Shown in pieces: positions 1 to 64,000 of a stretch of DNA of 64,000 bases. The stretch's first letter is position 1; each line of letters begins with the position of its first letter. This DNA comes from Demequina litoralis (GTDB taxonomy: Bacteria; Actinomycetota; Actinomycetes; Actinomycetales; Demequinaceae): contig NZ_JAUHPW010000010.1 in NCBI RefSeq assembly GCF_030418455.1, forward strand, positions 62,001-126,000. Reading direction: 5' to 3'. The notes under the pieces were generated by a model, which saw only the letters and a list, made by a program, of their open reading frames with translations, searched no databases and was not told the origin of the DNA. Made by a program: the position numbers and the translations under genes.

Positions 1-542
1 TGATCGGCGGGTGCGCCGCGCAGCGCGAGCGATGTGAACACCTCGCGCACCTCGTCGCGCGCCCGCAGCGCGGCCATCTGGCCCGCGATGATCCGGTGGT
101 GGCCGGCCTCGGTGAGGGTGACGAAGCGCGTCTCGCGGTGCAGCAGCACGAACGCGAGCCCGTGGCGGCGGGCGGCCTCGACGACGACGGCCGGCGGCGC
201 CGCGTAGCGGGTGCCCAGCTCGAGCACGAGCGCGGCGATGCCCGCCTCGGCGAGGCTCGCGACGAAGCGGGTGAGCCCCGCATCGTCCTCGGGCCAGGCC
301 GTGCCCATGGACAGCAGCAGCTCGCGGCCCTCGAGCATGCGCGCGATGTCGGAGCGCTCGGACGTGTGGACCCAGCGCACCGGCGCCTCGACCGCGGGCC
401 CGCCGACGATGACCTCGGGCAGCCCCGCGCGGAACGCGGGGTCCTCGAGCAGCTCCGTGACCGTGGGCAGGGCCGCGAGCGCGGCGCCGGTCGGACGATG
501 TGTCGGACTGGCGGAGTAATCGCGACGGTCGGAGGGGTCCAT
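1..542 (-). CDS. PucR-family transcriptional regulator, N-terminal part (3' end off the window)
   Basis: The minus strand is open from ATG at 542 to the window edge, giving 180 codons beginning MDPSDRRDYSASPTHR. The segment LPTVTELLEDPAFRAGLPEV followed by VRWVHTSERSDIARMLEGRE matches the N-terminal ligand-sensing domain of PucR-type activators and resembles the full-length regulator at 3638-5155. Regulators of this family normally end in a PucR C-terminal helix-turn-helix, which lies outside the window. A TACGAT box at 549-554 ends 6 nt before the ATG, so the mRNA is probably leaderless. It is divergent from the methylmalonate-semialdehyde dehydrogenase gene, which it may control; that target is inferred from position only. 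Confidence 0.8.
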   Translation of the reverse strand, partial: MDPSDRRDYSASPTHRPTGAALAALPTVTELLEDPAFRAGLPEVIVGGPAVEAPVRWVHTSERSDIARMLEGRELLLSMGTAWPEDDAGLTRFVASLAEAGIAALVLELGTRYAAPPAVVVEAARRHGLAFVLLHRETRFVTLTEAGHHRIIAGQMAALRARDEVREVFTSLALRGAPAD

Positions 543-626
543 CGGCTCATCGTATGTGTGAATCTGAACCTCAACGCACCAGCCCCGCGTCCGGCAGAGT
601 GTCCGGCGCGTGCCGAGAGGAGAGCC

Positions 627-2114
627 GTGAGCCTGATCCGTCACCACGTCGCAGGCAAGGAGACCGGCGCCGGCGAGCGCACCGGCCAGGTCTGGAACCC
701 CGCCACGGGCGAGGTCGTGGGCGAGGTCGCCTACGCCTCCGTCGCGGAGACCGAGGCGGCGATCGCGGCCGCGAAGGCGGCCCTGCCCGGCTGGCGCGCG
801 ACGGGCCTGGTGCGGCGCGCGGACGTGTTCTTCCGCCTGCGCCACCTGCTCGTCGAGCGCCAGGACGAGCTCGCCGCGATCATCACCCGCGAGCACGGCA
901 AGGTGCTGTCGGACGCGAAGGGTGAGATCAGCCGCGGCATCGAGAACGTCGAGTTCGCCGCGGGCCTGGTCCACCACCTCAAAGGCGAGCACTCCGAGCA
1001 GGTCGCGCGCGGCGTCGACGTGCACTCGACCAGGCAGCCGGTGGGCGTCGTGGGCTGCATCACCCCGTTCAACTTCCCCGTGATGGTGCCGCTGTGGATG
1101 GCCGCCTCCGCGATCGCGTGCGGCAACACCGTCGTGCTCAAGCCCTCCGAGAAGGACCCGTCGGCCTCGCTGTTCCTCGCCGCGCTGTTCGAGGAGGCGG
1201 GCCTTCCCGCGGGCGTCCTCAACGTGGTGCACGGCGACAAGGTCGCGGTCGACACGATCCTCGACTCGCCCGACGTGCGCGCCGTGTCCTTCGTCGGCTC
1301 TACCCCGGTGGCGCGCGCGATCTACGAGCGCGGCACCGCGAACGGCAAGCGCGTCCAGGCCCTCGGCGGCGCGAAGAACCACATGATCGTCATGCCCGAC
1401 GCGGACCTCGACGCCGCGGCCGACGCCGCCGTCTCGGCCGCGTACGGCTCGGCCGGCGAGCGCTGCATGGCGATCTCGGTCCTGGTCCCGGTGGGCGAGG
1501 AGACGGCCGATGCGCTGGTCGCCAAGGTCGCTGAGCGGATGGCGACCCTCCGCATCGGTGACGGCACCGACCCCTCCTCCGAGATGGGCCCGCTCATCAC
1601 GCGCGAGCACCGCGACCGCGTCGCCTCGTACGTCACCGGGGCCGCGGCCGAGGGCGCGACCGTCGTGGTCGACGGCGCCGCCCAGGAGTTCGAGGGCGAC
1701 GGCTTCTTCGTCGGCACGTCGCTCGTGGACCACGTCACCCCCGGCATGAAGGTCTACGACGACGAGATCTTCGGCCCCGTGCTGTCGGTGACCCGCGCAT
1801 CGTCCTACGACGAGGCCGTCGCGCTGGTGAACGCCAACGCGTTCGCGAACGGCACCGCGATCTTCACCCGCGACGGCGGCACCGCGCGCGCCTTCGAGAT
1901 GGACATCGAGGTGGGGATGGTGGGCGTCAACGTGCCGCTGCCGGTGCCGATCGGCGCGTACTCGTTCGGCGGCTGGAAGAGCTCGCTGTTCGGCGACTCG
2001 CACATCTACGGACCCGAGTCCATCCACTTCTACACGCGGTCCAAGGTGGTGACGACCCGTTGGCCGGATGCCAGCGAGTCGCAGATCGACCTGGGCTTCC
2101 CGAGCAACCACTAG
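627..2114 (+). CDS. mmsA: CoA-acylating methylmalonate-semialdehyde dehydrogenase
   Basis: The 495-residue product matches MmsA/IolA in length and motifs. These enzymes oxidise methylmalonate or malonate semialdehyde to propionyl- or acetyl-CoA with NAD and CoA. Visible are ITPFNFPVMVPLWM, the FVGSTPVAR cofactor region, the catalytic cysteine in GSAGERCMAIS (about Cys280), and the family tail SFGGWKSSLFGD followed by GPESIHFYTRSKVVTTRWP. The GTG start at 627 has GAGAGGAGAG just upstream; the open frame extends further 5' but that part resembles nothing. The next gene starts 8 nt after the stop, so the two are co-transcribed. With the aminotransferase it would convert beta-alanine or beta-aminoisobutyrate to acyl-CoA. 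Confidence 0.92.
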   Translation: MSLIRHHVAGKETGAGERTGQVWNPATGEVVGEVAYASVAETEAAIAAAKAALPGWRATGLVRRADVFFRLRHLLVERQDELAAIITREHGKVLSDAKGEISRGIENVEFAAGLVHHLKGEHSEQVARGVDVHSTRQPVGVVGCITPFNFPVMVPLWMAASAIACGNTVVLKPSEKDPSASLFLAALFEEAGLPAGVLNVVHGDKVAVDTILDSPDVRAVSFVGSTPVARAIYERGTANGKRVQALGGAKNHMIVMPDADLDAAADAAVSAAYGSAGERCMAISVLVPVGEETADALVAKVAERMATLRIGDGTDPSSEMGPLITREHRDRVASYVTGAAAEGATVVVDGAAQEFEGDGFFVGTSLVDHVTPGMKVYDDEIFGPVLSVTRASSYDEAVALVNANAFANGTAIFTRDGGTARAFEMDIEVGMVGVNVPLPVPIGAYSFGGWKSSLFGDSHIYGPESIHFYTRSKVVTTRWPDASESQIDLGFPSNH

Positions 2115-2122
2115 GAGGGACG

Positions 2123-3484
2123 ATGACGATCGAGAACGACGCGATGACCGGTGCCGAGGCGCGCGTGCGCGCCGACGACCGCGGGCACGTCTTCCACTCG
2201 TGGAGCGCGCAGGGGCTCATCGACCCGCTGCCGGTCGCCGGCGGCGCGGGCTCGGAGTTCTGGGACTACGAGGGCAACCGCTACCTCGACTTCGGCTCGC
2301 AGCTGGTCAACCTCAACCTCGGCCACCAGCACCCCGACCTGGTCGAGGCGATCGAGAAGCAGGCCCGCAGCCTCGCGACCATCCAGCCCTCCTTCGCGAA
2401 CGACGTGCGCGGCGAGCTCGCGCGGCGCATCGTCGACGTCGCGGGGGAGACCTTCTCCAAGGTGTTCTTCACCAACGGCGGCGCCGACGCGAACGAGAAC
2501 GCGGTCCGCATGGCCCGCCTCGTCACGGGCAAGCGCAAGGTGCTCGCGATGTACCGCAGCTACCACGGCAACACCACGACCGCGATCTCGCTGACGGGCG
2601 ACCCGCGCCGCTGGCCCAACGAGCCCGCCGACGGCTCGGTGGTCCACTTCTTCGGCCCGTACCTCTACCGCTCGGCCTTCCACGCCGAGACGGAGTCGGA
2701 GGAGACGCGGCGCGCGCTCGAGCACCTCGAGCAGACCATCGTGCTCGAGGGCGCCTCGACCATCGGCGCGATCGTCATCGAGACGGTGGTGGGCACCAAC
2801 GGCGTGCTCGTGCCGCCGCCGGGCTACCTCGCGGGCGTTCGGGAGCTGTGCGACCGCTACGGCATCGTCTACATCGCCGACGAGGTGATGGTGGGCTTCG
2901 GCCGCACCGGCGAGTGGTTCGCGGTGCAGGGCCACGGCGTCACGCCGGATCTCATCACCTTCGCGAAGGGCGTCAACTCCGGCTACGTGCCGCTCGGCGG
3001 GGTGGTGATCTCGAAGGAGATCGCGGCGGCCTTCGACGAGCGCGCGTTCCCCGGCGGCCTCACGTACTCGGGGCACCCGCTCGCGTGCGCGCCCGGCGTC
3101 GCCACGTTCGAGGTGTTCCGCCGCGACGGGATCCTCGAGCGCGTCAAGGACCTGGGCGAGCGCGTGGTGCGCCCGATCCTCGAGGGCTGGGTCGAGTCCC
3201 ACCCGTGCGTGGGCGAGGTGCGCGGTACCGGCCTGTTCTGGGCGATCGAGCTGGTCCGCGACAAGGAGACGCGCGAGCCGCTCGTGCCGTTCAACGCCGC
3301 GGGCAAGGACGCCGCCCCCATGGGCGTGTTCGCGAAGGCCTGCAAGGACTCCGGAGTGTGGCCGTTCGTCCACTTCAACCGCACGCACATCGCCCCGCCG
3401 CTGGTCATCACCGAGGACGAGCTGCGCCGCGGGCTCAAGGTCATCGACGAGGCGCTGAGCGAGGTCGACGCGCTCATCGCCTGA
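2123..3484 (+). CDS. Class III aminotransferase, omega-amino acid (beta-alanine type)
   Basis: This is a 453-residue PLP-dependent fold-type I aminotransferase of subgroup III. The PLP lysine is in TFAKGVNSGY (about Lys282), the phosphate-binding residues are in TNGGADANENAVRMAR, and the aspartate that contacts the PLP ring nitrogen is in IADEVMVGFGRTG. It has the omega-amino-acid:pyruvate layout rather than that of GabT. Supplying malonate or methylmalonate semialdehyde to the dehydrogenase 8 nt upstream is the natural reading, making beta-alanine or beta-aminoisobutyrate likely donors; the exact substrate is inferred. AGGAGGG stands 4-10 nt before the ATG. A 14-bp inverted repeat follows the gene and separates it from the convergent PucR gene. 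Confidence 0.88.
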   Translation: MTIENDAMTGAEARVRADDRGHVFHSWSAQGLIDPLPVAGGAGSEFWDYEGNRYLDFGSQLVNLNLGHQHPDLVEAIEKQARSLATIQPSFANDVRGELARRIVDVAGETFSKVFFTNGGADANENAVRMARLVTGKRKVLAMYRSYHGNTTTAISLTGDPRRWPNEPADGSVVHFFGPYLYRSAFHAETESEETRRALEHLEQTIVLEGASTIGAIVIETVVGTNGVLVPPPGYLAGVRELCDRYGIVYIADEVMVGFGRTGEWFAVQGHGVTPDLITFAKGVNSGYVPLGGVVISKEIAAAFDERAFPGGLTYSGHPLACAPGVATFEVFRRDGILERVKDLGERVVRPILEGWVESHPCVGEVRGTGLFWAIELVRDKETREPLVPFNAAGKDAAPMGVFAKACKDSGVWPFVHFNRTHIAPPLVITEDELRRGLKVIDEALSEVDALIA

Positions 3485-3516
3485 GTCGCGACCCTGCGCG
3501 CCACCCTGCGCGCTGG

Positions 3517-3563
3517 GAGGTGCTCAGTGCCCGATCCGACCGATTCCGAGCACTGAGCACCTC
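3517..3563. terminator. Bidirectional terminator, 14-bp perfect inverted repeat
   Basis: GAGGTGCTCAGTGC (3517-3530) pairs perfectly with GCACTGAGCACCTC (3550-3563) around a 19-nt loop. It lies between the convergent aminotransferase and PucR genes. There is no U-tract. A 21-nt direct repeat built on GGGCGCGGCCGAG follows at about 3568-3609 and has no clear role. Confidence 0.65.
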
Positions 3564-3637
3564 GTAGGGCGCGGCCGAGTCGTGTCCGGGCGCGGCCGAG
3601 CCGTGCGACGGGACGATGCGCGGTGGGGCTCCCGCTC

Positions 3638-5155
3638 TCAGGCGAGCAGCCCCGCCGCGCGCAGCGCCGCCCACACCTGGGCGCGCCCGGCCACGGTCGC
3701 GAGGTCCTGGCCCAGCAGCTCCTGCGCCGCCGTGAGCCGCGCCCGCACGGTGTGGCGGTGCACGCCCAGGGCTCGGGCGGCCGCATCGTGCGCGCAGTCC
3801 GCCGCGAACCACGCCGCGACCGTCGGGACCAGATCGGTCCCGTGCTCCGCGTCGTGCCGCGCGAGGGGCTCGAGCGCGGCGCGCGCGACGGTGCGCGCCT
3901 CGGCCCCGTCGAGCAGCGCCAGCACGCCGGCGCCCGGCAGCTCGGCGAAGCGGGTGACCGGGCCCGTGCGCCGCTCGCGCGCGGTGCGGGCCTGCGCGAG
4001 CCCGGCCGCGACGCCGGCGAGCGCGACGGGCTCGGACAGGCCGGCCGCGCCGCCGTGGCGCAGCACCAGCTCGTCGACGAGCGGCGCCTCCGCCTCCTCG
4101 AGGATCATCACGAGGTCCCCGTCCTGCTCGGCGCGGAGCACCGGCACGCCGCGGGTGTCGAGCCAGCGGCCCACGCCGCCCACCGCCGCGAGCCGCTCGT
4201 CGGCGACGGCCACGACGACGGGGGAGGGCGGCAGGGGTGCTCCCGATGCGCTCGCCACGTCGCCTGCGAAGGCCACGTCGCCGCGCACGAGCGCGGCGAG
4301 CACTCCCGCGGCGAGAGCGTCGCGTGCCTGCTCGAGGTCCTGGCGCTGCTCGAGCGCGAGCGCCGCCATCGCGACCACGGTGGTGACCACGGCGCGGTGC
4401 TGCTCGTCCAGCTCTTCGGCCGCGATCGCCAGCACCGCGCGCAGCCGTCCGCGCTGGCCGAGCGTCTGGAGGTGGAAGGCGCGGCCCTCGACCGTGACGC
4501 CCGCGGTCGCCTGCACGCCGCGCACGAGCAGCTCGCCCGCGTGCCGCTGGAGCTCGGACACGGTCGCCGCGTCGACGCCGCCTCCCGGGTGCTCGTGCAG
4601 CAGCGCGGCCGCGTCGACGAGCCCCACCCAGGTGCCCAGGCGCCGCGCGAGCTCGGCGAGCATCGACCGCAGCCCGTCGGGCCTCAGCGCCGCGACCGCC
4701 ACCGCGCGCTGCGCCTCGAGCGCCCACGTGCGCCGCTCGTACGCGACCGCGGCGAGCGCCTCGGCGTTGGCGCGGGCGAGCGCGATGAACGGGGTGTCGT
4801 ACGGCACCTCCCACAGCGGCAGGCGCGCCGCGAGGCACGCCTCGACGAGCGCCTCCGGGACGCCCTCGCGCGCCACCTCGGTCCCGAAGCCCAGCCCGAG
4901 CATCCCCGAGCGCGCGAGCCGGCGCACGTAGGCGGCGTAGGGCTTCGGGTCGTCGCCCGCGTCGCGGAACTGGGTGCCGGTGGTGAGCAGCACCATGCCG
5001 CCCGCGAGGAACGGCGTCGGGTCGGCGAGGTCCGAGCTGTGCACCCAGCGCACCGTGGCGTCGAGCGCGCCCGGCGCGACGGCGTCCTCGGGGACCGCGA
5101 GGCGCAGCCGGAGCTCGGGGCGGTCGAGCAACGCCCGGATGGTGGGAGAGGCCAT
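3638..5155 (-). CDS. PucR-family transcriptional activator, probable GABA-cluster regulator
   Basis: The product has 505 residues. An N-terminal PucR sensor domain (about residues 1-125, with VRWVHSSDLADPTPFLAGGM) is followed by a central GAF-like region and a C-terminal helix-turn-helix, DAAARALGVHRHTVRARLTA. Length and order are typical of PucR/CdaR regulators, which commonly activate nitrogen-compound catabolism and can sense the substrate. It is divergent from gabT with a 92-bp shared intergenic region (5156-5247), so regulation of the gabT-gabD operon is likely but inferred. The ATG at 5155 is the first start giving the conserved N-terminus; I see no strong Shine-Dalgarno sequence. Confidence 0.87.
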   Translation of the reverse strand: MASPTIRALLDRPELRLRLAVPEDAVAPGALDATVRWVHSSDLADPTPFLAGGMVLLTTGTQFRDAGDDPKPYAAYVRRLARSGMLGLGFGTEVAREGVPEALVEACLAARLPLWEVPYDTPFIALARANAEALAAVAYERRTWALEAQRAVAVAALRPDGLRSMLAELARRLGTWVGLVDAAALLHEHPGGGVDAATVSELQRHAGELLVRGVQATAGVTVEGRAFHLQTLGQRGRLRAVLAIAAEELDEQHRAVVTTVVAMAALALEQRQDLEQARDALAAGVLAALVRGDVAFAGDVASASGAPLPPSPVVVAVADERLAAVGGVGRWLDTRGVPVLRAEQDGDLVMILEEAEAPLVDELVLRHGGAAGLSEPVALAGVAAGLAQARTARERRTGPVTRFAELPGAGVLALLDGAEARTVARAALEPLARHDAEHGTDLVPTVAAWFAADCAHDAAARALGVHRHTVRARLTAAQELLGQDLATVAGRAQVWAALRAAGLLA

Positions 5156-5247
5156 GGCGAGAGCCTGCCACCGTGGACAGCGAGCCGCAAGAGGTTGTAC
5201 GCGGCGGCGAGTGCCCGCGCCGTCGCGGCGGGCCTAGCGTCGGGCTC

Positions 5248-6639
5248 ATGACCACCCTCGACACCGCCGCCGACGGCGCGCCCGCCGCGACCGGCGGAGC
5301 CGCCGCCGGAGGCCCGGGCCTCGCCCAGGAGCGCCGCCTCGTCACCCCGATCCCCGGACCGCGCTCGCAGGAGCTCCTCGACCGCAAGGCCGCTGCCGTG
5401 GCCGCGGGCGTGGGCCACGCCGCGCCGATCGCCGCGGTCGCCGCGGGCGGCGGCGTCGTCGTCGACGCGGACGGCAACTCGCTGATCGACCTCGGCTCCG
5501 GCATCGCCGTCACCAGCGTGGGCAACGCCCACCCCAAGGTGGTCGAGGCCGTCCAGCGCCAGGCCGCATCGTTCACCCACACGTGCTTCATGGTGTCGCC
5601 GTACGAGGGCTACGTCGCCGTCGCGGAGGCGCTCAACCGCCTCACCCCGGGCGACTTCCCCAAGAAGTCCGCGCTGTTCAACTCGGGCGCCGAGGCCGTC
5701 GAGAACGCGGTGAAGATCGCGCGCAAGGCGACCGGCCGCCAGGCGGTCGTGGCCTTCGACCACGCGTACCACGGCCGCACCAACCTCACGATGGCGCTGA
5801 CCGCGAAGTCGATGCCCTACAAGAGCGGCTTCGGGCCCTTCGCCTCCGAGGTCTACCGCGCGCCCATGTCGTACCCGTACCGCGACGGGCTCACCGGCCC
5901 CGCGGCCGCGGCCAAGGCGCTCTCGCTGATCGAGAAGCAGGTGGGCGCGGACAACCTCGCGGCCGTCATCATCGAGCCGATCCAGGGCGAGGGCGGCTTC
6001 ATCGTCCCCGCCGAGGGCTTCCTCGCGGCGATCTCGGAGTGGTGCACCGCGAACGGCGTCGTGCTCATCGCGGACGAGGTGCAGTCGGGCTTCGCCCGCA
6101 CCGGCGCGATGTTCGCGTCCGAGCACTTCGGCCTGGTGCCGGACCTCGTCACCACGGCCAAGGGCATCGCGGGCGGCCTCCCGCTGGCCGCGGTCACGGG
6201 CCGCGCCGAGATCATGGACGCCGCGCACGTCGGCGGCCTGGGCGGCACCTACGGCGGCAACCCCATCGCCTGCGCCGCCGCGCTCGCGAGCATCGACGCC
6301 TTCGAGACCGAGGGCCTCGTCGAGCGCGCCGCCGAGTTGGGCGAGATCCTGCTGGGCCGCATGCGCGCACTTCAGGCCGAGGATCCCCGCGTGGGCGACG
6401 TCCGCGGCCTCGGCGCGATGGTCGCGATCGAGCTCGTCGACCCTGCGACCCACGCACCCGCGCCGGCGCTCGCCGGCGCCGTCGCCAAGCGCTGCATCGC
6501 CCAGGGCGTGGTCGTCCTCACCTGCGGCACGTACGGCAACGTGCTGCGCTTCCTGCCGCCGCTGAGCATCGGCGACGCCCTCCTGCACGAGGGCCTCGAC
6601 GTCGTCGCGGCCGCCCTCGCGGCGGAGGCGGCGGCATGA
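5248..6639 (+). CDS. gabT: 4-aminobutyrate aminotransferase
   Basis: The 463-residue class III aminotransferase carries GabT signatures: IDLGSGIAVTSVGNAHPKVV, NSGAEAVENAVKIARKATGR, EPIQGEGGFIVP, IADEVQSGFARTG, and the PLP lysine in TTAKGIAGGLP (about Lys305). It transfers the amino group of GABA to 2-oxoglutarate, giving succinate semialdehyde. The ATG at 5248 gives an alanine- and glycine-rich leader of about 30 residues before RLVTPIPGPRS, where homologues normally begin. Its stop overlaps the start of the succinate-semialdehyde dehydrogenase gene (ATGA), so the two products are translationally coupled. Confidence 0.93.
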   Translation: MTTLDTAADGAPAATGGAAAGGPGLAQERRLVTPIPGPRSQELLDRKAAAVAAGVGHAAPIAAVAAGGGVVVDADGNSLIDLGSGIAVTSVGNAHPKVVEAVQRQAASFTHTCFMVSPYEGYVAVAEALNRLTPGDFPKKSALFNSGAEAVENAVKIARKATGRQAVVAFDHAYHGRTNLTMALTAKSMPYKSGFGPFASEVYRAPMSYPYRDGLTGPAAAAKALSLIEKQVGADNLAAVIIEPIQGEGGFIVPAEGFLAAISEWCTANGVVLIADEVQSGFARTGAMFASEHFGLVPDLVTTAKGIAGGLPLAAVTGRAEIMDAAHVGGLGGTYGGNPIACAAALASIDAFETEGLVERAAELGEILLGRMRALQAEDPRVGDVRGLGAMVAIELVDPATHAPAPALAGAVAKRCIAQGVVVLTCGTYGNVLRFLPPLSIGDALLHEGLDVVAAALAAEAAA

Positions 6640-8102
6640 CCGCCGCGGCCGAGCGGGCGCTCCTCGAGGCCGTCCCCGCCTCCCTGTACGTCGGCGGCGA
6701 GTGGACCGCCGCATCGTCCGGCGCCACCTTCGACGTCCACGACCCGTCCACCGGGGAGGTGCTCGCGAGCATCGCCGACGCCACGCCGGACGATGCGCGT
6801 GCCGCCCTGGACGCGGCCGTCGCCGCGCAGGACGCGTGGGCCGCGACCGCCCCGCGCAAGCGGTCCGACATCCTCCGCCGCGCCTTCGACCTGGTGCGGG
6901 AGCGCACCGAGGACTTCGCGCTGCTCATGACGCTCGAGATGGGCAAGCCGCTCGCGGAGGCGCGCGGCGAGGTCGCGTACGGCAACGAGTTCCTGCGCTG
7001 GTTCTCCGAGGAGGCCGTGCGCATCACGGGCCGCTACGGCGACAACCCCGAGGGCACGGGCCGCATGGTCGTCTCCCAGCGCCCCGTGGGGCCGAGCTAC
7101 CTCATCACGCCGTGGAACTTCCCGCTCGCGATGGCGACCCGCAAGATCGCGCCCGCGCTCGCGGCCGGCTGCACCGTGGTCGTCAAGCCCGCGGCCCTCA
7201 CCCCGCTCACCACGCTGCTGCTCGCGCGCGTGCTCGAGGAGGCCGGCGTGCCCGCGGGCGTGGTCAACGTCATCACCACCACGTCCTCGCGCGCCGTGAC
7301 CGAGCCGCTGCTCGCGGACCCGAGGCTCCGCAAGCTGTCCTTCACCGGCTCCACCGAGGTGGGCCGCACGCTCATGAAGCAGGCCGCCGACGGCGTGCTG
7401 CGCGTGTCGATGGAGCTGGGCGGCAACGCGCCGTTCCTCGTCTTCGATGACGCGGACCTCGACAAGGCCGTCGAGGGTGCGCTCATGGCGAAGTTCCGCA
7501 ACATCGGCCAGGCCTGCACGGCGGCCAACCGCTTCATCGTGCACGCGTCCGTCGCGGACGAGTTCGCGCGCCGGATCACCGCGCGCGTGTCCGCCATGAA
7601 GGTGGGCCGCGGCACCGAGGACGGCGTCGCGATCGGCCCCCTCATCGACGACCGCGCCGTCGCGACCTCGCTCGCGCTCGTGGACGATGCGGTGGCGAAG
7701 GGCGCGCAGATCGCCACCGGCGGCGCGGCCGTCGACGGCCCCGGCACGTTCGTCGAGCCCACCGTCGTCACCGACGTGCAGCCTGGCTCCGAGATCCTCG
7801 CGACGGAGATCTTCGGGCCGGTGCTCGCCATCGCGACCTTCGAGACCGAGGACCAGGCCATCGCCCTCGCGAACTCGACCGAGTACGGGCTCGTCTCGTA
7901 CGCCTACACCCGTGACCTCGCCCGCGGTCAGCGCCTCATCGACCGGCTCGACACCGGCATGATGGGGCTCAACGCCGGCGTGGTCTCCAACGCTGCGGCG
8001 CCGTTCGGCGGCGTCAAGCAGTCCGGCATCGGCCGCGAGGGCGGTGCCGAGGGGATCCACGAGTACCTGTCGACCAAGTACACGCTGATCCCGCACGACT
8101 GA
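6636..8102 (+). CDS. gabD: Succinate-semialdehyde dehydrogenase (NAD(P)+)
   Basis: The 488-residue aldehyde dehydrogenase oxidises succinate semialdehyde to succinate, the second step of GABA use. Visible are ITPWNFPLAMATRKIAPALA, FTGSTEVGRTLM, the general-base glutamate in MELGGNAPFLVFDDADLD and the nucleophile in NIGQACTAANRF (about Cys294). The C-terminal FGGVKQSGIGREGGAEGI is typical of GabD. The ATG overlaps the gabT stop by 4 nt. A second enzyme of the same broad family follows 36 nt downstream, so the operon encodes two paralogues that may differ in cofactor or aldehyde. Confidence 0.92.
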   Translation: MTAAAERALLEAVPASLYVGGEWTAASSGATFDVHDPSTGEVLASIADATPDDARAALDAAVAAQDAWAATAPRKRSDILRRAFDLVRERTEDFALLMTLEMGKPLAEARGEVAYGNEFLRWFSEEAVRITGRYGDNPEGTGRMVVSQRPVGPSYLITPWNFPLAMATRKIAPALAAGCTVVVKPAALTPLTTLLLARVLEEAGVPAGVVNVITTTSSRAVTEPLLADPRLRKLSFTGSTEVGRTLMKQAADGVLRVSMELGGNAPFLVFDDADLDKAVEGALMAKFRNIGQACTAANRFIVHASVADEFARRITARVSAMKVGRGTEDGVAIGPLIDDRAVATSLALVDDAVAKGAQIATGGAAVDGPGTFVEPTVVTDVQPGSEILATEIFGPVLAIATFETEDQAIALANSTEYGLVSYAYTRDLARGQRLIDRLDTGMMGLNAGVVSNAAAPFGGVKQSGIGREGGAEGIHEYLSTKYTLIPHD

Positions 8103-8138
8103 ACGCGGCGTGACCATCCACCCCACCGAAGGAGAGAC

Positions 8139-9503
8139 ATGAGCGGCTACGCAGTAGTCAACCCTGCCACCGGCGAGCGCCTGGCGGACTACCCGACCAT
8201 GACCGACGCCCAGGTGCAGGACGCCCTCGCCCTGGCCGACGGCGCGTACCGGGGGTGGTCGCGGACCTCGACGGTCGAGGAGCGCGCCGCGCTCGTGCGC
8301 CGCGTGGCCGAGCTGCACCGCGAGCGCCGCGACGAGCTCGCCGCGATCATCGTGCGCGAGATGGGCAAGCCCCTCGAGGCCGCGCTGGGCGAGGTCGACT
8401 TCGCCGCCGACATCACCGAGTTCTACGCCGACAATGCGGAGAAGGTCACGGGCGACACCCCGATCGACATCCTCGGCGAGGGCACCGCGGTGATCCGCCG
8501 CAGCCCGCTCGGCGCGCTGCTCGGCATCATGCCGTGGAACTTCCCCTACTACCAGGTGGCCCGCTTCGCCGCCCCGAACATCGTGGTGGGCAACACCATC
8601 GTCCTCAAGCACGCCCCGCAGTGCCCCGAGTCGGCCGCCGCGATCGAGCAGATCTACCGCGACGCGGGCTTCCCCGAGGGCGTCTACGTCAACGTGTACG
8701 CGTCGAACGAGCAGGCCGCGGACATGATCGCCGACCGTCGCATCGCCGGCGTCTCCGTGACCGGCTCCGAGCGTGCCGGCTCCGCCGTCGCCTCGCTCGC
8801 CGGCTACCACCTCAAGAAGGTGGCGCTCGAGCTGGGCGGCTCGGACCCGTTCATCGTGCTGTCGACGGACGACATGGACGCCGTGGTCGAGGGCGCCGTC
8901 GAGGCACGCATGGACAACACCGGCCAGTCCTGCAACGCCCCCAAGCGCTTCATCGTCATCGACTCGCTCTACGACGAGTTCCTCGAGAAGTTCACCGCCG
9001 CCATGACCGCGTGCACCGTGGGCGACCCGTTCGCCGAGGACACCGTGCTGGGCCCGCTGTCCTCGCTCGCCGCGGCCGAGCGCCTCGAGGCGCAGGTCGA
9101 CGCCGCCGTCGAGCAGGGCGCGATCCTGCACGCGGGCGGCAAGCGCGACGGCGCCTTCTACTACCCGACGGTCCTCACCGGCGTGACGTCCGACATGGAC
9201 GTGTACCGCGAGGAGCTGTTCGGCCCGGCGGCCGCCGTGTACAAGGTGGCGAGCGAGGAGGAGGCCATCGCCCTCGCGAACGACACCGCGTACGGCCTCG
9301 GCTCGTACGTCTACACGACCGACCCCGAGCAGGCCGAGCGCGTCGCCGACGCGATCGAGGCCGGCATGGTCTACGTCAACTGCGTGCTCGCGGACAGCCC
9401 CGAGCTGCCGTTCGGCGGGGTGAAGCGATCCGGCACCTCGCGCGAGATGGGTCTGCTCGCGGCGGACGAGTTCGTCAACAAGAAGCTCATCCGCGTCATC
9501 TGA
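8139..9503 (+). CDS. Succinate-semialdehyde dehydrogenase, short GabD1/Sad type
   Basis: The 454-residue aldehyde dehydrogenase lacks about 30 N-terminal residues relative to GabD and begins directly with [16 protein letters not shown], as in the mycobacterial GabD1/YneI (Sad) group. Motifs are [44 protein letters not shown] and the nucleophile in [12 protein letters not shown] (about Cys265). The likely reaction is succinate semialdehyde to succinate, possibly NADP-linked as known for that group. GAAGGAGAG precedes the ATG. It ends the gabT-gabD operon, followed by a strong hairpin. Confidence 0.88.
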
Positions 9504-9511
9504 CCCGCCAC

Positions 9512-9558
9512 GCCCGGCGCGCCCCCGAGACGTCTCTCCTCGGGCGCGCGCCGGGCGT
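9512..9558 (+). terminator. Terminator of the gabT-gabD operon
   Basis: A 19-bp stem with one mismatch, CGCCCGGCGCGCCCCCGAG (9512-9530) and its complement (9540-9558), encloses a 9-nt loop 9 nt after the last stop codon. No U-tract follows. Confidence 0.75.
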
Positions 9559-9609
9559 CGTCGCGTCCGTGCGCGTGCGGGGCCCTCTGCTGCGCCCCGC
9601 CCATGGGTG

Positions 9610-9627
9610 TATACCCCCTGGGGTATA
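9610..9627 (+). promoter_or_regulatory. CsoR/CstR-like operator overlapping the rhodanese promoter
   Basis: TATACCCC-CT-GGGGTATA is an 18-bp palindrome. The right arm supplies the TAT of the -10 box TATAGT (9624-9629), which ends 7 nt before the ATG. A bound repressor would therefore cover the -10 element of what looks like a leaderless mRNA. CsoR-family proteins (Cu- or persulfide-sensing) are known to bind C-rich/G-rich dyads of this form; no such repressor gene is in the window. Confidence 0.75.
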
Positions 9628-9636
9628 GTTTCCGTC

Positions 9637-10071
9637 ATGAACCGACGCATCGTCCGCGGCGCCCTCGCCGGCGCCCTCCTCGCTCTCGTCCCCGCGATCT
9701 CCGCCTGCTCGACCGGCGCCGACGCCCCCGCGGCCGAGGTCGCCGAGTCCGTGGCCTTCGACGCCTCGCACGTGTCCGCCGCGGCGTTCGCGGTCGCCGC
9801 CGCGGAGGAGGGCGTCACCATCGTCGACGTCCGCACCCCCGCGGAGTACGCCGAGGGCCACCTGCCCGGCGCCGTCAACATCGACGTCTCCGGCGGCGAC
9901 TTCGAGGCGCAGGTCTCCGCGCTCGACCCGGAGGCCGAGTACGCGGTCTACTGCCGCTCGGGCAGCCGCTCGCGCGCCGCGATCGACATCATGACCGGCG
10001 CGGGCGTCGAGCACACCGTGGGCCTCGAGGGCGGCATCGGCGCCTGGACGGGCGACGTCGTCACCGGCTGA
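9637..10071 (+). CDS. Rhodanese-domain lipoprotein (thiosulfate/persulfide sulfurtransferase)
   Basis: The 144-residue protein has a lipoprotein signal (lipobox ISAC, Cys24) and one rhodanese domain: VTIVDVRTPAEYAEGHLPGAVNIDV, then the active-site loop CRSGSRS with the catalytic cysteine at about 106. It would act outside the membrane, moving sulfane sulfur. A CsoR/CstR-type palindrome covers its promoter, the usual arrangement for persulfide-controlled sulfurtransferases. The ATG at 9637 is chosen because the signal peptide starts there and TATAGT lies 7 nt before it. The start codon region MNRRIV contains a copy of the dispersed CGCATCGTCC 10-mer. It converges with the TDT channel gene, stop codons 8 nt apart. 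Confidence 0.88.
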   Translation: MNRRIVRGALAGALLALVPAISACSTGADAPAAEVAESVAFDASHVSAAAFAVAAAEEGVTIVDVRTPAEYAEGHLPGAVNIDVSGGDFEAQVSALDPEAEYAVYCRSGSRSRAAIDIMTGAGVEHTVGLEGGIGAWTGDVVTG

Positions 10072-10079
10072 GCCGCGCG

Positions 10080-11072
10080 TCAGCCCTCGGCGGCCAGCAG
10101 CTCGCCGCGGGAGACCGCGACCGCGGTCCGCCAACCCAGCCCGAGCACGAGCAGGGTCCCCGCCGCGAGGGCCGCGACCCCGACCCACGCCGCGAACGCC
10201 GTGGCGCCGGATTCGTACGCCGCGAGCAGCGCGGAGGCCGCGGCGGCGAGCGGGAAGGTGTAGGCCCACGCGCTGACCGCGAACGGCACCTTGCGCAGGT
10301 AGGCCGACTGGGCCGCGAGCAGCGCGAGCTGGAAGATCACCACGCCGAGCAGCATCATCGCGAGCGGGTCCTCCCACGAGCCGCCCAGGCGCACCCACGA
10401 CAGCGACGCGACGGCGGGAGGCGCGACCAGGATCGCGAGCGTGGGAGCGAGCCGCCACGGCATCACGCCCTCGACGAAGAGCCTGCTGAGCACCACCGGC
10501 AGGAGGCCGACCCAGAACACCGCGCCGACGCCGAAGAAGTACCAGCTCACCTCCCCGGGTGCGTGCGTGACGCCCGCGAGCGGGGCCACGAGGTTGCCCA
10601 CCACCGGGATGAACCACGCGGGGTGCACGTGGATCGCCTGGACGCGCGCGTCCGCGATCCACGTGCGCATCACCAGCACCGTCACGACGAACTGCAGCAC
10701 CGCGCCCGGCCACCACAGCGCCGCCGAGGCCGTCTCCGAGATCGGCAGGAACGCGGTCGCGAGCACCATCATCGACACCGGGATGGTCGCGACGAACGCC
10801 GCCTTGACCGGGTGCGTCCACTCGGCGACGGCGGCCCGCGGGTGCCGCGCCACCTTCGCCCCGTACGCGGCCACGGCCGCGGCGAGCACCGCGAGGCCGA
10901 GCCAGGCGAGCGCATCGTTCACCGGCAGCGCGAGGCCGAAGGCCTCGTCCGCCCGGAACCACGCGACGGCGGTGCCGCCGATGCCCATGACGACCGCGAA
11001 GACGCCGACGGGCAGGTGGGCCAGGCTCGGCGCGGGCGGGGCGGACGATGCGGCGGCGGGCTCGGGTGTCAT
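10080..11072 (-). CDS. TDT/SLAC1-family channel (TehA/Ssu1-like exporter)
   Basis: The 330-residue integral membrane protein has about ten hydrophobic segments and resembles the tellurite-resistance/dicarboxylate transporter family (MAE1, TehA, SLAC1, Ssu1), as in HLPVGVFAVVMGIGGTAVAW and WWPGAVLQFVVTVLVMRTW. The family includes sulfite exporters, dicarboxylate transporters and anion channels, so sequence alone does not fix the substrate. A CsoR/CstR-like operator just upstream and a rhodanese convergent to it favour a sulfur oxyanion such as sulfite; that is inference. The ATG at 11072 has GAGGAGGAACC before it. The open frame extends to 11537 but that part is unconserved DNA with the operators in it. 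Confidence 0.82.
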   Translation of the reverse strand: MTPEPAAASSAPPAPSLAHLPVGVFAVVMGIGGTAVAWFRADEAFGLALPVNDALAWLGLAVLAAAVAAYGAKVARHPRAAVAEWTHPVKAAFVATIPVSMMVLATAFLPISETASAALWWPGAVLQFVVTVLVMRTWIADARVQAIHVHPAWFIPVVGNLVAPLAGVTHAPGEVSWYFFGVGAVFWVGLLPVVLSRLFVEGVMPWRLAPTLAILVAPPAVASLSWVRLGGSWEDPLAMMLLGVVIFQLALLAAQSAYLRKVPFAVSAWAYTFPLAAAASALLAAYESGATAFAAWVGVAALAAGTLLVLGLGWRTAVAVSRGELLAAEG

Positions 11073-11094
11073 GGTTCCTCCTCGGCGTCGACGG

Positions 11095-11110
11095 ATACCC
11101 CCTGGCGTAT
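11095..11110 (-). promoter_or_regulatory. CsoR/CstR-like operator upstream of the TDT gene
   Basis: ATACCCC-CT-GGCGTAT differs by one base from the perfect palindrome at 9610. Read on the minus strand, GGGGTAT runs into TATCCG (11097-11092), a plausible -10 box about 20 nt before the ATG. This matches the geometry of the other three sites. Confidence 0.65.
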
Positions 11111-11147
11111 GACCCCAGTCTGGCACCGGGGGGCCGGGGGTCCACCG

Positions 11148-11376
11148 GGGCCCATGGTCCCGGAATCTCGGGCCGCGCGCGGGGTCGGTGGGGCCGGCGT
11201 GTCGCGCGGGCGTGTCGGCGTCGCGGTCCGTGGGTGCCGGGACGGCGTCCGTCAAGGCGTGCGGGGCGGTTTCCGGGGCCGCCGCGCCTCCGCATCGTCC
11301 CGCCGGAAGCCGCCGAAAACCCCTGGTCGCCATACCCCAAGGGGTATGAAATGCCTGGTAGTGGGCCCATGGTCCC
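11148..11376. repeat. Two copies of GGGCCCATGGTCCC in the TDT-adhE intergenic region
   Basis: The gap between the TDT gene and adhE (11073-11481, 409 bp) holds no gene. Besides the two palindromes listed separately it contains an exact 14-mer direct repeat at 11148-11161 and 11363-11376, 215 bp apart, and one copy of the dispersed 10-mer at 11291. The 14-mer is a near-palindrome centred on CCATGG and could be a second regulator's site; this is speculative. TACCGT at 11415-11420 is a possible adhE -10 box. Confidence 0.4.
11331..11348 (+). promoter_or_regulatory. CsoR/CstR-like operator upstream of adhE
   Basis: CATACCCC-AA-GGGGTATG is a palindrome with perfect 8-bp arms. The right arm begins TATGAA (11345-11350), a possible -10 box directing transcription toward adhE with a 5' leader of about 125 nt. 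It is too far from the TDT start (259 bp) to serve that gene directly. Confidence 0.65.
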
Positions 11377-11481
11377 CGGGACCTCTGCCCCGCGAGAACC
11401 GGGACCGGTCCACCTACCGTGATGGTCATGGGGATCGAGGCCCGGAGGGGGCCGGCACCCGTCATTAGGAGCCAGACAAAG

Positions 11482-14196
11482 ATGACTACCACTGTCCCGG
11501 AGAGCGCGGCCACCGACGTCGCGACCGCCATCGACACGCTCGTCGCGAACGCCCAGGAGGCGCTCGACGCCTACAGCGTGTTCACGCAGGACGACGTCAA
11601 CCTGCTCGTCAAGAAGGCCTCCGTGGCCGCCCTCAACCAGCACGGCGAGCTCGCCGTCCTCGCGGTCCAGGAGACCGGCCGCGGCGTGTTCGAGGACAAG
11701 GCCGTGAAGAACATCTTCGCGTGCGAGCACGTCACCCACTCGATGGCCCCGATGAAGACCGTCGGCATCATCCACGAGGACCCGATCAAGGGCATCACCG
11801 AGATCGCGGAGCCCGTCGGCGTCGTCGCCGGCGTGACCCCGGTCACCAACCCGACCTCGACCGCGATCTTCAAGTCGCTCATCGCGCTGAAGACCCGCAA
11901 CCCGATCATCTTCGCGTTCCACCCGAGCGCGCAGAAGTCCTCGGTCGCCGCCGCCAAGATCGTGCGCGACGCGGCGATCGCCGCCGGCGCCCCCGAGAAC
12001 TGCATCCAGTGGGTCGAGACCCCGTCGCTCGAGGCCACCAACCTGCTGATGAACCACGACGGCGTCGCGCTCATCCTCGCCACCGGCGGCAACGCCATGG
12101 TGAAGGCGGCGTACAGCTGCGGCAAGCCGGCCCTCGGCGTCGGCGCGGGCAACGTCCCCGCCTACGTGCACAAGTCGGCCGTGCTCGAGCGCTCGATCAA
12201 CGACCTGGTCATCTCGAAGGCCTTCGACAACGGCATGGTGTGCGCCTCGGAGCAGGCCGTCATCCTCGACGCCGAGATCTACGACAAGGGCCTCGCGCTC
12301 TTCGACCGCCTCCACGCCTACAAGGTCACCCCCGCCGAGAAGAAGATGCTCGAGGAGTTCATCTTCGGCGTCACCGCGGACGGCCAGAACTGCGCCGGCG
12401 CGAAGCTCAACCCGAACGTGGTCGGCAAGTCGCCGCAGTGGATCGCCGAGCAGGCCGGCTTCTCCGTCCCGGAGGAGACCTCGATCATCCTCGCCGAGGT
12501 CTCGACCGTCGGCGAGAGCGAGCCGCTCACCCGCGAGAAGCTGTGCCCGGTCCTCGCCGTCCTCAAGGCGGAGTCCACCGAGCAGGGCCTCGACTACGCC
12601 GAGCGCATGGTCGAGTTCCACGGCCTCGGCCACTCGGCCGCGATCCACGCGACCGACGACGAGCTCATCAAGGACTTCGGCAAGCGCGTCAAGGCGATCC
12701 GCGTCATCGTGAACTCGCCTTCCTCGCACGGCGGCATCGGCGACATCTACAACGCCTTCCTGCCCTCGCTGACCCTGGGCTGCGGCTCCTACGGCCACAA
12801 CTCGGTGTCGAACAACGTCACCGCGGTGAACCTGATCAACGTCAAGCGCATCGGCCGGAGGAACAACAACATGCAGTGGTTCAAGGTGCCGGCCAAGACG
12901 TACTTCGAGCCCAACGCGATCCAGTACCTGCACGACATGAACGGCGTCGAGCGCGTCACCATCGTGACCGACGCGACCATGACCCGCATCGGCATCGTCG
13001 ACAAGGTCCTGGACGTCCTCAACCGCCGCTCGAACAACGTGTCGGTCCAGATCATCGACAACGTCGAGCCCGAGCCGAGCGTCGCGACCGTCCGCAAGGG
13101 CGCCGAGACCCTCCGCGCCTTCAAGCCCGACACGATCATCGCGGTCGGCGGCGGCTCGCCGATGGACGCCGCCAAGGTGATGTGGCTGCTCTACGAGCAC
13201 CCGGACATCGACTTCGCCGACCTCAAGGAGAAGTTCTTCGACGTCCGCAAGCGCGCCTTCCAGTTCCCCAAGCTGGGCGAGATCGCCAAGCTGGTCTGCA
13301 TCCCGACCACGTCGGGCACCGGCTCCGAGGTGACGCCGTTCGCGGTGATCTCCGACCCGGAGAACGGCCGCAAGTACCCGCTCGCCGACTACGCGCTCAC
13401 GCCGACCGTCGCGATCGTGGACCCGGTCCTCACCGCGAACCTGCCCTCGCGCGTCGCCGCGGACTCGGGCTTCGACGCCCTCACCCACGCGACCGAGGCG
13501 TTCGTCTCCGTCTACGCGAACGACTACACCGACGGCCTCGCGCTGCAGGCCATCAAGATGGTCTTCGAGCACATCGAGGAGTCCGTCACGGTGGGCGGCG
13601 GCGCCGTCAAGGCCCGCGAGAAGATGCACAACGCGGCGACCATCGCCGGTATGGCCTTCGCCAACGCCTTCCTGGGCCTGGTGCACGCCATGTCACACGT
13701 GACCGGTTCGACGTTCCACGTCGCCCACGGCCGCACCAACGCGATCTACCTGCCGCACGTCATCCGCTACAACGGCAAGGTCCCGACCAAGCCGGCCTCG
13801 TGGCCCAAGGCCGAGTCCTACGTCGCGCCGGAGCGCTACCAGGAGATCGCCAAGCACCTCGGTCTGCCGGCCTCGACCCCCGAGGAGGGCGTGGAGTCCT
13901 ACGCCGCCGCGGTGGAGGAGCTGCGCAACAAGGTGGGCATCGAGCGCTCGTTCCGCGAGGTGGGCGTCGACGAGACCGACTTCATGGCCTCGCTCGACAC
14001 GCTGGCGATGAACGCCTACGCCGACCAGTGCGCGCCGGCCAACCCGCGCCTTCCGATCCTCGAGGACATGAAGGTGATGATGGAGGCCGCGTACTACGGC
14101 ATCGGCTGGGACGACGTGAAGGCCAACCGCAAGGCCGAGGCCCCCGTCGAGGCCAAGAAGGCCCCCGCCAAGAAGGCCTCCGCAAAGAAGGCCTGA
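11482..14196 (+). CDS. adhE: Bifunctional acetaldehyde-CoA/alcohol dehydrogenase AdhE
   Basis: The 904-residue protein fuses an N-terminal CoA-acylating aldehyde dehydrogenase (catalytic cysteine about 254 in DNGMVCASEQAVI) to a C-terminal iron-dependent alcohol dehydrogenase (GGGSPMDAAKVMW, PTTSGTGSEVTPFAVI, ALTHATEAFVS, and iron-binding GLVHAMSHVTGSTFHVAHGR). It reduces acetyl-CoA to ethanol and regenerates NAD in fermentation, so the host is probably facultatively anaerobic. The ATG at 11482 has AGGAGC upstream; an in-frame ATG at 11428 lies 7 nt after TACCGT and could give an 18-residue leaderless extension. The C-terminus carries a lysine/alanine tail, KKAPAKKASAKKA, unusual for AdhE. 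A CsoR/CstR-like palindrome lies 134 bp upstream. Confidence 0.93.
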   Translation: MTTTVPESAATDVATAIDTLVANAQEALDAYSVFTQDDVNLLVKKASVAALNQHGELAVLAVQETGRGVFEDKAVKNIFACEHVTHSMAPMKTVGIIHEDPIKGITEIAEPVGVVAGVTPVTNPTSTAIFKSLIALKTRNPIIFAFHPSAQKSSVAAAKIVRDAAIAAGAPENCIQWVETPSLEATNLLMNHDGVALILATGGNAMVKAAYSCGKPALGVGAGNVPAYVHKSAVLERSINDLVISKAFDNGMVCASEQAVILDAEIYDKGLALFDRLHAYKVTPAEKKMLEEFIFGVTADGQNCAGAKLNPNVVGKSPQWIAEQAGFSVPEETSIILAEVSTVGESEPLTREKLCPVLAVLKAESTEQGLDYAERMVEFHGLGHSAAIHATDDELIKDFGKRVKAIRVIVNSPSSHGGIGDIYNAFLPSLTLGCGSYGHNSVSNNVTAVNLINVKRIGRRNNNMQWFKVPAKTYFEPNAIQYLHDMNGVERVTIVTDATMTRIGIVDKVLDVLNRRSNNVSVQIIDNVEPEPSVATVRKGAETLRAFKPDTIIAVGGGSPMDAAKVMWLLYEHPDIDFADLKEKFFDVRKRAFQFPKLGEIAKLVCIPTTSGTGSEVTPFAVISDPENGRKYPLADYALTPTVAIVDPVLTANLPSRVAADSGFDALTHATEAFVSVYANDYTDGLALQAIKMVFEHIEESVTVGGGAVKAREKMHNAATIAGMAFANAFLGLVHAMSHVTGSTFHVAHGRTNAIYLPHVIRYNGKVPTKPASWPKAESYVAPERYQEIAKHLGLPASTPEEGVESYAAAVEELRNKVGIERSFREVGVDETDFMASLDTLAMNAYADQCAPANPRLPILEDMKVMMEAAYYGIGWDDVKANRKAEAPVEAKKAPAKKASAKKA

Positions 14197-14241
14197 CCCA
14201 AGCTGGCTCCTGGGGCTGATCGGCCCCGGAAGTCCCTCCCT

Positions 14242-14276
14242 CAGGGCCCCGACACCCATCCGGTGTCGGGGCCCTG
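14242..14276 (+). terminator. adhE terminator
   Basis: CAGGGCCCCGACACC (14242-14256) pairs perfectly over 15 bp with 14262-14276 around a 5-nt loop, 45 nt after the adhE stop. Confidence 0.85.
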
Positions 14277-14288
14277 TGTCGTCCCCAC

Positions 14289-14324
14289 CCACGACTGCCA
14301 ATGACACAGGTGACAGGTGTGACA
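14289..14324 (+). repeat. 36-nt intergenic element, solo copy
   Basis: It starts CCACGACTGCCAATGACA and carries TGAC three times at exact 9-bp steps (14302, 14311, 14320 by the T). The same 36-nt element occurs as an inverted pair at 21603-21692. It lies between the adhE terminator and the small lipoprotein gene. Confidence 0.6.
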
Positions 14325-14410
14325 GGCCGGGCGGGTGGCGCGGCGGGGTAGGCGGGGGACGATGCGCGTGCGGGTCCGCGGGGGTGTGCGGGTTTGCCAT
14401 GATGGGGGCC

Positions 14411-14695
14411 ATGAACCGCCGCATCGTCCCCGCCGCCGTCACCGCCGCCGCGCTCGCGGCCCTGCTCTCCGGCTGCGGCGACGCGGACCCGCGCGAGGCC
14501 ATCGCGTCCGCGACCGCGGGCGTCAGCAGTGCGATCGACAAGGCCAACGAGATCAAGGACGAGGCCTCGCAGCGCGCCGAGGAGATCCAGGAGAAGGCCG
14601 AGGACGCCAAGCAGAAGATCGACGACGCCAGGACGCAGGTCGAGGACGCGGTCGGCTCCGCGAAGGACACGCTCGACGCCGTCACGGGCGAGTAG
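14411..14695 (+). CDS. Small coiled-coil lipoprotein of unknown function
   Basis: The 94-residue product has a lipoprotein signal (lipobox LLSGC, Cys22) followed by a highly charged, alanine-rich helix with heptad character (ANEIKDEASQRAEEIQEKAE and onward) to the C-terminus. I do not recognise a family; the layout recalls small structural envelope lipoproteins. The start MNRRIV has the dispersed 10-mer in its codons. CATGAT lies 6 nt before the ATG, suggesting a leaderless mRNA; the DUF2207 gene at 19762 has nearly the same upstream sequence. It precedes prfB by 48 nt but prfB has its own promoter. Confidence 0.7.
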   Translation: MNRRIVPAAVTAAALAALLSGCGDADPREAIASATAGVSSAIDKANEIKDEASQRAEEIQEKAEDAKQKIDDARTQVEDAVGSAKDTLDAVTGE

Positions 14696-14743
14696 GCCGT
14701 CAGCGGGCGAGGTCCCGCACGCGCGCCACTAGACTTGACGCTC

Positions 14744-15853
14744 GTGGCCACCGACTTCGCGACCGAGATCCAGGAGCTCCGCTCGACCTTCTCCCAGATC
14801 GAGGCGGTGACCGACCCGACCAAGCTGAGGGCGCGCATCGCCGACCTCGAGGAGCAGGCCGCCGCGCCCGACCTCTGGGACGACCAGGAGAACGCGCAGG
14901 CCGTCACCAGCCAGCTGAGCCAGGCGAACGCCGAGCTCGACCGCGTGGCGCGCATGGGCTCGCGCATCGACGACCTCGAGGTGCTCGTCGAGCTCGGCAC
15001 CGAGGGCGAGGACGAGGACACCCTCGCCGAGGCGGAGGCCGACCTCGCGGGCATCAAGAAGGACCTCGCCGCGCTCGAGATCCGCACCCTGATGACGGGG
15101 GAGTGGGACGAGCGCAACGCGGTCGTCACCATCCGCTCGGGCGCGGGCGGCGACGATGCGACCGACTTCGCCGAGATGCTCCTGCGCATGTACCTGCGCT
15201 GGGCCGAGCGCCACGGCTACCAGACCAAGGTGCTCGACACCTCGTACGCGGAGGGCGCCGGCATCAAGTCCGCGACCTTCGAGCTCAACGCGCCGTACGC
15301 CTTCGGCACGCTGTCCGTCGAAGCAGGCACGCACCGCCTCGCGCGCATCAGCCCGTTCGGTTCGGCCGACAAGCGCCAGACCTCCTTCGCGGCGGTCGAG
15401 GTGATCCCGCAGATCGAGTCGACCGACCACATCGAGGTCCCCGAGTCCGAGATCAAGGTGGACGTGTTCCGCTCGTCGGGCCCGGGCGGCCAGTCGGTCA
15501 ACACCACCGACTCCGCCGTGCGCCTCACCCACCTCCCCACCGGCATCGTCGTGTCGATGCAGGACGAGAAGTCGCAGATCCAGAACCGCGCCGCCGCCAT
15601 GCGCGTGCTCCAGTCGCGCCTGCTGCTCCTCAAGAAGGAGGAGGAGGCCGCCCAGAAGAAGGAGCTGGCCGGCGACATCAAGGCGAGCTGGGGCGACCAG
15701 ATGCGCTCGTACTTCCTCTACGGCCAGCAGCTCGTCAAGGACCTGCGCACCGGCTACGAGGTCGGCAACCCGCAGATCGTCTTCGATGGCGACCTCGACG
15801 GCTTCATCGACGCGGGCATCCGCTGGCGCCGGTCCTCCCAGAACGAGGGCTGA
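14744..15853 (+). CDS. prfB: Peptide chain release factor 2
   Basis: The 369-residue protein recognises UAA and UGA and triggers peptide release. The codon-recognition tripeptide SPF is at about 203-205 ([12 protein letters not shown]) and the catalytic GGQ is at about 248-250 ([16 protein letters not shown]). The reading frame is continuous, so the programmed frameshift that controls RF2 in enterobacteria is absent. GTG at 14744 is preferred over TTG at 14735 because TAGACT (14730-14735) ends 8 nt before it, fitting a leaderless start. Its position upstream of ftsE is conserved in actinobacteria. Confidence 0.95.
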
Positions 15854-15862
15854 CCCCGGTTA

Positions 15863-15940
15863 CCCCTCCACGCGGGCGCGTTCGACTCCCGTCGTTTCCA
15901 GGCATGTTCCCGTTCACATCGGGGGCTTCGCGTGGAGGGG
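15863..15940. repeat. Intergenic inverted repeat CCCCTCCACGCG
   Basis: In the 288-bp prfB-ftsE gap, CCCCTCCACGCG (15863-15874) and CGCGTGGAGGGG (15929-15940) are perfect 12-bp arms around 54 nt. They are followed by GCGCCTCGCCCGCGTGGACAG to 15960. A similar arrangement occurs at 43501-43607. Two copies of the dispersed 10-mer (15969 and 15993) lie just downstream, 24 bp apart. The rest of the gap shows no gene. Confidence 0.5.
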
Positions 15941-16141
15941 CGCCTCGCCCGCGTGGACAGGTAAACGGGACGATGCGCGGGACCCGGCACGGGACGATGC
16001 GCAGGATAGTTGGCGCTTTGCGAACTTTTGGTGTGTGACGTACCGGACACGCCCGGCGCGGCGCGCCTCCCGGGCGGCTCCGGGACCCGTTCCTACGATG
16101 CAGACGTGGTGCGGGTCCTACCCCTCGCGCCCGTGCACATC

Positions 16142-16834
16142 ATGATTCGACTCGACAACGCCACCAAGGTCTACAAGCGGGGCGCCCGTCCCGCGCTCGA
16201 CTCCGTCTCCGTGGAGATCGAGCGCGGCGACTTCGTGTTCCTCGTGGGCTCGTCCGGCTCGGGCAAGTCGACGTTCCTCAAGCTCATCCTGCGCGAGGAG
16301 CGCCCCACCGGGGGAGACGTGTACGTCGCGGGCCGCCACCTCAACAAGCTGAGCGCGTGGCGCGTGCCGCACCTGCGCCGCGAGATCGGCGCGGTGTTCC
16401 AGGACTTCCGCCTGCTGCCGAACAAGACCGTCTACCAGAACGTCGCGTTCGCGCTCCAGGTGATCGGCAAGAGCCGCCACCACATCCAGTCGACCGTGCC
16501 GGAGATGCTCGAGCTCGTGGGCCTGTCCGGCAAGGAGAAGCGCTTCCCGCACGAGCTCTCCGGCGGAGAGCAGCAGCGCGTCGCGATCGCGCGTGCGTTC
16601 GTCAACCACCCGCCGATCCTGCTGTGCGACGAGCCCACCGGCAACCTCGACCCGGGCACCTCCGTGGGCATCATGCGCCTGCTCGACCGCATCAACCGCA
16701 CGGGCACCACGGTGCTCATGGCCACGCACGACGACGAGATCGTCGACCAGATGCGCAAGCGCGTCATCGAGCTGCGCGGCGGCCAGCTGGTCCGCGACCA
16801 GGACCGCGGTGTCTACGGGCTGGAGCGAGTATGA
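16142..16834 (+). CDS. ftsE: Cell-division ATP-binding protein FtsE
   Basis: The 230-residue ABC ATPase has Walker [10 protein letters not shown] (36-44), signature LSGGEQQR, Walker [13 protein letters not shown] and a typical FtsE opening [14 protein letters not shown]. With FtsX it forms the septal complex that transmits ATP hydrolysis to a periplasmic or extracellular peptidoglycan hydrolase. Two in-frame GTG codons at 16106 and 16109 lie 6-9 nt after TACGAT (16094-16099), so a leaderless form about 12 residues longer is possible; the conserved start is ATG 16142. It overlaps ftsX by 4 nt. Confidence 0.94.
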
Positions 16835-17742
16835 GGCTGCGGTTCATCCTCGGCGAGGTCGTCAACGGGCTCCGCCGCAACAGCACGATGGCGCTGTCCG
16901 TCGTGCTGGTGACGTTCGTGTCGCTCATGTTCGTGGGCGCCGCGGCGCTCACGCAGATGCAGATCGACCAGCTCAAGGACGACTGGTACGGCAAGGTCGA
17001 GATCTCGATCTTCCTGTGCCCCGAGAGCTCCCGCAATGAGCAGTGCGCCGAGGGCCCGGTGACCGTGGCCCAGGAGGACGCGATCCGGTCCGTCCTCGAG
17101 GACGGCGCGCTCAAGGACCTCGTGCAGGAGGTCTACTACGAGTCCCGCGAACAGGCCTTCGACAAGTTCGTCGCCAACGACGAGGACGGCATCTGGTCCT
17201 CGCTCACCGCGGACCAGATGCAGCCCAGCTTCCGGGTCAAGCTCGCCGACCCCGAGCAGTACCAGGTGGTCGCGGACGCGACCGAGGGCCTGCCCGGCGT
17301 CGACGTCGTGCGGGACCAGCGCGAGATCTTCTCCGAGCTGTTCCGCTTCCTCAACGCCGCCACCATCGTCGCCGCGGCCCTCGCCGCCGTCATGCTGCTC
17401 GCCGCGATGCTGCTCATCACCACGACCATCCGCCTGAGCGCGCTCAGCCGCCGCCGCGAGACGCAGATCATGCGCATGGTGGGCTCGTCGCGCTCGCTCA
17501 TCCAGATGCCGTTCATGCTCGAGGGCGCCGTCGCCGCGACGGGCGGCGCGTTGCTCGCCGTCGCGGGCCTGTTCTTCGGCGTGCGCTACCTGATCGACGA
17601 CTGGCTGCGGAGCTCCGTCACGTGGGTCCAGTACATCGGCACGCAGGACGTGTGGTCGGTCGCACCGTGGCTGCTCGTCATCGCCGTGGGCCTCGCCGCG
17701 ATCGCCTCCGTCGTGACGCTCGGGAGGTACACGCGCGCATGA
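16831..17742 (+). CDS. ftsX: Cell-division membrane protein FtsX
   Basis: The 303-residue protein has the FtsX layout: a cytoplasmic N-terminus, one membrane helix (about 20-42), an extracellular domain of about 125 residues with two cysteines ([12 protein letters not shown]), then three helices near the C-terminus. It partners FtsE; the extracellular loop of actinobacterial FtsX is known to contact the RipC-type hydrolase. Here a coiled-coil M23 peptidase starts at the FtsX stop, so the whole module is one operon. Confidence 0.93.
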
Positions 17743-19145
17743 TGGCCCGCCTCCGCCCGTCGCTCATCGCCGCCGTCGCGGTGTTCCTCGTCGCGCTCGT
17801 CACCGGCACCCTCGTGTCCGGCGCCGATGCGGTCGGCGGGTTCCAGACGGCGTCGAGCTACGACGACGACATCGAGCGGGCCAAGGACAGGCAGGACACG
17901 TACGAGGAGCAGCTCGACGACCTGGAGGCCGCCCTCGAGGACACGAGCGAGGCGATCGTCAAGGCCGCCCGCCGGCTGCGCCAGACCGAGGCGAAGCTGC
18001 CGGCCGCCCAGGCCGAGCTCGACGCGGCCAGGGAGGCCGTCGCCCAGGCGCTGGTCCAGCAGAAGCTCGTGGCGGACAAGCTCGCCGCGGCGGAGGCGCA
18101 GGACGCCGCCATCACCGAGCAGATCGCCGCGGACGAGTCCCGCATCGACGAGCTCGAGGACATCATCGCCGCGCTCGCCCGCGCGCAGTACCAGGGCGTC
18201 GGCGACGACGAGGCGCTCAGCCTGGTGTTCGGCGCGAGCACGTCGCAGGAGTTCGTCGACAAGTTCGCCGAGGAGCACAACGCCTCCCGCGTGCAGACGA
18301 ACGCGCTCGCGGACGTCGAGGAGATCGCCGCCGTCAACCGCAACCGCGGCGCTCGCCAGGAGGCGGTCCGCGAGTACATCGTCGAGCTCAAGGCCGAGGC
18401 CGACGCGCTCGTCGTCAAGACCAAGCGACTACGGGAGAAGGCCGCCGAGAAGAAGGCCGCCCTCGACGCCCTCGTGAAGAAGCAGCAGGCCATCAAGGCC
18501 GAGCTCGAGGCGCAGAAGCAGCAGGAGCTCAAGCGGCAGCGGCAGATCGCGGCGAAGCAGGAGGCCGTCCGCGACGAGATCAAGAACCTCGTCAAGAAGA
18601 AGCTCGCCGAGGAGGAGGCCAAGCGCAAGGCGGCCGAGGAGGCCGCCCGCAAGGCCGCCGAGGAGGCCGCCAAGAACAACGGCGGCTCCGGGTCGAGCTC
18701 CGGGTCGAGCGGCTCGAGCTCGGGCTCCTCGAGCGGCCTCGTCAAGGGCGCCCTCGGGTGGCCCGCGCCGAGCCACTACATCACGTCGAGCTACGGCATG
18801 CGCTTCCACCCGATCCTCCACTACTGGCGCCTCCACGCCGGCACGGACATGCGCGCCTACTGCGGCACGCCCATCTACGCGGCCCGCGAGGGGCGCGTGC
18901 AGTGGGCGACGTACCGCCTGGGCCTCGGCAACTCGGTGCTCATCGACCACGGCTACTTCGGCGGGAAGTCGCTCATGAGCAGCTACAACCACCTCTCGAG
19001 CTTCGCGGTCGGCAGCGGCCAGTACGTGACCAAGGGTCAGCTCGTCGGCTACGCGGGCAACACCGGCACGTCCGCCGCCTGCCACCTCCACTTCGAGGTC
19101 TACGTCAACGGCAACACCGTCGACCCGATGACCCTGGTGGGGTAG
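17739..19145 (+). CDS. FtsEX-linked coiled-coil M23 (LytM) peptidoglycan endopeptidase
   Basis: The 468-residue exported protein has an N-terminal signal/anchor (about 3-30), a long coiled coil (about 35-315, alanine-, glutamate- and lysine-rich), a serine/glycine linker, and a C-terminal M23 domain (about 340-468). The zinc ligands are visible in LHAGTDMRAY and CHLHFEVYVNG, so the domain looks catalytically intact. Overlap with ftsX (ATGATG at 17739) and the EnvC-like coiled coil plus LytM layout indicate the hydrolase activated by FtsEX at division. This is an EnvC/PcsB-like role, though actinobacteria often use NlpC/P60 proteins (RipC) for it. Confidence 0.88.
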   Translation: MMARLRPSLIAAVAVFLVALVTGTLVSGADAVGGFQTASSYDDDIERAKDRQDTYEEQLDDLEAALEDTSEAIVKAARRLRQTEAKLPAAQAELDAAREAVAQALVQQKLVADKLAAAEAQDAAITEQIAADESRIDELEDIIAALARAQYQGVGDDEALSLVFGASTSQEFVDKFAEEHNASRVQTNALADVEEIAAVNRNRGARQEAVREYIVELKAEADALVVKTKRLREKAAEKKAALDALVKKQQAIKAELEAQKQQELKRQRQIAAKQEAVRDEIKNLVKKKLAEEEAKRKAAEEAARKAAEEAAKNNGGSGSSSGSSGSSSGSSSGLVKGALGWPAPSHYITSSYGMRFHPILHYWRLHAGTDMRAYCGTPIYAAREGRVQWATYRLGLGNSVLIDHGYFGGKSLMSSYNHLSSFAVGSGQYVTKGQLVGYAGNTGTSAACHLHFEVYVNGNTVDPMTLVG

Positions 19146-19216
19146 CCGGGGCCGCTAGACTGGTGCGTCGCGCCCGGGACCGGGCGCATGGCCGCATGCG
19201 CGCGAGGAGGTGAGCG

Positions 19217-19690
19217 ATGGCCGAGAAGGGGATCAAGGTGGTCGCGACCAACCGCGCCGCGCGGCACGACTTCTTCATCGACGACGTGCTCGAGGCGGGC
19301 ATCGTGCTCACCGGCACCGAGGTGAAGTCGCTGCGGCAGGGCCGCGCGGTCATCGGCGACGGCTACATCTACGTCGACGGCGGCGAGGCCTGGGCGGAGA
19401 ACATCCACATCCCGGAGTACTCGCAGGGCACGTGGACCAACCACGCGCCGCGCCGCAAGCGCAAGCTGCTGCTGCACGGCCACGAGATCGAGGACCTCCT
19501 GCAACGCACGCGCGAGAAGGGCTACACGATCGTGCCCCTGCGCCTGTACTTCCTCGACGGCCGCGCCAAGCTCGAGATCGGCGTCGCGCGAGGCAAGAAG
19601 CAGCACGACAAGCGTCAGGCGCTGCGCGAGAAGCAGGACCGCCGCGAGGCCGAGCGCTCGCTGGGCGTGCAGCGCAACATCAACCGCTGA
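19217..19690 (+). CDS. smpB: SsrA-binding protein SmpB
   Basis: The 157-residue SmpB is the tmRNA partner in trans-translation. Conserved parts are ATNRAARHDFFIDD, GTEVKSLRQGRAVIGDGY, KRKLLLHGHEI and the basic C-terminal tail that enters the decoding centre (ARGKKQHDKRQALREKQDRR). GAGGAGGTGAG precedes the ATG. TAGACT at 19155-19160 is a likely -10 box in the 71-nt gap after the M23 gene. ssrA lies 6.3 kb downstream, separated by four genes. Confidence 0.95.
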   Translation: MAEKGIKVVATNRAARHDFFIDDVLEAGIVLTGTEVKSLRQGRAVIGDGYIYVDGGEAWAENIHIPEYSQGTWTNHAPRRKRKLLLHGHEIEDLLQRTREKGYTIVPLRLYFLDGRAKLEIGVARGKKQHDKRQALREKQDRREAERSLGVQRNINR

Positions 19691-19761
19691 CGCGGGACGA
19701 TGCGCGGCCCGGGCGGGCGCGTGGCGTCACCGTCGCATCGTCCACCCGGCATGATGGGGCC

Positions 19762-21594
19762 ATGGTCCGCATCGTCCTGTCCCTGCTGATCACCCTGGTA
19801 GCGGCGTTCACGCCTGCCGCCGCCCACGCCGCGGCGCCCGACGGCGGGCGCAGCGTCGAGCGCTGGGTCGCGACGTACGCGCTCCAGGAAGACGGCTCCG
19901 CACGCGTGAGCGTGGAGATCGACTTCGACTTCGGGAACGAGCCGGGTCACGGGCCGTACTGGCAGCTGCCCATCCGCCAGGGTTACGACGCCGACTGGGA
20001 CCGCCTGTACGACATCACGGACGTGAGCGCCTCGTCGCCGAGCGGCGCGCCCGCGAAGGTGTACCTCGAGGAGGGGCAGTACTGGCTCGTGGTGCGCGTG
20101 GGTGACGAGGGCATCGGCGACGTCGACGGCGTGCAGACGTACGTCCTCGAGTACACGGTCCACCACGTGATGAACGAGACCACCGCCGACGAGACGGACA
20201 CGGGCGAGGCGGGCGACGAGTTCTACTGGAACGCGATCGGCGACGGCTGGGAGACGCCGGTCCGCGACGCGAGCGTGACGGTGGTGGGGGCGGCCGACGT
20301 CGTCGACGCGGCGTGCTGGGCCGGGCCGTCCGGCGCGGACACGGCGTGCGACGGCGCGACCGTCACCGGCACGGACGCGACCTTCACCCAGGCGTCGCTC
20401 GAGCCGGGCGAGCCCTTCACCGTCGCGGTGCTCTATCCGTCCGGCACGTACGACACCGCGCCCGCGCTCACCGAGAGCAGCGACCTCGCGCACGCGTTCC
20501 GGCTCAACGGCTGGACCGTGGGCGGCTTCCTGGTGCTCCTGCTCGGCGGGCTCGCGGTGCTGGTGCGGCGCATCCGCGGCGCCGGCGCCGACGTCGAGTA
20601 CGCGGACTTCACCCCGGGCGTCGGTCCCGCGGTCGGGGACGATGCGGCGGTGCGCCGCCGCGACAAGCGCGCGCCGGTCGCGGTCGCGTTCGCGCCGCCG
20701 GACGGGCTGCGTCCGGGCCAGCTCGGCACGCTCATCGACGAGAAGGCGGACACGCGCGACGTCACCGCGACCATCGTCGACCTCGCGGTGCGCGGCTACC
20801 TCGTGGTCGAGGAGGCGGGGGAGAAGGACTACCGGTTCGTCAAGCAGCGGGAGGCCGACGAGGGCCTGTTCCCGTACGAGCAGATGCTCTTCGACGCCGT
20901 CTTCGAGGGGCGCTCCGCGGTGACGCTCGGGGAGCTCAAGACCACCTTCCACGCGGACATGCAGGCCGTGCAGAAGCAGCTGTACCGCAACGTGACGAAC
21001 CACGGCTGGTTCCGCGGCAACCCCTCGCACGCACGCGGCGCATGGGCGGGCGCGGGGGTCGCGCTGCTCGTCGGCGGCGGGTTCGCGACCCTGGCCGCGG
21101 TGATGCTCGGCACGACGATCGCGCTGGTCCCGCTCGCGTTCGTGCTGCTCGGCCTGGTGGTGCTCGCCACCACCAGCGTCGCGCCGGCGCGCACCGCCGA
21201 GGGCTCGCGCATCCTCGCGCAGACCCGCGGCTTCGAGCTCTACCTCGACAAGGCGGAGGCGAACCAGCTGCGCTTCGAGGAGGGCCATGACATCTTCAGT
21301 CGCTACCTGCCGTACGCGATCGCGTTCGGCGTGACCGAGCAGTGGGCCAAGAAGTTCGAGCAGCTCGCCGCGCAGGGCGTGCGCCTCGCGGAGCCCACCT
21401 GGTACCGGGGGGCGGCCTACGGGATGTTCTGGATGCACGCGGCGGGCTTCGGCCACCGGATGGACCAGTTCGCCACGCTCGCGGGCGCGGCCATGAGCGC
21501 GCCGACCCCCGGTTCCTCCGGCGGCTCGGGCTTCGGCGGCGGGGGCGGCTTCTCCGGAGGCGGCGGAGGAGGCGGTGGCGGCGGCGGCTGGTGA
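19762..21594 (+). CDS. DUF2207 membrane protein with Gly-rich tail
   Basis: The 610-residue protein has a signal peptide (cleavage after AHA, about 25), an extracellular beta-rich domain of about 220 residues, a transmembrane helix (about 250-270), a cytoplasmic winged-helix-like region, two more helices (about 430-475) and a glycine/serine C-terminus (SGFGGGGGFSGGGG). This is the DUF2207 architecture found in many bacteria; its biochemical role is not established. The gene has a CATGAT box 6 nt before the ATG and a dispersed 10-mer inside codons 3-5 (MVRIV). It converges with the MMPL gene across the paired 36-nt element. Confidence 0.85.
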   Translation: MVRIVLSLLITLVAAFTPAAAHAAAPDGGRSVERWVATYALQEDGSARVSVEIDFDFGNEPGHGPYWQLPIRQGYDADWDRLYDITDVSASSPSGAPAKVYLEEGQYWLVVRVGDEGIGDVDGVQTYVLEYTVHHVMNETTADETDTGEAGDEFYWNAIGDGWETPVRDASVTVVGAADVVDAACWAGPSGADTACDGATVTGTDATFTQASLEPGEPFTVAVLYPSGTYDTAPALTESSDLAHAFRLNGWTVGGFLVLLLGGLAVLVRRIRGAGADVEYADFTPGVGPAVGDDAAVRRRDKRAPVAVAFAPPDGLRPGQLGTLIDEKADTRDVTATIVDLAVRGYLVVEEAGEKDYRFVKQREADEGLFPYEQMLFDAVFEGRSAVTLGELKTTFHADMQAVQKQLYRNVTNHGWFRGNPSHARGAWAGAGVALLVGGGFATLAAVMLGTTIALVPLAFVLLGLVVLATTSVAPARTAEGSRILAQTRGFELYLDKAEANQLRFEEGHDIFSRYLPYAIAFGVTEQWAKKFEQLAAQGVRLAEPTWYRGAAYGMFWMHAAGFGHRMDQFATLAGAAMSAPTPGSSGGSGFGGGGGFSGGGGGGGGGGGW

Positions 21595-21602
21595 CCCGCT
21601 CG

Positions 21603-21692
21603 CCACGATTCCCAATGACAAAGGTGACGTGTGTGACTCGGCGCCCGCCGGGCGCCAGTCACAGCAGTCACTCGTGTCATTGGGAATCGTGG
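21603..21692. repeat. Inverted pair of the 36-nt element (probable terminator)
   Basis: Two 36-nt copies face each other: 21603-21638 on plus and 21692-21657 on minus. The outer 18 bp (CCACGATTCCCAATGACA) are perfectly complementary. The inner part keeps TGAC at 9-bp steps in each arm, and a GGCGCC-type hairpin fills the centre. Lying between the convergent DUF2207 and MMPL stops, it can act as a two-way terminator. The solo copy at 14289 shows it is a repeat family and not just a hairpin. Confidence 0.7.
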
Positions 21693-21705
21693 GCGGTGAC
21701 GCGGG

Positions 21706-24267
21706 TCAGGCCTTGGCGGCCTCCGCGTCCTCCGTGTGAGGCACCGGGTGCTCGCGCTCGAGCGCCGCGCCCTCGACGTCGACGTTCGGGAGGATTCGGT
21801 CGAGCCACGCGGGCAGCCACCAGGCCTTCTCGCCCACGAGGTGCATGATCGCCGGCACGATGACCATGCGGACCACGAAGGCGTCGAAGAGGACGCCCAT
21901 CGCGAGGCCGAAGCCCATCGGGCGGATCATCGCGATGTGCGAGAACACGAAGCCGCCGAACACCGAGATCATGATGATCGCGGCGGCCGTCACGACCGCG
22001 CGGCCGTGACGCAGGCCCGCGACCACCGAGCGGCGGGCGTCCATGCCGTGCACGTACGCCTCGCGCATGCCGGTCGTGAGGAAGAGCTGGTAGTCCATCG
22101 CGAGGCCGAACAGGATGCCCGTGAACAGGATGGGAAGGAAGCTCAGCACCGGGCCCGGGTCATGGACGCCGAAGAGCGAGCCCAGCCAGCCCCACTGGAA
22201 CACCGCGGTGACGGCGCCGAACGCCGCGAACAGCGACAGGACGAAGCCGAGCGTCGCGATGATCGGCACCAGCAGCGAGCGGAACACGACGATCAGGATG
22301 ATGATCGACAGGCCCACCACGATCGCGAGGTAGAGCGGCAGCGCCTCGTCGAGCTTCTGCGAGACGTCGATGTTGCCGCTGGCCTCGCCCGCGACGCCGA
22401 TGACGGTGCCGTCCTCGAGCGGCGACAGCGCGCGCAGGTCCTCGACCAGCGCCACGGTGGACTCGCTCGACGGGCCCTCGTTCGGGATCACCTGGAAGGC
22501 GAGGAAGCCGTTGTCCTCCGACGCGCCCGCCGGGGCGACCGCGGAGACGTCCTCGTTGGCCATGAGCGCGGTGGCGATGTCGACCTGCGCGGCGAGGAGG
22601 TCCTCGTCCGCGACGGCCTCGGGCAGCTCCGCGGTGACGAGGAGCGTGCCGTTGACGCCCTCGCCGAACTTCTCGTCGACGGTCTTGTAGGCGATGTACT
22701 GCGTCGAGTCGGTGGGCTCCTGCGTGCCGTCGGGCAGGCCCAGGCGCATCGACATCGCGGGGATGGCGAGGATGAGCAGGCCGATGACGGCGGCGGTGAG
22801 GCGCAGGAGCGCGCGACCGGTGCGCATCGGCTCGATCGGGGCCTCGGCGTGCTCGGGCGCGCCGATCGTCGCCCGCGCCTTCCTGCCGAGCACGCGGTGG
22901 CCGATGAGGCCGAGCACCGCGGGGGTGAGGGTCACCGCCACGAGCACGGCGATGCCGACGCAGAAGGCGCCGACGGTGCCCATGATGCCGAGGAACGGGA
23001 TACCCGTGATGTTGAGCGCGAGCAGCGCCACGATGACGGTCGAGCCGGCGAACACGACGGCGTTGCCGGACGTGCCGTTGGCGAGGCCGATCGACTCGTG
23101 CAGCTGCATGCCGCGCTTGTACTGCTCGCGGTGGCGGTTGACGATGAACAGCGAGTAGTCGATGCCGACGGCGAGCGCGAGCATGACGCCGAGGATCGGG
23201 GTGACCGAGGACATCTCGACCACGCCCGAGAACGCCAGCGCCGTGGCGACGCCCACGCCGACACCGAGCACCGAGGTGATGATCGGCATGAGGGCGGGCC
23301 AGATTGCGCGCATCATCACCATGAGGACGACGAACGCGAGCAGCACGCCGACGACCTCGCCGACGCCCAGGACGCCCTCGACGCTCGTGGCGATGTCCGC
23401 CGAGAAGTTCACGGTGACGCCGGCGGGGACGGCCGCGCTCACGAGCGCGATGACCTCGTCCTTGTCCTCCTGGACGACCTCGTAGACGCTGGCGTCGAAC
23501 TGGATGATGCCGAGCGCGGTCGTGCCGTCCTCGGAGACGCTGCGGATGCCGGAGGTCGCGTCCGCGAGCTGAGCGCCCAGCTCGAGCTGGGCGGCCTGCT
23601 CCTCGAGCTCGACGAGGCCCTCGTCGAGCTGTGCCTGCTGTGCGTCGATCTGCTGCTGCTGCTCGTCCAGCTGCGCCGAGGCCTCGTCGAGCTGCGCCTG
23701 CTGGTTGAGGAACTCCTGCTGCGCGAGCAGGTAGGTGGCGTCCTGCCTGGCCGCCTCGATGGCGGCGTCGAGCTGCGCCTGGTTCGCCTCGAGCTGCTCG
23801 CGGGCGGCTTCGAGCTGCGCCTGGCCCGCGTCGAGCTGCTCCTGGCCGTCCGCGATCTGCGCGCGACCGTCCTCGATCTGCTGCGGCGCGGCCTCGAGCT
23901 GCGCCATCTGCTCCTCGAGCTGCTGCTGCGTGTCGAACGGGTCGACGAAGCCGGTGACGGAGCCGACCTCCTCCGCGGCGGTCAGCGCGTCCTTGACGCC
24001 CTGGATCTGCTCGGCGGTGAACTCCGAGCTGTCCTCGGTCTGGAAGACGGCGCGGGCCGAGCCGCCCGCGAGCTCGGGGATCTCCTGCTTGAGCTGGTCG
24101 GTGACCTCCTCGGTCTCGAGTCCGGGGATGGAGAAGCTGTCGGTGAGGGTGCCGCCGAACGCGACGAATCCGCCGCCGGCCATGCCGAGGGCGAGGATCC
24201 ACGCGATGATCGCGACGATCGGCCGCATGGCCGACGCGCGGCCGATGCGGTAGAGGAGGTGGGCCAC
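21706..24267 (-). CDS. MMPL/RND-family exporter with coiled-coil periplasmic domain
   Basis: The 853-residue protein has two repeats of one helix, a large extracytoplasmic loop and five helices, as in MmpL transporters, which use the proton gradient to export lipids or amphiphiles. The first loop contains a glutamine-, glutamate- and alanine-rich coiled coil (about 130-235, repeats such as QLDAGQAQLEAAREQLEA). This feature is seen in YhgE/MMPL-like proteins of Gram-positives. GTG at 24267 is chosen because the N-terminal membrane segment starts at once (MAHLLYRIGRASAMRP). The divergent TetR gene and a paired operator suggest substrate-inducible control. Confidence 0.87.
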   Translation of the reverse strand: MAHLLYRIGRASAMRPIVAIIAWILALGMAGGGFVAFGGTLTDSFSIPGLETEEVTDQLKQEIPELAGGSARAVFQTEDSSEFTAEQIQGVKDALTAAEEVGSVTGFVDPFDTQQQLEEQMAQLEAAPQQIEDGRAQIADGQEQLDAGQAQLEAAREQLEANQAQLDAAIEAARQDATYLLAQQEFLNQQAQLDEASAQLDEQQQQIDAQQAQLDEGLVELEEQAAQLELGAQLADATSGIRSVSEDGTTALGIIQFDASVYEVVQEDKDEVIALVSAAVPAGVTVNFSADIATSVEGVLGVGEVVGVLLAFVVLMVMMRAIWPALMPIITSVLGVGVGVATALAFSGVVEMSSVTPILGVMLALAVGIDYSLFIVNRHREQYKRGMQLHESIGLANGTSGNAVVFAGSTVIVALLALNITGIPFLGIMGTVGAFCVGIAVLVAVTLTPAVLGLIGHRVLGRKARATIGAPEHAEAPIEPMRTGRALLRLTAAVIGLLILAIPAMSMRLGLPDGTQEPTDSTQYIAYKTVDEKFGEGVNGTLLVTAELPEAVADEDLLAAQVDIATALMANEDVSAVAPAGASEDNGFLAFQVIPNEGPSSESTVALVEDLRALSPLEDGTVIGVAGEASGNIDVSQKLDEALPLYLAIVVGLSIIILIVVFRSLLVPIIATLGFVLSLFAAFGAVTAVFQWGWLGSLFGVHDPGPVLSFLPILFTGILFGLAMDYQLFLTTGMREAYVHGMDARRSVVAGLRHGRAVVTAAAIIMISVFGGFVFSHIAMIRPMGFGLAMGVLFDAFVVRMVIVPAIMHLVGEKAWWLPAWLDRILPNVDVEGAALEREHPVPHTEDAEAAKA

Positions 24268-24376
24268 AGGGGAGCCTTTCTCATGGGGTCCAGGAGGGGG
24301 ACTGGCGACGATGCCGTGGCCGGCCGACGGTCGCGCGGGCGGGTGCACCGGGACGGACGGCAGGGCCTGCGGTCAG

Positions 24377-24408
24377 TGTAGGACAGATCGGCGAGTTGTA
24401 CGACAGAT
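24377..24408. promoter_or_regulatory. Probable TetR operator, paired TGTASGACAGAT
   Basis: TGTAGGACAGAT (24377-24388) and TGTACGACAGAT (24397-24408) are direct repeats with one mismatch, starting exactly 20 bp apart. Each holds a TGT-N3-ACA dyad. They lie between the divergent MMPL and TetR genes, where a TetR protein would act on both. Confidence 0.55.
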
Positions 24409-24456
24409 GTTGGTTATCGCTTGGTGAACCGGGTGCCGAGGTGCCACAATCTCCGC

Positions 24457-25041
24457 GTGGACGCGCGCATCGTCAAAACCAGGAGACGCCTGCAGGAGGC
24501 GCTCTTCGCGCTCGCGCGCGAGCGCGGCGTCGACGACGTGTCGGTGAGCGACATCGCGGCGCGTGCCGGGGTCAACCGCAGCACGTTCTACCAGCACTAT
24601 TCCGACAAGGAGACGCTGCTGGCCGACGCGCTCGACCTCTTCGCGGAGGAGGCCGGCGCGAGCCTCGACTCCATCGAGTTCGGCTCCGACGAGCCGCCGG
24701 AGGCGCTCGTGGTGTTCCTCCGCCACATCGAGCAGAACGCCGACCTCTACGCGCGCGTGTTCACCGAGCCCGGCTACGGCGCGGTGCTGTCCCGGCTGCG
24801 GGCGAACGCGCGCGACGCGATCCGCGACCTCGCCCCGGCGGCCGAGCCGATCGTGCCGCGCTCGGTCCCGGTCGACGTGGTCGCCGCCGGCATCACGGGC
24901 CTCGTGCTCGGCGTGATCGGGGAGTGGCTCACCATGGCCGACCGCCCGCGGGCGGACGATGCGGCGACCTGGATCTGGCGCATCGTCGCCGGCTTCCCCT
25001 CGGTGCGCGCGGGCAACGCCCCCGAAACACCCGCGGGCTAG
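24457..25041 (+). CDS. TetR-family repressor, divergent from the MMPL exporter
   Basis: The 194-residue regulator has a TetR N-terminal helix-turn-helix (SVSDIAARAGVNRSTFYQHYSDKETLL, about residues 27-53) and a helical ligand domain ending in the WLTMADRPRADDAATWIWRI region of the AcrR/YcdC-like group. GTG at 24457 fits best: CACAAT (24445-24450) ends 6 nt before it and MDARIVKTRRRLQEA is the usual opening helix. Repression of the adjacent exporter, relieved by its substrate, is the likely role. Confidence 0.85.
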   Translation: MDARIVKTRRRLQEALFALARERGVDDVSVSDIAARAGVNRSTFYQHYSDKETLLADALDLFAEEAGASLDSIEFGSDEPPEALVVFLRHIEQNADLYARVFTEPGYGAVLSRLRANARDAIRDLAPAAEPIVPRSVPVDVVAAGITGLVLGVIGEWLTMADRPRADDAATWIWRIVAGFPSVRAGNAPETPAG

Positions 25042-25110
25042 CATCGGTCCCACGCAGGCCCTCCGCTAGGGGCGGGCCCCGCTCCTCGGGTCCTGCGCCG
25101 GAGACCGCTC

Positions 25111-25884
25111 ATGTCCGAGCCCGCCATCGTCGACAAGTCCACCGCGGGGATCGATGCCCGCCAGTACCACGTGGGCCTCGCACCGGGGGAGGTCGGCACC
25201 GTCGCCCTCCTGCCGGGCGACCCGTTCCGCGTGCCCATGATCGCCGAGCACCTCACCGACGTCGCCGAGGTCGCCCACCGCCGCGAGCACCGCACCATGA
25301 CCGGGTACTACAAGGGTCGGCTCATCACCGCCACGTCCACCGGCATGGGCTGCCCGTCGACCGCGATCGCGGTCGAGGAGCTCGCACGGGTGGGCGTCAC
25401 GTCATTCATCCGGGTCGGCTCGAGCGCGGCGCTGCAGCCCGGGATCGAGCCCGGCGACCTGCTCGTGTCGGAGGGATCGCTGCGCAACGACGGCACCACC
25501 GCCGCCTACGTGCACCCGGGCTTCCCCGCGGTGCCCGACCTCACCATCGCATCGTCCCTCCGCGAGGTGGCCGAGGAGCTGGTGGAGGGCACGGGCCGCG
25601 GGGTGTTCTCCGGGATCAACGCGACCGACGACGCGTTCTACGCCGAGGGCCCCGAGTGGATCGCCGAGCTGTCGCGCATGGGGATCCTCAACGTCGAGAT
25701 GGAGAGCTCCGCGATGTACGTCGTCGCTCGGCTGCGGGGGCTGCGGGCGGGCATGATCTGCGCGTGCTCGTCGAACCTGGTCGCGGGCGCGAGCCTGTAC
25801 TCGGAGAAGAACTCCGCGCTCAAGGACGGCTGGCACGCCTCCATCGAGGTCGCGCTCGAGACCGCGGTGCGGCTGGAGCTCTAG
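25111..25884 (+). CDS. udp: Uridine phosphorylase-type nucleoside phosphorylase
   Basis: The 257-residue protein belongs to the PNP/UDP (NP-I) family, which splits nucleosides with phosphate into base and ribose-1-phosphate. Seen are the phosphate-binding LLPGDPFRVPMIAEHL, STGMGCPSTAIAVEELARVG, RVGSSAALQPGI and the ribose-binding NVEMESSAMYVVA. The order and the NVEMES motif fit uridine phosphorylase more than purine-specific members, but base specificity is not certain. It lies 69 nt after the TetR gene and just upstream of ssrA, which has its own promoter. Confidence 0.85.
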   Translation: MSEPAIVDKSTAGIDARQYHVGLAPGEVGTVALLPGDPFRVPMIAEHLTDVAEVAHRREHRTMTGYYKGRLITATSTGMGCPSTAIAVEELARVGVTSFIRVGSSAALQPGIEPGDLLVSEGSLRNDGTTAAYVHPGFPAVPDLTIASSLREVAEELVEGTGRGVFSGINATDDAFYAEGPEWIAELSRMGILNVEMESSAMYVVARLRGLRAGMICACSSNLVAGASLYSEKNSALKDGWHASIEVALETAVRLEL

Positions 25885-25903
25885 GGTGCCCGCCGCCCGG
25901 GTC

Positions 25904-25932
25904 TTGGGCGGTGTCGGTCGTCCCGGTAGACT
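25904..25932 (+). promoter_or_regulatory. ssrA promoter
   Basis: TTGGGC (25904-25909) and TAGACT (25927-25932) are separated by 17 bp. Transcription would start about 10 nt before the mature tmRNA 5' end. Confidence 0.75.
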
Positions 25933-25949
25933 GGTGCCATAACTGCACA

Positions 25950-26315
25950 GGGGATGATCGGTTTCGACGTGTGTTTACTTCCGAAGGGAAGCGGGCCGAG
26001 AACGCAGGGTTATCTCGTTAACGACCCCTGCAAACCAATAGGTGCCGATTCCAAGCGCACCGACTTCGCCCTCGCTGCCTAAGCGAGCGCCATGAAGTCC
26101 GTCAGCCCAGGCGTGTTCCCGTCCTGGATCCTGGCGTCGACTAGGGAACTTGCTTCAGCCCTTCGTCACCGGGGGCTGCGGGACTCTTAGATGACTGGGC
26201 CCGCTCACCACCTGCCTGATGGTGGGTGAGGGGCCGAGAAAACCTTCTTCAGGCTGCGCCCGGAGAAGACTTCGGTTTGGACATGCGGACCCGGGTTCGA
26301 TTCCCGGCATCTCCA
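25950..26315 (+). ncRNA. ssrA: Transfer-messenger RNA (tmRNA)
   Basis: The 5' end GGGGATGATCGGTTTCGAC and the 3' T-arm GGGTTCGATTCCC followed by CATCTCC and discriminator A (26315) form the tRNA-like domain; GGGGATG pairs with CATCTCC with one G-U. CCA is not encoded. The tag frame runs 26044-26082 and reads ADSKRTDFALAA then TAA, the ALAA ending recognised by ClpXP-type proteases. With SmpB it rescues stalled ribosomes and tags the product. A hairpin follows directly. Confidence 0.96.
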
Positions 26316-26809
26316 CGGTTGGTGAAAGCCCTCGACGCCCTCGCGGCGCCGGGGGCTTTCGCGCGCCCGGGCTGCTCGTCCTCGACCGGCTCGCCGTCGA
26401 CGGAGACGACCCCGGCGATCGCGAAGTACTCGTCCTTGTCCGGGCAGCGGCCGCGCATGTCGTCGTACTCCTCGCCCGAGACCCGCTCGCCTGCGAGCTC
26501 GACGTGCTCGTCGCGAGCGATGGCGATCGGTCCGTCGGGAGCGGGGTCCATGAGGTGGTTGCCGTTGGGCCATGACGATGCGAGGTGGCCCGCGATGAGC
26601 GCGACCGGCCCATCCTCCGTCTCGACGGAGAAGCACTGGTGCCCCCAGGACTCCTCCGACACGAGCGGCCCCTCAATGATCGCGGACGCGGAGGCGGTCA
26701 CGCCGTCCGGCAGGTGCGGGGTCGCCGCGCCCCGGTCGGCGACGGCGCACCCGGCAAGGGCGAGGACCGCCGCGGCAACCGCCGCGACCCGCGCTGCGCT
26801 CGGGTGCAT
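26249..26809 (-). CDS. Putative lipoprotein whose 3' end is antisense to ssrA
   Basis: The 186-residue frame begins with a lipoprotein signal (lipobox LALAGC, Cys21), followed by about 125 residues I cannot assign to a family (GHQCFSVETEDGPVALIAGH, PDKDEYFAIAGVVSVDGEPV). The last 35 or so residues (from about PGRAKAPGAARASRA) come from the ssrA terminator and the tRNA-like end of ssrA read backwards, so the gene probably lost its original stop, or this tail is accidental. TAAAGT (26821-26816) lies 6 nt before the ATG, suggesting a leaderless mRNA. The function is unknown. Confidence 0.6.
   Translation of the reverse strand: MHPSAARVAAVAAAVLALAGCAVADRGAATPHLPDGVTASASAIIEGPLVSEESWGHQCFSVETEDGPVALIAGHLASSWPNGNHLMDPAPDGPIAIARDEHVELAGERVSGEEYDDMRGRCPDKDEYFAIAGVVSVDGEPVEDEQPGRAKAPGAARASRAFTNRGDAGNRTRVRMSKPKSSPGAA
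26324..26360 (+). terminator. ssrA terminator hairpin
   Basis: GAAAGCCC (26324-26331) pairs with GGGCTTTC (26353-26360) with further inner pairing, 9 nt after the tmRNA 3' end. It also forms part of the coding tail of the opposite-strand lipoprotein frame. Confidence 0.7.
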
Positions 26810-27105
26810 ATGGGCACTTTACCAGGTGTGACGGTGAACCCGGGGTTCCCGTGCGCGGCGGGGCGCGCGTCTTGCGGCGCCTGCCGAGCCGCCAGCGCAT
26901 CGTCCCCGCGGGTGCCGCGTTGGACGGGAGGCTCCCGAAGGGAGCGGGAGCCGACGTCTCCATGAATGCCGCCTGAACGTCGGGTTTCTCCACTTTTGCC
27001 CGAACCGTGGAGATAGTACGTTTCCTGAGAGACGCGGTGGTCGAAGGCTGACCGGCCCGCTCGCAGACTCTCCGTCCCCGGAGCCTACGAACAGGAGATC
27101 AACGC

Positions 27106-28851
27106 ATGATTCACGCATCACGCCGCGTCGCCGGCCTCACCGCTGCGGCCGCCGCCGCGGCCCTTCTCGCCTTGGCCGCGCCGAGTACGGCGCTCGCCGC
27201 CAAGGGCGGCAACGCGGAGCCGGGCAAGGGGAAGGGGTCTGGCCCGCTGCAGAGCGTCCAGCTCCTGTCCTTCAACGACTATCACGGTCACCTCGAGTCC
27301 CCCGACACCGACGACTTCTACGAGAGCGAGGCGGCCGGAGGTGGCGAGTACCTCGCGACGATGCTCGACCAGCTGCGCGAGGACGCGCCGAAGGGGCGAT
27401 CGCTCACCGTGGCCGCCGGCGACCTCATCGGCGGCTCGCCGTTCCTGTCGGGCCTGTTCCACGACGAGCCGTCCGTCGAGTCGCTCGAGGCGATGGGGCT
27501 GGACGTCTCGAGCGTGGGCAACCACGAGTTCGACGAGGGCACCGACGAGCTCCTCCGCATGCAGTACGGAGGGTGCCACCCGGTCGACGGCTGCTACTTC
27601 GCCGACGACCCGTACGACGGGGCCGGGTTCTCCTGGCTCGCGGCGAACGTCGTGAACAAGGACGGCTCGGGCACGCTGCTGCCGGGCACCACGATCAAGA
27701 AGGTCGCCGGCATGAAGATCGGCTTCATCGGCATGACTCTCGAGGACACCCCGACGCTGGTCAGCCCCGTGGGCGTGGCGTCGGTCGACTTCCTCGACGA
27801 GGTCGAGACCGCCAACGCGGAGGCTGCGAAGCTGCAGAGGCGCGGGGTCGAGGCCATCGTCGTGCTGCTGCACGAGGGCGGCATCCCGGTCGAGGGCGGG
27901 GTCAGCGACTGCGATCAGGTCTCCGACCCGATCGAGACGATCGCCGAGGGCATGGACCCGGCCATCGACATGCTCGTCACCGGGCACACCCACCAGCCGT
28001 ACGTCTGCGCGTTCGACGACCCGGACGGCGACCCGAGGCTCGTGACCTCGGCGGCGTCCTACGGCCGTGTGGTGACCGAGACGACCCTGGTCATCGACCG
28101 CCGCACCGGCGACGTGGACCGTGGGCGCACCACCGCGGTCAACCACATCGTCGAGGACGTCGACCCCGACCCCTCGATCACGGCCATCGTCGAGAAGTGG
28201 GACGCCCTCTCCGGCCCGCTCGCGGCTCGCGTCGTCGGGTCGGTCGACGAGGACATCACGGGCGACGAGAGCGGGGACCGCGGCATCGAGACGCCGATGG
28301 GCGACCTGGTCGCCGACGCCATCCTGTGGGGCACCGATGACGCCGACGAGGGCGGCGCCGAGATCGCCTTCATGAACATCGGCGGCGTGCGCGCCAGCCT
28401 GCTGCTCGCGCCGAAGTACGAGGAGGCGGACGGCGAGGTGACCTACGCCGAGGCGTACGACGTCAACCCGTTCGGCAACCTCATCGTCACGGTCGACATG
28501 ACCGGGGCGGACATCGAGGCGGCACTCGAGCAGCAGTACGTCGCCGACCGGCGTCGCCCGAACCTGGCGCTCGGCGTCTCCGAAGGCTTCTCCTACACGT
28601 GGGACGCCACCCAGCCCGAGGGCAGCAAGGTCGTCGAGGGCTCGATGATGCTGAACGGCGAGCCGATCGACCCCGCGGGCACCTACCGCGTCGCGATGTA
28701 CAACTTCCTCGCGGGCGGCGGCGACAGCTTCACCGCCTTCACCAACGGCACCGACCTGCTCGGCGGTCCCGAGGATCTCGCGAACTTCGTCGCGTACCTC
28801 GAGGCCAACCCCGGCCTCACGGCGCCCGAGGACCGGGTCGCCGGGCTGTAG
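27106..28851 (+). CDS. Secreted 5'-nucleotidase / UshA-type metallophosphoesterase
   Basis: The 581-residue exported protein has a signal peptide (ending STALAA, about 32), an N-terminal metallophosphoesterase domain with the metal-binding FNDYHGHLE, AAGDLIGGSPF, VGNHEFDEG and VTGHTHQPY, and a C-terminal 5'-nucleotidase domain (NIGGVRASL, and the substrate-stacking region YNFLAGGGDSFTAF). It would release nucleosides and phosphate from external nucleotides. No sortase motif or anchor is seen, so it is probably released. CAGGAG precedes the ATG. The 296-bp gap upstream (26810-27105) holds one dispersed 10-mer and no gene. Confidence 0.92.
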   Translation: MIHASRRVAGLTAAAAAAALLALAAPSTALAAKGGNAEPGKGKGSGPLQSVQLLSFNDYHGHLESPDTDDFYESEAAGGGEYLATMLDQLREDAPKGRSLTVAAGDLIGGSPFLSGLFHDEPSVESLEAMGLDVSSVGNHEFDEGTDELLRMQYGGCHPVDGCYFADDPYDGAGFSWLAANVVNKDGSGTLLPGTTIKKVAGMKIGFIGMTLEDTPTLVSPVGVASVDFLDEVETANAEAAKLQRRGVEAIVVLLHEGGIPVEGGVSDCDQVSDPIETIAEGMDPAIDMLVTGHTHQPYVCAFDDPDGDPRLVTSAASYGRVVTETTLVIDRRTGDVDRGRTTAVNHIVEDVDPDPSITAIVEKWDALSGPLAARVVGSVDEDITGDESGDRGIETPMGDLVADAILWGTDDADEGGAEIAFMNIGGVRASLLLAPKYEEADGEVTYAEAYDVNPFGNLIVTVDMTGADIEAALEQQYVADRRRPNLALGVSEGFSYTWDATQPEGSKVVEGSMMLNGEPIDPAGTYRVAMYNFLAGGGDSFTAFTNGTDLLGGPEDLANFVAYLEANPGLTAPEDRVAGL

Positions 28852-28868
28852 CCCACCGACACGACGGC

Positions 28869-28896
28869 GGGGGCCGGGGCGTGAGCCCCGACCCCC
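28869..28896. terminator. Bidirectional terminator between nucleotidase and subtilase
   Basis: A 12-bp stem (28869-28880 with 28885-28896, one mismatch) with a GTGA loop separates two convergent genes. Confidence 0.75.
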
Positions 28897-28912
28897 TCCG
28901 TGAGGTGCTGCG

Positions 28913-31900
28913 TCAGCTGGCGAAGGTCGCGAGGACCTGGTCCAGCGTCACGCCCTTGTACTTCGTCTGGGGCGTCGGCACGTCGGCCACCGTCGGGTTG
29001 CGCACGAGGAAGTTGGACTCCACGAACGCGAGGTCGGCCGCGTCGACCGTCCCGTCGGCATTGATGTCGGCAGCACGGTCGGCGGTCCCGGCGGCGTCGC
29101 GGATCGCGACAGCGTCGAGGATGTCGACCACGTCGTCGCCGTTCACGTCGCCCGCGGCGAGCTGCGGCGCGATAGAGACGATCGTGCCGGCGGCCTCGCC
29201 GTCCTCGGCCGTCCGCGAGAGCGTGAGCGGCTGGTGCCACGCGAGGTGACCCGGCAGGGTGACCTCGAGCTGCCACTCCTCGTCGAACAGCGTCAGGCCG
29301 CCGCGGCCGATGGTGCCGTCCGCGCCCACCGACAGCGGGAGCACGTCGCCCTCGGGGGAGGTCAGGGTCGCGGTGGCGCCGACGGCCGAGTAGTCGCGCT
29401 CGGTGTCGATGTAGCCGGCCGCCGTGAGCAGGCCCTGGGCGTAGTAGCCGCCCGTGACCGTGGTGGTCGGCGCGAGCGCCTCGACGATGTCGAAGTGGCG
29501 CTGCATCGACACGTAGCGGCCGTCCGTGCGCTGCACGTACGTGCTCACCGTGAGGAAGCCGGTGGTCTCCGCCGCGATGGTGTCGGGCATCTCGAACGCC
29601 ACGTCGATGAGCGGCAGGTCGTCACCCGTGTACTCGGTCGCGCCGTCGAACGTGATCGGGACGCGGAGCTTGCGGTAGCTCGAGCCCATGGCCACGTCCG
29701 TGATCTCGCCGGAGATGCGGCCGTACGCGGCGAACGCCTCCTGCTCGGTGATGTCGAGGATCGTGGTGTCGCGCGGGTTGTAGAGCACCTCGAGCGTCAT
29801 CGTCCCGAACATGTCGGCCTTGTTCGTCGAGAACGACATGGTGATCTCGTCGCCGGCGCGCGCCTCGGTGGACGATGCGCGTCCCAGGACGTACGCCTGC
29901 GTGTCCTTGAACCACATCGACTGGACCAGCTCGCCGATGTTGCCCGCCGCGTCCATGCCGAGGAAGCGGTGCGACTGCACCGGGCTCCAGAAGAGCGACA
30001 CGTCGGTCGTGAACGAGCCGTCCGCCTCCGGGTGCATCGTCTTGTACGGCGTGATCGTCGTCGAGAACATCTGGATCGCGTTGTCCGACTCGTCGATGTC
30101 GATGCCCGCGGCGCGGATCGCCTCGGTGTCGCCGTCGACCAGCGAGCCGGTCAGCTCGAACGTCGACTGGCCGTTGGCGAACTCGTAGACGTCCGCGTCG
30201 TCCAGGCTGGTCGTGAACACCGGCGCGGTGTTGTCGACGTAGACGTGGTTCGTCGCCTCGAACGTGGTCCCCGAGTCGTCGGTGCCGACCACGCGCAGCG
30301 TGTGCAGGCCCGGCTCGACGACCTCGGGCATGTGGCCGATCGGGAAGTCCTTGTCGCCGGTCAGGGGCAGGTACTCGCCGTACCAGGCGAAGGCGCCGTA
30401 GCGCAGGCCGTCCTTCATGAGCGTCGCGGACAGGCCGCCGACGTAGCCGACGTCCTCACCGGTCGCGGCGTCCACGACGAACAGGTCGATCGTGCGCGTG
30501 GGCGTCGCGACGCCCAGCGAGAACTTCGCCGCGGGGTCGTAGACGTTCTCGGCGGTCGACATGACCGGCTTCAGCATCGTGAAGTCGGTGAACGCCGCAT
30601 CGTCCACGCGGAGGCCGAGGGGGAGGCGCAGCGCCTCCTCGGCCGCCTGGGCGATCTCGACGAAGGCGCCGTAGGTGCCGGTCGGGGTGCCCGCGGGGAC
30701 GTCCACGACGACCTTGATATGCCTGGTCGAGCCGGGGCTCACCTTGACACGGCTCGGGAACGAGACCTCGATGCCGGAGGCGTCGAAGTCGGCCGTGCCC
30801 GCGCCGTTCGCGGTGTCGAGGGCGAGCGTGTACGTCTGCGACGAGGCCGAGCGGTTGGTGATCTCGATGTCGCGGGTGACCGTCGAGGAGGAGGTCGCCG
30901 GCAGCATGCCGAGCGACAGCGCGCCGGTGATGTCGTCGACGGTGTCGGAGCTGCCGTGGGTCGCCTCGGCGGCCCACAGGGCGTCGATCACCTGCGCGTC
31001 GGTGGTGCCGTGCACCGCCTGGCGGGGGTCCACCTGGCCGGCGCCGGACTCGAACACGCCCGAGTCGTCGCGCAGGTCGTCGGCGGTGTTCATGAGGCGG
31101 GTCTTGACGTCCGCCGGCGTGAGCGAGGGGTCCTCGCCGAGCATGAGCGCGACCACGCCCGCGACGAACGGCGTCGCCATCGAGGTGCCGGACTTGCGGC
31201 CGTAGGCGTCCGCGTAGGCGACGTCGCCCTTGGGGTCGATGTCCCAGGTCGGGACGCTCGACATCGTCGAGACACCGGGGGCGGTGAGCTCGGGCTTGAT
31301 GTCGGTGGTGCCGTTGGACGGCCCGCGCGAGCTGAAGTCGGCGAGGGCGTCGCCGTCCGTGGTGATGGTGCCCATGTCGCCGAACGTCACCTCGGTGGCG
31401 CCCGCGGCGAGCGCGGTGCGCAGCGCGGCGCCGTCGGCCTGGGTCATGCCGAACGCGGGTGCGTACGCGTCGTTCTCACCGAGGTAGTACTCGATGTACC
31501 CGTCGCGGTCGTTGGAGACGAGCACGCCCGCCGCGCCGCGCTGGAGCGCGTACGTGACCATGCTCGTGAACGTGGTGCCGCCGCGCTCGATCAGGACGAT
31601 CGCGCCCTGGGGCCTCTTCCCGATGTAGCCGGACGACGTGCCGTCGCCGACGTCGACGATCGGGAGGGTCTGGCCCGCGAGGTCGGTCACCGACGCCTCG
31701 TCGCGCTGGCGGGCGACGAGGCGCAGCGACGCCTCGGCCTCGCCCACGGCCGCCTCGGTCGCGGCGAGCGTGATCGAGCTGTCGTTCGCGCCGACCGTGA
31801 TCGCGAGCGCCGACGTGCCGGGCGAGCCGAGCGTGGCGGCGCCGTTCGCACCGTCGTTGCCGGCCGCGATCACGGTCGTCACGCCCGCGAGCGTGAGGTT

Positions 31901-32953
31901 GTCCGCGGCGAGGGAGAGCGCCGACTGGTGGTCGTTGTACGAGCCGCCGAGCGACATGTTGACGACGTCCATGCCGTCGACCAGCGCGCGCTCCATGCCC
32001 TCGAGGATGTCCTCGGTCGAGCCCGAGCCGTACGGGCCGAGCACGCGGTAGCCGTAGAGCTCCACGTCGGGGGCGACGCCCCAGGCGCTGTTGCCGCCGA
32101 AGGAGGCGTCCTGGCCGGCGATGATGCCCGACACGTGCGTGCCGTGGCTCGTGTAGTACGGCGAGCCGGAGTACTTCTCGGGCATGCCCGAGGCCTTCCA
32201 GTCCGCGTACGTGGTCTCCATCGGGTCGTCGTCCCCGTCGACGGCGTCCCAGCCGCCCACGTACACGTCCGCGATGGCGGGGTGGCGGTAGTCGATGCCG
32301 GTGTCGAGCACGCCGACCTTGACGCCCTCGCCGGTGATGCCCGCGTCGTGCAGCGCGGCGACCTCGTCGTACGTGGTGCCGCCGCCGGTGACGGTGGTGC
32401 CCGCCTCGGTCTCCTCCGGAAGGTCGAGCGTGAGGACCTCGTTCGGCCACACGCCGGCCACGTCGGCGGAGTCGAGCAGCGAGGCGATCTCGGTACCGGT
32501 CGCCGTGAGCGCGACGGCGTTGAGGGCCTCGGTGTACGCGGTCGTGATGCCCTTCGCGAGGCCCTGGGCCTTGGCAAAGTCCGCGAAGCGCGCCTGCGAG
32601 GCCTTGACCGCAGCCTTGGCGTCCTTGGCGGACAGCGCGGTGCCTGCCTCGGCGGCGAGCGCCTGGGCGGTCGCCGCGACGGGCTGGCGCAGCAGCACGA
32701 TGACGTCGGCGGGCTCGGTCGACGTGAGGTCGACGCTGGAGTCGACGTGCACCTCGTCGGGCTCGGTGAGCTGGATCGCGTGCGCCAGCGCCTGGCGCTC
32801 CGCGGCGGTGGTGGCCGCGAGGACGTCGGACGCGTCCGCGCGCTTGGCCGCGAAGGCCGGTGCGGGCACCAGCAGCGCGCAGCCGAGCACCGCGGTGGCC
32901 GCGCCGGCGGCCACGCGGGAGGCGCCGCGTCGCGGGATGAGGGGGAGTGACAT
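28913..32953 (-). CDS. Large secreted subtilisin-like protease with C-terminal dockerin-type repeats
   Basis: The 1346-residue protein has a signal peptide (to about 36), an I9-like propeptide (to about 180), an S8 domain with Asp217 (VGVLDTGI), His270 (SHGTHVSGI), Asn366 (AAGNDG) and Ser591 (SGTSMATPF), and a PA domain inserted before the serine (about 410-520). Fn3/beta-sandwich regions follow to about 1260. Residues about 1266-1315 are two dockerin-type calcium repeats, GDVNGDDVVDILDAVAIRD and ADINADGTVDAADLAFVES. All catalytic residues are present. It is divergent from a LuxR/TrmB regulator with two identical-arm operators between, so it is probably regulated by it. Confidence 0.93.
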   Translation of the reverse strand: MSLPLIPRRGASRVAAGAATAVLGCALLVPAPAFAAKRADASDVLAATTAAERQALAHAIQLTEPDEVHVDSSVDLTSTEPADVIVLLRQPVAATAQALAAEAGTALSAKDAKAAVKASQARFADFAKAQGLAKGITTAYTEALNAVALTATGTEIASLLDSADVAGVWPNEVLTLDLPEETEAGTTVTGGGTTYDEVAALHDAGITGEGVKVGVLDTGIDYRHPAIADVYVGGWDAVDGDDDPMETTYADWKASGMPEKYSGSPYYTSHGTHVSGIIAGQDASFGGNSAWGVAPDVELYGYRVLGPYGSGSTEDILEGMERALVDGMDVVNMSLGGSYNDHQSALSLAADNLTLAGVTTVIAAGNDGANGAATLGSPGTSALAITVGANDSSITLAATEAAVGEAEASLRLVARQRDEASVTDLAGQTLPIVDVGDGTSSGYIGKRPQGAIVLIERGGTTFTSMVTYALQRGAAGVLVSNDRDGYIEYYLGENDAYAPAFGMTQADGAALRTALAAGATEVTFGDMGTITTDGDALADFSSRGPSNGTTDIKPELTAPGVSTMSSVPTWDIDPKGDVAYADAYGRKSGTSMATPFVAGVVALMLGEDPSLTPADVKTRLMNTADDLRDDSGVFESGAGQVDPRQAVHGTTDAQVIDALWAAEATHGSSDTVDDITGALSLGMLPATSSSTVTRDIEITNRSASSQTYTLALDTANGAGTADFDASGIEVSFPSRVKVSPGSTRHIKVVVDVPAGTPTGTYGAFVEIAQAAEEALRLPLGLRVDDAAFTDFTMLKPVMSTAENVYDPAAKFSLGVATPTRTIDLFVVDAATGEDVGYVGGLSATLMKDGLRYGAFAWYGEYLPLTGDKDFPIGHMPEVVEPGLHTLRVVGTDDSGTTFEATNHVYVDNTAPVFTTSLDDADVYEFANGQSTFELTGSLVDGDTEAIRAAGIDIDESDNAIQMFSTTITPYKTMHPEADGSFTTDVSLFWSPVQSHRFLGMDAAGNIGELVQSMWFKDTQAYVLGRASSTEARAGDEITMSFSTNKADMFGTMTLEVLYNPRDTTILDITEQEAFAAYGRISGEITDVAMGSSYRKLRVPITFDGATEYTGDDLPLIDVAFEMPDTIAAETTGFLTVSTYVQRTDGRYVSMQRHFDIVEALAPTTTVTGGYYAQGLLTAAGYIDTERDYSAVGATATLTSPEGDVLPLSVGADGTIGRGGLTLFDEEWQLEVTLPGHLAWHQPLTLSRTAEDGEAAGTIVSIAPQLAAGDVNGDDVVDILDAVAIRDAAGTADRAADINADGTVDAADLAFVESNFLVRNPTVADVPTPQTKYKGVTLDQVLATFAS

Positions 32954-32994
32954 GCAGGTGTCGCCCTTCCTGGAGAAAAGGGGTGAAAGGTGGG

Positions 32995-33046
32995 TGTCGC
33001 AACAGTGACAGCAAACGTAACGACATAGGGTGTCGCATATGTGACA
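32995..33046. promoter_or_regulatory. Tandem operators TGTCGC-N4-GTGACA
   Basis: TGTCGC-AACA-GTGACA (32995-33010) and TGTCGC-ATAT-GTGACA (33031-33046) have identical arms and start 36 bp apart, between the divergent protease and LuxR/TrmB genes. A further TGTCGC half lies at about 32959-32964. Confidence 0.65.
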
Positions 33047-33111
33047 TGGCCGGTTCTCGCCGTCGCCCCGGGACGGGACGATGCGCGCGACGCGCCAGGG
33101 TGGGAGACGTG

Positions 33112-34080
33112 ATGGGACTCGACGTGCTGGGCCTGGGGCCCGTGGAGCACCGTGTGTACGAGCACCTGGTGCGGCATCGTGCCGCCTCGATGGAGCGCAT
33201 CGTCGCGGACCTCGGGATCCGGGCCAACGAGATCGGCCACGCGCTCAGGCGTCTGACGGAGAACGGGCTGGTCGCGACGGACGGCGCCCATGCGGACCAC
33301 TACGTCGCGGCGCCGCCGGACGTCGCGCTCGGGGCGCTGATCCTCGAGCACGAGGACATGCTGCGCCGCGCCGAGGCGGAGATGCTCCTGCTCGAGCAGC
33401 AGTACCGCGACGCCGGTTCCGGCGAGGCCGACGTCGTCGACGTGGTGCGCGGACCCGAGGCGGTGCGGCACCGCTTCAACCAGCTGCAGCGCAGCGCCCG
33501 CACGGAGGTGCTGCTCTTCGTCAAGGGCGACGCCGCGGTGGTCGATCGCGACCAGAACGTCGAGGAGTCCGTCGCCATCGACCGCGGTGTGCGATACCGG
33601 TACGTGCTCGAGCGCTCGCGCCTCGACACCCCCGGCGTGATCGACGCGGTTCGCGAGGCGATCGCCGACGGCCTCGAGGTACGGGTCGCGGGGGAGCTCC
33701 CCACGCGGCTGCTGGTCGTCGACCGCGCGGTCGCGATGGTGCCGCTCGCGGCGGCGGGTCAGGACCAGACCTCGGGCGCGCTCCTGCTGAACGCTGGTGG
33801 GCTCGTGTCGCTCGCCGTGGCGCTGTTCGAGCGCACATGGTCGAGCGCGGCCCACCTGCGTCCCGCCGCGGAGGGCGGCGTCGCCTCCGCCGAGCTGGAG
33901 CCCGAGGAGCGTGAGGTGCTCGCGCTGCTCGAGCTGGGGCTCACCGACGGGTCGATCGCGAGCCGCACCGGGGTGTCCATGCGCACCGTCCAGCGCCGGG
34001 TGCGCGAGCTCATGGACCGCGCCGACGTGGAGACGCGGCTGCAGCTGGGCGCCGCGGCCGTGCGCAAGGGGTGGCTCTAG
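33112..34080 (+). CDS. TrmB/LuxR-type two-HTH transcriptional regulator
   Basis: The 322-residue protein has an N-terminal TrmB-like winged helix (LGPVEHRVYEHLVRHRAASM, about 5-60), a central phospholipase D-like effector region, and a C-terminal LuxR-type HTH (LTDGSIASRTGVSMRTVQRR, about 275-320). This architecture is common in actinobacteria beside S8 proteases. The ATG at 33112 follows an in-frame GTG at 33109; a weak GGGTGGGAG lies upstream. Control of the divergent subtilase through the two operators is inferred. Confidence 0.85.
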   Translation: MGLDVLGLGPVEHRVYEHLVRHRAASMERIVADLGIRANEIGHALRRLTENGLVATDGAHADHYVAAPPDVALGALILEHEDMLRRAEAEMLLLEQQYRDAGSGEADVVDVVRGPEAVRHRFNQLQRSARTEVLLFVKGDAAVVDRDQNVEESVAIDRGVRYRYVLERSRLDTPGVIDAVREAIADGLEVRVAGELPTRLLVVDRAVAMVPLAAAGQDQTSGALLLNAGGLVSLAVALFERTWSSAAHLRPAAEGGVASAELEPEEREVLALLELGLTDGSIASRTGVSMRTVQRRVRELMDRADVETRLQLGAAAVRKGWL

Positions 34081-34127
34081 GGGACGCCGCCGCGAGCGTC
34101 GCCGCGCCCCGTCACTAGGCTCGAAGC

Positions 34128-35105
34128 ATGACGGCGGCGATCTTCGCGACCCTCCTGGGCCTCGCCGCACTCGCGTGGAGCGCGGACCGCTTCGTGTCCG
34201 GCGCATCGGCCGTCGCGACCCACCTCGGCATGGCGCCGCTGCTGGTCGGCATGCTCGTCGTCGGCTTCGGCACGTCGGCCCCGGAGCTCGTCGTGTCCGC
34301 CTTCGCGGCGGCCGGCGGCAACCCCGAGATCGCGCTCGGCAACGCCATGGGCTCCAACATCGCGAACATCGGGCTCATCCTCGGCACGACCGCGATCCTC
34401 ATCCCGGTGATCGTCCACCGCGGCGTCCTCAGCCGCGAGATGCCCGTGCTGCTCGGCATCACGCTGGTGCTCGGGCTGGTGATGCTCGACGGCAGCATCT
34501 CGCGCTTCGACGCGCTGGTCCTGCTCCTCGTCCTCGGCGCGCAGCTCGCGTGGTCGATCGGGGCGGGCCGCCGGCGCAGACCGGGCGAGCCGGAGGACGA
34601 GCTCGCGATCGAGGTCGAGGAGCGCGAGCGTCGCGCCGGCATGACGCGGCGGGCCGCGTGGGCGTGGACGCTCGGCGGGATGGCGCTGCTCGTCGTCGCG
34701 TCGCGCCTGCTCGTGTGGGGCGCGGTCGGGATCGCGGAGCGGCTCGGCTGGTCGGACCTCGTCATCGGCCTCACCGTGGTCGCGATCGGCACCTCCGCGC
34801 CCGAGCTCGCCGCCGCGGTCGCCGCCGCGCGCCGCCGCGAGACGGAGCTGGTGCTCGGCAACGTCATCGGCTCCAACATCTTCAACACCCTCGCGGTCGT
34901 GGGCCTGGCCGCCCTCATCTCGCCCATGGCGGTCGACCAGGTGGCCGTCACCCGCGACCTGCCGGTGCTGCTGGTGATGACCGGCGCCCTGCTCCTCATG
35001 GGCTACCGGCCCGGCGACCACGGCCGCATCAACCGGCTCGAGGGCGGGCTGCTCCTGGCGGCGTGGATCGCCTACACCGGGGCGCTGGTCCTCACCGCGG
35101 GCTGA
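34128..35105 (+). CDS. Calcium/sodium antiporter (CaCA, YrbG-like)
   Basis: The 325-residue protein has ten or so membrane helices in two inverted repeats. The two alpha motifs are visible as VGFGTSAPELVVSAFAAAGG with GNAMGSNIANIGLILG, and AIGTSAPELAAAVAAARRRE with GNVIGSNIFNTLAVVG, containing the ion-binding acidic residues. A charged loop (about 155-180) separates the halves. It exchanges Ca2+ for Na+ or H+ at the cytoplasmic membrane. TAGGCT (34116-34121) ends 6 nt before the ATG, indicating a leaderless mRNA. Confidence 0.9.
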   Translation: MTAAIFATLLGLAALAWSADRFVSGASAVATHLGMAPLLVGMLVVGFGTSAPELVVSAFAAAGGNPEIALGNAMGSNIANIGLILGTTAILIPVIVHRGVLSREMPVLLGITLVLGLVMLDGSISRFDALVLLLVLGAQLAWSIGAGRRRRPGEPEDELAIEVEERERRAGMTRRAAWAWTLGGMALLVVASRLLVWGAVGIAERLGWSDLVIGLTVVAIGTSAPELAAAVAAARRRETELVLGNVIGSNIFNTLAVVGLAALISPMAVDQVAVTRDLPVLLVMTGALLLMGYRPGDHGRINRLEGGLLLAAWIAYTGALVLTAG

Positions 35106-35170
35106 GCGGGCCCGCCGCGCCGGGACCTCCGTACCTGCTGCGACGCCGCGCCCGCCCGTACCGTTGACCC

Positions 35171-36034
35171 GTGCTGACTCTCCCCGAAACCGTCGACGTC
35201 CACGCGAAGGCCGCGCACGCCAAGGCGACGCTGTCGCGCACCCCGGTGCGGCTCATCGTGTCCGCGATGCTCGCGGGCATGTGGATCGGTGTCGGCGACG
35301 TCCTCATGTGGTCGGCCGCGGGCCCGCTCCACGTCGACGGCAACCCGTTCGAGAAGCTCGTCGCGGGAAGCGTCTTCGCCGCGGCGCTCACCATCGTCGT
35401 CTTCGCGGGCTCGGAGCTCGCCACCAGCGCGATGATGATCCTGCCGCTCGGCGCCGTGCGGCGCACCATCTCGTGGCTGCGCGCCGGCGGGGTGCTGCTG
35501 GGGATCTTCTTCTCCAACATGCTCGGCGCGTTCGCCTTCGCGTGGGTGATCATCCAGACCGGCATCCTCGCGCACGGGCCGGCGGGGGAGTTCGCCGTCG
35601 ACACGCTCGCGGGCAAGATCGCGCACACCCCGGCCGAGCTGTTCTGGCGCGGCGTCATGTGCAACGTGCTCGTGTGCGTCGCGATCTGGGCCGCCGCGCG
35701 CCTCAAGAACGAGGTCGCCAAGGCCGTCATCATCTTCTGGGGCGTGCTCGCCTTCATCGCCGCCGGCTTCGAGCACGTCGTCGCGAACATGACCACGTTC
35801 GCGATCGGCCTCCTCAGCGGCGGCGACGTGACGTGGGGCGACTTCGCCACCAACATGACCTTCGTGGGGCTGGGGAACCTTGTGGGCGGCGCCATCGTCA
35901 TCGGCCTCGCCTACGCCTACGTCGCAGGGAAGCTCTCGAAGGACGATGCGGCGGGCGCCGAGGAGCTCATGGAGGAGCCGGAGCCCGTGGTCGCCAACGC
36001 GGAGGCGGACCTCGTCACCGCGCCCGGCCGCTGA
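35171..36034 (+). CDS. Formate/nitrite-family (FNT) channel
   Basis: The 287-residue protein has six membrane helices and FNT signatures: FWRGVMCNVLVCVAIW and KAVIIFWGVLAFIAAGFEHVVANM, with the central pore histidine at about 202. The family forms pentameric channels for formate, nitrite, hydrosulfide or lactate. The substrate is not clear from sequence. With adhE in the same window, formate from mixed fermentation is plausible; hydrosulfide cannot be excluded. GTG at 35171 lies 6 nt after TACCGT (35159-35164), so the mRNA is probably leaderless. A soluble tail of about 35 residues is acidic. Confidence 0.87.
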   Translation: MLTLPETVDVHAKAAHAKATLSRTPVRLIVSAMLAGMWIGVGDVLMWSAAGPLHVDGNPFEKLVAGSVFAAALTIVVFAGSELATSAMMILPLGAVRRTISWLRAGGVLLGIFFSNMLGAFAFAWVIIQTGILAHGPAGEFAVDTLAGKIAHTPAELFWRGVMCNVLVCVAIWAAARLKNEVAKAVIIFWGVLAFIAAGFEHVVANMTTFAIGLLSGGDVTWGDFATNMTFVGLGNLVGGAIVIGLAYAYVAGKLSKDDAAGAEELMEEPEPVVANAEADLVTAPGR

Positions 36035-36043
36035 GCGGTCCCG

Positions 36044-37117
36044 CTACCGCCCCATCGCGACGCGCTCGGGGCAGTCGAAGGGGTCGCGCGCGGCGAGGCC
36101 CACGCGGTTGAGGTACGCGATCACGATCCCGTAGGACTCGAGCAGCGAGGTCTCCGTGTAGGGGATCCCGAGCGTCGCGCAGTGCTCGCGCACGATCTCC
36201 CTGGCCCGCGCGAGGTGCGGCCGCGCCATCGACGGGAACAGGTGGTGCTCGATCTGGAAGTTTAGCCCGCCCATGAGGATCGACATCGCCCAGCCGCCGC
36301 GGATGTTGCGGCTGGTGAGCACCTGCTTCGACAGGAAGTCCAGGCGCTCGTCGCGGCCCACGATCGCCATGCCCTTGTGGTTGGGGGCGAACGAGGCGCC
36401 CATGTACACGCCGAAGACCGCCATCTGCACGCCCACGAACGCGAAGGCCATGCCCAGCGGCAGGAACAGGAAGACCGGCACGAGGTAGAGCCCGAAGTGC
36501 AGCGCGATGGAGGGCAGCTCGATCCAGCGCTGGCGGCGCGTGCCGCCGGTGACGAGCGACGCGATCGAGCGGTAGTGGAGGTTGAGGCCCTCGAGCGTGA
36601 GCAGGGGGAAGAAGAGCCAGCCCTGGCGCTGCGTCAGCCAGCGCAGCGGGCCCCGGGCGCGCGCCGCATCGTCCTCGAGGAAGGAGATGGTGTCGCGCTC
36701 GATGTCGGGGTCCTTGCCGACGCGGTTGGGGTTGCCGTGGTGGCGCGTGTGCTTGGTCATCCACCACTGGTGGCTGATCCCCACGATCACGGTCGACAGG
36801 AGGCGGCCCAGGCGGTCGTTCGCCGGGCCCGACGCCAGCACGGTGCGGTGCGAGGCCTCGTGCCCCAGGAACGCGACCTGCGTGAGCACGATGCCGAGGC
36901 CCGCCGCGATGAGCAGCTGGAACCACGAGTCGCCCAGCAGCACGAAGCCGGTGACGAGGCCGCCGAGCGCGAGCGCGAGCGCGGCGCCGAAGCCGGCGTA
37001 GAAGCCGTAGGCGCGGCGCATGAGGCCGGTGTCGCGGATGGTCGCGGACAGCTCGGCGAACGACGAGGTCATGCGGTTGACGGGGAACGATGCGGGCAGG
37101 CGCGGTGCGTCTGTCAT
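36044..37117 (-). CDS. Membrane fatty-acid desaturase
   Basis: The 357-residue integral membrane desaturase carries the three di-iron histidine boxes HEASH (86-90), HTRHH (123-127) and QIEHH (288-292, in FQIEHHLFPSMARPHL). The Q-x-x-H-H third box is that of front-end/delta-type acyl desaturases, close to actinobacterial linoleoyl-CoA desaturase-like proteins. It introduces a double bond into membrane acyl chains using oxygen and ferredoxin-type reductant. Its neighbours suggest no operon. Confidence 0.9.
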   Translation of the reverse strand: MTDAPRLPASFPVNRMTSSFAELSATIRDTGLMRRAYGFYAGFGAALALALGGLVTGFVLLGDSWFQLLIAAGLGIVLTQVAFLGHEASHRTVLASGPANDRLGRLLSTVIVGISHQWWMTKHTRHHGNPNRVGKDPDIERDTISFLEDDAARARGPLRWLTQRQGWLFFPLLTLEGLNLHYRSIASLVTGGTRRQRWIELPSIALHFGLYLVPVFLFLPLGMAFAFVGVQMAVFGVYMGASFAPNHKGMAIVGRDERLDFLSKQVLTSRNIRGGWAMSILMGGLNFQIEHHLFPSMARPHLARAREIVREHCATLGIPYTETSLLESYGIVIAYLNRVGLAARDPFDCPERVAMGR

Positions 37118-37188
37118 GGGTCTCCAGGCTCGTGCGGCGACTTCCCAGCCGGGGTGAGCACGGGCGACCGTGCCGTCGATGCCGCAAC

Positions 37189-37204
37189 CCTACGCGACCG
37201 TAGG
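37189..37204. promoter_or_regulatory. Dyad CCTACG-CGAC-CGTAGG upstream of the desaturase
   Basis: A 16-bp perfect dyad with 4-bp spacer lies 72 nt upstream of the desaturase start. TAACCT or TAGGGT on the minus strand could be a -10 box beside it. Operator function is only a guess. Confidence 0.3.
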
Positions 37205-37267
37205 TTAGGTGTCACGGGGACGCGCCCGATCGCCCGTCATCCTGGGATGACGTCGTCTGTGCGGGGT

Positions 37268-38137
37268 TCAGCGGGCGACGGTGACGCGGATCTCCGAGCC
37301 CCATGGGTCGCGCACCGCGACGGTGCGGCCGTCGTCGGCGACCGCCGTGCCGCGGTGGGCGAGCCGCTCCCGCATGGCGCCTAGGTCGTCCGCGGTGGGA
37401 AGGACGATGTCCATCGTGCCCAGCCCGAGCGACGCCGCGCGCGGGCCCGCGCCGCGCGAGTTCCACGTGTTCAGCCCGACGTGGTGGTGGTAGCCGCCGG
37501 CGGACACGAACAGCGCCGAGCCCATGTCGAGCACCTCGTCGAAGCCGAGCGCGCCGATGTAGAAGTCCTTCGCGGTGGGGATGTCGCCCACCTGGAGGTG
37601 CACGTGGCCCACGCTCGCGGCGGTCGCGGGGGCCGTCGCCTCGGCCTCGGTGAGGTGGGTGCGCAGGAAGCCGTTGACGTCGAGGTGCTCGGTTCCCATG
37701 AGCGGGCGGCCCGCGGCGTCGCGCGCCCATGAGGTGCGCGGCCGGTCGAAGTAGAGCTCGACGCCGTTGCCCTCCGGGTCGTCGAAGTAGAAGGCCTCGC
37801 TCACGAGGTGGTCGGCGGAGCCGGTGAACGAGCCGGGCGCCGCCTGTGCGACGCGCAGCACCGCCGCGGCGAGGCCCTCGCGCGAGTCGAAGAGCACGGC
37901 GGTGTGGAACAGGCCCGCGCCGCGCCGGTCGAAGCGCGGCAGGCCGCGGGTGGGCGTGAGCACCACGGTCTCCACGCCGCCGCGGCCCAGCACGTGGCGC
38001 GCGCCGTCGACGCGGATCTCCTCGAGCGCGAGCACGTCGCGGTAGTACGCGAGCATCGTCGCGAGGTCGTCGACGCGCAGCTCGACCGGCCCCATCCGGG
38101 TGCCCGACGCGATCCGGTCCTGCTCCGACGTGCCCAT
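37268..38137 (-). CDS. Two-domain VOC protein, catechol 2,3-dioxygenase-like
   Basis: The 289-residue protein has two vicinal-oxygen-chelate modules (about 14-125 and 165-285). Metal-ligand positions are visible: LFHTAVLF, YFDDPEGNGVELYF, VGHVHLQVGDIP, HHHVGLNTWNSR and a C-terminal VRDPWGSEIRVTV. The layout fits the CatE/extradiol-type dioxygenase group (YfiE-like). The aromatic substrate is not deducible. It stands alone between the desaturase and an ABC operon. Confidence 0.82.
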   Translation of the reverse strand: MGTSEQDRIASGTRMGPVELRVDDLATMLAYYRDVLALEEIRVDGARHVLGRGGVETVVLTPTRGLPRFDRRGAGLFHTAVLFDSREGLAAAVLRVAQAAPGSFTGSADHLVSEAFYFDDPEGNGVELYFDRPRTSWARDAAGRPLMGTEHLDVNGFLRTHLTEAEATAPATAASVGHVHLQVGDIPTAKDFYIGALGFDEVLDMGSALFVSAGGYHHHVGLNTWNSRGAGPRAASLGLGTMDIVLPTADDLGAMRERLAHRGTAVADDGRTVAVRDPWGSEIRVTVAR

Positions 38138-38173
38138 CCCGTGCTCCTCATGCTCTCGTCGCCATTTTGGTTG

Positions 38174-38185
38174 TAGCGTTAACTA
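38174..38185. promoter_or_regulatory. AT-rich near-palindrome TAGCGTTAACTA
   Basis: A short near-palindrome centred on GTTAAC lies 37 bp upstream of the VOC gene in an unusually AT-rich patch (38161-38190). MarR-type proteins often control such dioxygenase genes through sites of this kind, but none is adjacent. Confidence 0.3.
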
Positions 38186-38266
38186 TATCCGATGCGCCGA
38201 CGTTCCCGCCATGCCCCGGCCGCCGCTCGCGCAACGCGCCTGGCAGCGCGGCGATACGCTGACCGG

Positions 38267-39028
38267 GTGACCACCGTCCCCGCGCTGGCCCTCCGCGGCC
38301 TCACCAAGCGCTTCGGCTCCACGCTGGCGGTCGACCGCGTCGACCTCGACATCCCGGCGGGATCCTTCTACGGCGTCGTGGGGCCCAACGGTGCGGGCAA
38401 GACCACCACGCTGTCGATGGCGACCGGGCTGCTCGAGCCCGACGCGGGCTCCGTGGCGGTCCTCGGCGTGGACCTGTGGGCCGCGCCGGAGGCCGCGAAG
38501 CCGCTCCTCGGCGTGCTGCCCGACGGCCTTCACACCTTCGACAGGCTCACCGGCGCCGAGCTCATCTCCTACGCCGGCCGCCTGCGCGGGCTCGACCGTG
38601 ACACCGTGCGCGCCCGGCGGGACGACCTGCTCGCCGCGCTCGACCTCGAGGATGCGGGCTCGGTGCTCGTCATGGACTACTCGGCGGGCATGACCAAGAA
38701 GGTGGGGCTTGCGTGCGCGCTCGTGCACGCGCCCCGCGTCCTCGTGCTCGACGAGCCCTTCGAGGCGGTCGACCCGGTGTCCGCCGGCGCGATCCGCCGC
38801 ATCCTGTCCGCCTTCGTCGAGACGGGCGGCACCGTGGTGATGTCCTCGCACGTCATGGCGCTCGTCGAGCGGCTGTGCGACCACGTCGCCGTCGTCGGCT
38901 CGGGCCGCGTCCTCGACGCGGGCCCGCTCGGCGACGTGCGCGGGGGAGGGGACCTCGAGGAGCGCTTCGTCGCGCTCGTCGGCGACGTCCGCGACCAGCG
39001 GGACCTCACGTGGTTGCGACAGTCGTAG
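38267..39028 (+). CDS. ABC exporter ATP-binding protein
   Basis: The 253-residue ABC ATPase has Walker A GPNGAGKTT, a divergent signature YSAGMTKKVGLA, and Walker B RVLVLDEPFEAVDP, as in multidrug or polyether-type exporters. GTG at 38267 lies 6 nt after TACGCT (38255-38260), a leaderless pattern. The membrane subunit gene overlaps its 3' end by 19 nt in another frame, so they form one transporter. The substrate is unknown. Confidence 0.87.
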   Translation: MTTVPALALRGLTKRFGSTLAVDRVDLDIPAGSFYGVVGPNGAGKTTTLSMATGLLEPDAGSVAVLGVDLWAAPEAAKPLLGVLPDGLHTFDRLTGAELISYAGRLRGLDRDTVRARRDDLLAALDLEDAGSVLVMDYSAGMTKKVGLACALVHAPRVLVLDEPFEAVDPVSAGAIRRILSAFVETGGTVVMSSHVMALVERLCDHVAVVGSGRVLDAGPLGDVRGGGDLEERFVALVGDVRDQRDLTWLRQS

Positions 39029-40599
39029 GGATCCGCCTGCGCACCACGCGCCACCTCCTGCGGCGCGACTGGTGGCGCGCCGTGGTGCTCGTGCTCGGGC
39101 TGCTGTGGGCGCTCGCGATGCTGCCGACCCTGCTCATCGCGCAGGCCGCGCTCGCGGGCCAGGACGCCGGCATCCGGGCCGATGCGCTGGTCGCCCTGTG
39201 CGCGGTCCTCACCGTGGGCTGGGCGACCGTCCCGCTCGTGGTGTCGGGGCTCGACGACACGCTCGAGCCGGCGCGCTTCCGCTCGCTCGGCGTCCCGGCG
39301 CGGACGATCATGCCCGGGCTCGTGGCGGCCGCGTTCCTCACGCTGCCCGCGCTGTTCTTCGCGCTGCTCCTCGGCATCCTGGGCTCGTCGTGGCGAGGCG
39401 AGGGGGCCGGCGTGCTGCTCACCGGCCTGCTCGGCCTCGCGCTCATGCTCGCCTCGATGGTGCTGGGCGCACGGGTGAGCGCCGCCTGGGCGGCACGGCT
39501 GCTGTCGTCGCGACGCGCCAAGGCCGCGACGGCCGCGGCGATGCTCGTCGGGCTCGCGGCGATCGCCCCCGTCGCGCTCGTGCTGTTCCGCGACGGGCTC
39601 ACCGAGGTGCTCGGCGAGGACGTCGAGATCCTGCTCACCAGCCTCGCGAGCTCGCCGCTCGGCGCCGGTGCCGCCGCGCCGCGCGCCGCCGCGGACGGCG
39701 ACTGGCTGGGCGCGGGCTGGCGGCTCGCGGTCCAGGCCGGCTGGGCGCTCGCCCTGCTCGCGGTGTGGCACGACAACGTCGCCCGCAGCCTCGTCGCCCC
39801 GCTCGGGCGCGGCGGAGGCGCGCGACGCCACCACGACCGCGTCCTCGACCCCACGCGCACGCCCGCGACGCCGCGCGACGCGGCCGCCGCGGCGGTGCAC
39901 GCCCGCCTCGCGCGCGCCTGGACGTCCGACCCGCGCTACCTGGCCTCCCTCGCAGGCGTGCTGCTCCTGCCCGCCTTCTTCTTCGCGCTCGTCATGCCGG
40001 TCTTCGACCTCGACCGCCGCTGGGCCTACGTGGTGCCGCTCATGCTCGCCGCGACCATCGGCTGGGGTCGTCACAACGACGTCGCCTTCGACTCCACGGG
40101 GCTGTGGCTCGACGTGGTGTCGGGGCGCCTCGGCCGGGCCGTCATGGGCGGGCGTCTCGCCGCGGCCGCGGGCTGGGCACTCCCCGTCGTGCTCGCCGCC
40201 GCGGCGGGCACGCTCATCTGGACCGGGAGATGGCAGGACGCGCCGGGCCTGCTCGGCGCCTGCGTCGGCGTGCTCGGGGTGAGCCTCGCCGTCGCCGCGG
40301 TGAGCGCCGTGCTGCTGCCGTACCGCGCGCCCGCGCCCGGCGCGAGCCCCTTCGGCGCCGAGGTCGGCGCCGTGGGTGCCGGGCTCGCCGCGCAGCTCGC
40401 GTCGTCCCTCGTCGCGGTGGGGCTCGTGCCGTTCGTGGTGATCCCGTTCGTGCTGTCGCTCACGCTCGCGCCCGCGTGGGGCTGGCTCGCGTGCGCCGCG
40501 GGCCTCGTGGCGGGCATCGGCGCCTACGTCGGCGCGCTGCGGCTCGCCGGCGCCCTCTACGACCGCCGGTCGGGCCGCCTGCTGGCGGCGGTCGCCTGA
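39010..40599 (+). CDS. ABC exporter membrane subunit
   Basis: The 529-residue protein has about twelve hydrophobic segments, with a basic stretch in the middle (about 270-300, GGARRHHDRVLDPTR). No family name is recognised beyond ABC-2-like export permeases. GTG at 39010 (MVATVVGIRLRTTRHLLRR) is the only start near the N-terminal helix and makes a 19-nt overlap with the ATPase gene, implying coupled translation. The export substrate is unknown. Confidence 0.78.
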   Translation: MVATVVGIRLRTTRHLLRRDWWRAVVLVLGLLWALAMLPTLLIAQAALAGQDAGIRADALVALCAVLTVGWATVPLVVSGLDDTLEPARFRSLGVPARTIMPGLVAAAFLTLPALFFALLLGILGSSWRGEGAGVLLTGLLGLALMLASMVLGARVSAAWAARLLSSRRAKAATAAAMLVGLAAIAPVALVLFRDGLTEVLGEDVEILLTSLASSPLGAGAAAPRAAADGDWLGAGWRLAVQAGWALALLAVWHDNVARSLVAPLGRGGGARRHHDRVLDPTRTPATPRDAAAAAVHARLARAWTSDPRYLASLAGVLLLPAFFFALVMPVFDLDRRWAYVVPLMLAATIGWGRHNDVAFDSTGLWLDVVSGRLGRAVMGGRLAAAAGWALPVVLAAAAGTLIWTGRWQDAPGLLGACVGVLGVSLAVAAVSAVLLPYRAPAPGASPFGAEVGAVGAGLAAQLASSLVAVGLVPFVVIPFVLSLTLAPAWGWLACAAGLVAGIGAYVGALRLAGALYDRRSGRLLAAVA

Positions 40600-40662
40600 C
40601 AGGCCGCCGCATCGTCCCCGCGCCATGACCCGCGCGAAGCCGGCGCGCGTACGATGGTCGGC

Positions 40663-40938
40663 ATGAGCGAGACCCTTGAGCCGATGACGCAGCCCCAGGG
40701 CGGCACCGCGACGATCGAGCGGACCGACACGCAGGAGCTGGTGGAGCCCGGCGACGCCGAGCGCTTCGCGCACTACGTCAAGAAGGAGAAGATCCTCGAG
40801 TCGGCGATGTCGGGCGAGCCCGTCATCGCGCTGTGCGGCAAGGTGTGGGTCCCCGGGCGCGACCCGAACCGCTTCCCGGTGTGCCCGGCGTGCAAGGAGA
40901 TCCTCGACGCCGCGTTCGGATCCGACGACGACGAGTAA
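40663..40938 (+). CDS. DUF3039 protein with a zinc-ribbon-like motif
   Basis: The 91-residue protein matches DUF3039, common in actinobacteria. Its conserved C-terminal half has IALCGKVWVPGRDPNRFPVCPACKEI, three cysteines likely to bind metal. The function is unknown. ATG 40663 is 7 nt after TACGAT (40650-40655), so leaderless; the in-frame ATG at 40654 overlaps the -10 box and is less likely. It sits just before clpS, as often seen in the phylum. Confidence 0.83.
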   Translation: MSETLEPMTQPQGGTATIERTDTQELVEPGDAERFAHYVKKEKILESAMSGEPVIALCGKVWVPGRDPNRFPVCPACKEILDAAFGSDDDE

Positions 40939-40974
40939 CCTCGCCGCGGCCGGTCCCGGCCTTACCCTGGTCCC

Positions 40975-41262
40975 ATGGGCACCCAGGAGCGGCTCGACAC
41001 GCAGGCGGGCGTCGGCACGCGCGCGAGCGAGCCGTGGGTCACGATCGTGTGGAACGACCCCGTCAACCTCATGAGCTACGTCACCCGCGTGTTCCAGGAG
41101 TACTTCCACCTGCCCCGTCACGAGGCCGAGGCGCGCATGCGCGAGGTGCACGAGAACGGCCGGTCGATCCTCAGCGCAGGCAGCCGCGAGCAGATGGAGG
41201 TGCACGTCCAGGCGATGCACTCCTACGGCCTGTGGGCGACCCTCGAGCGGAGCGGCAAGTGA
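40975..41262 (+). CDS. clpS: ATP-dependent Clp protease adaptor ClpS
   Basis: The 95-residue ClpS delivers N-degron substrates to ClpAP/ClpCP. Conserved are [20 protein letters not shown] (the acidic N-degron pocket) and [14 protein letters not shown] (40963-40968) ends 6 nt before ATG 40975, a leaderless promoter. The stop overlaps the DUF2017 start (GTGA), coupling the two. Confidence 0.93.
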
Positions 41263-41891
41263 AGGGATTCGCCGAGCGGGACGGCGCCGCCGTCGCGACG
41301 CTCGACGACGACGAGCGCCTCGTCATCGCGCGCATCGTCGCGGACGTGGGCCTGCTGCTCGGCGGCGAGGACTTCGGCGCCGAACGCCACTCGTCGCTGC
41401 CGCATCGCGAGGACCTCGCCGAGGCGCTCGCCTTCCTCGACGCGCTCGCGGACTCACCCGCCGAGCCCGACGACCCCGCGCTGCTGCGCCTGCTGCCCAA
41501 CGCCGCGCCCGAGGACCGCGAGGTCGCGGAGGAGTTCCGCCGCCTCACCCAGGACGACCTGCGCGCGTCCAAGCTCGCACGGCTGCGCCGCATCTGGGAC
41601 GAGCTGAGCGCGGACGGTGCCGAGTGGGTGGTGCCCGCCGCCGAGGTGATGGCCACCGCCGCCGCGCTCACCGACGTGCGGCTGGTGCTCGCGTCGCGGC
41701 TCGGGCTCGAGCGCGACGAGGACGCCGAGGCGCTCCACGAGGAGATCTCGCGTGCGACCGCGGCGCTCGAGCAGGCCTCGCCCGCCGAGGTCGGCATCGA
41801 CCCCGAGCGGCTGTGGCTCGGCATGGTCTACGACGCGCTCACGTGGCTCCAGGAGTCCCTGGTGTCGCTCACGCTAGGAGGAACTCGATGA
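41259..41891 (+). CDS. DUF2017 family protein
   Basis: The 210-residue acidic, helical protein belongs to DUF2017, which follows clpS in many actinobacteria. The function is unknown; the constant linkage suggests a role with ClpS or the murI module. The GTG start overlaps the clpS stop, and its own stop overlaps the murI start (ATGA). Confidence 0.85.
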
Positions 41892-42709
41892 ACGACGCGC
41901 CGATCGGCGTGTTCGACTCGGGCGTGGGCGGCCTCACCGTCGCCCGCGCGATCATGGACACCATGCCGCACGAGTCGGTGCACTACGTGGGCGACACCGC
42001 CCACGGGCCCTACGGGCCGCTCCCCATCGCCGACGTGCGACGCCACGCGCTCGACATCATGGACGCGCTCGTCGCGGACGGCGTGAAGACCCTGGTGATC
42101 GCGTGCAACACCGCGTCCGCGGCGGTGCTGCGCGACGCGCGCGAGCGGTTCTCCAAGGAGCGCGGAGTGCCGGTCGTCGAGGTCATCATCCCCGCGGCCC
42201 GGCGCGCCGCCTCCCTGTCCCGGACCCGGCACGTCGGCGTCATCGGCACCCGCGCGACCGTCACCTCCGGCGCGTACGAGGACGCCCTCGCCGCGGCCCC
42301 CGACATCCAGGTGACCAGCCAGGCATGCCCGCGCTTCGTCGACCTCGTCGAGGCGGGGGAGACTTCCGGCGCGGAGGTGCTGCGGGTCGCGCACGAGTAC
42401 CTCGAGCCGCTGCAGGAGGCCGGCGTCGACACGCTCATCCTCGGCTGCACGCACTACCCGCTGCTCGCGGGCGCGATCTCGTACGTCATGGGCCCCGACG
42501 TCACGCTCGTCGACTCGGCCTCCGAGACCGCGCGCGACGTCTACCGCGTGCTCGCCGCCAACGGGCTCGAGAACTCCGGTGCCGCGGCGCCGACCCACCG
42601 CTTCTACGCCACCGGGCCGCGGGATCGCTTCGAGGCGCTCGCGCAGCGCTTCCTCGGCCCTGTGGTGACGCAGGTCGAGCCGCTGCCCACGGTCGGGGCC
42701 GCGTCATGA
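41888..42709 (+). CDS. murI: Glutamate racemase
   Basis: The 273-residue racemase makes D-glutamate for peptidoglycan. Catalytic cysteines are Cys73 (IACNTASA) and about Cys187 (GCTHYPLL), with Asp10 in [18 protein letters not shown] precedes the ATG. It overlaps neighbours at both ends by 4 nt, so it is inside one operon from clpS to the MBL protein. Confidence 0.95.
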
Positions 42710-43488
42710 GGCTCACCGTCGTCGGCTCGGCCGGCTCCACCGCGGGCCCGGACTCTCCCGCCTCCTGCTACCTCGTCGAGGCGGAGGATGCGGACGGGCG
42801 CACGTGGCGCATCGTCCTCGACCTCGGCTCGGGCGCGATCGGCCCGCTCCAGCGCTACTGCGACCCCGCCCGCGTCGACGCGGTGGTCGTGTCGCACGGC
42901 CACCCCGACCACTGCGCCGACCTGGCCGCGCTGTCCGTCCTGCGCCGCTACGGCCCCGCCAAGGACGACGGTCTCCCGCCGCTGCCGCTCTACGGCCCCG
43001 CGGGTATCGACGACCGGATCATGGAGATCGCCGGCGGCGGCGACCGCGGCGACCTCGAGCCCTTCGCCTACATGCCCGTCGACGCGGACGATGCGGTCGA
43101 GGTGGGCCCCTTCTCGCTCACCTTCGCGCGGGCCTGGCACCCGGTCCCCGCGAACGCCGTGCGCGTCGCGGGACCGTCCGCCGCGAACGGCGAGGCGACG
43201 CTCGTGTTCACGGGCGACACCGACCGCTGCGACGAGGTGCTCGAGCTCGCGCGCGACTGCGACGTGCTGCTGGCCGAGGCCGGCTGGGCGCACTCGCGCG
43301 TCAACCCCGAGGGCATCCACATGAACGGCACGCAGGCGGGCACGCTCGCACGCGACGCCGGCGTGGGCGAGCTCGTCGTCACGCACGTGGCGTCCTGGGT
43401 GGACCCCGCGCCGACCCTCGAGCTCGCGGCCGTCGCCTACGGGGCGCCGGTAGCGCTCGCGGCCCCGGGCCGCACCGTGGTGCTCTGA
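42706..43488 (+). CDS. MBL-fold metal-dependent hydrolase
   Basis: The 260-residue metallo-beta-lactamase fold protein has the metal motif [13 protein letters not shown] and later ligands in [11 protein letters not shown] and [11 protein letters not shown]. It resembles the cyclic-nucleotide phosphodiesterase/RNase Z-like MBL proteins found between murI and rph in actinobacteria. The substrate is unknown. Codons for Asp-Asp-Ala at 43087 use GAC GAT GCG, the dispersed motif. Confidence 0.85.
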
Positions 43489-43500
43489 CCCCCCGGTGAC

Positions 43501-43607
43501 CTCTCCACGCGACCCCGCCTGAGGCCTCGAGATTCGGGGCGCGCGAGCGCGACTCGCCGGCGACACGCCCGGTTGCTGGTGGGGGAGCGCCTCGCGCGCG
43601 TGGAGAG
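43501..43607. repeat. Intergenic inverted repeat CTCTCCACGCG
   Basis: In the 151-bp gap before rph, CTCTCCACGCG (43501-43511) and CGCGTGGAGAG (43597-43607) are perfect 11-bp arms around 85 nt. The right arm is preceded by GAGCGCCTCGCG, as at 15936-15960. Together with 15863-15940 it defines a second intergenic repeat type. Confidence 0.45.
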
Positions 43608-43639
43608 ATGCCCGAGGCGCCCCGGATAGGCTCGTCACC

Positions 43640-44380
<741 letters not shown>

Positions 44381-44382
44381 CC

Positions 44383-44994
44383 GTGGCACGCCTCGCGATC
44401 GCGACCCACAACGCGCACAAGGTCGGGGAGATCTGGGGCATCCTCGCCCCGGCCGTCCCCGGCCTGGCGCGCGAGGACGTGGCCTCCGCCGGCGAACTCG
44501 GCGCCCCCTCGCCGGTCGAGGACGGCGTCACCTTCGAGCAGAACGCGCTCATCAAGGCCCGCGCGCTCGCCGCATCGTCCGGCCTGCCCGCCATCGCGGA
44601 CGACTCGGGAATCACGGTCGACGTCATGGGCGGCGCACCGGGCATCTTCTCGGCGCTGTGGTCGGGCCGCCACGGCGCGGACCGGGAGAACCTCGAGCTG
44701 CTGCTCGCGCAGATGGCGGACATCCCCGACGAGCACCGCGGCGCGGCGTTCGTCTGCGCCGCCGCCCTCGTCACGCCGGACGGCGGCGAGCTGGTGGTGA
44801 TCGGGCGCATGCCCGGCCGCCTCACGCGCGAGCCCGCCGGCGAGTCCGGCTTCGGCTACGACCCGATCTTCGTCGCCGAGGGCGAGTCCGTCACCAACGC
44901 GGAGCTCGACCCGGCGCGCAAGAACGAGATCTCGCACCGCGGCCGCGCGTTCCGCGAGCTCGCGCCGCACGTCGCGGCGGTGCTCGGGGGCTGA
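44383..44994 (+). CDS. rdgB: XTP/dITP diphosphatase (RdgB/HAM1)
   Basis: The 203-residue pyrophosphatase removes non-canonical purine nucleoside triphosphates. Seen are IATHNAHKVGEI, FEQNALIKARALAASSGLPA followed by IADDSGITVDVMGGAPGIFS, and ESGFGYDPIFV with ARKNEISHRGRA. The GTG at 44383 is the first codon of the conserved strand and sits 2 nt after the rph stop, a pairing widespread in bacteria. Confidence 0.94.
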   Translation: MARLAIATHNAHKVGEIWGILAPAVPGLAREDVASAGELGAPSPVEDGVTFEQNALIKARALAASSGLPAIADDSGITVDVMGGAPGIFSALWSGRHGADRENLELLLAQMADIPDEHRGAAFVCAAALVTPDGGELVVIGRMPGRLTREPAGESGFGYDPIFVAEGESVTNAELDPARKNEISHRGRAFRELAPHVAAVLGG

Positions 44995-44996
44995 CC

Positions 44997-45533
44997 GTGG
45001 GCGAGGCGGACCGGCCGGTGCTCCCGGACCACCTCGCGCCCGGCCTGCGGGCCGTCTTCTGCGGCACGGCGCCCGGCCTCGCCTCGGCGGCCCGCGGCCA
45101 CTACTACGCCGGCCCCGGCAACCGCTTCTGGGAGTACCTGGCCGCCGCGCGCATCGTCCCCGTGGCGCTCGCGCCGGAGGACGATGCGCGGGTCACCGCG
45201 CACGGGATCGGCCTCACCGACCTGGTGAAGACCATGGCGCAGAGCCACGACCGCGGCCTGCCCTACGACGTGCCCGCGCTCGCCGCGAAGGTGGACGCGC
45301 ATCGTCCCGCCTGGATCGCGTTCACCTCGAAGGAGGCCGGGACGCAGGCCGCGCGGTGGCTCGGGCTGCCGCGCCCGGGCTTGGGAGCGCAGGACTGGAC
45401 GTTCGCGGGCGCGCGGGTCTTCGTGCTGCCCAGCCCGAGCGGCCGCAACCAGGGCCGCGCGTCCTACGACGGACGCGCGACCCGGCTCGCGTGGTGGGCC
45501 GAGCTGGCGGAGCTGCTGCCGCCCGTCAGCTGA
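44997..45533 (+). CDS. mug: Mismatch-specific uracil/thymine DNA glycosylase (Mug/TDG-like)
   Basis: The 178-residue product has the Mug fold motifs FCGTAPGLASAARGHYYAGP followed by GNRFWEYL, GIGLTDLVKTMAQSHD and the base-flipping loop LPSPSGRNQGRASY. Motif 1 has GTAPG in place of the GINPG of E. coli Mug, so the Asn is replaced, as in other actinobacterial members; activity against G:U or G:T pairs is therefore not certain. The GTG start is 2 nt after rdgB, making rph-rdgB-mug one operon of nucleic-acid quality control. The 3' end overlaps the convergent NUDIX gene by 8 nt. Confidence 0.88.
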   Translation: MGEADRPVLPDHLAPGLRAVFCGTAPGLASAARGHYYAGPGNRFWEYLAAARIVPVALAPEDDARVTAHGIGLTDLVKTMAQSHDRGLPYDVPALAAKVDAHRPAWIAFTSKEAGTQAARWLGLPRPGLGAQDWTFAGARVFVLPSPSGRNQGRASYDGRATRLAWWAELAELLPPVS

Positions 45534-46068
45534 GCGCGCCGCACAGGGCGAGCGCCTGGCGCAGGAGCACGTGCTGGCCGCCGGCCATCTCGGCCGCGAC
45601 GTCGTCGCTCGCCGCCTCCTCGGGCGACAGCCACGTGAGGTCGAGCGCGTCCTGCTGCGGCTCGCAGTGGCCGTCGACCGGCACCACGTAGACGAGCGCG
45701 GTCGCGTGCTGGCGCGAGTCGTGGAACGGCGTGACGCCCTTGGTGGGGAAGTACTCCGCGACCGCGACGGGCACGGGGGACACCGGCACCTGCGGCATGG
45801 CCGCGAGGCCCAGGTCCTTCTCCAGGTTGCGCACGATCGCGTCCCGGATCCGCTCGTGGTAGAGCACGCGGCCCGCCACGATCGCGCGGGAGATCACCCC
45901 GTCGTAGGCCCGCAGGAGCAGCCCTACCTCGGTGATCTCGCCCATGGGATTAATCCGGACGGGGATCACGTTCACATACAGCATCGGGAGCTGGGTGCGG
46001 ACGTGCTTCAGCTCTCGGTCGGAGAGCCATCCTGTCGGCTCGTCGGGCAGCTCGGCCATGTCGGTCAT
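45526..46068 (-). CDS. NUDIX hydrolase-like protein (DUF4916)
   Basis: The 180-residue protein has a NUDIX-like fold (VNVIPVRINPMGEITEVGLL, then VAGRVLYHERIRDAIVRNLEKDLGL in the place of the NUDIX box). The canonical G-x5-E-x7-REUXEE-x-G-U box is degenerate: the REUXEE segment is reduced, so catalysis may be lost. This fits the actinobacterial DUF4916 family. It is divergent from the thioredoxin gene, with 131 bp between them. Confidence 0.75.
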   Translation of the reverse strand: MTDMAELPDEPTGWLSDRELKHVRTQLPMLYVNVIPVRINPMGEITEVGLLLRAYDGVISRAIVAGRVLYHERIRDAIVRNLEKDLGLAAMPQVPVSPVPVAVAEYFPTKGVTPFHDSRQHATALVYVVPVDGHCEPQQDALDLTWLSPEEAASDDVAAEMAGGQHVLLRQALALCGALS

Positions 46069-46163
46069 GAGTCTTTTCTACCTCCTGACCGCGCGTGGTC
46101 CCACAACCGCGCCGGGACGTGACAACCTGGATATCGAAACACCGTACTGAGGGGAATGGTAGG

Positions 46164-46180
46164 ATACCCCCCCGGGGTAT
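46164..46180 (+). promoter_or_regulatory. CsoR/CstR-like operator upstream of thioredoxin
   Basis: ATACCCC-CCC-GGGGTAT has the same 7-bp arms as the sites near 9610, 11095 and 11331 but a 3-bp spacer. The right arm runs into TATACG (46178-46183), a likely -10 box, 16 nt before the ATG. Confidence 0.7.
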
Positions 46181-46199
46181 ACGCCGAAGAGAGGAACCC

Positions 46200-46571
46200 A
46201 TGGCAACGATCGACCTGACCACCGAGACCTTCGATGAGACCGTGAGCAAGGACGGCATCGTCCTCGTCGACTTCTGGGCGGACTGGTGCGGCCCCTGCAA
46301 GCGCTTCGCGCCGATCTTCGAGCAGTCCTCCGACGCCAAGCCGGAGATCGTGCACGCCAAGGTCGACACCGAGGCGCAGCAGGAGCTCGGGATCAAGTAC
46401 GGCGTCACCGCCATCCCGACGCTGATGGCGTTCCGCGACGGCATCATGGTCTTCAACCAGGCCGGCGCGCTGCCCGGCCCGGCGCTGCAGCAGCTGGTCG
46501 ACGCGGTCGAGGGTCTCGACATGGACGAGGTCCGCGCGAAGATCGCCGAGCACGAGGCCTCGCAGCACTAA
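46200..46571 (+). CDS. Thioredoxin
   Basis: The 123-residue thioredoxin has the active site DFWADWCGPCKRFAPIF, the cis-proline loop TAIPTLMAF and an extra C-terminal helix of about 15 residues. It reduces protein disulfides or persulfides in the cytoplasm. The CsoR/CstR-like palindrome over its promoter links it to the rhodanese and TDT genes at 9.6-11 kb rather than to general redox genes. GAGAGGAACCC precedes the ATG. Confidence 0.92.
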   Translation: MATIDLTTETFDETVSKDGIVLVDFWADWCGPCKRFAPIFEQSSDAKPEIVHAKVDTEAQQELGIKYGVTAIPTLMAFRDGIMVFNQAGALPGPALQQLVDAVEGLDMDEVRAKIAEHEASQH

Positions 46572-46586
46572 GCCTTCACGCACGCG

Positions 46587-46618
46587 GGCCCGGCTCCTCC
46601 CTCGGGAGGGCCGGGCCT
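46587..46618 (+). terminator. Thioredoxin terminator
   Basis: GGCCCGGCTCCTCCC pairs with GGGAGGGCCGGGCC with one bulged base; CTTCGCC follows. It lies 16 nt after the stop codon. Confidence 0.75.
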
Positions 46619-46763
46619 TCGCCGTGTCGGGGCGGCCGCCCCCCTCCTTCGTCGCAACCGGCGTACCCGGCCCGGGCGGTCTGGCGGGACCAGGGACGAT
46701 GCGCGCGGGGCCGGATTCGTACGCCGGTGCGAGCGTGCAGCTGGGACGATGCGCGGGTCGGGC

Positions 46764-47396
46764 TCAGGCGGCGAGCGCGGCCGCGATCGCCGCGAGGCCG
46801 AGCGCGATGACCGCGACCGCCGCCGCGAGACCGAGCGCGCGCACGATGCGGGGGGACACCCGGGCGCCGATCGCCGCCCCGGCGATGGCCAGCCCCGCCT
46901 GCCACAGCAGCGATGCGACGCCGGCCGCGACGACGAAGACGGCCGGACCGTACGCGGCCGTCGTCACCGTGGTGACCACGCCGGCGAGGGCGAGGAAGTA
47001 GACCACGGTGGCCGGGTTGAGCGCCGTGAGCCCGACGAAGCGCGCGTAGATCCGCCACGGGCGTCCGGCCACCGTCTCCCCGGCCTCGATCGCCGGGGGC
47101 CGCAGCGCGTCGCGCAGCAGCGTCACGCCGATGCCGATGATCACCACGCCGGAGACGACCCCGATGGTCGTCATCCACGGTTGCAGCGCGTCCACGAAGT
47201 ACGCGCCGACGCCGACGGCGACCGCGCAGTAGACCAGGTCCACGGACGCCACGCCGGCCGCGGCGGCCAGGCCCGAGCGGAGACCCTGCGCCATCGACTC
47301 GCGCAGGATGAGCAGCCCCACCGCGCCGAGCGGCATCGCGACCGCGAGGCCCGCGACGAAGCCCGCCGCGGCGAGCGTGAGGAGGTCGTGGGTCAC
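46764..47396 (-). CDS. LysE-family amino-acid exporter
   Basis: The 210-residue membrane protein has six hydrophobic segments in the LysE/RhtB pattern (VAGLAVAMPLGAVGLLILRES, the long loop with LRPPAIEAGETVAGRPWRIY, FVGLTALNPATVVYFLALAG). It exports amino acids or similar small solutes; substrate unknown. GTG at 47396 lies 6 nt after CACAAT (minus strand, 47408-47403), a leaderless pattern; the longer open frame would run into the tRNA-Leu terminator and is rejected. The 192-bp gap downstream to the thioredoxin gene holds two dispersed 10-mers (46695 and 46745). Confidence 0.87.
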   Translation of the reverse strand: MTHDLLTLAAAGFVAGLAVAMPLGAVGLLILRESMAQGLRSGLAAAAGVASVDLVYCAVAVGVGAYFVDALQPWMTTIGVVSGVVIIGIGVTLLRDALRPPAIEAGETVAGRPWRIYARFVGLTALNPATVVYFLALAGVVTTVTTAAYGPAVFVVAAGVASLLWQAGLAIAGAAIGARVSPRIVRALGLAAAVAVIALGLAAIAAALAA

Positions 47397-47432
47397 GGCG
47401 CCATTGTGGTGGCGACCAGCGCGGATGCGGAA

Positions 47433-47463
47433 GACCCCGCACCGGGCGGGCCGGTGCGGGGTC
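47433..47463 (-). terminator. tRNA-Leu terminator
   Basis: GACCCCGCACCGG (47433-47445) pairs over 13 bp with CCGGTGCGGGGTC (47451-47463) around a 5-nt loop, directly downstream of the tRNA on the minus strand. Confidence 0.75.
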
Positions 47464-47468
47464 GCAGG

Positions 47469-47550
<82 letters not shown>

Positions 47551-47685
47551 GCGCGGTCAAGGATACGGGCGCCGGGCGTCGCCGAGTTCCCGCGGGAGTC
47601 GCGAACCTCCGGAAACCGTCGCTGAGTTCCCCCGAACGAGGCCCGGCGGGGGCGACGGGTGGGGTGGTGGGGTGGGGGCGGGCGC

Positions 47686-48156
47686 TCAGCCCAGCTTGAG
47701 GTCGCGGCGCAGCTTCGCCACGTGGCCCGTGGCCTTGACGTTGTACTGCGCGAGCGCGACGGCGCCGTCCTCGGCCACCACGACGGTCGAGCGGATCGAG
47801 CCCTCGACCTCCTTGCCGTAGAGCTTCTTCATGCCCCACGCGCCGTAGAGGTTCTGGATGGCGAGGTCCTCGTCGGAGACGAGCGTGAAGGTGAGACCCT
47901 CCTTCTCGCGGAACTGCGCGAGCTTGGCGGGCGAGTCCTTCGAGATCCCGACGACCTCGTAGCCGGCCGCGTGCAGCGCGTCCAGCGAGTCGCGGAAGTC
48001 GCACGCCTGCGTGGTGCAGCCGGGGGTCATCGCGGCGGGGTAGAAGTACAGGATGACCTTCTTGCCACGGAGGTCCGCGAGGGTGAAGGTGCCGGAATCG
48101 GTGGGGGCGGTGAAGTCGGGGGCCGTGTCGCCCACGCTGAGACGGGTGTCGGTCAT
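47686..48156 (-). CDS. bcp: Thiol peroxidase of the BCP/PrxQ group
   Basis: The 156-residue peroxiredoxin has the peroxidatic cysteine in PAAMTPGCTTQACDFRDS, five residues before a second cysteine that acts as resolving residue in PrxQ proteins. It reduces peroxides with thioredoxin as electron donor. ATG 48156 is chosen over the in-frame ATG at 48165 because TACGGT (48169-48164) ends 7 nt before it and overlaps the upstream one, a leaderless pattern. Confidence 0.92.
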   Translation of the reverse strand: MTDTRLSVGDTAPDFTAPTDSGTFTLADLRGKKVILYFYPAAMTPGCTTQACDFRDSLDALHAAGYEVVGISKDSPAKLAQFREKEGLTFTLVSDEDLAIQNLYGAWGMKKLYGKEVEGSIRSTVVVAEDGAVALAQYNVKATGHVAKLRRDLKLG

Positions 48157-48218
48157 GGGGTCCACCGTAGCCGCGCCGACGGACGGCGCGGGAGCGGCGG
48201 CCGCACCCGGGTGCCGAT

Positions 48219-48248
48219 TTCACATTCCCTGGCGAAGCCTGCTAAGGT
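48219..48248 (+). promoter_or_regulatory. tRNA-Lys promoter
   Basis: TTCACA (48219-48224) and TAAGGT (48243-48248) are 18 bp apart and end 28 nt before the tRNA. Confidence 0.6.
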
Positions 48249-48276
48249 TGTCTCTCGTGCCGCGGTGCGGTACGGA

Positions 48277-48349
<73 letters not shown>

Positions 48350-48355
48350 CGGAGT

Positions 48356-48390
48356 GCGAAGGCCCGGTCCGCGAGGACCGGGCCTTTCGC
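48356..48390. terminator. tRNA-Lys terminator, probably bidirectional
   Basis: A stem of about 15 bp, GCGAAGGCCCGGTCC (48356-48370) with 48375-48390, has a 4-nt loop and is followed by TTTCCCC. It also faces the end of the convergent SDR gene. Confidence 0.8.
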
Positions 48391-48405
48391 TTTCCCCGAC
48401 CGGTC

Positions 48406-49095
48406 TCAGGCCTCGCCGGCGCCCTCGTCGGCGCTGATCCTGACCGCGGATCCGTTCGCCTCGGCGCCCGCGTCCCACAGCCCCACGAACGTACCGGCGA
48501 CCGCCTCCTCGAGCCCGCGGAGGCTCGTCACCCGGAGCACGACCGCCGCCGCGTGCCCCGGCTCCCCGGCGTCGCGGGCGTGCTTCTCGAATCCGTGCGC
48601 CACCGCCCGCACCCATGCCTCGCTCGCCGCCTTGACGGCGGCGTAGCTCGCCCCGCCCGCGAGCGGACGCTCCACGGCCGTCGAGGAGACGATGGCGAGC
48701 CGGCCGGCGGGGGAGCGCGCAAGGTCGTCGAAGAACTCCCGCGAGACGTGGCGCAGCGCGGTGAGCGAGGCCTCGAGGACGCGGTAGTCCGCCTCGGTCT
48801 GCCCCGCGAGCCCGCCGCCGCCGCGCCACCCGCCCACGAGGTGGAGCACGCCGTCGACCGTCAGCCCGTCGCCGTGGAGGCGCCCCGCCAGCGCCTCGAC
48901 GGCAGCCTCGTCGGTGAGGTCCGCCGCCTCGCCCCGGGCGCCGAGCGCGACGAGAGGCGCGAGCCGTTCCTCGGAACGCCCCACCGCGACCACCCGTGCA
49001 CCCGCCTCGGCGAGCGCGCGCACCGCCGCGTGGCCGACGGTGCTGGTCGCCCCCGCGACCAGCACCGTCCGCCCCGTCAGGTCCGGCATCGTCAT
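48406..49095 (-). CDS. SDR-family NAD(P)-dependent oxidoreductase
   Basis: The 229-residue short-chain dehydrogenase has the nucleotide-binding VLVAGATSTVGHAAVRAL (a variant of TGxxxGxG), an NAG-like HLVGGWRGGGG and the catalytic S-Y-K set (IVSSTAVERPLAGGASYAAVKAA). ATG 49095 overlaps the stop of the DUF6421 gene (ATGA), so the two are coupled and probably act together. The substrate is unknown. Confidence 0.85.
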   Translation of the reverse strand: MTMPDLTGRTVLVAGATSTVGHAAVRALAEAGARVVAVGRSEERLAPLVALGARGEAADLTDEAAVEALAGRLHGDGLTVDGVLHLVGGWRGGGGLAGQTEADYRVLEASLTALRHVSREFFDDLARSPAGRLAIVSSTAVERPLAGGASYAAVKAASEAWVRAVAHGFEKHARDAGEPGHAAAVVLRVTSLRGLEEAVAGTFVGLWDAGAEANGSAVRISADEGAGEA

Positions 49096-50522
49096 CCAGC
49101 CGTGGAACGGATGCCGGCGGTCGACTCGATGACCGGCCGCATCTTCCTGTCGAGCGCCTCGAAGAACATCGACAGCGGGAACTCGTCGTCCATGACGAGG
49201 TCGGTGTACCCCTTCGGGGGGCCGGCCAGCACCTCGCGCGGCAGGCCCTGCGCCCACACCGACGCGGGATGCGGCGTCACGACGCTCGACACGAGCGCGT
49301 GCGCCTTGAGCCAGTGCGCGGTCTTCGGCCGGTCGATCGACTCCCAGTACAGCGCGTTGATGGTGTCGCTCAGCTCGATCACCGCGTCGGCGACCCGTTC
49401 CCAGTCGATGCTGAGCTCGACGTCGCGCCACTCGATGACGTGCCGCTGGTGCAGCCACGCGAACAGCAGCTGTCCGCCCAGCCCGTCGTAGTTGCGCACC
49501 CGCGACCCCGTGAGGGGGAACCGGAAGATGCGGTCGAACAGCACCGCGTACTGCACGAGCCGCGCGTGCCTGCGCGTGTCTGCCTCGATCGAGGAGAGCT
49601 CCTCGCCCGCGGCCGCGCGCGCGTCGAGCCGCCGCTGGATCCCCACGGACTCGCGGAACGCCGTGAGGTCGCACCGCAGCTCCTCGAGCGTGTAGAGGAA
49701 GAACGGCATGCGCTGCTTGATCATGAACGGGTCGAACGGCAGGTCTCCCCGCATGTGGGTGCGGTCGTGGATGAGGTCCCACATCACGAAGGTGCGCTCG
49801 GCGAGCGCCTGGTCCTCGAGCATCGCGGCGGCGTCGGCTGGCAGCGCGAGCTTGGTGATCTCCGCGGCGGCCGCCACCACGCGGCGGTACCGCGCGGCTT
49901 CGCGGTCCTGGAAGATCGCGCCCCAGGTGAACGCCGGGATCTCGCGCATCGCGACGGTCTCGGGGAACAGCACCGCCGAGTTCGTGTCGTAGCCGGGCGT
50001 GAAGTCGACGAGCCGCAGCGAGACGAACAGCGCGTTGCCGTAGTCGCCGGCCTCGAGCGCCGCGACGAAGTCGGGCCAGATCGCCTCCGCGAGCAGCGCC
50101 TCGACGTGACGGCTCGACGAGCCGTTCTGCGTGTACATGGGGAAGACGACCAGGTGGCGGGTGCCGTCGACGCGGTGGCGCTGCGGCTGGAACGCGACCA
50201 GGGAGTCGAGGAAGTCGGGCTCCCCGAAGCCGCCCTCGACCCAGCGTGCGAAGTCGCGGGGGAGCGCCTCCAGGTACGCGGCGTCGTGGGGGAACAGCGG
50301 CGCGAGCGCACGGATCGCGGCGACGATCGTGTCGACGTGGCCGCGCGCGGAGGCGTGGGCGGAGGCATCCGGGATCGCGCCGTTCCTGACCTGCAGGGCC
50401 TGCAGCGCGGTCGCGGCCTCCTTGAGCCCCCGCCAGGCGGCGCTCGTCTCGACGCGGCGCACGTCCTCGACGACCTCGGGCTCGCCGATGACGGGCTGCG
50501 CGGTGCCGGCGGACAGGGACAT
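49092..50522 (-). CDS. DUF6421-like protein of unknown function
   Basis: The 476-residue soluble protein resembles what I recall as the actinobacterial DUF6421 family; this family name is from memory and not tested. It has a conserved histidine- and acid-rich centre, WDLIHDRTHMRGDLPFDPFM, and an aromatic C-terminal part (LLFAWLHQRHVIEWRDVELS, INALYWESIDRPKTAHWLKA). The histidine cluster suggests a metal site. No signal peptide is present. It forms a two-gene operon with the SDR and is divergent from an Lrp/AsnC regulator, pointing to amino-acid or related metabolism. Confidence 0.65.
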   Translation of the reverse strand: MSLSAGTAQPVIGEPEVVEDVRRVETSAAWRGLKEAATALQALQVRNGAIPDASAHASARGHVDTIVAAIRALAPLFPHDAAYLEALPRDFARWVEGGFGEPDFLDSLVAFQPQRHRVDGTRHLVVFPMYTQNGSSSRHVEALLAEAIWPDFVAALEAGDYGNALFVSLRLVDFTPGYDTNSAVLFPETVAMREIPAFTWGAIFQDREAARYRRVVAAAAEITKLALPADAAAMLEDQALAERTFVMWDLIHDRTHMRGDLPFDPFMIKQRMPFFLYTLEELRCDLTAFRESVGIQRRLDARAAAGEELSSIEADTRRHARLVQYAVLFDRIFRFPLTGSRVRNYDGLGGQLLFAWLHQRHVIEWRDVELSIDWERVADAVIELSDTINALYWESIDRPKTAHWLKAHALVSSVVTPHPASVWAQGLPREVLAGPPKGYTDLVMDDEFPLSMFFEALDRKMRPVIESTAGIRSTAG

Positions 50523-50675
50523 GGGGACCTCCCTCGACGTCGAGTGGAACTTTTCCTGCGCCTGGTGCGCATTACAGGAAGCCTTTCATCGGACGATGCG
50601 CGGGTCAAGGATTCTGCCGGTGCCGGGCGGCGTTGTCGGCGCGGGTCTTCCGCGGCATGCGGTAGCGTCCCTGTC

Positions 50676-51137
50676 ATGCAGGATCCGGTCGACGCGCGCC
50701 TCGTGGCGGAGGTGTCGCGCGATGCTCGCGCCACGCTCGCGCAGCTCGCCTCTCAGGTGGGGCTGTCGACGTCCGCGGTCCAGGCGCGCCTGCGCCGGCT
50801 CGAGGCCACCGGCGTCATCGCCGGCTACATGGCGCTGGTCGACCCGCAGGCGGTGGGGCGTCCGCTCTCCGCCTTCATCGAGATCACGCCGCTGGATCCC
50901 GCGCAGGTCGACGACGTCCCGCAGCTCCTCGAGCACCTCGAAGCGGTGGAGGCGTGCCACTCGATCGCCGGCGACGCGAGCTACATGCTCTTCGTCCGCG
51001 TCGGCACGCCGCCCGACCTCGAGGCGCTGATCCGCGACATCAGGCGGGCCGTCAACGTCACCACCCGCACGACGGTCGTGCTGCAGACCTTCTACGAGAA
51101 CCGCCCGCTGGTGCCGGCCGCGGGGGAGCGGCCCTAG
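50676..51137 (+). CDS. Lrp/AsnC-family regulator
   Basis: The 153-residue protein has an N-terminal HTH (DARATLAQLASQVGLSTSAVQARLRRLE) and a C-terminal RAM/ACT-like domain (YMLFVRVGTPPDLEALIRDI). TAGCGT (50663-50668) ends 7 nt before the ATG, a leaderless pattern. It is divergent from the DUF6421-SDR operon, its probable target. TTCCTG (50553-50558) and CAGGAA (50575-50580) in the 153-bp shared region form a candidate dyad, and a dispersed 10-mer lies at 50592. Confidence 0.87.
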   Translation: MQDPVDARLVAEVSRDARATLAQLASQVGLSTSAVQARLRRLEATGVIAGYMALVDPQAVGRPLSAFIEITPLDPAQVDDVPQLLEHLEAVEACHSIAGDASYMLFVRVGTPPDLEALIRDIRRAVNVTTRTTVVLQTFYENRPLVPAAGERP

Positions 51138-51267
51138 CTCGGCGCTGCCGATCCGGCCCGCGAGGGCCGAGCCGGGCGTGTTCCCGGAAACCGCCGGCGC
51201 GGGTGCCGTCGTGCGGCGAACCCGCCGCTACGACGCCGTCCGACGCTCCGAACCGCCGCGCAAGAAC

Positions 51268-51312
51268 TGTGCGAATCGCACAAACCGCCGCAATCAGGAC
51301 TGGCGAATCGCC
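51268..51312. promoter_or_regulatory. Two GCGAATCGC dyads upstream of the rfbG-like gene
   Basis: The 344-bp gap 51138-51481 holds no gene. It contains TGTGCG-AAT-CGCACA (51268-51282) and GGCGAATCGCC (51302-51312). Both are centred on GCGAATCGC, with centres 32 bp apart (about three helical turns), next to an AT-richer patch (51320-51360). This looks like a paired operator for an unidentified regulator. Confidence 0.45.
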
Positions 51313-51481
51313 TATCCGTGCGCTAAAAGTAAGAACGTGGGCAAAAGGGACAAAGCCGGACCGGAGGGTCCGGCGGAGCTCCTCGAACCTACCGGGTGAG
51401 GACATCGTCCTCCCCTGCCGAGGGGCTGGGGGAACGACGTCGCGACCCGTCCAGGGGGGATCACAAAACGGGGGGAACGTG

Positions 51482-52585
51482 ATGGACATGGCTGAGCGGG
51501 CTGAGGGCATGCCGGATTTCACCGGCAGGACCGTGCTTGTCACGGGCCACAGCGGCTTCATCGGCGCGTGGCTCACTACGGTGCTCGAGCATCTCGGCGC
51601 CGACGTGATCGGGTACTCGATCAACGACGATCCCTCCTCGGCGGCTCGCGCCGCGTGGCTCGGGGACGTCTGCACCCGGCAGTACGAGGCGGATGTGCGT
51701 GACCGCGAGACGCTGTTCTCGGTCATCGAGGAGCACCGCCCCGACATCGTCTACCACCTGGCCGCGCAGGCGCTCCTGTGTCGCGGCTTCGAGGACCCGC
51801 ACCTCACGTTCGACGTGAACCTGCGCGGCTCGCTCAACGTGCTCGAGGCCGCGCGCCTCGGCATGATCCCGGCGCTCGTGCACGTGACGTCCGACAAGTG
51901 CTACGTGCCCATGAAGCCGGGCGACAGCAAACTCACCGAGGACAGCCCGCTGGGCGGCTGCAGCCCGTACTCGGCGTCCAAGACCATCGCGGAGATCCTG
52001 TTCCGCGAGTTCACCGACCTCACGCGCCTCGACGGCGCCCCGTACCGCGCCACGTCGGTGCGGCTCGGCAACGTGATCGGCGGCGGCGACGACGCCGACC
52101 GGCTCGTGCCCAACTGCATCCGCGCCTTCGAGGACGAGCGCGTCTTCGCCGTCCGCGACCCGCTCGCCGTCCGCCCGTTCCAGCACGTCCTCGACGTGGT
52201 CGCGGGCTTCGTCCTCGCCGGCACCCGCCTGCTCGGCGCCGAGGAGCGCACCGTCGACGCGCTGAACTTCGCGCCGCCGAGCTCGGGCTTCACCGCCGGC
52301 GAGATGGTCTTCGAGCTTGCCCGCGCCTGGGGCGAGCCGTCGCTCATCAGCCCCGCGTGCGAGGCCTGCGCCTTCCCCGAGGACAAGCTCCTCTGGCTGG
52401 ACGGCTCGAAGGCTTCGGAGCTGCTCGGCTGGCAGCACGCCTTCGACCTGCGCGGCTCCGCCGAGCGCATCGTCGACTGGATCCGCTGGGTCGACGCGGG
52501 CATGTCGCCCGCGGACGCCACGCGTCGCCAGGCGGCGGAGTACTTCGTCAAGCCCGTCGTGCACCACCTGCGCGCCGCCGCCTGA
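51482..52585 (+). CDS. CDP-glucose 4,6-dehydratase-like extended SDR
   Basis: The 367-residue extended short-chain dehydrogenase closely follows RfbG: VLVTGHSGFIGAWLTTVLEH, VYHLAAQALLCRGFEDPHLT, VTSDKCYVP, the catalytic YSASK (in GCSPYSASKTIAE), RLGNVIGGGDDADRLVPNC and RPFQHVLDVVAGFVLA. The enzyme forms CDP-4-keto-6-deoxyglucose for deoxysugars. No nucleotidyltransferase, aminotransferase or glycosyltransferase partner lies nearby, so the pathway is not evident here. The ATG follows an in-frame GTG at 51479; GGGGGGAAC lies upstream. Confidence 0.82.
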   Translation: MDMAERAEGMPDFTGRTVLVTGHSGFIGAWLTTVLEHLGADVIGYSINDDPSSAARAAWLGDVCTRQYEADVRDRETLFSVIEEHRPDIVYHLAAQALLCRGFEDPHLTFDVNLRGSLNVLEAARLGMIPALVHVTSDKCYVPMKPGDSKLTEDSPLGGCSPYSASKTIAEILFREFTDLTRLDGAPYRATSVRLGNVIGGGDDADRLVPNCIRAFEDERVFAVRDPLAVRPFQHVLDVVAGFVLAGTRLLGAEERTVDALNFAPPSSGFTAGEMVFELARAWGEPSLISPACEACAFPEDKLLWLDGSKASELLGWQHAFDLRGSAERIVDWIRWVDAGMSPADATRRQAAEYFVKPVVHHLRAAA

Positions 52586-52599
52586 CGACCCTCAGACGA

Positions 52600-52627
52600 A
52601 GGCCCGGTCCCCGAGGGGGCCGGGCCT
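52600..52627. terminator. Bidirectional terminator
   Basis: AGGCCCGGTCCCC (52600-52612) pairs with GGGGCCGGGCCT (52616-52627), one bulge, GAG loop, between the convergent dehydratase and binding-protein genes. Confidence 0.8.
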
Positions 52628-52646
52628 CCGTGGTGCGTGGAGGGCG

Positions 52647-53633
52647 TCAGCCCAGCTCGCCGTCCGAGCTGAACACGAGGCCCACCATGACCTGGCCCTG
52701 ACGCAGCGCGTTCTTCGTGAGCGGGCCGCCCGCGTCGAGCGAGTCGAACTGCGACACCTCGAGGCCGTACTCCTCCTCGAGCCCGATCTGGCAGAACGGC
52801 CGCTCCGGGCACTCCGGCGGGCCGCCGAGCGAGATGGTGCCGCAGGTCTCGGCGAGCTCGGTGAGCGAGGTGACGCCGTACTCGTCGGCGAACCCCTGCG
52901 TGACCGCGAACGCGTTCTGGTCCTGCGCGGCCGACGGGTCGCCGAACACGAGGCCCGCGGTCTCGGCGAGCGGCTCGAGGGCCGCGACCGTCTCGTCGAC
53001 GTCGCCAGAGGCGACGGCCTCGGCGTCGGCGCCGTTCTGGGCGAGGTTGAGGAACTCCGTCACGGTGGCGGCGTACTCCGGCACCACCTGGATCTCGCCG
53101 CTCTCGAGCGCGGGCAGGTAGGTCTCGCGGCTGCCGATGGTGCGCACCTCGGTCTCGAAGCCCGCCGAGGCGAGCACGGCGGAGTAGATCTCCGCGACCG
53201 TGATGTTCTCGGAGAAGTTCGCGGCGCCGATGACGATCGAGCCGGATCCCTGCTCCGGCGACTCGATGCCGTTGTCCGCGACGTACTGGGTGGCGGCCTC
53301 CTGGGAGGTCGTGCGGTCGATGTCGACGGCCTTGTTGAGCTGGATGAGGTCGTCGGTGGTGAGCACCGCGGACACCGCGTCGAGGCCGGCGAGCAGCTCG
53401 GGCGTGGCGGCGTCGGCGTTGACGGCCGGGATGACGTTGTCGGCGTTCTGCAGCATGAGGTCGTCGGTGAGCACGGTGATCGCGTCGCCGGGCACCGGCT
53501 GGCACTCCTGCGCCATCGTGCCGTCCTCGGAGGCCGAGCCGGACGCCTCGCCGTCCGAGCCTCCCGACGCGCATCCGGCCAGCAGCAGCGTGCCGGCGGC
53601 CGCCGCGACGATCAGTGGATTCCTCGTTCGCAT
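52647..53633 (-). CDS. OpuC/OsmF-type osmolyte binding lipoprotein, apparently circularly permuted
   Basis: The 328-residue lipoprotein (lipobox LLLAGC, Cys21) belongs to the glycine betaine/choline binding family, but its parts are in swapped order. Residues about 51-123 (ITVLTDDLMLQNADNVIPAV through LTTDDLIQLNKAVDIDR) correspond to the C-terminal segment of OpuCC/ProX-like proteins. The normal N-terminal start, IVIGAANFSENITVAEIYSA, begins at about 133. The protein ends at VMVGLVFSSDGELG, where homologues such as OpuCC (YSTDG) continue into that C-terminal segment. Both lobes are complete, so this is a permutation and not a truncation. AGGAG precedes ATG 53633. It is encoded with two permeases and a divergent ATPase. 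Confidence 0.85.
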   Translation of the reverse strand: MRTRNPLIVAAAAGTLLLAGCASGGSDGEASGSASEDGTMAQECQPVPGDAITVLTDDLMLQNADNVIPAVNADAATPELLAGLDAVSAVLTTDDLIQLNKAVDIDRTTSQEAATQYVADNGIESPEQGSGSIVIGAANFSENITVAEIYSAVLASAGFETEVRTIGSRETYLPALESGEIQVVPEYAATVTEFLNLAQNGADAEAVASGDVDETVAALEPLAETAGLVFGDPSAAQDQNAFAVTQGFADEYGVTSLTELAETCGTISLGGPPECPERPFCQIGLEEEYGLEVSQFDSLDAGGPLTKNALRQGQVMVGLVFSSDGELG

Positions 53634-53765
53634 GTCACTCCTCGGGTAGGGGACTCACTGGGCCGCAACCTCCGATGCGGGCACGTTGTTCCCGTGCGGC
53701 CCGGTTTCCAGGGTATTCATCGTTCGGCGCGTGCGCGCGGGCGGACGGATGGACGATGCGCGGGC

Positions 53766-54497
53766 TCAGGCGGCGGCGACCGTCGCCCGGCGCAGGGGAG
53801 GCGGGGTGACGGCGCGCTGCACGCGGCCCAGCACCCAGTCGATCCCGAGGCAGACGGCGGCCACGAGCAGGCCGCCGGCGAGCACCTGGCCGTAGCGCTG
53901 CGTCGCGAGCCCCGAGTTGATGATGACGCCCAGGCCGCCACCCGCCACGAGCGCGGCGAGCGGCACCGTCGCGACGGTCTGCGTCGCCGACGTCCGCAGC
54001 CCCGCGGCGATGAGCGGGACCGCGAGCGGCAGCTCGACCCGCAGGGCCACCTGGAGGCGCGTCATGCCCTGCCCGAAGGCCGCCTCGCGCACGTCGGCGT
54101 CCACGCCCGACATCCCGGTGAAGGTGTTGGTGAGGATGGGAGGGAAGGCGAAGATCGCGGCCGCGATGATGACCGCGCGGTTGCCGAAGCCGATCGCGGA
54201 GGCCGCGAACAGCGTGAGCAGCGCGAGCGTGGGCATCGCGCGGGACACGTTCGAGATGACGGTGGTGACGCCGCCGCCGCGACGCACGTGGCCCAGCCAC
54301 AGCCCCAGCGGCAGCGCGAGGGCCGCCGCGATGCCGACCGCCGCGAAGGACATGTAGATGTGCTCGATCGTGAGCGCGATGATGGAGTCCTGCTGGAAGC
54401 GCAGCGACCCGTCGAAGCTCGTGCCGAACATGCCGTTCGCGCCCACCCAGCTCTCGGGGGTGGTGAGGTAGTCCCACGCGTCGCCGATGGTGCTCAC
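53766..54497 (-). CDS. OpuC-type ABC permease
   Basis: The 243-residue permease has six hydrophobic segments and the BPD_transp_1 EAA loop (AAFGQGMTRLQVALRVELPLA). GTG 54497 overlaps the stop of the other permease gene (GTGA). An extra N-terminal segment (TPESWVGANGMFGTSFDGSL) precedes the first helix, as in OpuCD-like subunits. It forms the membrane channel of the osmolyte importer with the product of 54494-55195. Downstream (53634-53765) lie a dispersed 10-mer and no gene. Confidence 0.87.
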   Translation of the reverse strand: MSTIGDAWDYLTTPESWVGANGMFGTSFDGSLRFQQDSIIALTIEHIYMSFAAVGIAAALALPLGLWLGHVRRGGGVTTVISNVSRAMPTLALLTLFAASAIGFGNRAVIIAAAIFAFPPILTNTFTGMSGVDADVREAAFGQGMTRLQVALRVELPLAVPLIAAGLRTSATQTVATVPLAALVAGGGLGVIINSGLATQRYGQVLAGGLLVAAVCLGIDWVLGRVQRAVTPPPLRRATVAAA

Positions 54498-55195
54498 GCG
54501 GCGGCCTCCGCGGAGCGCGCGGCGGCCCGCGCCCGCCGGGACCGGCGACGGGTGGCGCGGGTCCACGGCATCAGCCACCAGCCGAGCAGCACGAGCGCGA
54601 GGTCGAGCACGAGCGCGAGCGCGAGGCACAGCAGCGAGCTGGTCGCGATCTGCGCGCGGTAGTTGGACTGCATGCCGCGGAACATCAGCTGGCCGAGCCC
54701 GCCGTAGCCGACGACCACGCCGACGGTGACGAGCGCCACGGTCGACACGGTGGCGATCCGCAGACCGGCGATGATGCTCGGCAGCGCGTTGGGCAGCTCG
54801 ACCGTGAGGAGCATGCGCATGCGGGTGTAGCCCTGCCCGCGCGCGGCGTCGACGATGTCGGGGTCGACCCCCTGGAGCCCGACCACCGTGTTGCGCACGA
54901 GCACGAGCAGCGCGTACGCGACGAGCCCGATGAGCACGGTGGTGCGGCCGATCCCGGTGAACGGCGCCAGCAGCGCGAACAGCGCGAACGACGGCACGGT
55001 GTAGAGCACGCCGGTGACGCCGAGGATCGGTCCCGACAGCCGCGGCGAGCGCCGCACGAGGACCGCGAGTGGCAGCGCGATCGCCGCCGCGATGAGGATC
55101 GCCTCGAGGGTGAGCGTGGTGTGGATGACCAGCTGCTCCCAGACCTCGTCGCCGCTGCGACGCAGATAGTCGAGCGACAGCCAGGGATTGTCCAC
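54494..55195 (-). CDS. OpuC-type ABC permease
   Basis: The 233-residue permease has the family EAA loop (AARGQGYTRMRMLLTVELPNA) and the helix GVLYTVPSFALFALLAPFTG typical of OpuCB. GTG 55195 lies 6 nt after TACGGT (55207-55202), so the mRNA is probably leaderless. Its promoter faces away from that of the ATPase, which also uses TACGGT; the two -10 boxes are 33 bp apart and could share one operator. A basic C-terminal tail (TRATRRRSRRARAAARS) is present. Confidence 0.87.
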   Translation of the reverse strand: MDNPWLSLDYLRRSGDEVWEQLVIHTTLTLEAILIAAAIALPLAVLVRRSPRLSGPILGVTGVLYTVPSFALFALLAPFTGIGRTTVLIGLVAYALLVLVRNTVVGLQGVDPDIVDAARGQGYTRMRMLLTVELPNALPSIIAGLRIATVSTVALVTVGVVVGYGGLGQLMFRGMQSNYRAQIATSSLLCLALALVLDLALVLLGWWLMPWTRATRRRSRRARAAARSAEAAA

Positions 55196-55252
55196 CCCTC
55201 GACCGTACACGTCGTCCCTGGACGGTCCCGGGGTGCGCGCTACGGTGGACCG

Positions 55253-56008
<756 letters not shown>

Positions 56009-56013
56009 GCCCG

Positions 56014-56037
56014 CGCATCGTCCGGCGGGACGATGCG
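56014..56037. terminator. Terminator built from an inverted pair of the dispersed 10-mer
   Basis: CGCATCGTCC (56014-56023) and GGACGATGCG (56028-56037) form a perfect 10-bp stem with a GGCG loop, between the convergent OpuC ATPase and DUF4126 genes. Confidence 0.8.
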
Positions 56038-56053
56038 GCGGCGCGGGGGCGGG

Positions 56054-56719
56054 TCAGCGCCAGCGGCCCCGCCACCACGGCGTCTTCATGCCGGCCGCGG
56101 CGCGCTCCTCGCGCTCGGCGCGCTCCTCGGCCTCGAGCTGCGCGCGCCGGCGGCGGCGCCGGCGGCCGGTGGTGACGACGCGGTAGAACACCGCGCCCAT
56201 GGCGATGAGGACGACGATCACGAGGATCGGCACGAAGATCGCGATGAGGCTGAGCGCGACCGCGGTCGCGTCCTCCGCGAACGAGGCCACGGGTGCGCCG
56301 GTGCCCGCGGTCGCGGCGTTGACGGACGGGCGGGACGCCGACTTCGCGGTGTGGACGCCTGCGGAGATGATCGCGCCGACGATGCCCGCGACGAGCGGGT
56401 TCTCCTGCCAGAAGTTGCTCTGGTCGATCACCTGGGCCGCGGCGGTCGCCGCGAAGATGACGCCGCCGACGAGGGGGCGGACGAGCGACTGCAGGAGGTC
56501 GTTGATGTGGTCGACGCCGGGGATCTTGTCGAGCACGAGCTCGGCGGCGAGCAGGAGGAGGCCGATGATGATCGCGGGCCACGACTGGAGCCAGTCGAGC
56601 TGCTCGGGCAGCACGATGAAGTCGGTGAAGCGCGCGAACAGCCCGACCATGACGAGCGGGATGAACGCGTTGAGGCCCGCCGCGGCGGACAGGCCGGCTC
56701 CGGTCAGGGCAGCGAACAT
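56054..56719 (-). CDS. DUF4126 membrane protein
   Basis: The 221-residue protein has several hydrophobic segments (GAGLSAAAGLNAFIPLVMVG, SWPAIIIGLLLLAAELVLDK, LIAIFVPILVIVVLIAMGAV) and a basic/acidic cytoplasmic tail (GRRRRRRRAQLEAEERAERE). This matches DUF4126, of unknown function. GAGGAGGTCCC precedes the ATG. Confidence 0.8.
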   Translation of the reverse strand: MFAALTGAGLSAAAGLNAFIPLVMVGLFARFTDFIVLPEQLDWLQSWPAIIIGLLLLAAELVLDKIPGVDHINDLLQSLVRPLVGGVIFAATAAAQVIDQSNFWQENPLVAGIVGAIISAGVHTAKSASRPSVNAATAGTGAPVASFAEDATAVALSLIAIFVPILVIVVLIAMGAVFYRVVTTGRRRRRRRAQLEAEERAEREERAAAGMKTPWWRGRWR

Positions 56720-56783
56720 GGGACCTCCTCAGACGTGCGCCGCGGGGCGGCGCCCCCGCAAGGATAGACCGCGCGGGAAAGCG

Positions 56784-56816
56784 AAGACCCCCGGCGTCCT
56801 GGACGCCGGGGGTCTT
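56784..56816 (-). terminator. tRNA-His terminator
   Basis: AAGACCCCCGGCGTCC (56784-56799) pairs perfectly with 56801-56816. It lies 6 nt beyond the encoded CCA of tRNA-His on the minus strand. Confidence 0.8.
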
Positions 56817-56821
56817 GGTGA

Positions 56822-56898
56822 TGGGGTGGCTAACGGGACTTGAACCCGCGGCCCCCGCGACCACAACGCGGTGCTCTACCAGCTGAGCTATAGCCACC
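56822..56898 (-). tRNA. tRNA-His (anticodon GUG)
   Basis: The gene reads GTGGCTATAGCTCAGCTGGT on the minus strand, with anticodon GTG in GCGTTGTGGTCGC and T-arm GCGGGTTCAAGTCCCGT. G-1 is encoded (56898) and faces discriminator C73, the His identity pair. CCA is encoded (56824-56822), unlike tRNA-Leu and tRNA-Lys here. TATACT (56933-56928) is the likely -10 box. Confidence 0.94.
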
Positions 56899-56939
56899 AT
56901 CGGCCCTCGCGAAGAGGGCCACGGAAGAGTATACCGGGT

Positions 56940-57557
56940 CTACGGGGCTGCGGTGGACGCGCCCGGCGTCACGCGCTGCGCGGCCGTCTTGGCCTCGTCC
57001 GAGTCCGGTCCCGGCAGCGGGACGAGGATGGTCTCGCGGTAGTAGCGCAGCTCCGTGATCGAGTCGCGGATGTCGCCGAGCGCGCGGTGGCCGCCGGTCT
57101 TCGCGGGGGCCTGGAAGAACACGCGCGGGTACCAGCGGCGGACCAGCTCCTTGAGGGAGCTGACGTCGACCACGCGGTAGTGCAGGTGCTCGATCACCTG
57201 CGGCATGTCGCGCTCGAGGAACATCCGGTCCATGCCGACGGTGTTGCCCGCGAGGGGGGACTTGCCCGCGACCGGCACGTGGGCGCGGATGTACGCGAGC
57301 ACCTGCTCCTGCGCGTCCTCCATGGTGGTGCCGTGCGCGAGCTCGGGCAGGAGGCCCGATTCGACGTGCATGTTGCGGACGAAGTCGCCCATGCCGGCGA
57401 GCGCCTCGTCGGAGGGCTTGATCACGACGGACACGCCGTCGCCGAGGATGTTGAGGTCGGAGTCCGTCACGAGGCACGCGACCTCGACGAGGGCGTCGGC
57501 GCCCACGTCGAGTCCCGTCATCTCGCAGTCGATCCAGACGAGGGGGGTGTCGGTCAT
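56940..57557 (-). CDS. orn: Oligoribonuclease
   Basis: The 205-residue DEDDh exonuclease degrades di- to short oligoribonucleotides, including pGpG. Exo motifs are seen: WIDCEMTGLD, AGNTVGMDRMFLERDM, VDVSSLKELVRRW and GGHRALGDIRDSITELRYY. A C-terminal tail of about 20 residues (DEAKTAAQRVTPGAS) extends beyond the usual end. TAAGGT (57570-57565) ends 7 nt before ATG 57557, so the upstream ATG at 57587 is rejected. Confidence 0.94.
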   Translation of the reverse strand: MTDTPLVWIDCEMTGLDVGADALVEVACLVTDSDLNILGDGVSVVIKPSDEALAGMGDFVRNMHVESGLLPELAHGTTMEDAQEQVLAYIRAHVPVAGKSPLAGNTVGMDRMFLERDMPQVIEHLHYRVVDVSSLKELVRRWYPRVFFQAPAKTGGHRALGDIRDSITELRYYRETILVPLPGPDSDEAKTAAQRVTPGASTAAP

Positions 57558-57628
57558 GGCCCTCACCTTACCGAGGGCCGCGGACACGGGTGCGGGCCGC
57601 CGGGCCCAGGGACGATGCGGCGCCCGCC

Positions 57629-57678
57629 TTGACAGGGCGCCGCACGCATGGTTGGTTAGTTAGTGAAGTAACTAACCA
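57629..57678 (+). promoter_or_regulatory. GntR-operon promoter with operator TGGTTAGTTA-N6-TAACTAACCA
   Basis: A consensus -35 TTGACA (57629-57634) is followed by a 26-bp palindrome (57653-57678) with perfect 10-bp arms covering the -10 region (for example TTGGTT or TAGTTA). It ends 17 nt before the GntR start. This is a clear autoregulatory operator of the YtrA type. Confidence 0.8.
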
Positions 57679-57695
57679 GACAACCGGGAGGGCGC

Positions 57696-58052
57696 GTGGA
57701 CGACGGCCGGCCGATCTTCCAGCAGATCGCGGAGCAGCTCGAGGCGAGGATCCTCGACGGCTCGCTGCCGGAGGAGTCCCAGGTGCCGTCGATCAACGAG
57801 CTCGCGGCGTTCCACCGGATCAACCCGGCGACCGCGCTCAAGGGGGTCAACCGCCTGGTGGACGAGGGGACGCTCTACAAGCGACGGGGGATCGGGATGT
57901 TCGTATCCGAGGGGGCGCGGGCGCGGCTGCTGGCCGCGCGCCGCGAGACGTTCCGCGCGCAGCACGTCCGGCCGCTCGTCGAGCGGGCCGCGACGCTCGG
58001 GCTGAGCCCCGCGCAGCTCGCGGACATGATCAGGAAGGAGGCGGGGGAGTGA
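57696..58052 (+). CDS. GntR-family (YtrA subfamily) regulator
   Basis: The 118-residue protein is a short GntR regulator: a winged HTH (PIFQQIAEQLEARILDGSLP, SINELAAFHRINPATALKGV) and a small C-terminal helical piece typical of YtrA repressors, which control linked ABC transporters. The GTG start follows the operator palindrome. The stop overlaps the ABC ATPase start (GTGA). Confidence 0.9.
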   Translation: MDDGRPIFQQIAEQLEARILDGSLPEESQVPSINELAAFHRINPATALKGVNRLVDEGTLYKRRGIGMFVSEGARARLLAARRETFRAQHVRPLVERAATLGLSPAQLADMIRKEAGE

Positions 58053-58936
58053 CCGCCATCATCGAGGCCACGGGCCTCAGCCGCCGCTTCGGCGACGTGC
58101 ACGCCGTCGACGGCGTGAGCTTCGAGATCCAGGAGGGGTCCATCTGCGGGCTGCTGGGCCGCAATGGTGCCGGCAAGACCACGCTGATGAACCTCGTGAC
58201 CGGCCAGGACTTCCCGAGCTCGGGCGCGGTGCGCGTCCTCGGCGAGGACCCCGTCGAGAACGCCCGGGCGCTCACGCGCCTGTGCTTCATCAAGGAGTCC
58301 CAGAGCTACCCCGACGCGTACCGCGGGCGGCACGTGCTCGCCATGGCGCCGCGGTTCTTCCCCCACTTCGACGCGACGCTCGCCGCGCGCCTGGTCGAGG
58401 ACTTCGGCGTGCCGGTGAACCGCATGATCAAGAAGATGTCGCGCGGGCAGCGCTCGGCGATCGGGGCGATCGTCGGCATCGCGTCGAGGGCCGAGCTCAC
58501 GCTGCTCGACGAGCCGTACGCCGGGCTCGACGCGGTCGCGCGGCACATCTTCTACGACCGCCTGCTCGAGGACTACGCCGCCCACCCGCGCACCATCGTG
58601 CTGTCGACCCACCTCATCGACGAGGCCGCGGACCTGCTCGACCACGTCCTCGTCATCCACGAGGGCCGGATCGAGATCGACGCGGCCACCGAGGACCTGC
58701 GCGGCACCGCCTCGACGCTCGTCGGCCGCAAGGCCGACGTCGAGGCCTTCGTCGCGGGCCGCGAGGTGCTCGCCCGGGAGCACATCGGCGGCATCGCCTC
58801 GGCGACCGTCGCGGGCCTGAGCGGCGACGACAGGGCGCGCGCCGCATCGTCCGGCCTCGAGGTGACGCCGGTCTCGCTCCAGCAGCTCATCGTGCGCCGC
58901 ACCGGCGGCGCGACCCCCGCAGAGGAGGTGGCGTGA
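58049..58936 (+). CDS. ABC ATPase under GntR control
   Basis: The 295-residue ABC ATPase has Walker A GRNGAGKTT, a non-canonical signature MSRGQRSAIGAIVG in place of LSGGQ, Walker B LTLLDEPYAGLDA and the switch histidine in VLSTHLIDEAADLLDHV. YtrA-linked ATPases of the EcsA/YtrB kind share this altered signature. A C-terminal domain of about 80 residues follows. It pairs with the membrane protein encoded next. Confidence 0.87.
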   Translation: MTAIIEATGLSRRFGDVHAVDGVSFEIQEGSICGLLGRNGAGKTTLMNLVTGQDFPSSGAVRVLGEDPVENARALTRLCFIKESQSYPDAYRGRHVLAMAPRFFPHFDATLAARLVEDFGVPVNRMIKKMSRGQRSAIGAIVGIASRAELTLLDEPYAGLDAVARHIFYDRLLEDYAAHPRTIVLSTHLIDEAADLLDHVLVIHEGRIEIDAATEDLRGTASTLVGRKADVEAFVAGREVLAREHIGGIASATVAGLSGDDRARAASSGLEVTPVSLQQLIVRRTGGATPAEEVA

Positions 58937-59697
58937 TGGCCGCCGTCGCCGACACCGCCCGACCCGAGGCACTCGTGCCCGCCGGCCGTCGCATCTGGAA
59001 CGTGGTGCGCCTGCATGCGGCGAACCCATGGCCGTCGCTGATCCTGCCGTGGATCGTGCTCGTCTCGATCCACGCGCTGACGTGGACCATCTGGGCGATC
59101 ATCAGCCACTATGCGGGACCTGGCATCGAGGAGGACGCGTTCCGCTACGCCGGCGGCGTGAGCTGGCTCGTCATCTACATGATGATCATCGCGATCCAGG
59201 CGATGAACGCGGGCTTCCGCTTCGCGCTCGGGTTCTCGTCGACGCGGCGCGAGTACTACCTCGGGACCGTGGCGTTCTTCGCGATCATGGCCGTGGTCTT
59301 CGGGCTCGGGCTCGGGCTCCTCGCCCTCGTCGAGCGCGCCACCGGCGGGTGGGGGCTGAACGGCTCGTTCTACGCCCCGGCCTACCTGTACGACGAGCCC
59401 TTCGGCGTGGTCGCGTTCCACTACTTCGCGCTCTACCTGCTGTTCACGTCGATGGGCGCGATGATCGGCGCGCTGTTCGTGCGCTGGAAGGCCTACGGCC
59501 TCTACCTCTACTTCGGTGCCCTGGCGCTCGCCCTCGTGGCGCTCGTGTGGTGGCTGCTCGACGCGGGCTGGGGCCCGGTGGCGGACTTCTTCACCGGCAA
59601 CCCGCTCGCGGTGGTGATGGCGTGGACGCTGCCCGTGAGCCTCGCGTTCGGGGTGCTCGGATGGGCCGTGCTGAGGCGGGCGCCCGCGCGCGGCTGA
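58936..59697 (+). CDS. ABC-associated membrane protein
   Basis: The 253-residue protein has about six membrane segments (SLILPWIVLVSIHALTWTIW, VSWLVIYMMIIAIQAMNAGF and others). It has no assigned family and is probably the permease of the GntR-ABC system. ATG 58936 is preferred over GTG 58933 because GAGGAGG ends 7 nt before it. The system may respond to cell-envelope stress, as YtrA systems elsewhere do; that is inferred. Confidence 0.78.
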   Translation: MAAVADTARPEALVPAGRRIWNVVRLHAANPWPSLILPWIVLVSIHALTWTIWAIISHYAGPGIEEDAFRYAGGVSWLVIYMMIIAIQAMNAGFRFALGFSSTRREYYLGTVAFFAIMAVVFGLGLGLLALVERATGGWGLNGSFYAPAYLYDEPFGVVAFHYFALYLLFTSMGAMIGALFVRWKAYGLYLYFGALALALVALVWWLLDAGWGPVADFFTGNPLAVVMAWTLPVSLAFGVLGWAVLRRAPARG

Positions 59698-59713
59698 GCC
59701 TCCCATGGCGACC

Positions 59714-59751
59714 GGGCCCGCGCATCGTCCCCCGGGACGATGCGCGGGCCC
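59714..59751 (+). terminator. Terminator built from an inverted pair of the dispersed 10-mer
   Basis: GGGCCCGCGCATCGTCCC (59714-59731) and its exact complement (59734-59751) form an 18-bp palindrome 16 nt after the GntR-ABC operon. The 10-mer core is in each arm. Confidence 0.85.
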
Positions 59752-59859
59752 CTCGCGCGTCCAGGGAAAGTGAGCATTCACATCCCGCGGCGCGATCGAC
59801 GCGCGTGAGAGCGCGACCGCGGGCGGGGAGGCGTTATCCAAACGTGACCAAAACCCACT

Positions 59860-59888
59860 TGTGAGGGCTCACATTGTGAGCGCTAATA
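59860..59888 (+). promoter_or_regulatory. LacI-type operators before the sugar ABC operon
   Basis: TGTGAG-GG-CTCACA (59860-59873) is a perfect dyad and TTGTGAGCGCTAATA (59874-59888) is an abutting imperfect one. Both resemble LacI/GalR operators. They lie 90-118 nt before the binding-protein start. No LacI-family gene is in the window. Confidence 0.6.
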
Positions 59889-59977
59889 TCCGAGACACGG
59901 GGTCCTTCGCGGGGCTCCGGGGGCAACGCGCTCGACCACCGGCAACGACGCCGGGCCAGAACAGGGAGGTTCTGAGA

Positions 59978-60973
59978 ATGAAGAAGCGTTTTCTTTCCAC
60001 CATCGCGATCGCGGGCGCCGCAGCCATGGCGCTCACCGCGTGCTCGTCCGATCCGGACACCGGCTCGAGCGACTCCGCGGACGGGGGCGGCGGTGGCGAC
60101 GTCATCACCGTCGGCTTCGCGCAGACCGGCTCGGAGTCGGGCTGGCGCTCGGCCAACACCGAGTCGATGAAGGCAGCGTTCTCCGCGGAGAACGGCTTCG
60201 ACCTGGTCTTCAACGCCGCGGACAACGACACGGCGGCGCAGATCGCCGCGGTGCGCTCGTTCATCAACCAGGGCGTCGACGCGATCGTCATCGCGCCGAT
60301 CGTCGAGGACGGCTGGGACGACGTGCTGCAGGAGGCCGCGGACGCGGACATCCCGGTGATCCTCGAGGACCGCACGGTGTCCGCGTCGGAGGACCTGTAC
60401 GCGGCCTGGATCGGCCTCGACTTCGAGCAGGAGGGCGTCACCGCGGGCGAGTGGGCCGCGGCGGAGTTCGGCGACACCGAGACGAACATGGTGGTGCTCG
60501 AGGGCACCACGGGCTCCGCGCCCGCCAACGACCGCGCGACCGGCTTCGACGCCGCGATCGAGGGCACGATGATCACCAAGCTCGACTCGCAGACCGGCGA
60601 CTTCACCCGCGACGGCGGCAAGTCGGTGATGGAGGGCTTCATCCAGAACTACGGCGTCGACGGCATCGACCTGGTCTACGCGCACAACGACGACATGGCG
60701 CTCGGCGCCATCGAGGCGATCGAGGCGGCCGGCGCGGTGCCGGGCGAGGACATCAAGATCATCTCGATCGACGCGGTCCACGACGGCATGCAGGCGCTCG
60801 TCGACGGCAAGATCAACTACATCGTCGAGTGCAACCCGCTCCTGGGCGACCTCGTGGCGGCGGCGGTGACCGGCGTGGTCAACGGCGAGTCCGTCGAGCC
60901 GGTCCAGTACGTCGAGGACCTCGCGTTCGACCAGGCGGCGGCCGAGGCGGCGCTGCCGGACCGCAAGTACTGA
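59978..60973 (+). CDS. Sugar ABC importer, periplasmic-binding lipoprotein (YtfQ-like)
   Basis: The 331-residue lipoprotein (lipobox ALTAC, Cys22) is a type I periplasmic binding protein: ITVGFAQTGSESGWRSANTE, AAVRSFINQGVDAIVIAPIV, LDFEQEGVTAGEWAA, YAHNDDMALGAIEAIEAAG and ISIDAVHDGMQALVDGKINY. The opening GFAQTGSESGWR is that of YtfQ, the galactofuranose/galactose-binding protein. AGGGAGGT precedes the ATG. It is the first gene of the importer operon. Confidence 0.88.
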   Translation: MKKRFLSTIAIAGAAAMALTACSSDPDTGSSDSADGGGGGDVITVGFAQTGSESGWRSANTESMKAAFSAENGFDLVFNAADNDTAAQIAAVRSFINQGVDAIVIAPIVEDGWDDVLQEAADADIPVILEDRTVSASEDLYAAWIGLDFEQEGVTAGEWAAAEFGDTETNMVVLEGTTGSAPANDRATGFDAAIEGTMITKLDSQTGDFTRDGGKSVMEGFIQNYGVDGIDLVYAHNDDMALGAIEAIEAAGAVPGEDIKIISIDAVHDGMQALVDGKINYIVECNPLLGDLVAAAVTGVVNGESVEPVQYVEDLAFDQAAAEAALPDRKY

Positions 60974-61006
60974 TCCCCGCGATCACGACCTTGCAGGGCA
61001 GGGACA

Positions 61007-61044
61007 CCGTTCGGGGGGTCGGCGCCAGCCGGCTCCCCGAACGG
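61007..61044 (+). other. Intercistronic hairpin
   Basis: CCGTTCGGGG (61007-61016) pairs perfectly with CCCCGAACGG (61035-61044) in the 107-nt gap between the binding protein and ATPase genes. Such hairpins often raise binding-protein mRNA over the transporter mRNA by stabilising or partly terminating. Confidence 0.6.
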
Positions 61045-61080
61045 GCCCCCGCGACAACCCGAGCCAGAAAGCTGCACACC

Positions 61081-62616
61081 ATGCCTGCGGACAACGAGGT
61101 CCCCCCGATCGTCGAGATGCGCGGAATCACCATCCGCTTCCCCGGCGTGCTCGCCCTCGACGACGTCGACTTCACCCTGCGACCCGGCGAGGTCCACTCC
61201 CTCATGGGGGAGAACGGTGCCGGCAAGTCCACCCTCATCAAGGCGCTCACCGGCGTCTACGCGATCGACTCCGGCACCATCAGGGTGGCCGGGGAGCAGC
61301 GCACCTTCCACAGCGCGTCCGACGCCCAGGAGGCGGGCATCTCGACGGTGTACCAGGAGGTCAACCTCTGCGGGAACCTCACCGTCGCGGAGAACGTGAT
61401 GCTGGGCCACGAGCCGCGCAAGGGCGGCGGCATCGACTGGCGCGCCACGCAGCGCGAGGCCGCGCGGCACATGGAGAGCCTCGGGCTGGCCATCGACCCG
61501 CGCTCGATGCTCGCGAGCCACTCCATCGCGATCCAGCAGCTGGTCGCGATCATCCGCGCGATGGTGCTCGAGGCCAAGGTGCTGATCCTCGACGAGCCGA
61601 CGTCCAGCCTGGACCGCGGCGAGGTCGAGCAGCTCTTCGACGTCATCCGCGACCTGCGCTCCCAGGGCGTCGCGATCCTCTTCGTCTCGCACTTCCTCGA
61701 CCAGGTCTACGAGATCTCCGACCGCATCACGGTGCTGCGCAACGGCGCGCTCGTGGGCGAGCACCCGGTCGAGGAGCTGCCGCGCGACGCGCTGGTGACC
61801 AAGATGATCGGCCGCGAGCTCGAGGACCTTGCCACGCTGGAGAAGTCCTCGCACCGCGCGATCGACCGCACCGGCGCCCCGGTGGTGAGGGCCGAGGGGC
61901 TCGGCAGGCGCGGCGTGCTCGAGCCCGCGGACCTCGACGTCTACGAGGGCGAGGTCGTCGGCATCGCCGGGCTCCTCGGCTCCGGGCGCACCGAGCTGGT
62001 GCGCCTGCTGTACGGCGCGGACCGCCCCGACGCGGGTCGGCTCGAGGTCCGGGGCGCGCCCGCGAAGGTGCACTCGCCCCGGCACGCGATCGACCACCGC
62101 ATCGCGTTCTCGTCGGAGAACCGCCGCGAGGAGGGCGTGGTCGCGGACCTCACCGTCGCGGAGAACATCGTGCTCGGCATGCAGGCCCGGCAGGGCTGGA
62201 TGCGGAAGGTGCCCAGGAAGGATCAGGACGCGGTGGTCGCCGAGTACATCGAGGCGCTCGGCGTGCGTCCCGCGAACCCGCATGCGCTCGTGGGCAACCT
62301 CTCGGGCGGCAACCAGCAGAAGGTGCTGCTCGCGCGCTGGCTCGCGACGGCCCCCGAGCTGCTCATCCTCGACGAGCCCACGCGCGGCATCGACGTCGGC
62401 GCCAAGGCCGACATCCAGAAGAAGGTCTCCGAGCTGTCGTCTCAGGGACTCTCCGTCATCTTCATCTCCTCCGAGCTGGAGGAGGTGCTTCGATTGGCCC
62501 AGCGGGTCGCGGTGATGCGCGACCGCAGGAAGATCGGGGAGCTCGACTCGACCCAGGTCGATCTCGACGGGCTCATCGACTACATCGCCAACGCCGGCGA
62601 AGGGAGCGCGGCATGA
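61081..62616 (+). CDS. Sugar ABC importer ATPase, two-domain (YtfR/RbsA-like)
   Basis: The 511-residue protein contains two ABC domains. The first has Walker A GENGAGKST and Walker B VLILDEPTSSLD; its signature region reads ASHSIAIQQLVAIIRAM. The second has a degenerate Walker A GLLGSGRTE, signature LSGGNQQKVLLARWL and LLILDEPTRGIDVGAK. This is the usual monosaccharide importer layout. The stop overlaps the first permease start. Confidence 0.92.
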   Translation: MPADNEVPPIVEMRGITIRFPGVLALDDVDFTLRPGEVHSLMGENGAGKSTLIKALTGVYAIDSGTIRVAGEQRTFHSASDAQEAGISTVYQEVNLCGNLTVAENVMLGHEPRKGGGIDWRATQREAARHMESLGLAIDPRSMLASHSIAIQQLVAIIRAMVLEAKVLILDEPTSSLDRGEVEQLFDVIRDLRSQGVAILFVSHFLDQVYEISDRITVLRNGALVGEHPVEELPRDALVTKMIGRELEDLATLEKSSHRAIDRTGAPVVRAEGLGRRGVLEPADLDVYEGEVVGIAGLLGSGRTELVRLLYGADRPDAGRLEVRGAPAKVHSPRHAIDHRIAFSSENRREEGVVADLTVAENIVLGMQARQGWMRKVPRKDQDAVVAEYIEALGVRPANPHALVGNLSGGNQQKVLLARWLATAPELLILDEPTRGIDVGAKADIQKKVSELSSQGLSVIFISSELEEVLRLAQRVAVMRDRRKIGELDSTQVDLDGLIDYIANAGEGSAA

Positions 62617-63677
62617 GGTCCATCTGGAGGCACCGGCTGTTCTGGCCGGTCGTGGCGCTGCTGACGCTCATCGCGGTCAACTCGATCGCCCGCCCCAACT
62701 TCATCAAGCTCAGGGTCCGCGACGGCGAGCTCTTCGGGGCGATCATCACGATCCTGCGCGACAGCGCCCCGCTCATGCTCGTCGCGCTCGGCATGACGAT
62801 CGTGATCGCGACACGCGGCATCGACCTCTCCGTCGGCGCGATCATGGCGGTGTCGGGTGCGGTGGCGCTCACCATCATCGACGGCTCCGACGACCCGGGG
62901 AACCTCGCGACGGTGCTCATCGCGGTGGTCGTGGCGATCCTCGTGTCGATGGTGCTCGGCGTATGGAACGGCTTCCTGGTCGCGGTGCTCGGGATACAAC
63001 CCATCATCGCGACGCTCGTGCTCATGCTCGCCGGCCGCGGCGTCGCGCTCCTCATCACCGGCGGCTTCATCACCACGGTCAACTCCGAGCCGTTCTCGTA
63101 CATCGCGACCGGCTACCTCTTCGTGCTGCCGTTCGCGTTCTTCATCTCGGTCGCCGCGATCACGGTGATCGGGCTCGTCGAGCGGCGCACCGCGCTGGGC
63201 GTGCTCACCGAGGCGGTGGGCATCAACCCCGAGGCGAGCCGCCTCGCGGGAGTGCGCTCGCGCGGCATCATCTGGGGCGCGTACATCGTCAGCGGGACGC
63301 TTGCGGGCCTCGCGGGCATCCTCTACGCCTCGAACATCCGCGCCGCGGACGCGAACGCGGCCGGCGTCTTCATCGAGCTCTACGCGATCCTCGCGGTGGT
63401 GCTGGGCGGCACGTCGCTCAACGGCGGCAAGTTCTCCATCGCGGGGACCGTCATCGGCGTGCTCATCATCCAGACCCTCGACTCGACCATCCTCTTCCTG
63501 GGCGTCCCGTCCGCGCAGAGCCCGGTGTTCTTCGCGGTCGTCGTGGTCGTCGTGGTGGTGGTGCAGTCGCCGCGCATCAGGAACGCGCTGAGCAGGATGT
63601 CACGCTCACGTAAGCCCCAGGCGGCCGTGGTCGAGGACGTGGTCGAGGACAAGCAGAAGGCCGAGGTGGCGCGATGA
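62613..63677 (+). CDS. Sugar ABC importer permease (YtfT-like)
   Basis: The 354-residue permease of the RbsC/XylH family has about nine membrane segments, with the conserved ALGMTIVIATRGIDLSVGAIMAVS split by GAI, GIQPIIATLVLMLAGRGVAL and the EAA-like NPEASRLAGVRSRGIIWGAY. A run of eight or more valines (about 310-322) forms the last helix. It overlaps genes on both sides (ATGA), so the operon is tightly coupled. Confidence 0.9.
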   Translation: MRSIWRHRLFWPVVALLTLIAVNSIARPNFIKLRVRDGELFGAIITILRDSAPLMLVALGMTIVIATRGIDLSVGAIMAVSGAVALTIIDGSDDPGNLATVLIAVVVAILVSMVLGVWNGFLVAVLGIQPIIATLVLMLAGRGVALLITGGFITTVNSEPFSYIATGYLFVLPFAFFISVAAITVIGLVERRTALGVLTEAVGINPEASRLAGVRSRGIIWGAYIVSGTLAGLAGILYASNIRAADANAAGVFIELYAILAVVLGGTSLNGGKFSIAGTVIGVLIIQTLDSTILFLGVPSAQSPVFFAVVVVVVVVVQSPRIRNALSRMSRSRKPQAAVVEDVVEDKQKAEVAR

Positions 63678-64000
63678 CCGCGATGGCGACCGGGACCGGG
63701 ACGCGGGCAGCCGGCCCGTCGTTCCTGCAGACGTTCGTGAGCCGGCACGGCAGCATGATGCCCACGTTCGCCGCGGTGGCGATCCTGCTGGTGCTGTTCG
63801 TCGGCGCCGAGATCTTCCTGCGCGGCGACTTCATCACCCCGCGCAACATCTCCGCGCTGCTGCTCGACAACGCGTACCTGCTGGTGCTGGCGGTCGGCAT
63901 GACGTTCGTGATCCTCACGGGCGGCATCGACCTCTCCGTCGGGTCCGTGATGGCGTTCTCGGGCATCCTCGGGGCGAGGCTGCTCGCGGAGGGCACGCCG
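63674..64000 (+). CDS. Sugar ABC importer second permease (YjfF-like), cut by the window end
   Basis: 109 codons are visible from ATG 63674, overlapping the previous stop. AVGMTFVILTGGIDLSVGSV is the RbsC/YjfF family motif. Two different permeases with one binding protein and one double ATPase reproduce the ytfQRT-yjfF arrangement of the galactofuranose importer. The 3' part lies outside the window. Confidence 0.88.
   Translation, partial: MTAMATGTGTRAAGPSFLQTFVSRHGSMMPTFAAVAILLVLFVGAEIFLRGDFITPRNISALLLDNAYLLVLAVGMTFVILTGGIDLSVGSVMAFSGILGARLLAEGTP

What the first reader, a model, noticed from the sequence alone, without database searches (positions are those of the whole stretch)
279..59744. 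A 10-mer, GGACGATGCG, repeated about 42 times in 64 kb: candidate uptake-like or chromosome-marking sequence
I counted about 50 copies of GACGATGCG/CGCATCGTC and about 42 of the full 10-mer, almost evenly split by strand. From base composition alone I would expect about one or fewer. Nearly half lie between genes, although genes fill most of the window. Copies are spread singly along the window and not clustered. High density, no strand bias, intergenic enrichment and inverted pairs at gene ends are the hallmarks of DNA uptake sequences in Neisseriaceae and Pasteurellaceae; none is established in actinobacteria to my knowledge. Alternatives are a nucleoid or segregation protein site, a Chi-like site or a methylation target.
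Basis: partly seen in the sequence, partly recalled or inferred. Interest (0 to 1): 0.88.

Follow-up and report, generated by a model that had tools for sequence, protein, structure and literature searches.

The report
Candidate DNA uptake sequence in Demequina
A ten-letter DNA word is scattered about 1,560 times through an actinobacterium's genome, and sister species carry it in lineage-specific spellings, which looks like the 'self' tag that a few bacteria use to choose which DNA to take up.

Summary
GGACGATGCG occurs 42 times in the window (22 +, 20 -; 19 of 42 non-coding) and 1,564 times in the 3.02-Mb genome (793/771; reversed control 5). Codon usage does not explain it: 90 genic copies against 7.4 after synonymous shuffling.

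The genus is Demequina. Of its 44 genomes held, 16 carry 929-1,864 copies of GGACGATGC and 20 carry mainly GGCCGATGC (409-2,018); 8 have neither in quantity. In 184 order members outside the family the 10-mer stays at background. So this is one motif with a fixed core, CGATGC, and clade 'dialects'. At orthologous sites whose other eight bases are kept, 6 of 11 show exactly the dialect base swapped (null 2.9%; p = 2.5e-7); tripeptides in the proteins lean the same way.

Isolated short sites, equal strands, non-coding excess and dialects, plus type IV pilus and comEA-comEC genes, fit a DNA uptake sequence. Uptake is untested and no receptor is identified; an orphan pilin beside metE is only a lead and does not track dialect. 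A 2025 paper (abstract and introduction read) says only Neisseriaceae and Pasteurellaceae are known to do this.

The parts
279..288 (-). GGACGATGCG copy, coding
1796..1805 (-). GGACGATGCG copy, coding
3611..3620 (+). GGACGATGCG copy, non-coding
6710..6719 (-). GGACGATGCG copy, coding
6788..6797 (+). GGACGATGCG copy, coding
7682..7691 (+). GGACGATGCG copy, coding
9646..9655 (-). GGACGATGCG copy, coding (at a gene start, reads RIV)
11043..11052 (+). GGACGATGCG copy, coding
11291..11300 (-). GGACGATGCG copy, non-coding
14357..14366 (+). GGACGATGCG copy, non-coding
14420..14429 (-). GGACGATGCG copy, coding (near a gene start)
15968..15977 (+). GGACGATGCG copy, non-coding
15992..16001 (+). GGACGATGCG copy, non-coding
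19695..19704 (+). GGACGATGCG copy, non-coding (just after smpB)
19734..19743 (-). GGACGATGCG copy, non-coding
19768..19777 (-). GGACGATGCG copy, coding (at a gene start)
20637..20646 (+). GGACGATGCG copy, coding
24954..24963 (+). GGACGATGCG copy, coding
25548..25557 (-). GGACGATGCG copy, coding
26896..26905 (-). GGACGATGCG copy, non-coding
29870..29879 (+). GGACGATGCG copy, coding
30596..30605 (-). GGACGATGCG copy, coding
33076..33085 (+). GGACGATGCG copy, non-coding
35941..35950 (+). GGACGATGCG copy, coding; orthologous site reads GGCCGATGC in G014 and G023 (C dialect)
36665..36674 (-). GGACGATGCG copy, coding
40608..40617 (-). GGACGATGCG copy, non-coding
42808..42817 (-). GGACGATGCG copy, coding
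43086..43095 (+). GGACGATGCG copy, coding
44571..44580 (-). GGACGATGCG copy, coding; orthologous site in G023 has T at the dialect base
45150..45159 (-). GGACGATGCG copy, coding
45179..45188 (+). GGACGATGCG copy, coding
45298..45307 (-). GGACGATGCG copy, coding; orthologous site reads GGCCGATGC in G014 and G023
46694..46703 (+). GGACGATGCG copy, non-coding
46744..46753 (+). GGACGATGCG copy, non-coding
50591..50600 (+). GGACGATGCG copy, non-coding
53751..53760 (+). GGACGATGCG copy, non-coding; orthologous site reads GGCCGATGC in G034
56014..56023 (-). GGACGATGCG copy, non-coding; left arm of an inverted pair between convergent genes
56028..56037 (+). GGACGATGCG copy, non-coding; right arm of the same pair
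57610..57619 (+). GGACGATGCG copy, non-coding
58843..58852 (-). GGACGATGCG copy, coding; orthologous site reads GGCCGATGC in G034
59721..59730 (-). GGACGATGCG copy, non-coding; left arm of a 17-pair perfect hairpin
59735..59744 (+). GGACGATGCG copy, non-coding; right arm of the same hairpin

Best explanation
The 10-mer is a DNA uptake sequence, a self-recognition word for natural transformation, that arose in the actinobacterial genus Demequina independently of those of Neisseriaceae and Pasteurellaceae. Proposed working: a sequence-specific receptor on the cell surface, most likely a type IV pilin, binds the core CGATGC with its flanking GG[A/C] and [G/C]; the pilus retracts; ComEA and ComEC pass one strand into the cytoplasm; and homologous recombination replaces the resident allele. 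Because DNA carrying the word enters more often, new copies that arise by point mutation are spread and kept (molecular drive), most easily where they do not harm a protein. When the receptor's preference shifts, the genome's copies are slowly rewritten, giving clade dialects. Shown here: the enrichment, its genus limits within the order, the dialects, and base swaps at orthologous copies between dialects. Shown only as gene presence: the pilus and com genes. Inferred: receptor binding, preferential uptake, and drive.
For: Density 517 per Mb, both strands equal, unexplained by codons or Markov models. 62 of 152 sampled copies lie in or touch the 8.5% non-coding DNA, 2.39 per kb against 0.32 per kb in genes, densest between convergent genes (18 in 3,983 bases). 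The core CGATGC shows no marked excess of one-base variants, while bases 1, 2, 10 and, for C only, base 3 do. Dialects: GGACGATGC in 16 of 44 genomes of the genus, mainly GGCCGATGC in 20 of 44, with further spelling at base 10. Among A-dialect relatives G000's copies are kept more often than other 9-mers: G022 40 of 57 (0.45-0.49 for all 9-mers), G030 34 of 42 (0.41-0.50), G016 18 of 38 (0.24-0.30). Towards C-dialect species the A word is kept in only 1 of 18, 1 of 20 and 2 of 26 (0.13-0.18 for all 9-mers), and 6 of 11 sites with the other eight bases kept carry C at base 3 (null 828 of 28,464; p = 2.5e-7). Tripeptides lean with dialect: DDA 82/63.8 and RIV 49/33.9 in the A genome, ADA 221/151.2 and RIG 60/41.4 in a C genome. 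Copies in genes can be followed by substitution in alignable sequence. Competence hardware: T4P cluster with PilB, PilT, PilC, prepilin peptidase, PilM and N-methyl pilins; ComEA with SLBB and HhH, ComEC with Competence and lactamase-like domains. ComEC was found in 36 of the 37 genomes of the genus, an HhH match over cut-off in 43 of 44.
Against: No transformation experiment was available. Eight of 44 genomes of the genus have neither dialect in quantity although six of these (G001, G003, G011, G012, G027, G032) have an unbroken ComEC match, so the machinery does not predict the word. T4P genes also occur in Cellulomonas and relatives, where the two spellings are not enriched at all: 16 and 27 copies against 32.6 and 40.5 expected in 55 loci, and no shared word of this kind emerged. 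No receptor is identified: the orphan pilin beside metE differs greatly between G000/G022 and their sister G030 though all three share a dialect, and motif-rich G013, G031, G010, G019 and G061 show no strong match to it outside the pilus cluster (their metE loci were not read). ComEA columns gave no convincing dialect residue. Conditional on a change at base 3, C is 6 of 8 against 35% expected, p about 0.025 by my arithmetic, so the strength lies largely in the loss of A. The distant A-dialect G004 keeps only 2 of 18 copies, no better than other 9-mers. DDA is also somewhat high in genomes without the word (35/26.0, z 1.8). No T-run follows the hairpins in the 5.5 kb scanned.
Confidence: 0.7

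Rival explanations
1. Binding site of an abundant nucleoid-structuring or segregation protein whose specificity differs between clades; sites are kept because they organise the chromosome.
For: Genome-wide spread, non-coding excess and dialect swaps would also follow from any sequence-specific reader inside the cell.
Against: No clear polarity or regional clustering in G000, G026 or G034 samples (G026 halves are marginally unequal); spacing close to random; about 1,500 non-palindromic sites with turnover between sister species would be unusual for such proteins (recalled knowledge). No candidate protein was searched for.
Confidence: 0.12
2. A HIP1-like over-represented word kept by a mutation or repair bias, for instance linked to DNA methylation, rather than by uptake.
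For: HIP1 of cyanobacteria is a precedent for a hugely abundant word without a settled role (recalled). A bias would also act most in non-coding DNA.
Against: HIP1 is palindromic (recalled), this is not. A bias would have to change by one base between clades and shift amino-acid use. Flank preference reaches about +13, beyond a typical methylase target (recalled).
Confidence: 0.12
3. Chi-like recombination site or KOPS-like translocation guide.
For: Short, abundant, asymmetric word.
Against: Those are strongly strand-polar (recalled); here 793/771 genome-wide, 22/20 in the window, 114/108 in G034 and 60/69 in G026 stretches (my sums). Non-coding enrichment is also unlike Chi (recalled).
Confidence: 0.03
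4. Dispersed mobile element, REP-like repeat or transcription terminator family.
For: Two perfect inverted pairs in the window fold into hairpins; close pairs are inverted in 21 of 27 cases over four samples.
Against: Copies have unrelated flanks and most are not in close pairs; inside genes they can be followed by substitution in aligned sequence; no T-run in the 5.5 kb scanned.
Confidence: 0.02
5. By-product of GC-rich composition and codon usage.
For: The window is 72% GC and DDA/RIV codons can spell the word; out-of-genus genomes mostly carry more copies than of the reversed control.
Against: Synonymous shuffles give 7.4 against 90; intergenic Markov 0.27-4.25 against 61; 184 order members outside the family have at most about 18 per Mb against 517.
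Confidence: 0.01

Closest known systems
Neisseriaceae DNA uptake sequence (DUS), read by minor pilin ComP
   Same: About 10-12 bases, hundreds to thousands of copies, some inverted repeats, clade dialects around a constant core (PMC12616744 introduction); both strands and non-coding excess (recalled)
   Different: Unrelated sequence (DUS GCCGTCTGAA quoted in a passage of PMC6370729); host is a Gram-positive actinobacterium; few inverted pairs; profile of the orphan pilin found type IV pilins but no ComP entry among its 22 PDB matches; uptake untested
Pasteurellaceae uptake signal sequence (USS)
   Same: Genome-wide density and dialects (Hin and Apl types); coding copies leaving peptide footprints (precedent recalled; Findlay and Redfield 2009 seen only as a reference)
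   Different: USS core AAGTGCGGT with AT-rich downstream blocks; here a GC-rich word with a weak GG at +12/+13
HIP1 of cyanobacteria
   Same: Extreme over-representation of a short word (recalled)
   Different: HIP1 is palindromic (recalled); no one-base dialects known to me
Chi and KOPS
   Same: Short asymmetric chromosomal words (recalled)
   Different: Strand-polar (recalled); this is not

Membership tests
DNA uptake sequence (DUS/USS type) | Short word present at hundreds to thousands of copies, far above expectation | tested here: met
   1,564 copies, control 5; shuffles and Markov
DNA uptake sequence (DUS/USS type) | No strand preference | tested here: met
   793/771; 77/75 in 304 kb
DNA uptake sequence (DUS/USS type) | Enriched outside genes | tested here: met
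   2.39 against 0.32 per kb; 0.56 against 0.27 in G026 (gene calls there weakened by split frames), 1.33 against 0.46 in G034
DNA uptake sequence (DUS/USS type) | Frequent inverted pairs acting as terminators | tested here: inconclusive
   7 of 10 close pairs inverted in G000, 21 of 27 over four samples, but a small share of all copies; no T-run in the 5.5 kb scanned
DNA uptake sequence (DUS/USS type) | Clade-specific dialects with an invariant core | tested here: met
DNA uptake sequence (DUS/USS type) | Type IV pilus and ComEA/ComEC machinery | tested here: met
   gene presence only:
DNA uptake sequence (DUS/USS type) | Preferential uptake or transformation of DNA bearing the word | not testable with these tools
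   needs a bench test
DNA uptake sequence (DUS/USS type) | A surface receptor that binds the word | tested here: inconclusive
   orphan pilin beside metE is a lead only; does not track dialect and is not found everywhere; no convincing ComEA residue; binding not testable
Chi / KOPS | Strand polarity relative to replication | tested here: not met
HIP1-like palindromic word | Palindrome | tested here: not met
   the word itself; reverse complement is CGCATCGTCC

The most novel reading that the evidence does not exclude
Demequina has evolved, for a third time and for the first time in a Gram-positive lineage, sequence-specific uptake of its own DNA; its receptor is a new pilus-borne reader unrelated to ComP, and at least two major dialects (GGACGATGC and GGCCGATGC, with finer spelling at base 10) act as partial genetic isolation barriers between species.
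Probability: 0.62. Interest if true: 0.93.

Novelty: new variant of a known kind. Interest (0 to 1): 0.88.

Why it matters
Uptake sequences were known from two proteobacterial families only, according to the 2025 paper whose abstract and introduction I read (PMC12616744). A third, independent case in a monoderm actinobacterium would show that self-selective transformation is a repeated evolutionary outcome and does not need an outer membrane. With 44 genomes of the genus held, two main spellings and a pilus locus, Demequina would be a clean system in which to ask how a reader and its thousand-copy word change together, and whether dialects separate species. It would also give a practical handle: tagging laboratory constructs with the word might help make these bacteria transformable.

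Tried and rejected
Composition, codon and strand-polar explanations were tested and rejected. A mobile-repeat origin was rejected because flanks are unrelated and sites appear by substitution in alignable sequence. Search for a comparable word in relatives with T4P: 65 of the 80 loci (those of 15 kb or more) were tested, 55 of them outside Demequina; there no GGxCGATGC-like word emerged and the two spellings total 16 and 27 against 32.6 and 40.5 expected. Receptor hunt: mean identities of eleven pilus proteins within and between dialects, ComEA columns and the orphan-pilin tree gave no protein that tracks dialect. The best orphan-pilin column (I in 11 of 11 A, V in 12 of 13 C) lies in the pilin helix and is probably phylogenetic; in ComEA eight columns separate A from C, mostly in the variable N-terminal part, which I also read as phylogenetic. 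Enrichment at gene starts was suspected from several RIV starts but is not significant, 5 of 83 against 2.9 expected. ComEC appears split in G026 and G008, but pilB is split in G026 too, so sequencing frameshifts are likely and I drew no conclusion. Paper searches for the letters of the word (43 papers, 20 listed, none of the listed titles about a bacterial genome motif), for Demequina with uptake sequence, and for uptake sequences with Actinobacteria or Actinomyces showed no report of such a motif in their listings; several listings were capped, and most subscription papers and all bioRxiv preprints are not held.
Full report
What was claimed and whether it is there. The exact count is 42, on 22 plus and 20 minus sites, and 100 dinucleotide shuffles gave at most 6. 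The 9-mer GACGATGCG occurs 50 times. Nineteen of 42 copies lie outside my gene calls, which leave 5,979 of 64,000 bases non-coding. The whole genome (22 contigs, 3,024,998 bases) has 793 forward and 771 reverse copies; the word read backwards has 2 and 3.

It is not composition. I pooled the window with 12 stretches of 20 kb of the same genome (eleven spaced along contig C1, one around comEC) and called genes with an ad hoc codon-model caller, 91.6% coding. In these 304 kb there are 152 copies against 4.3 expected from a third-order Markov model. Genic copies number 90; shuffling synonymous codons among all called genes gives 7.4 +/- 2.3, at most 14 in 100 shuffles. Intergenic copies number 61 against 0.27, 0.87 and 4.25 expected under Markov orders 2, 3 and 4. 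Density is 2.39 per kb outside genes and 0.32 per kb inside; by class, 18 copies in 3,983 bases between convergent genes, 31 in 13,305 between tandem genes, 12 in 6,274 between divergent genes. Gaps between copies have CV 1.11 (139 gaps).

Anatomy of the word. One-mismatch variants are in excess at bases 1, 2 and 10 and, for C only, at base 3 (19 against 6.0); at bases 4 to 9 none exceeds expectation by more than about 1.7-fold and several are absent, so the core is CGATGC. Counting the first base as 0, the non-coding consensus extends to G at -1 (0.76) and GG at +12 and +13 (0.76, 0.69); the downstream GG is seen in genic copies too (0.70, 0.65), in G026 (+12 and +13) and, at +13, in the C-dialect genome G034. 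In genes the word falls mostly in the frames that read DDA (sense, 42 of 44) or RIV (antisense, 30 of 46).

Which organism. Demequina is in Demequinaceae, Actinomycetes.

Dialects. All 44 genomes of the genus that were held were counted. Sixteen have 929 to 1,864 copies of GGACGATGC: G000, G002, G004, G010, G016, G019, G021, G022, G024, G025, G026, G028, G030, G059, G061, G063. Twenty have mainly GGCCGATGC, 409 to 2,018 copies: G014, G060, G064, G023, G034, G009, G013, G029, G015, G033, G036, G065, G018, G031, G007, G035, G062, G020, G006, G017. Eight have neither in quantity: G001, G003, G005, G008, G011, G012, G027, G032. The cut at about 400 is mine; G017, at 132 per Mb, lies within the out-of-genus range. 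Several A genomes carry a secondary excess of the C spelling (G021 664, G061 488, G010 487, G002 465, G019 447). The second spelling was found without being looked for: GCCGATGC was the top 8-mer of G007, G009, G014, G015 and G023. Base 10 gives finer spelling: G in the main A clade and in G015, G013, G034, G029, G033 and G031; C or G in G014, G023 and G026; mostly T, after a preceding G, in G009. Outside the family, 184 order members have at most about 18 GGACGATGCG per Mb (39 in a 2.2-Mb genome) against 517 per Mb here, and at most 144 GGCCGATGC per Mb against up to 747 in G014 (per-Mb values are my arithmetic on rounded sizes). On a MetE tree of 26 genomes the A spelling falls in two separated clades, nine genomes and G004 with G063, the latter among genomes with neither.

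Orthologous sites switch spelling. I aligned G000's sequence with four A-dialect and three C-dialect genomes using regions orthologous to the window (located by the window's racemase gene at 41888-42709; fetched) and the com and pilus regions. Among A genomes, copies are kept more often than other 9-mers: G022 29 of 39 genic and 11 of 18 intergenic (all 9-mers 0.49 and 0.45); G030 25 of 30 and 9 of 12 (0.50, 0.41); G016 13 of 27 and 5 of 11 (0.30, 0.24); not for the distant G004, 2 of 18 (0.20, 0.15). Towards C genomes the A word is kept in 1 of 18 (G014), 1 of 20 (G023) and 2 of 26 (G034), against 0.13-0.18 for other 9-mers. Eleven distinct sites keep the other eight bases in a C genome; six read C at base 3 (window 35941, 45299, 53751, 58844 and two in the pilus region), three keep A, two read T. 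The null, taken over all other alignable 9-mers of the five A against the three C genomes with eight bases kept, has A replaced by C in 828 of 28,464 cases, so p = 2.5e-7. Conditional on a change the excess of C is weaker (6 of 8 against 35%, p about 0.025, my arithmetic). Most of the 171 copies of the 9-mer could not be used (114 to 153 per genome unaligned, largely because only parts of the relatives were fetched), so the test rests on a minority.

Footprint in proteins. If the word drives coding sequence, A genomes should have too many DDA and RIV and C genomes too many ADA and RIG. Against dipeptide expectation the A genome has DDA 82/63.8 and RIV 49/33.9 but ADA 116/114.7 and RIG 27/32.1; the C genome G034 has ADA 221/151.2 and RIG 60/41.4 but DDA 74/83.5 and RIV 41/35.7. 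The A-genome effects are modest (z 2.3 and 2.6), and pooled G001, G003 and G011, which lack the word, have DDA 35/26.0 (z 1.8), so the DDA excess alone proves little.

Machinery. The genome has a type IVa pilus cluster on C1: PilB with MshEN, PilT, PilC, N-methyl pilins, prepilin peptidase and PilM by Pfam; the PilO-like protein is just under its cut-off, and the proteins in the PilN and PilX places have no Pfam match, so those names rest on position. comEA and comEC are adjacent. ComEC matches were found in 57 of 59 genomes examined, 36 of 37 of the genus; type IV pilin signatures in 44 of 44. A single orphan pilin gene lies outside the cluster: of 30 loci that I chose as candidates, a metE-like frame lies within the fetched 6-9 kb in 26 and an acetyltransferase-like frame in 20 (both names checked by Pfam in G030). 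In a 16-row alignment it has two invariant cysteines and a near-invariant tryptophan. It looked like a ComP-style receptor, but its tree does not follow dialect, G000 and G022 carry a very different form from their sister G030, and motif-rich G013, G031, G010, G019 and G061 show no strong match outside the pilus cluster (their metE loci were not read). I therefore do not name a receptor.

Polarity and pairs. Copies are roughly balanced over the 13 own stretches, 77 and 75 in all, in 20 stretches around D. sediminis (60 and 69) and 20 along G034 (114 and 108) (my sums); D. sediminis shows a marginal imbalance between halves (28/44 and 32/25, my sums). Close pairs of up to 40 bases are inverted in 7 of 10 (G000), 6 of 6 (G026), 4 of 6 (G034) and 4 of 5 (other C loci). 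The two window pairs fold into hairpins of -28.7 to -40.6 kcal/mol (z -1.75 to -4.92); the terminator scan of 55001-60500 found none with a T-run.

Reading. Any reader that is sequence-specific and differs between clades could explain the dialect swaps. Uptake is preferred because it accounts at once for equal strands, isolated copies, tolerance of any neutral place, over a thousand copies, and dialects, in a genus with pilus and com genes; to my knowledge that set of properties has precedent only in uptake sequences. Against it stand the absence of any test, the genomes with machinery but without the word, and the missing receptor. [quoted passage not shown] Passages of a 2019 review on DNA uptake by type IV filaments (PMC6370729, 12 passages seen) describe transformation in actinobacterial Micrococcus by Flp pili; those passages mention no uptake word there. 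The listings of my paper searches showed no report for Demequina or Actinobacteria, within an open-licence library only.

Recounting changed some supporting numbers (six rather than five word-poor genomes with intact ComEC; 55 non-Demequina loci, now with an explicit expectation; clearer limits on the orphan-pilin claim). None of this required changing the odds.

Noticed in passing
L136 (G059) and L116 (G031) pilus clusters: Minor pilins and PilM/N/O-position proteins look very different from those of other species at the same locus, as if parts of the pilus cluster had been swapped as a block.
   Followed up: no
L083/L100 (G000, G022) versus L085 (G030), orphan pilin beside metE: Close sister species carry extremely different alleles of the orphan pilin (branch 1.5) although MetE differs little; G063 and G027 alleles group with a distant clade, suggesting allele exchange.
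   Followed up: partly
G013:C5:4896-4911: In the C dialect two inverted copies can overlap to make the palindrome CGCATCGGCCGATGCG; pairs at the same offset of 5 occur once in G034 and twice in other C loci.
   Followed up: partly
L124 (D. sediminis, G026): comEC and pilB are each split into two frames and much of the sampled sequence is left non-coding, so sequencing frameshifts seem likelier than real loss.
   Followed up: no
Cellulomonas and relatives, loci: The palindrome ATCGCGAT is over-represented in 21 of 55 non-Demequina loci and in 0 of 10 Demequina loci, possibly another genome-wide word.
   Followed up: partly
window 9637, 14399, 19762: Several genes begin with the word in antisense, giving RIV near the start (MNRRIV, MVRIV); over 304 kb this is not significant, 5 of 83.
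   Followed up: yes
G021 genome: Carries both spellings in quantity, 1,294 GGACGATGC and 664 GGCCGATGC, a possible genome in transition between dialects.
   Followed up: no
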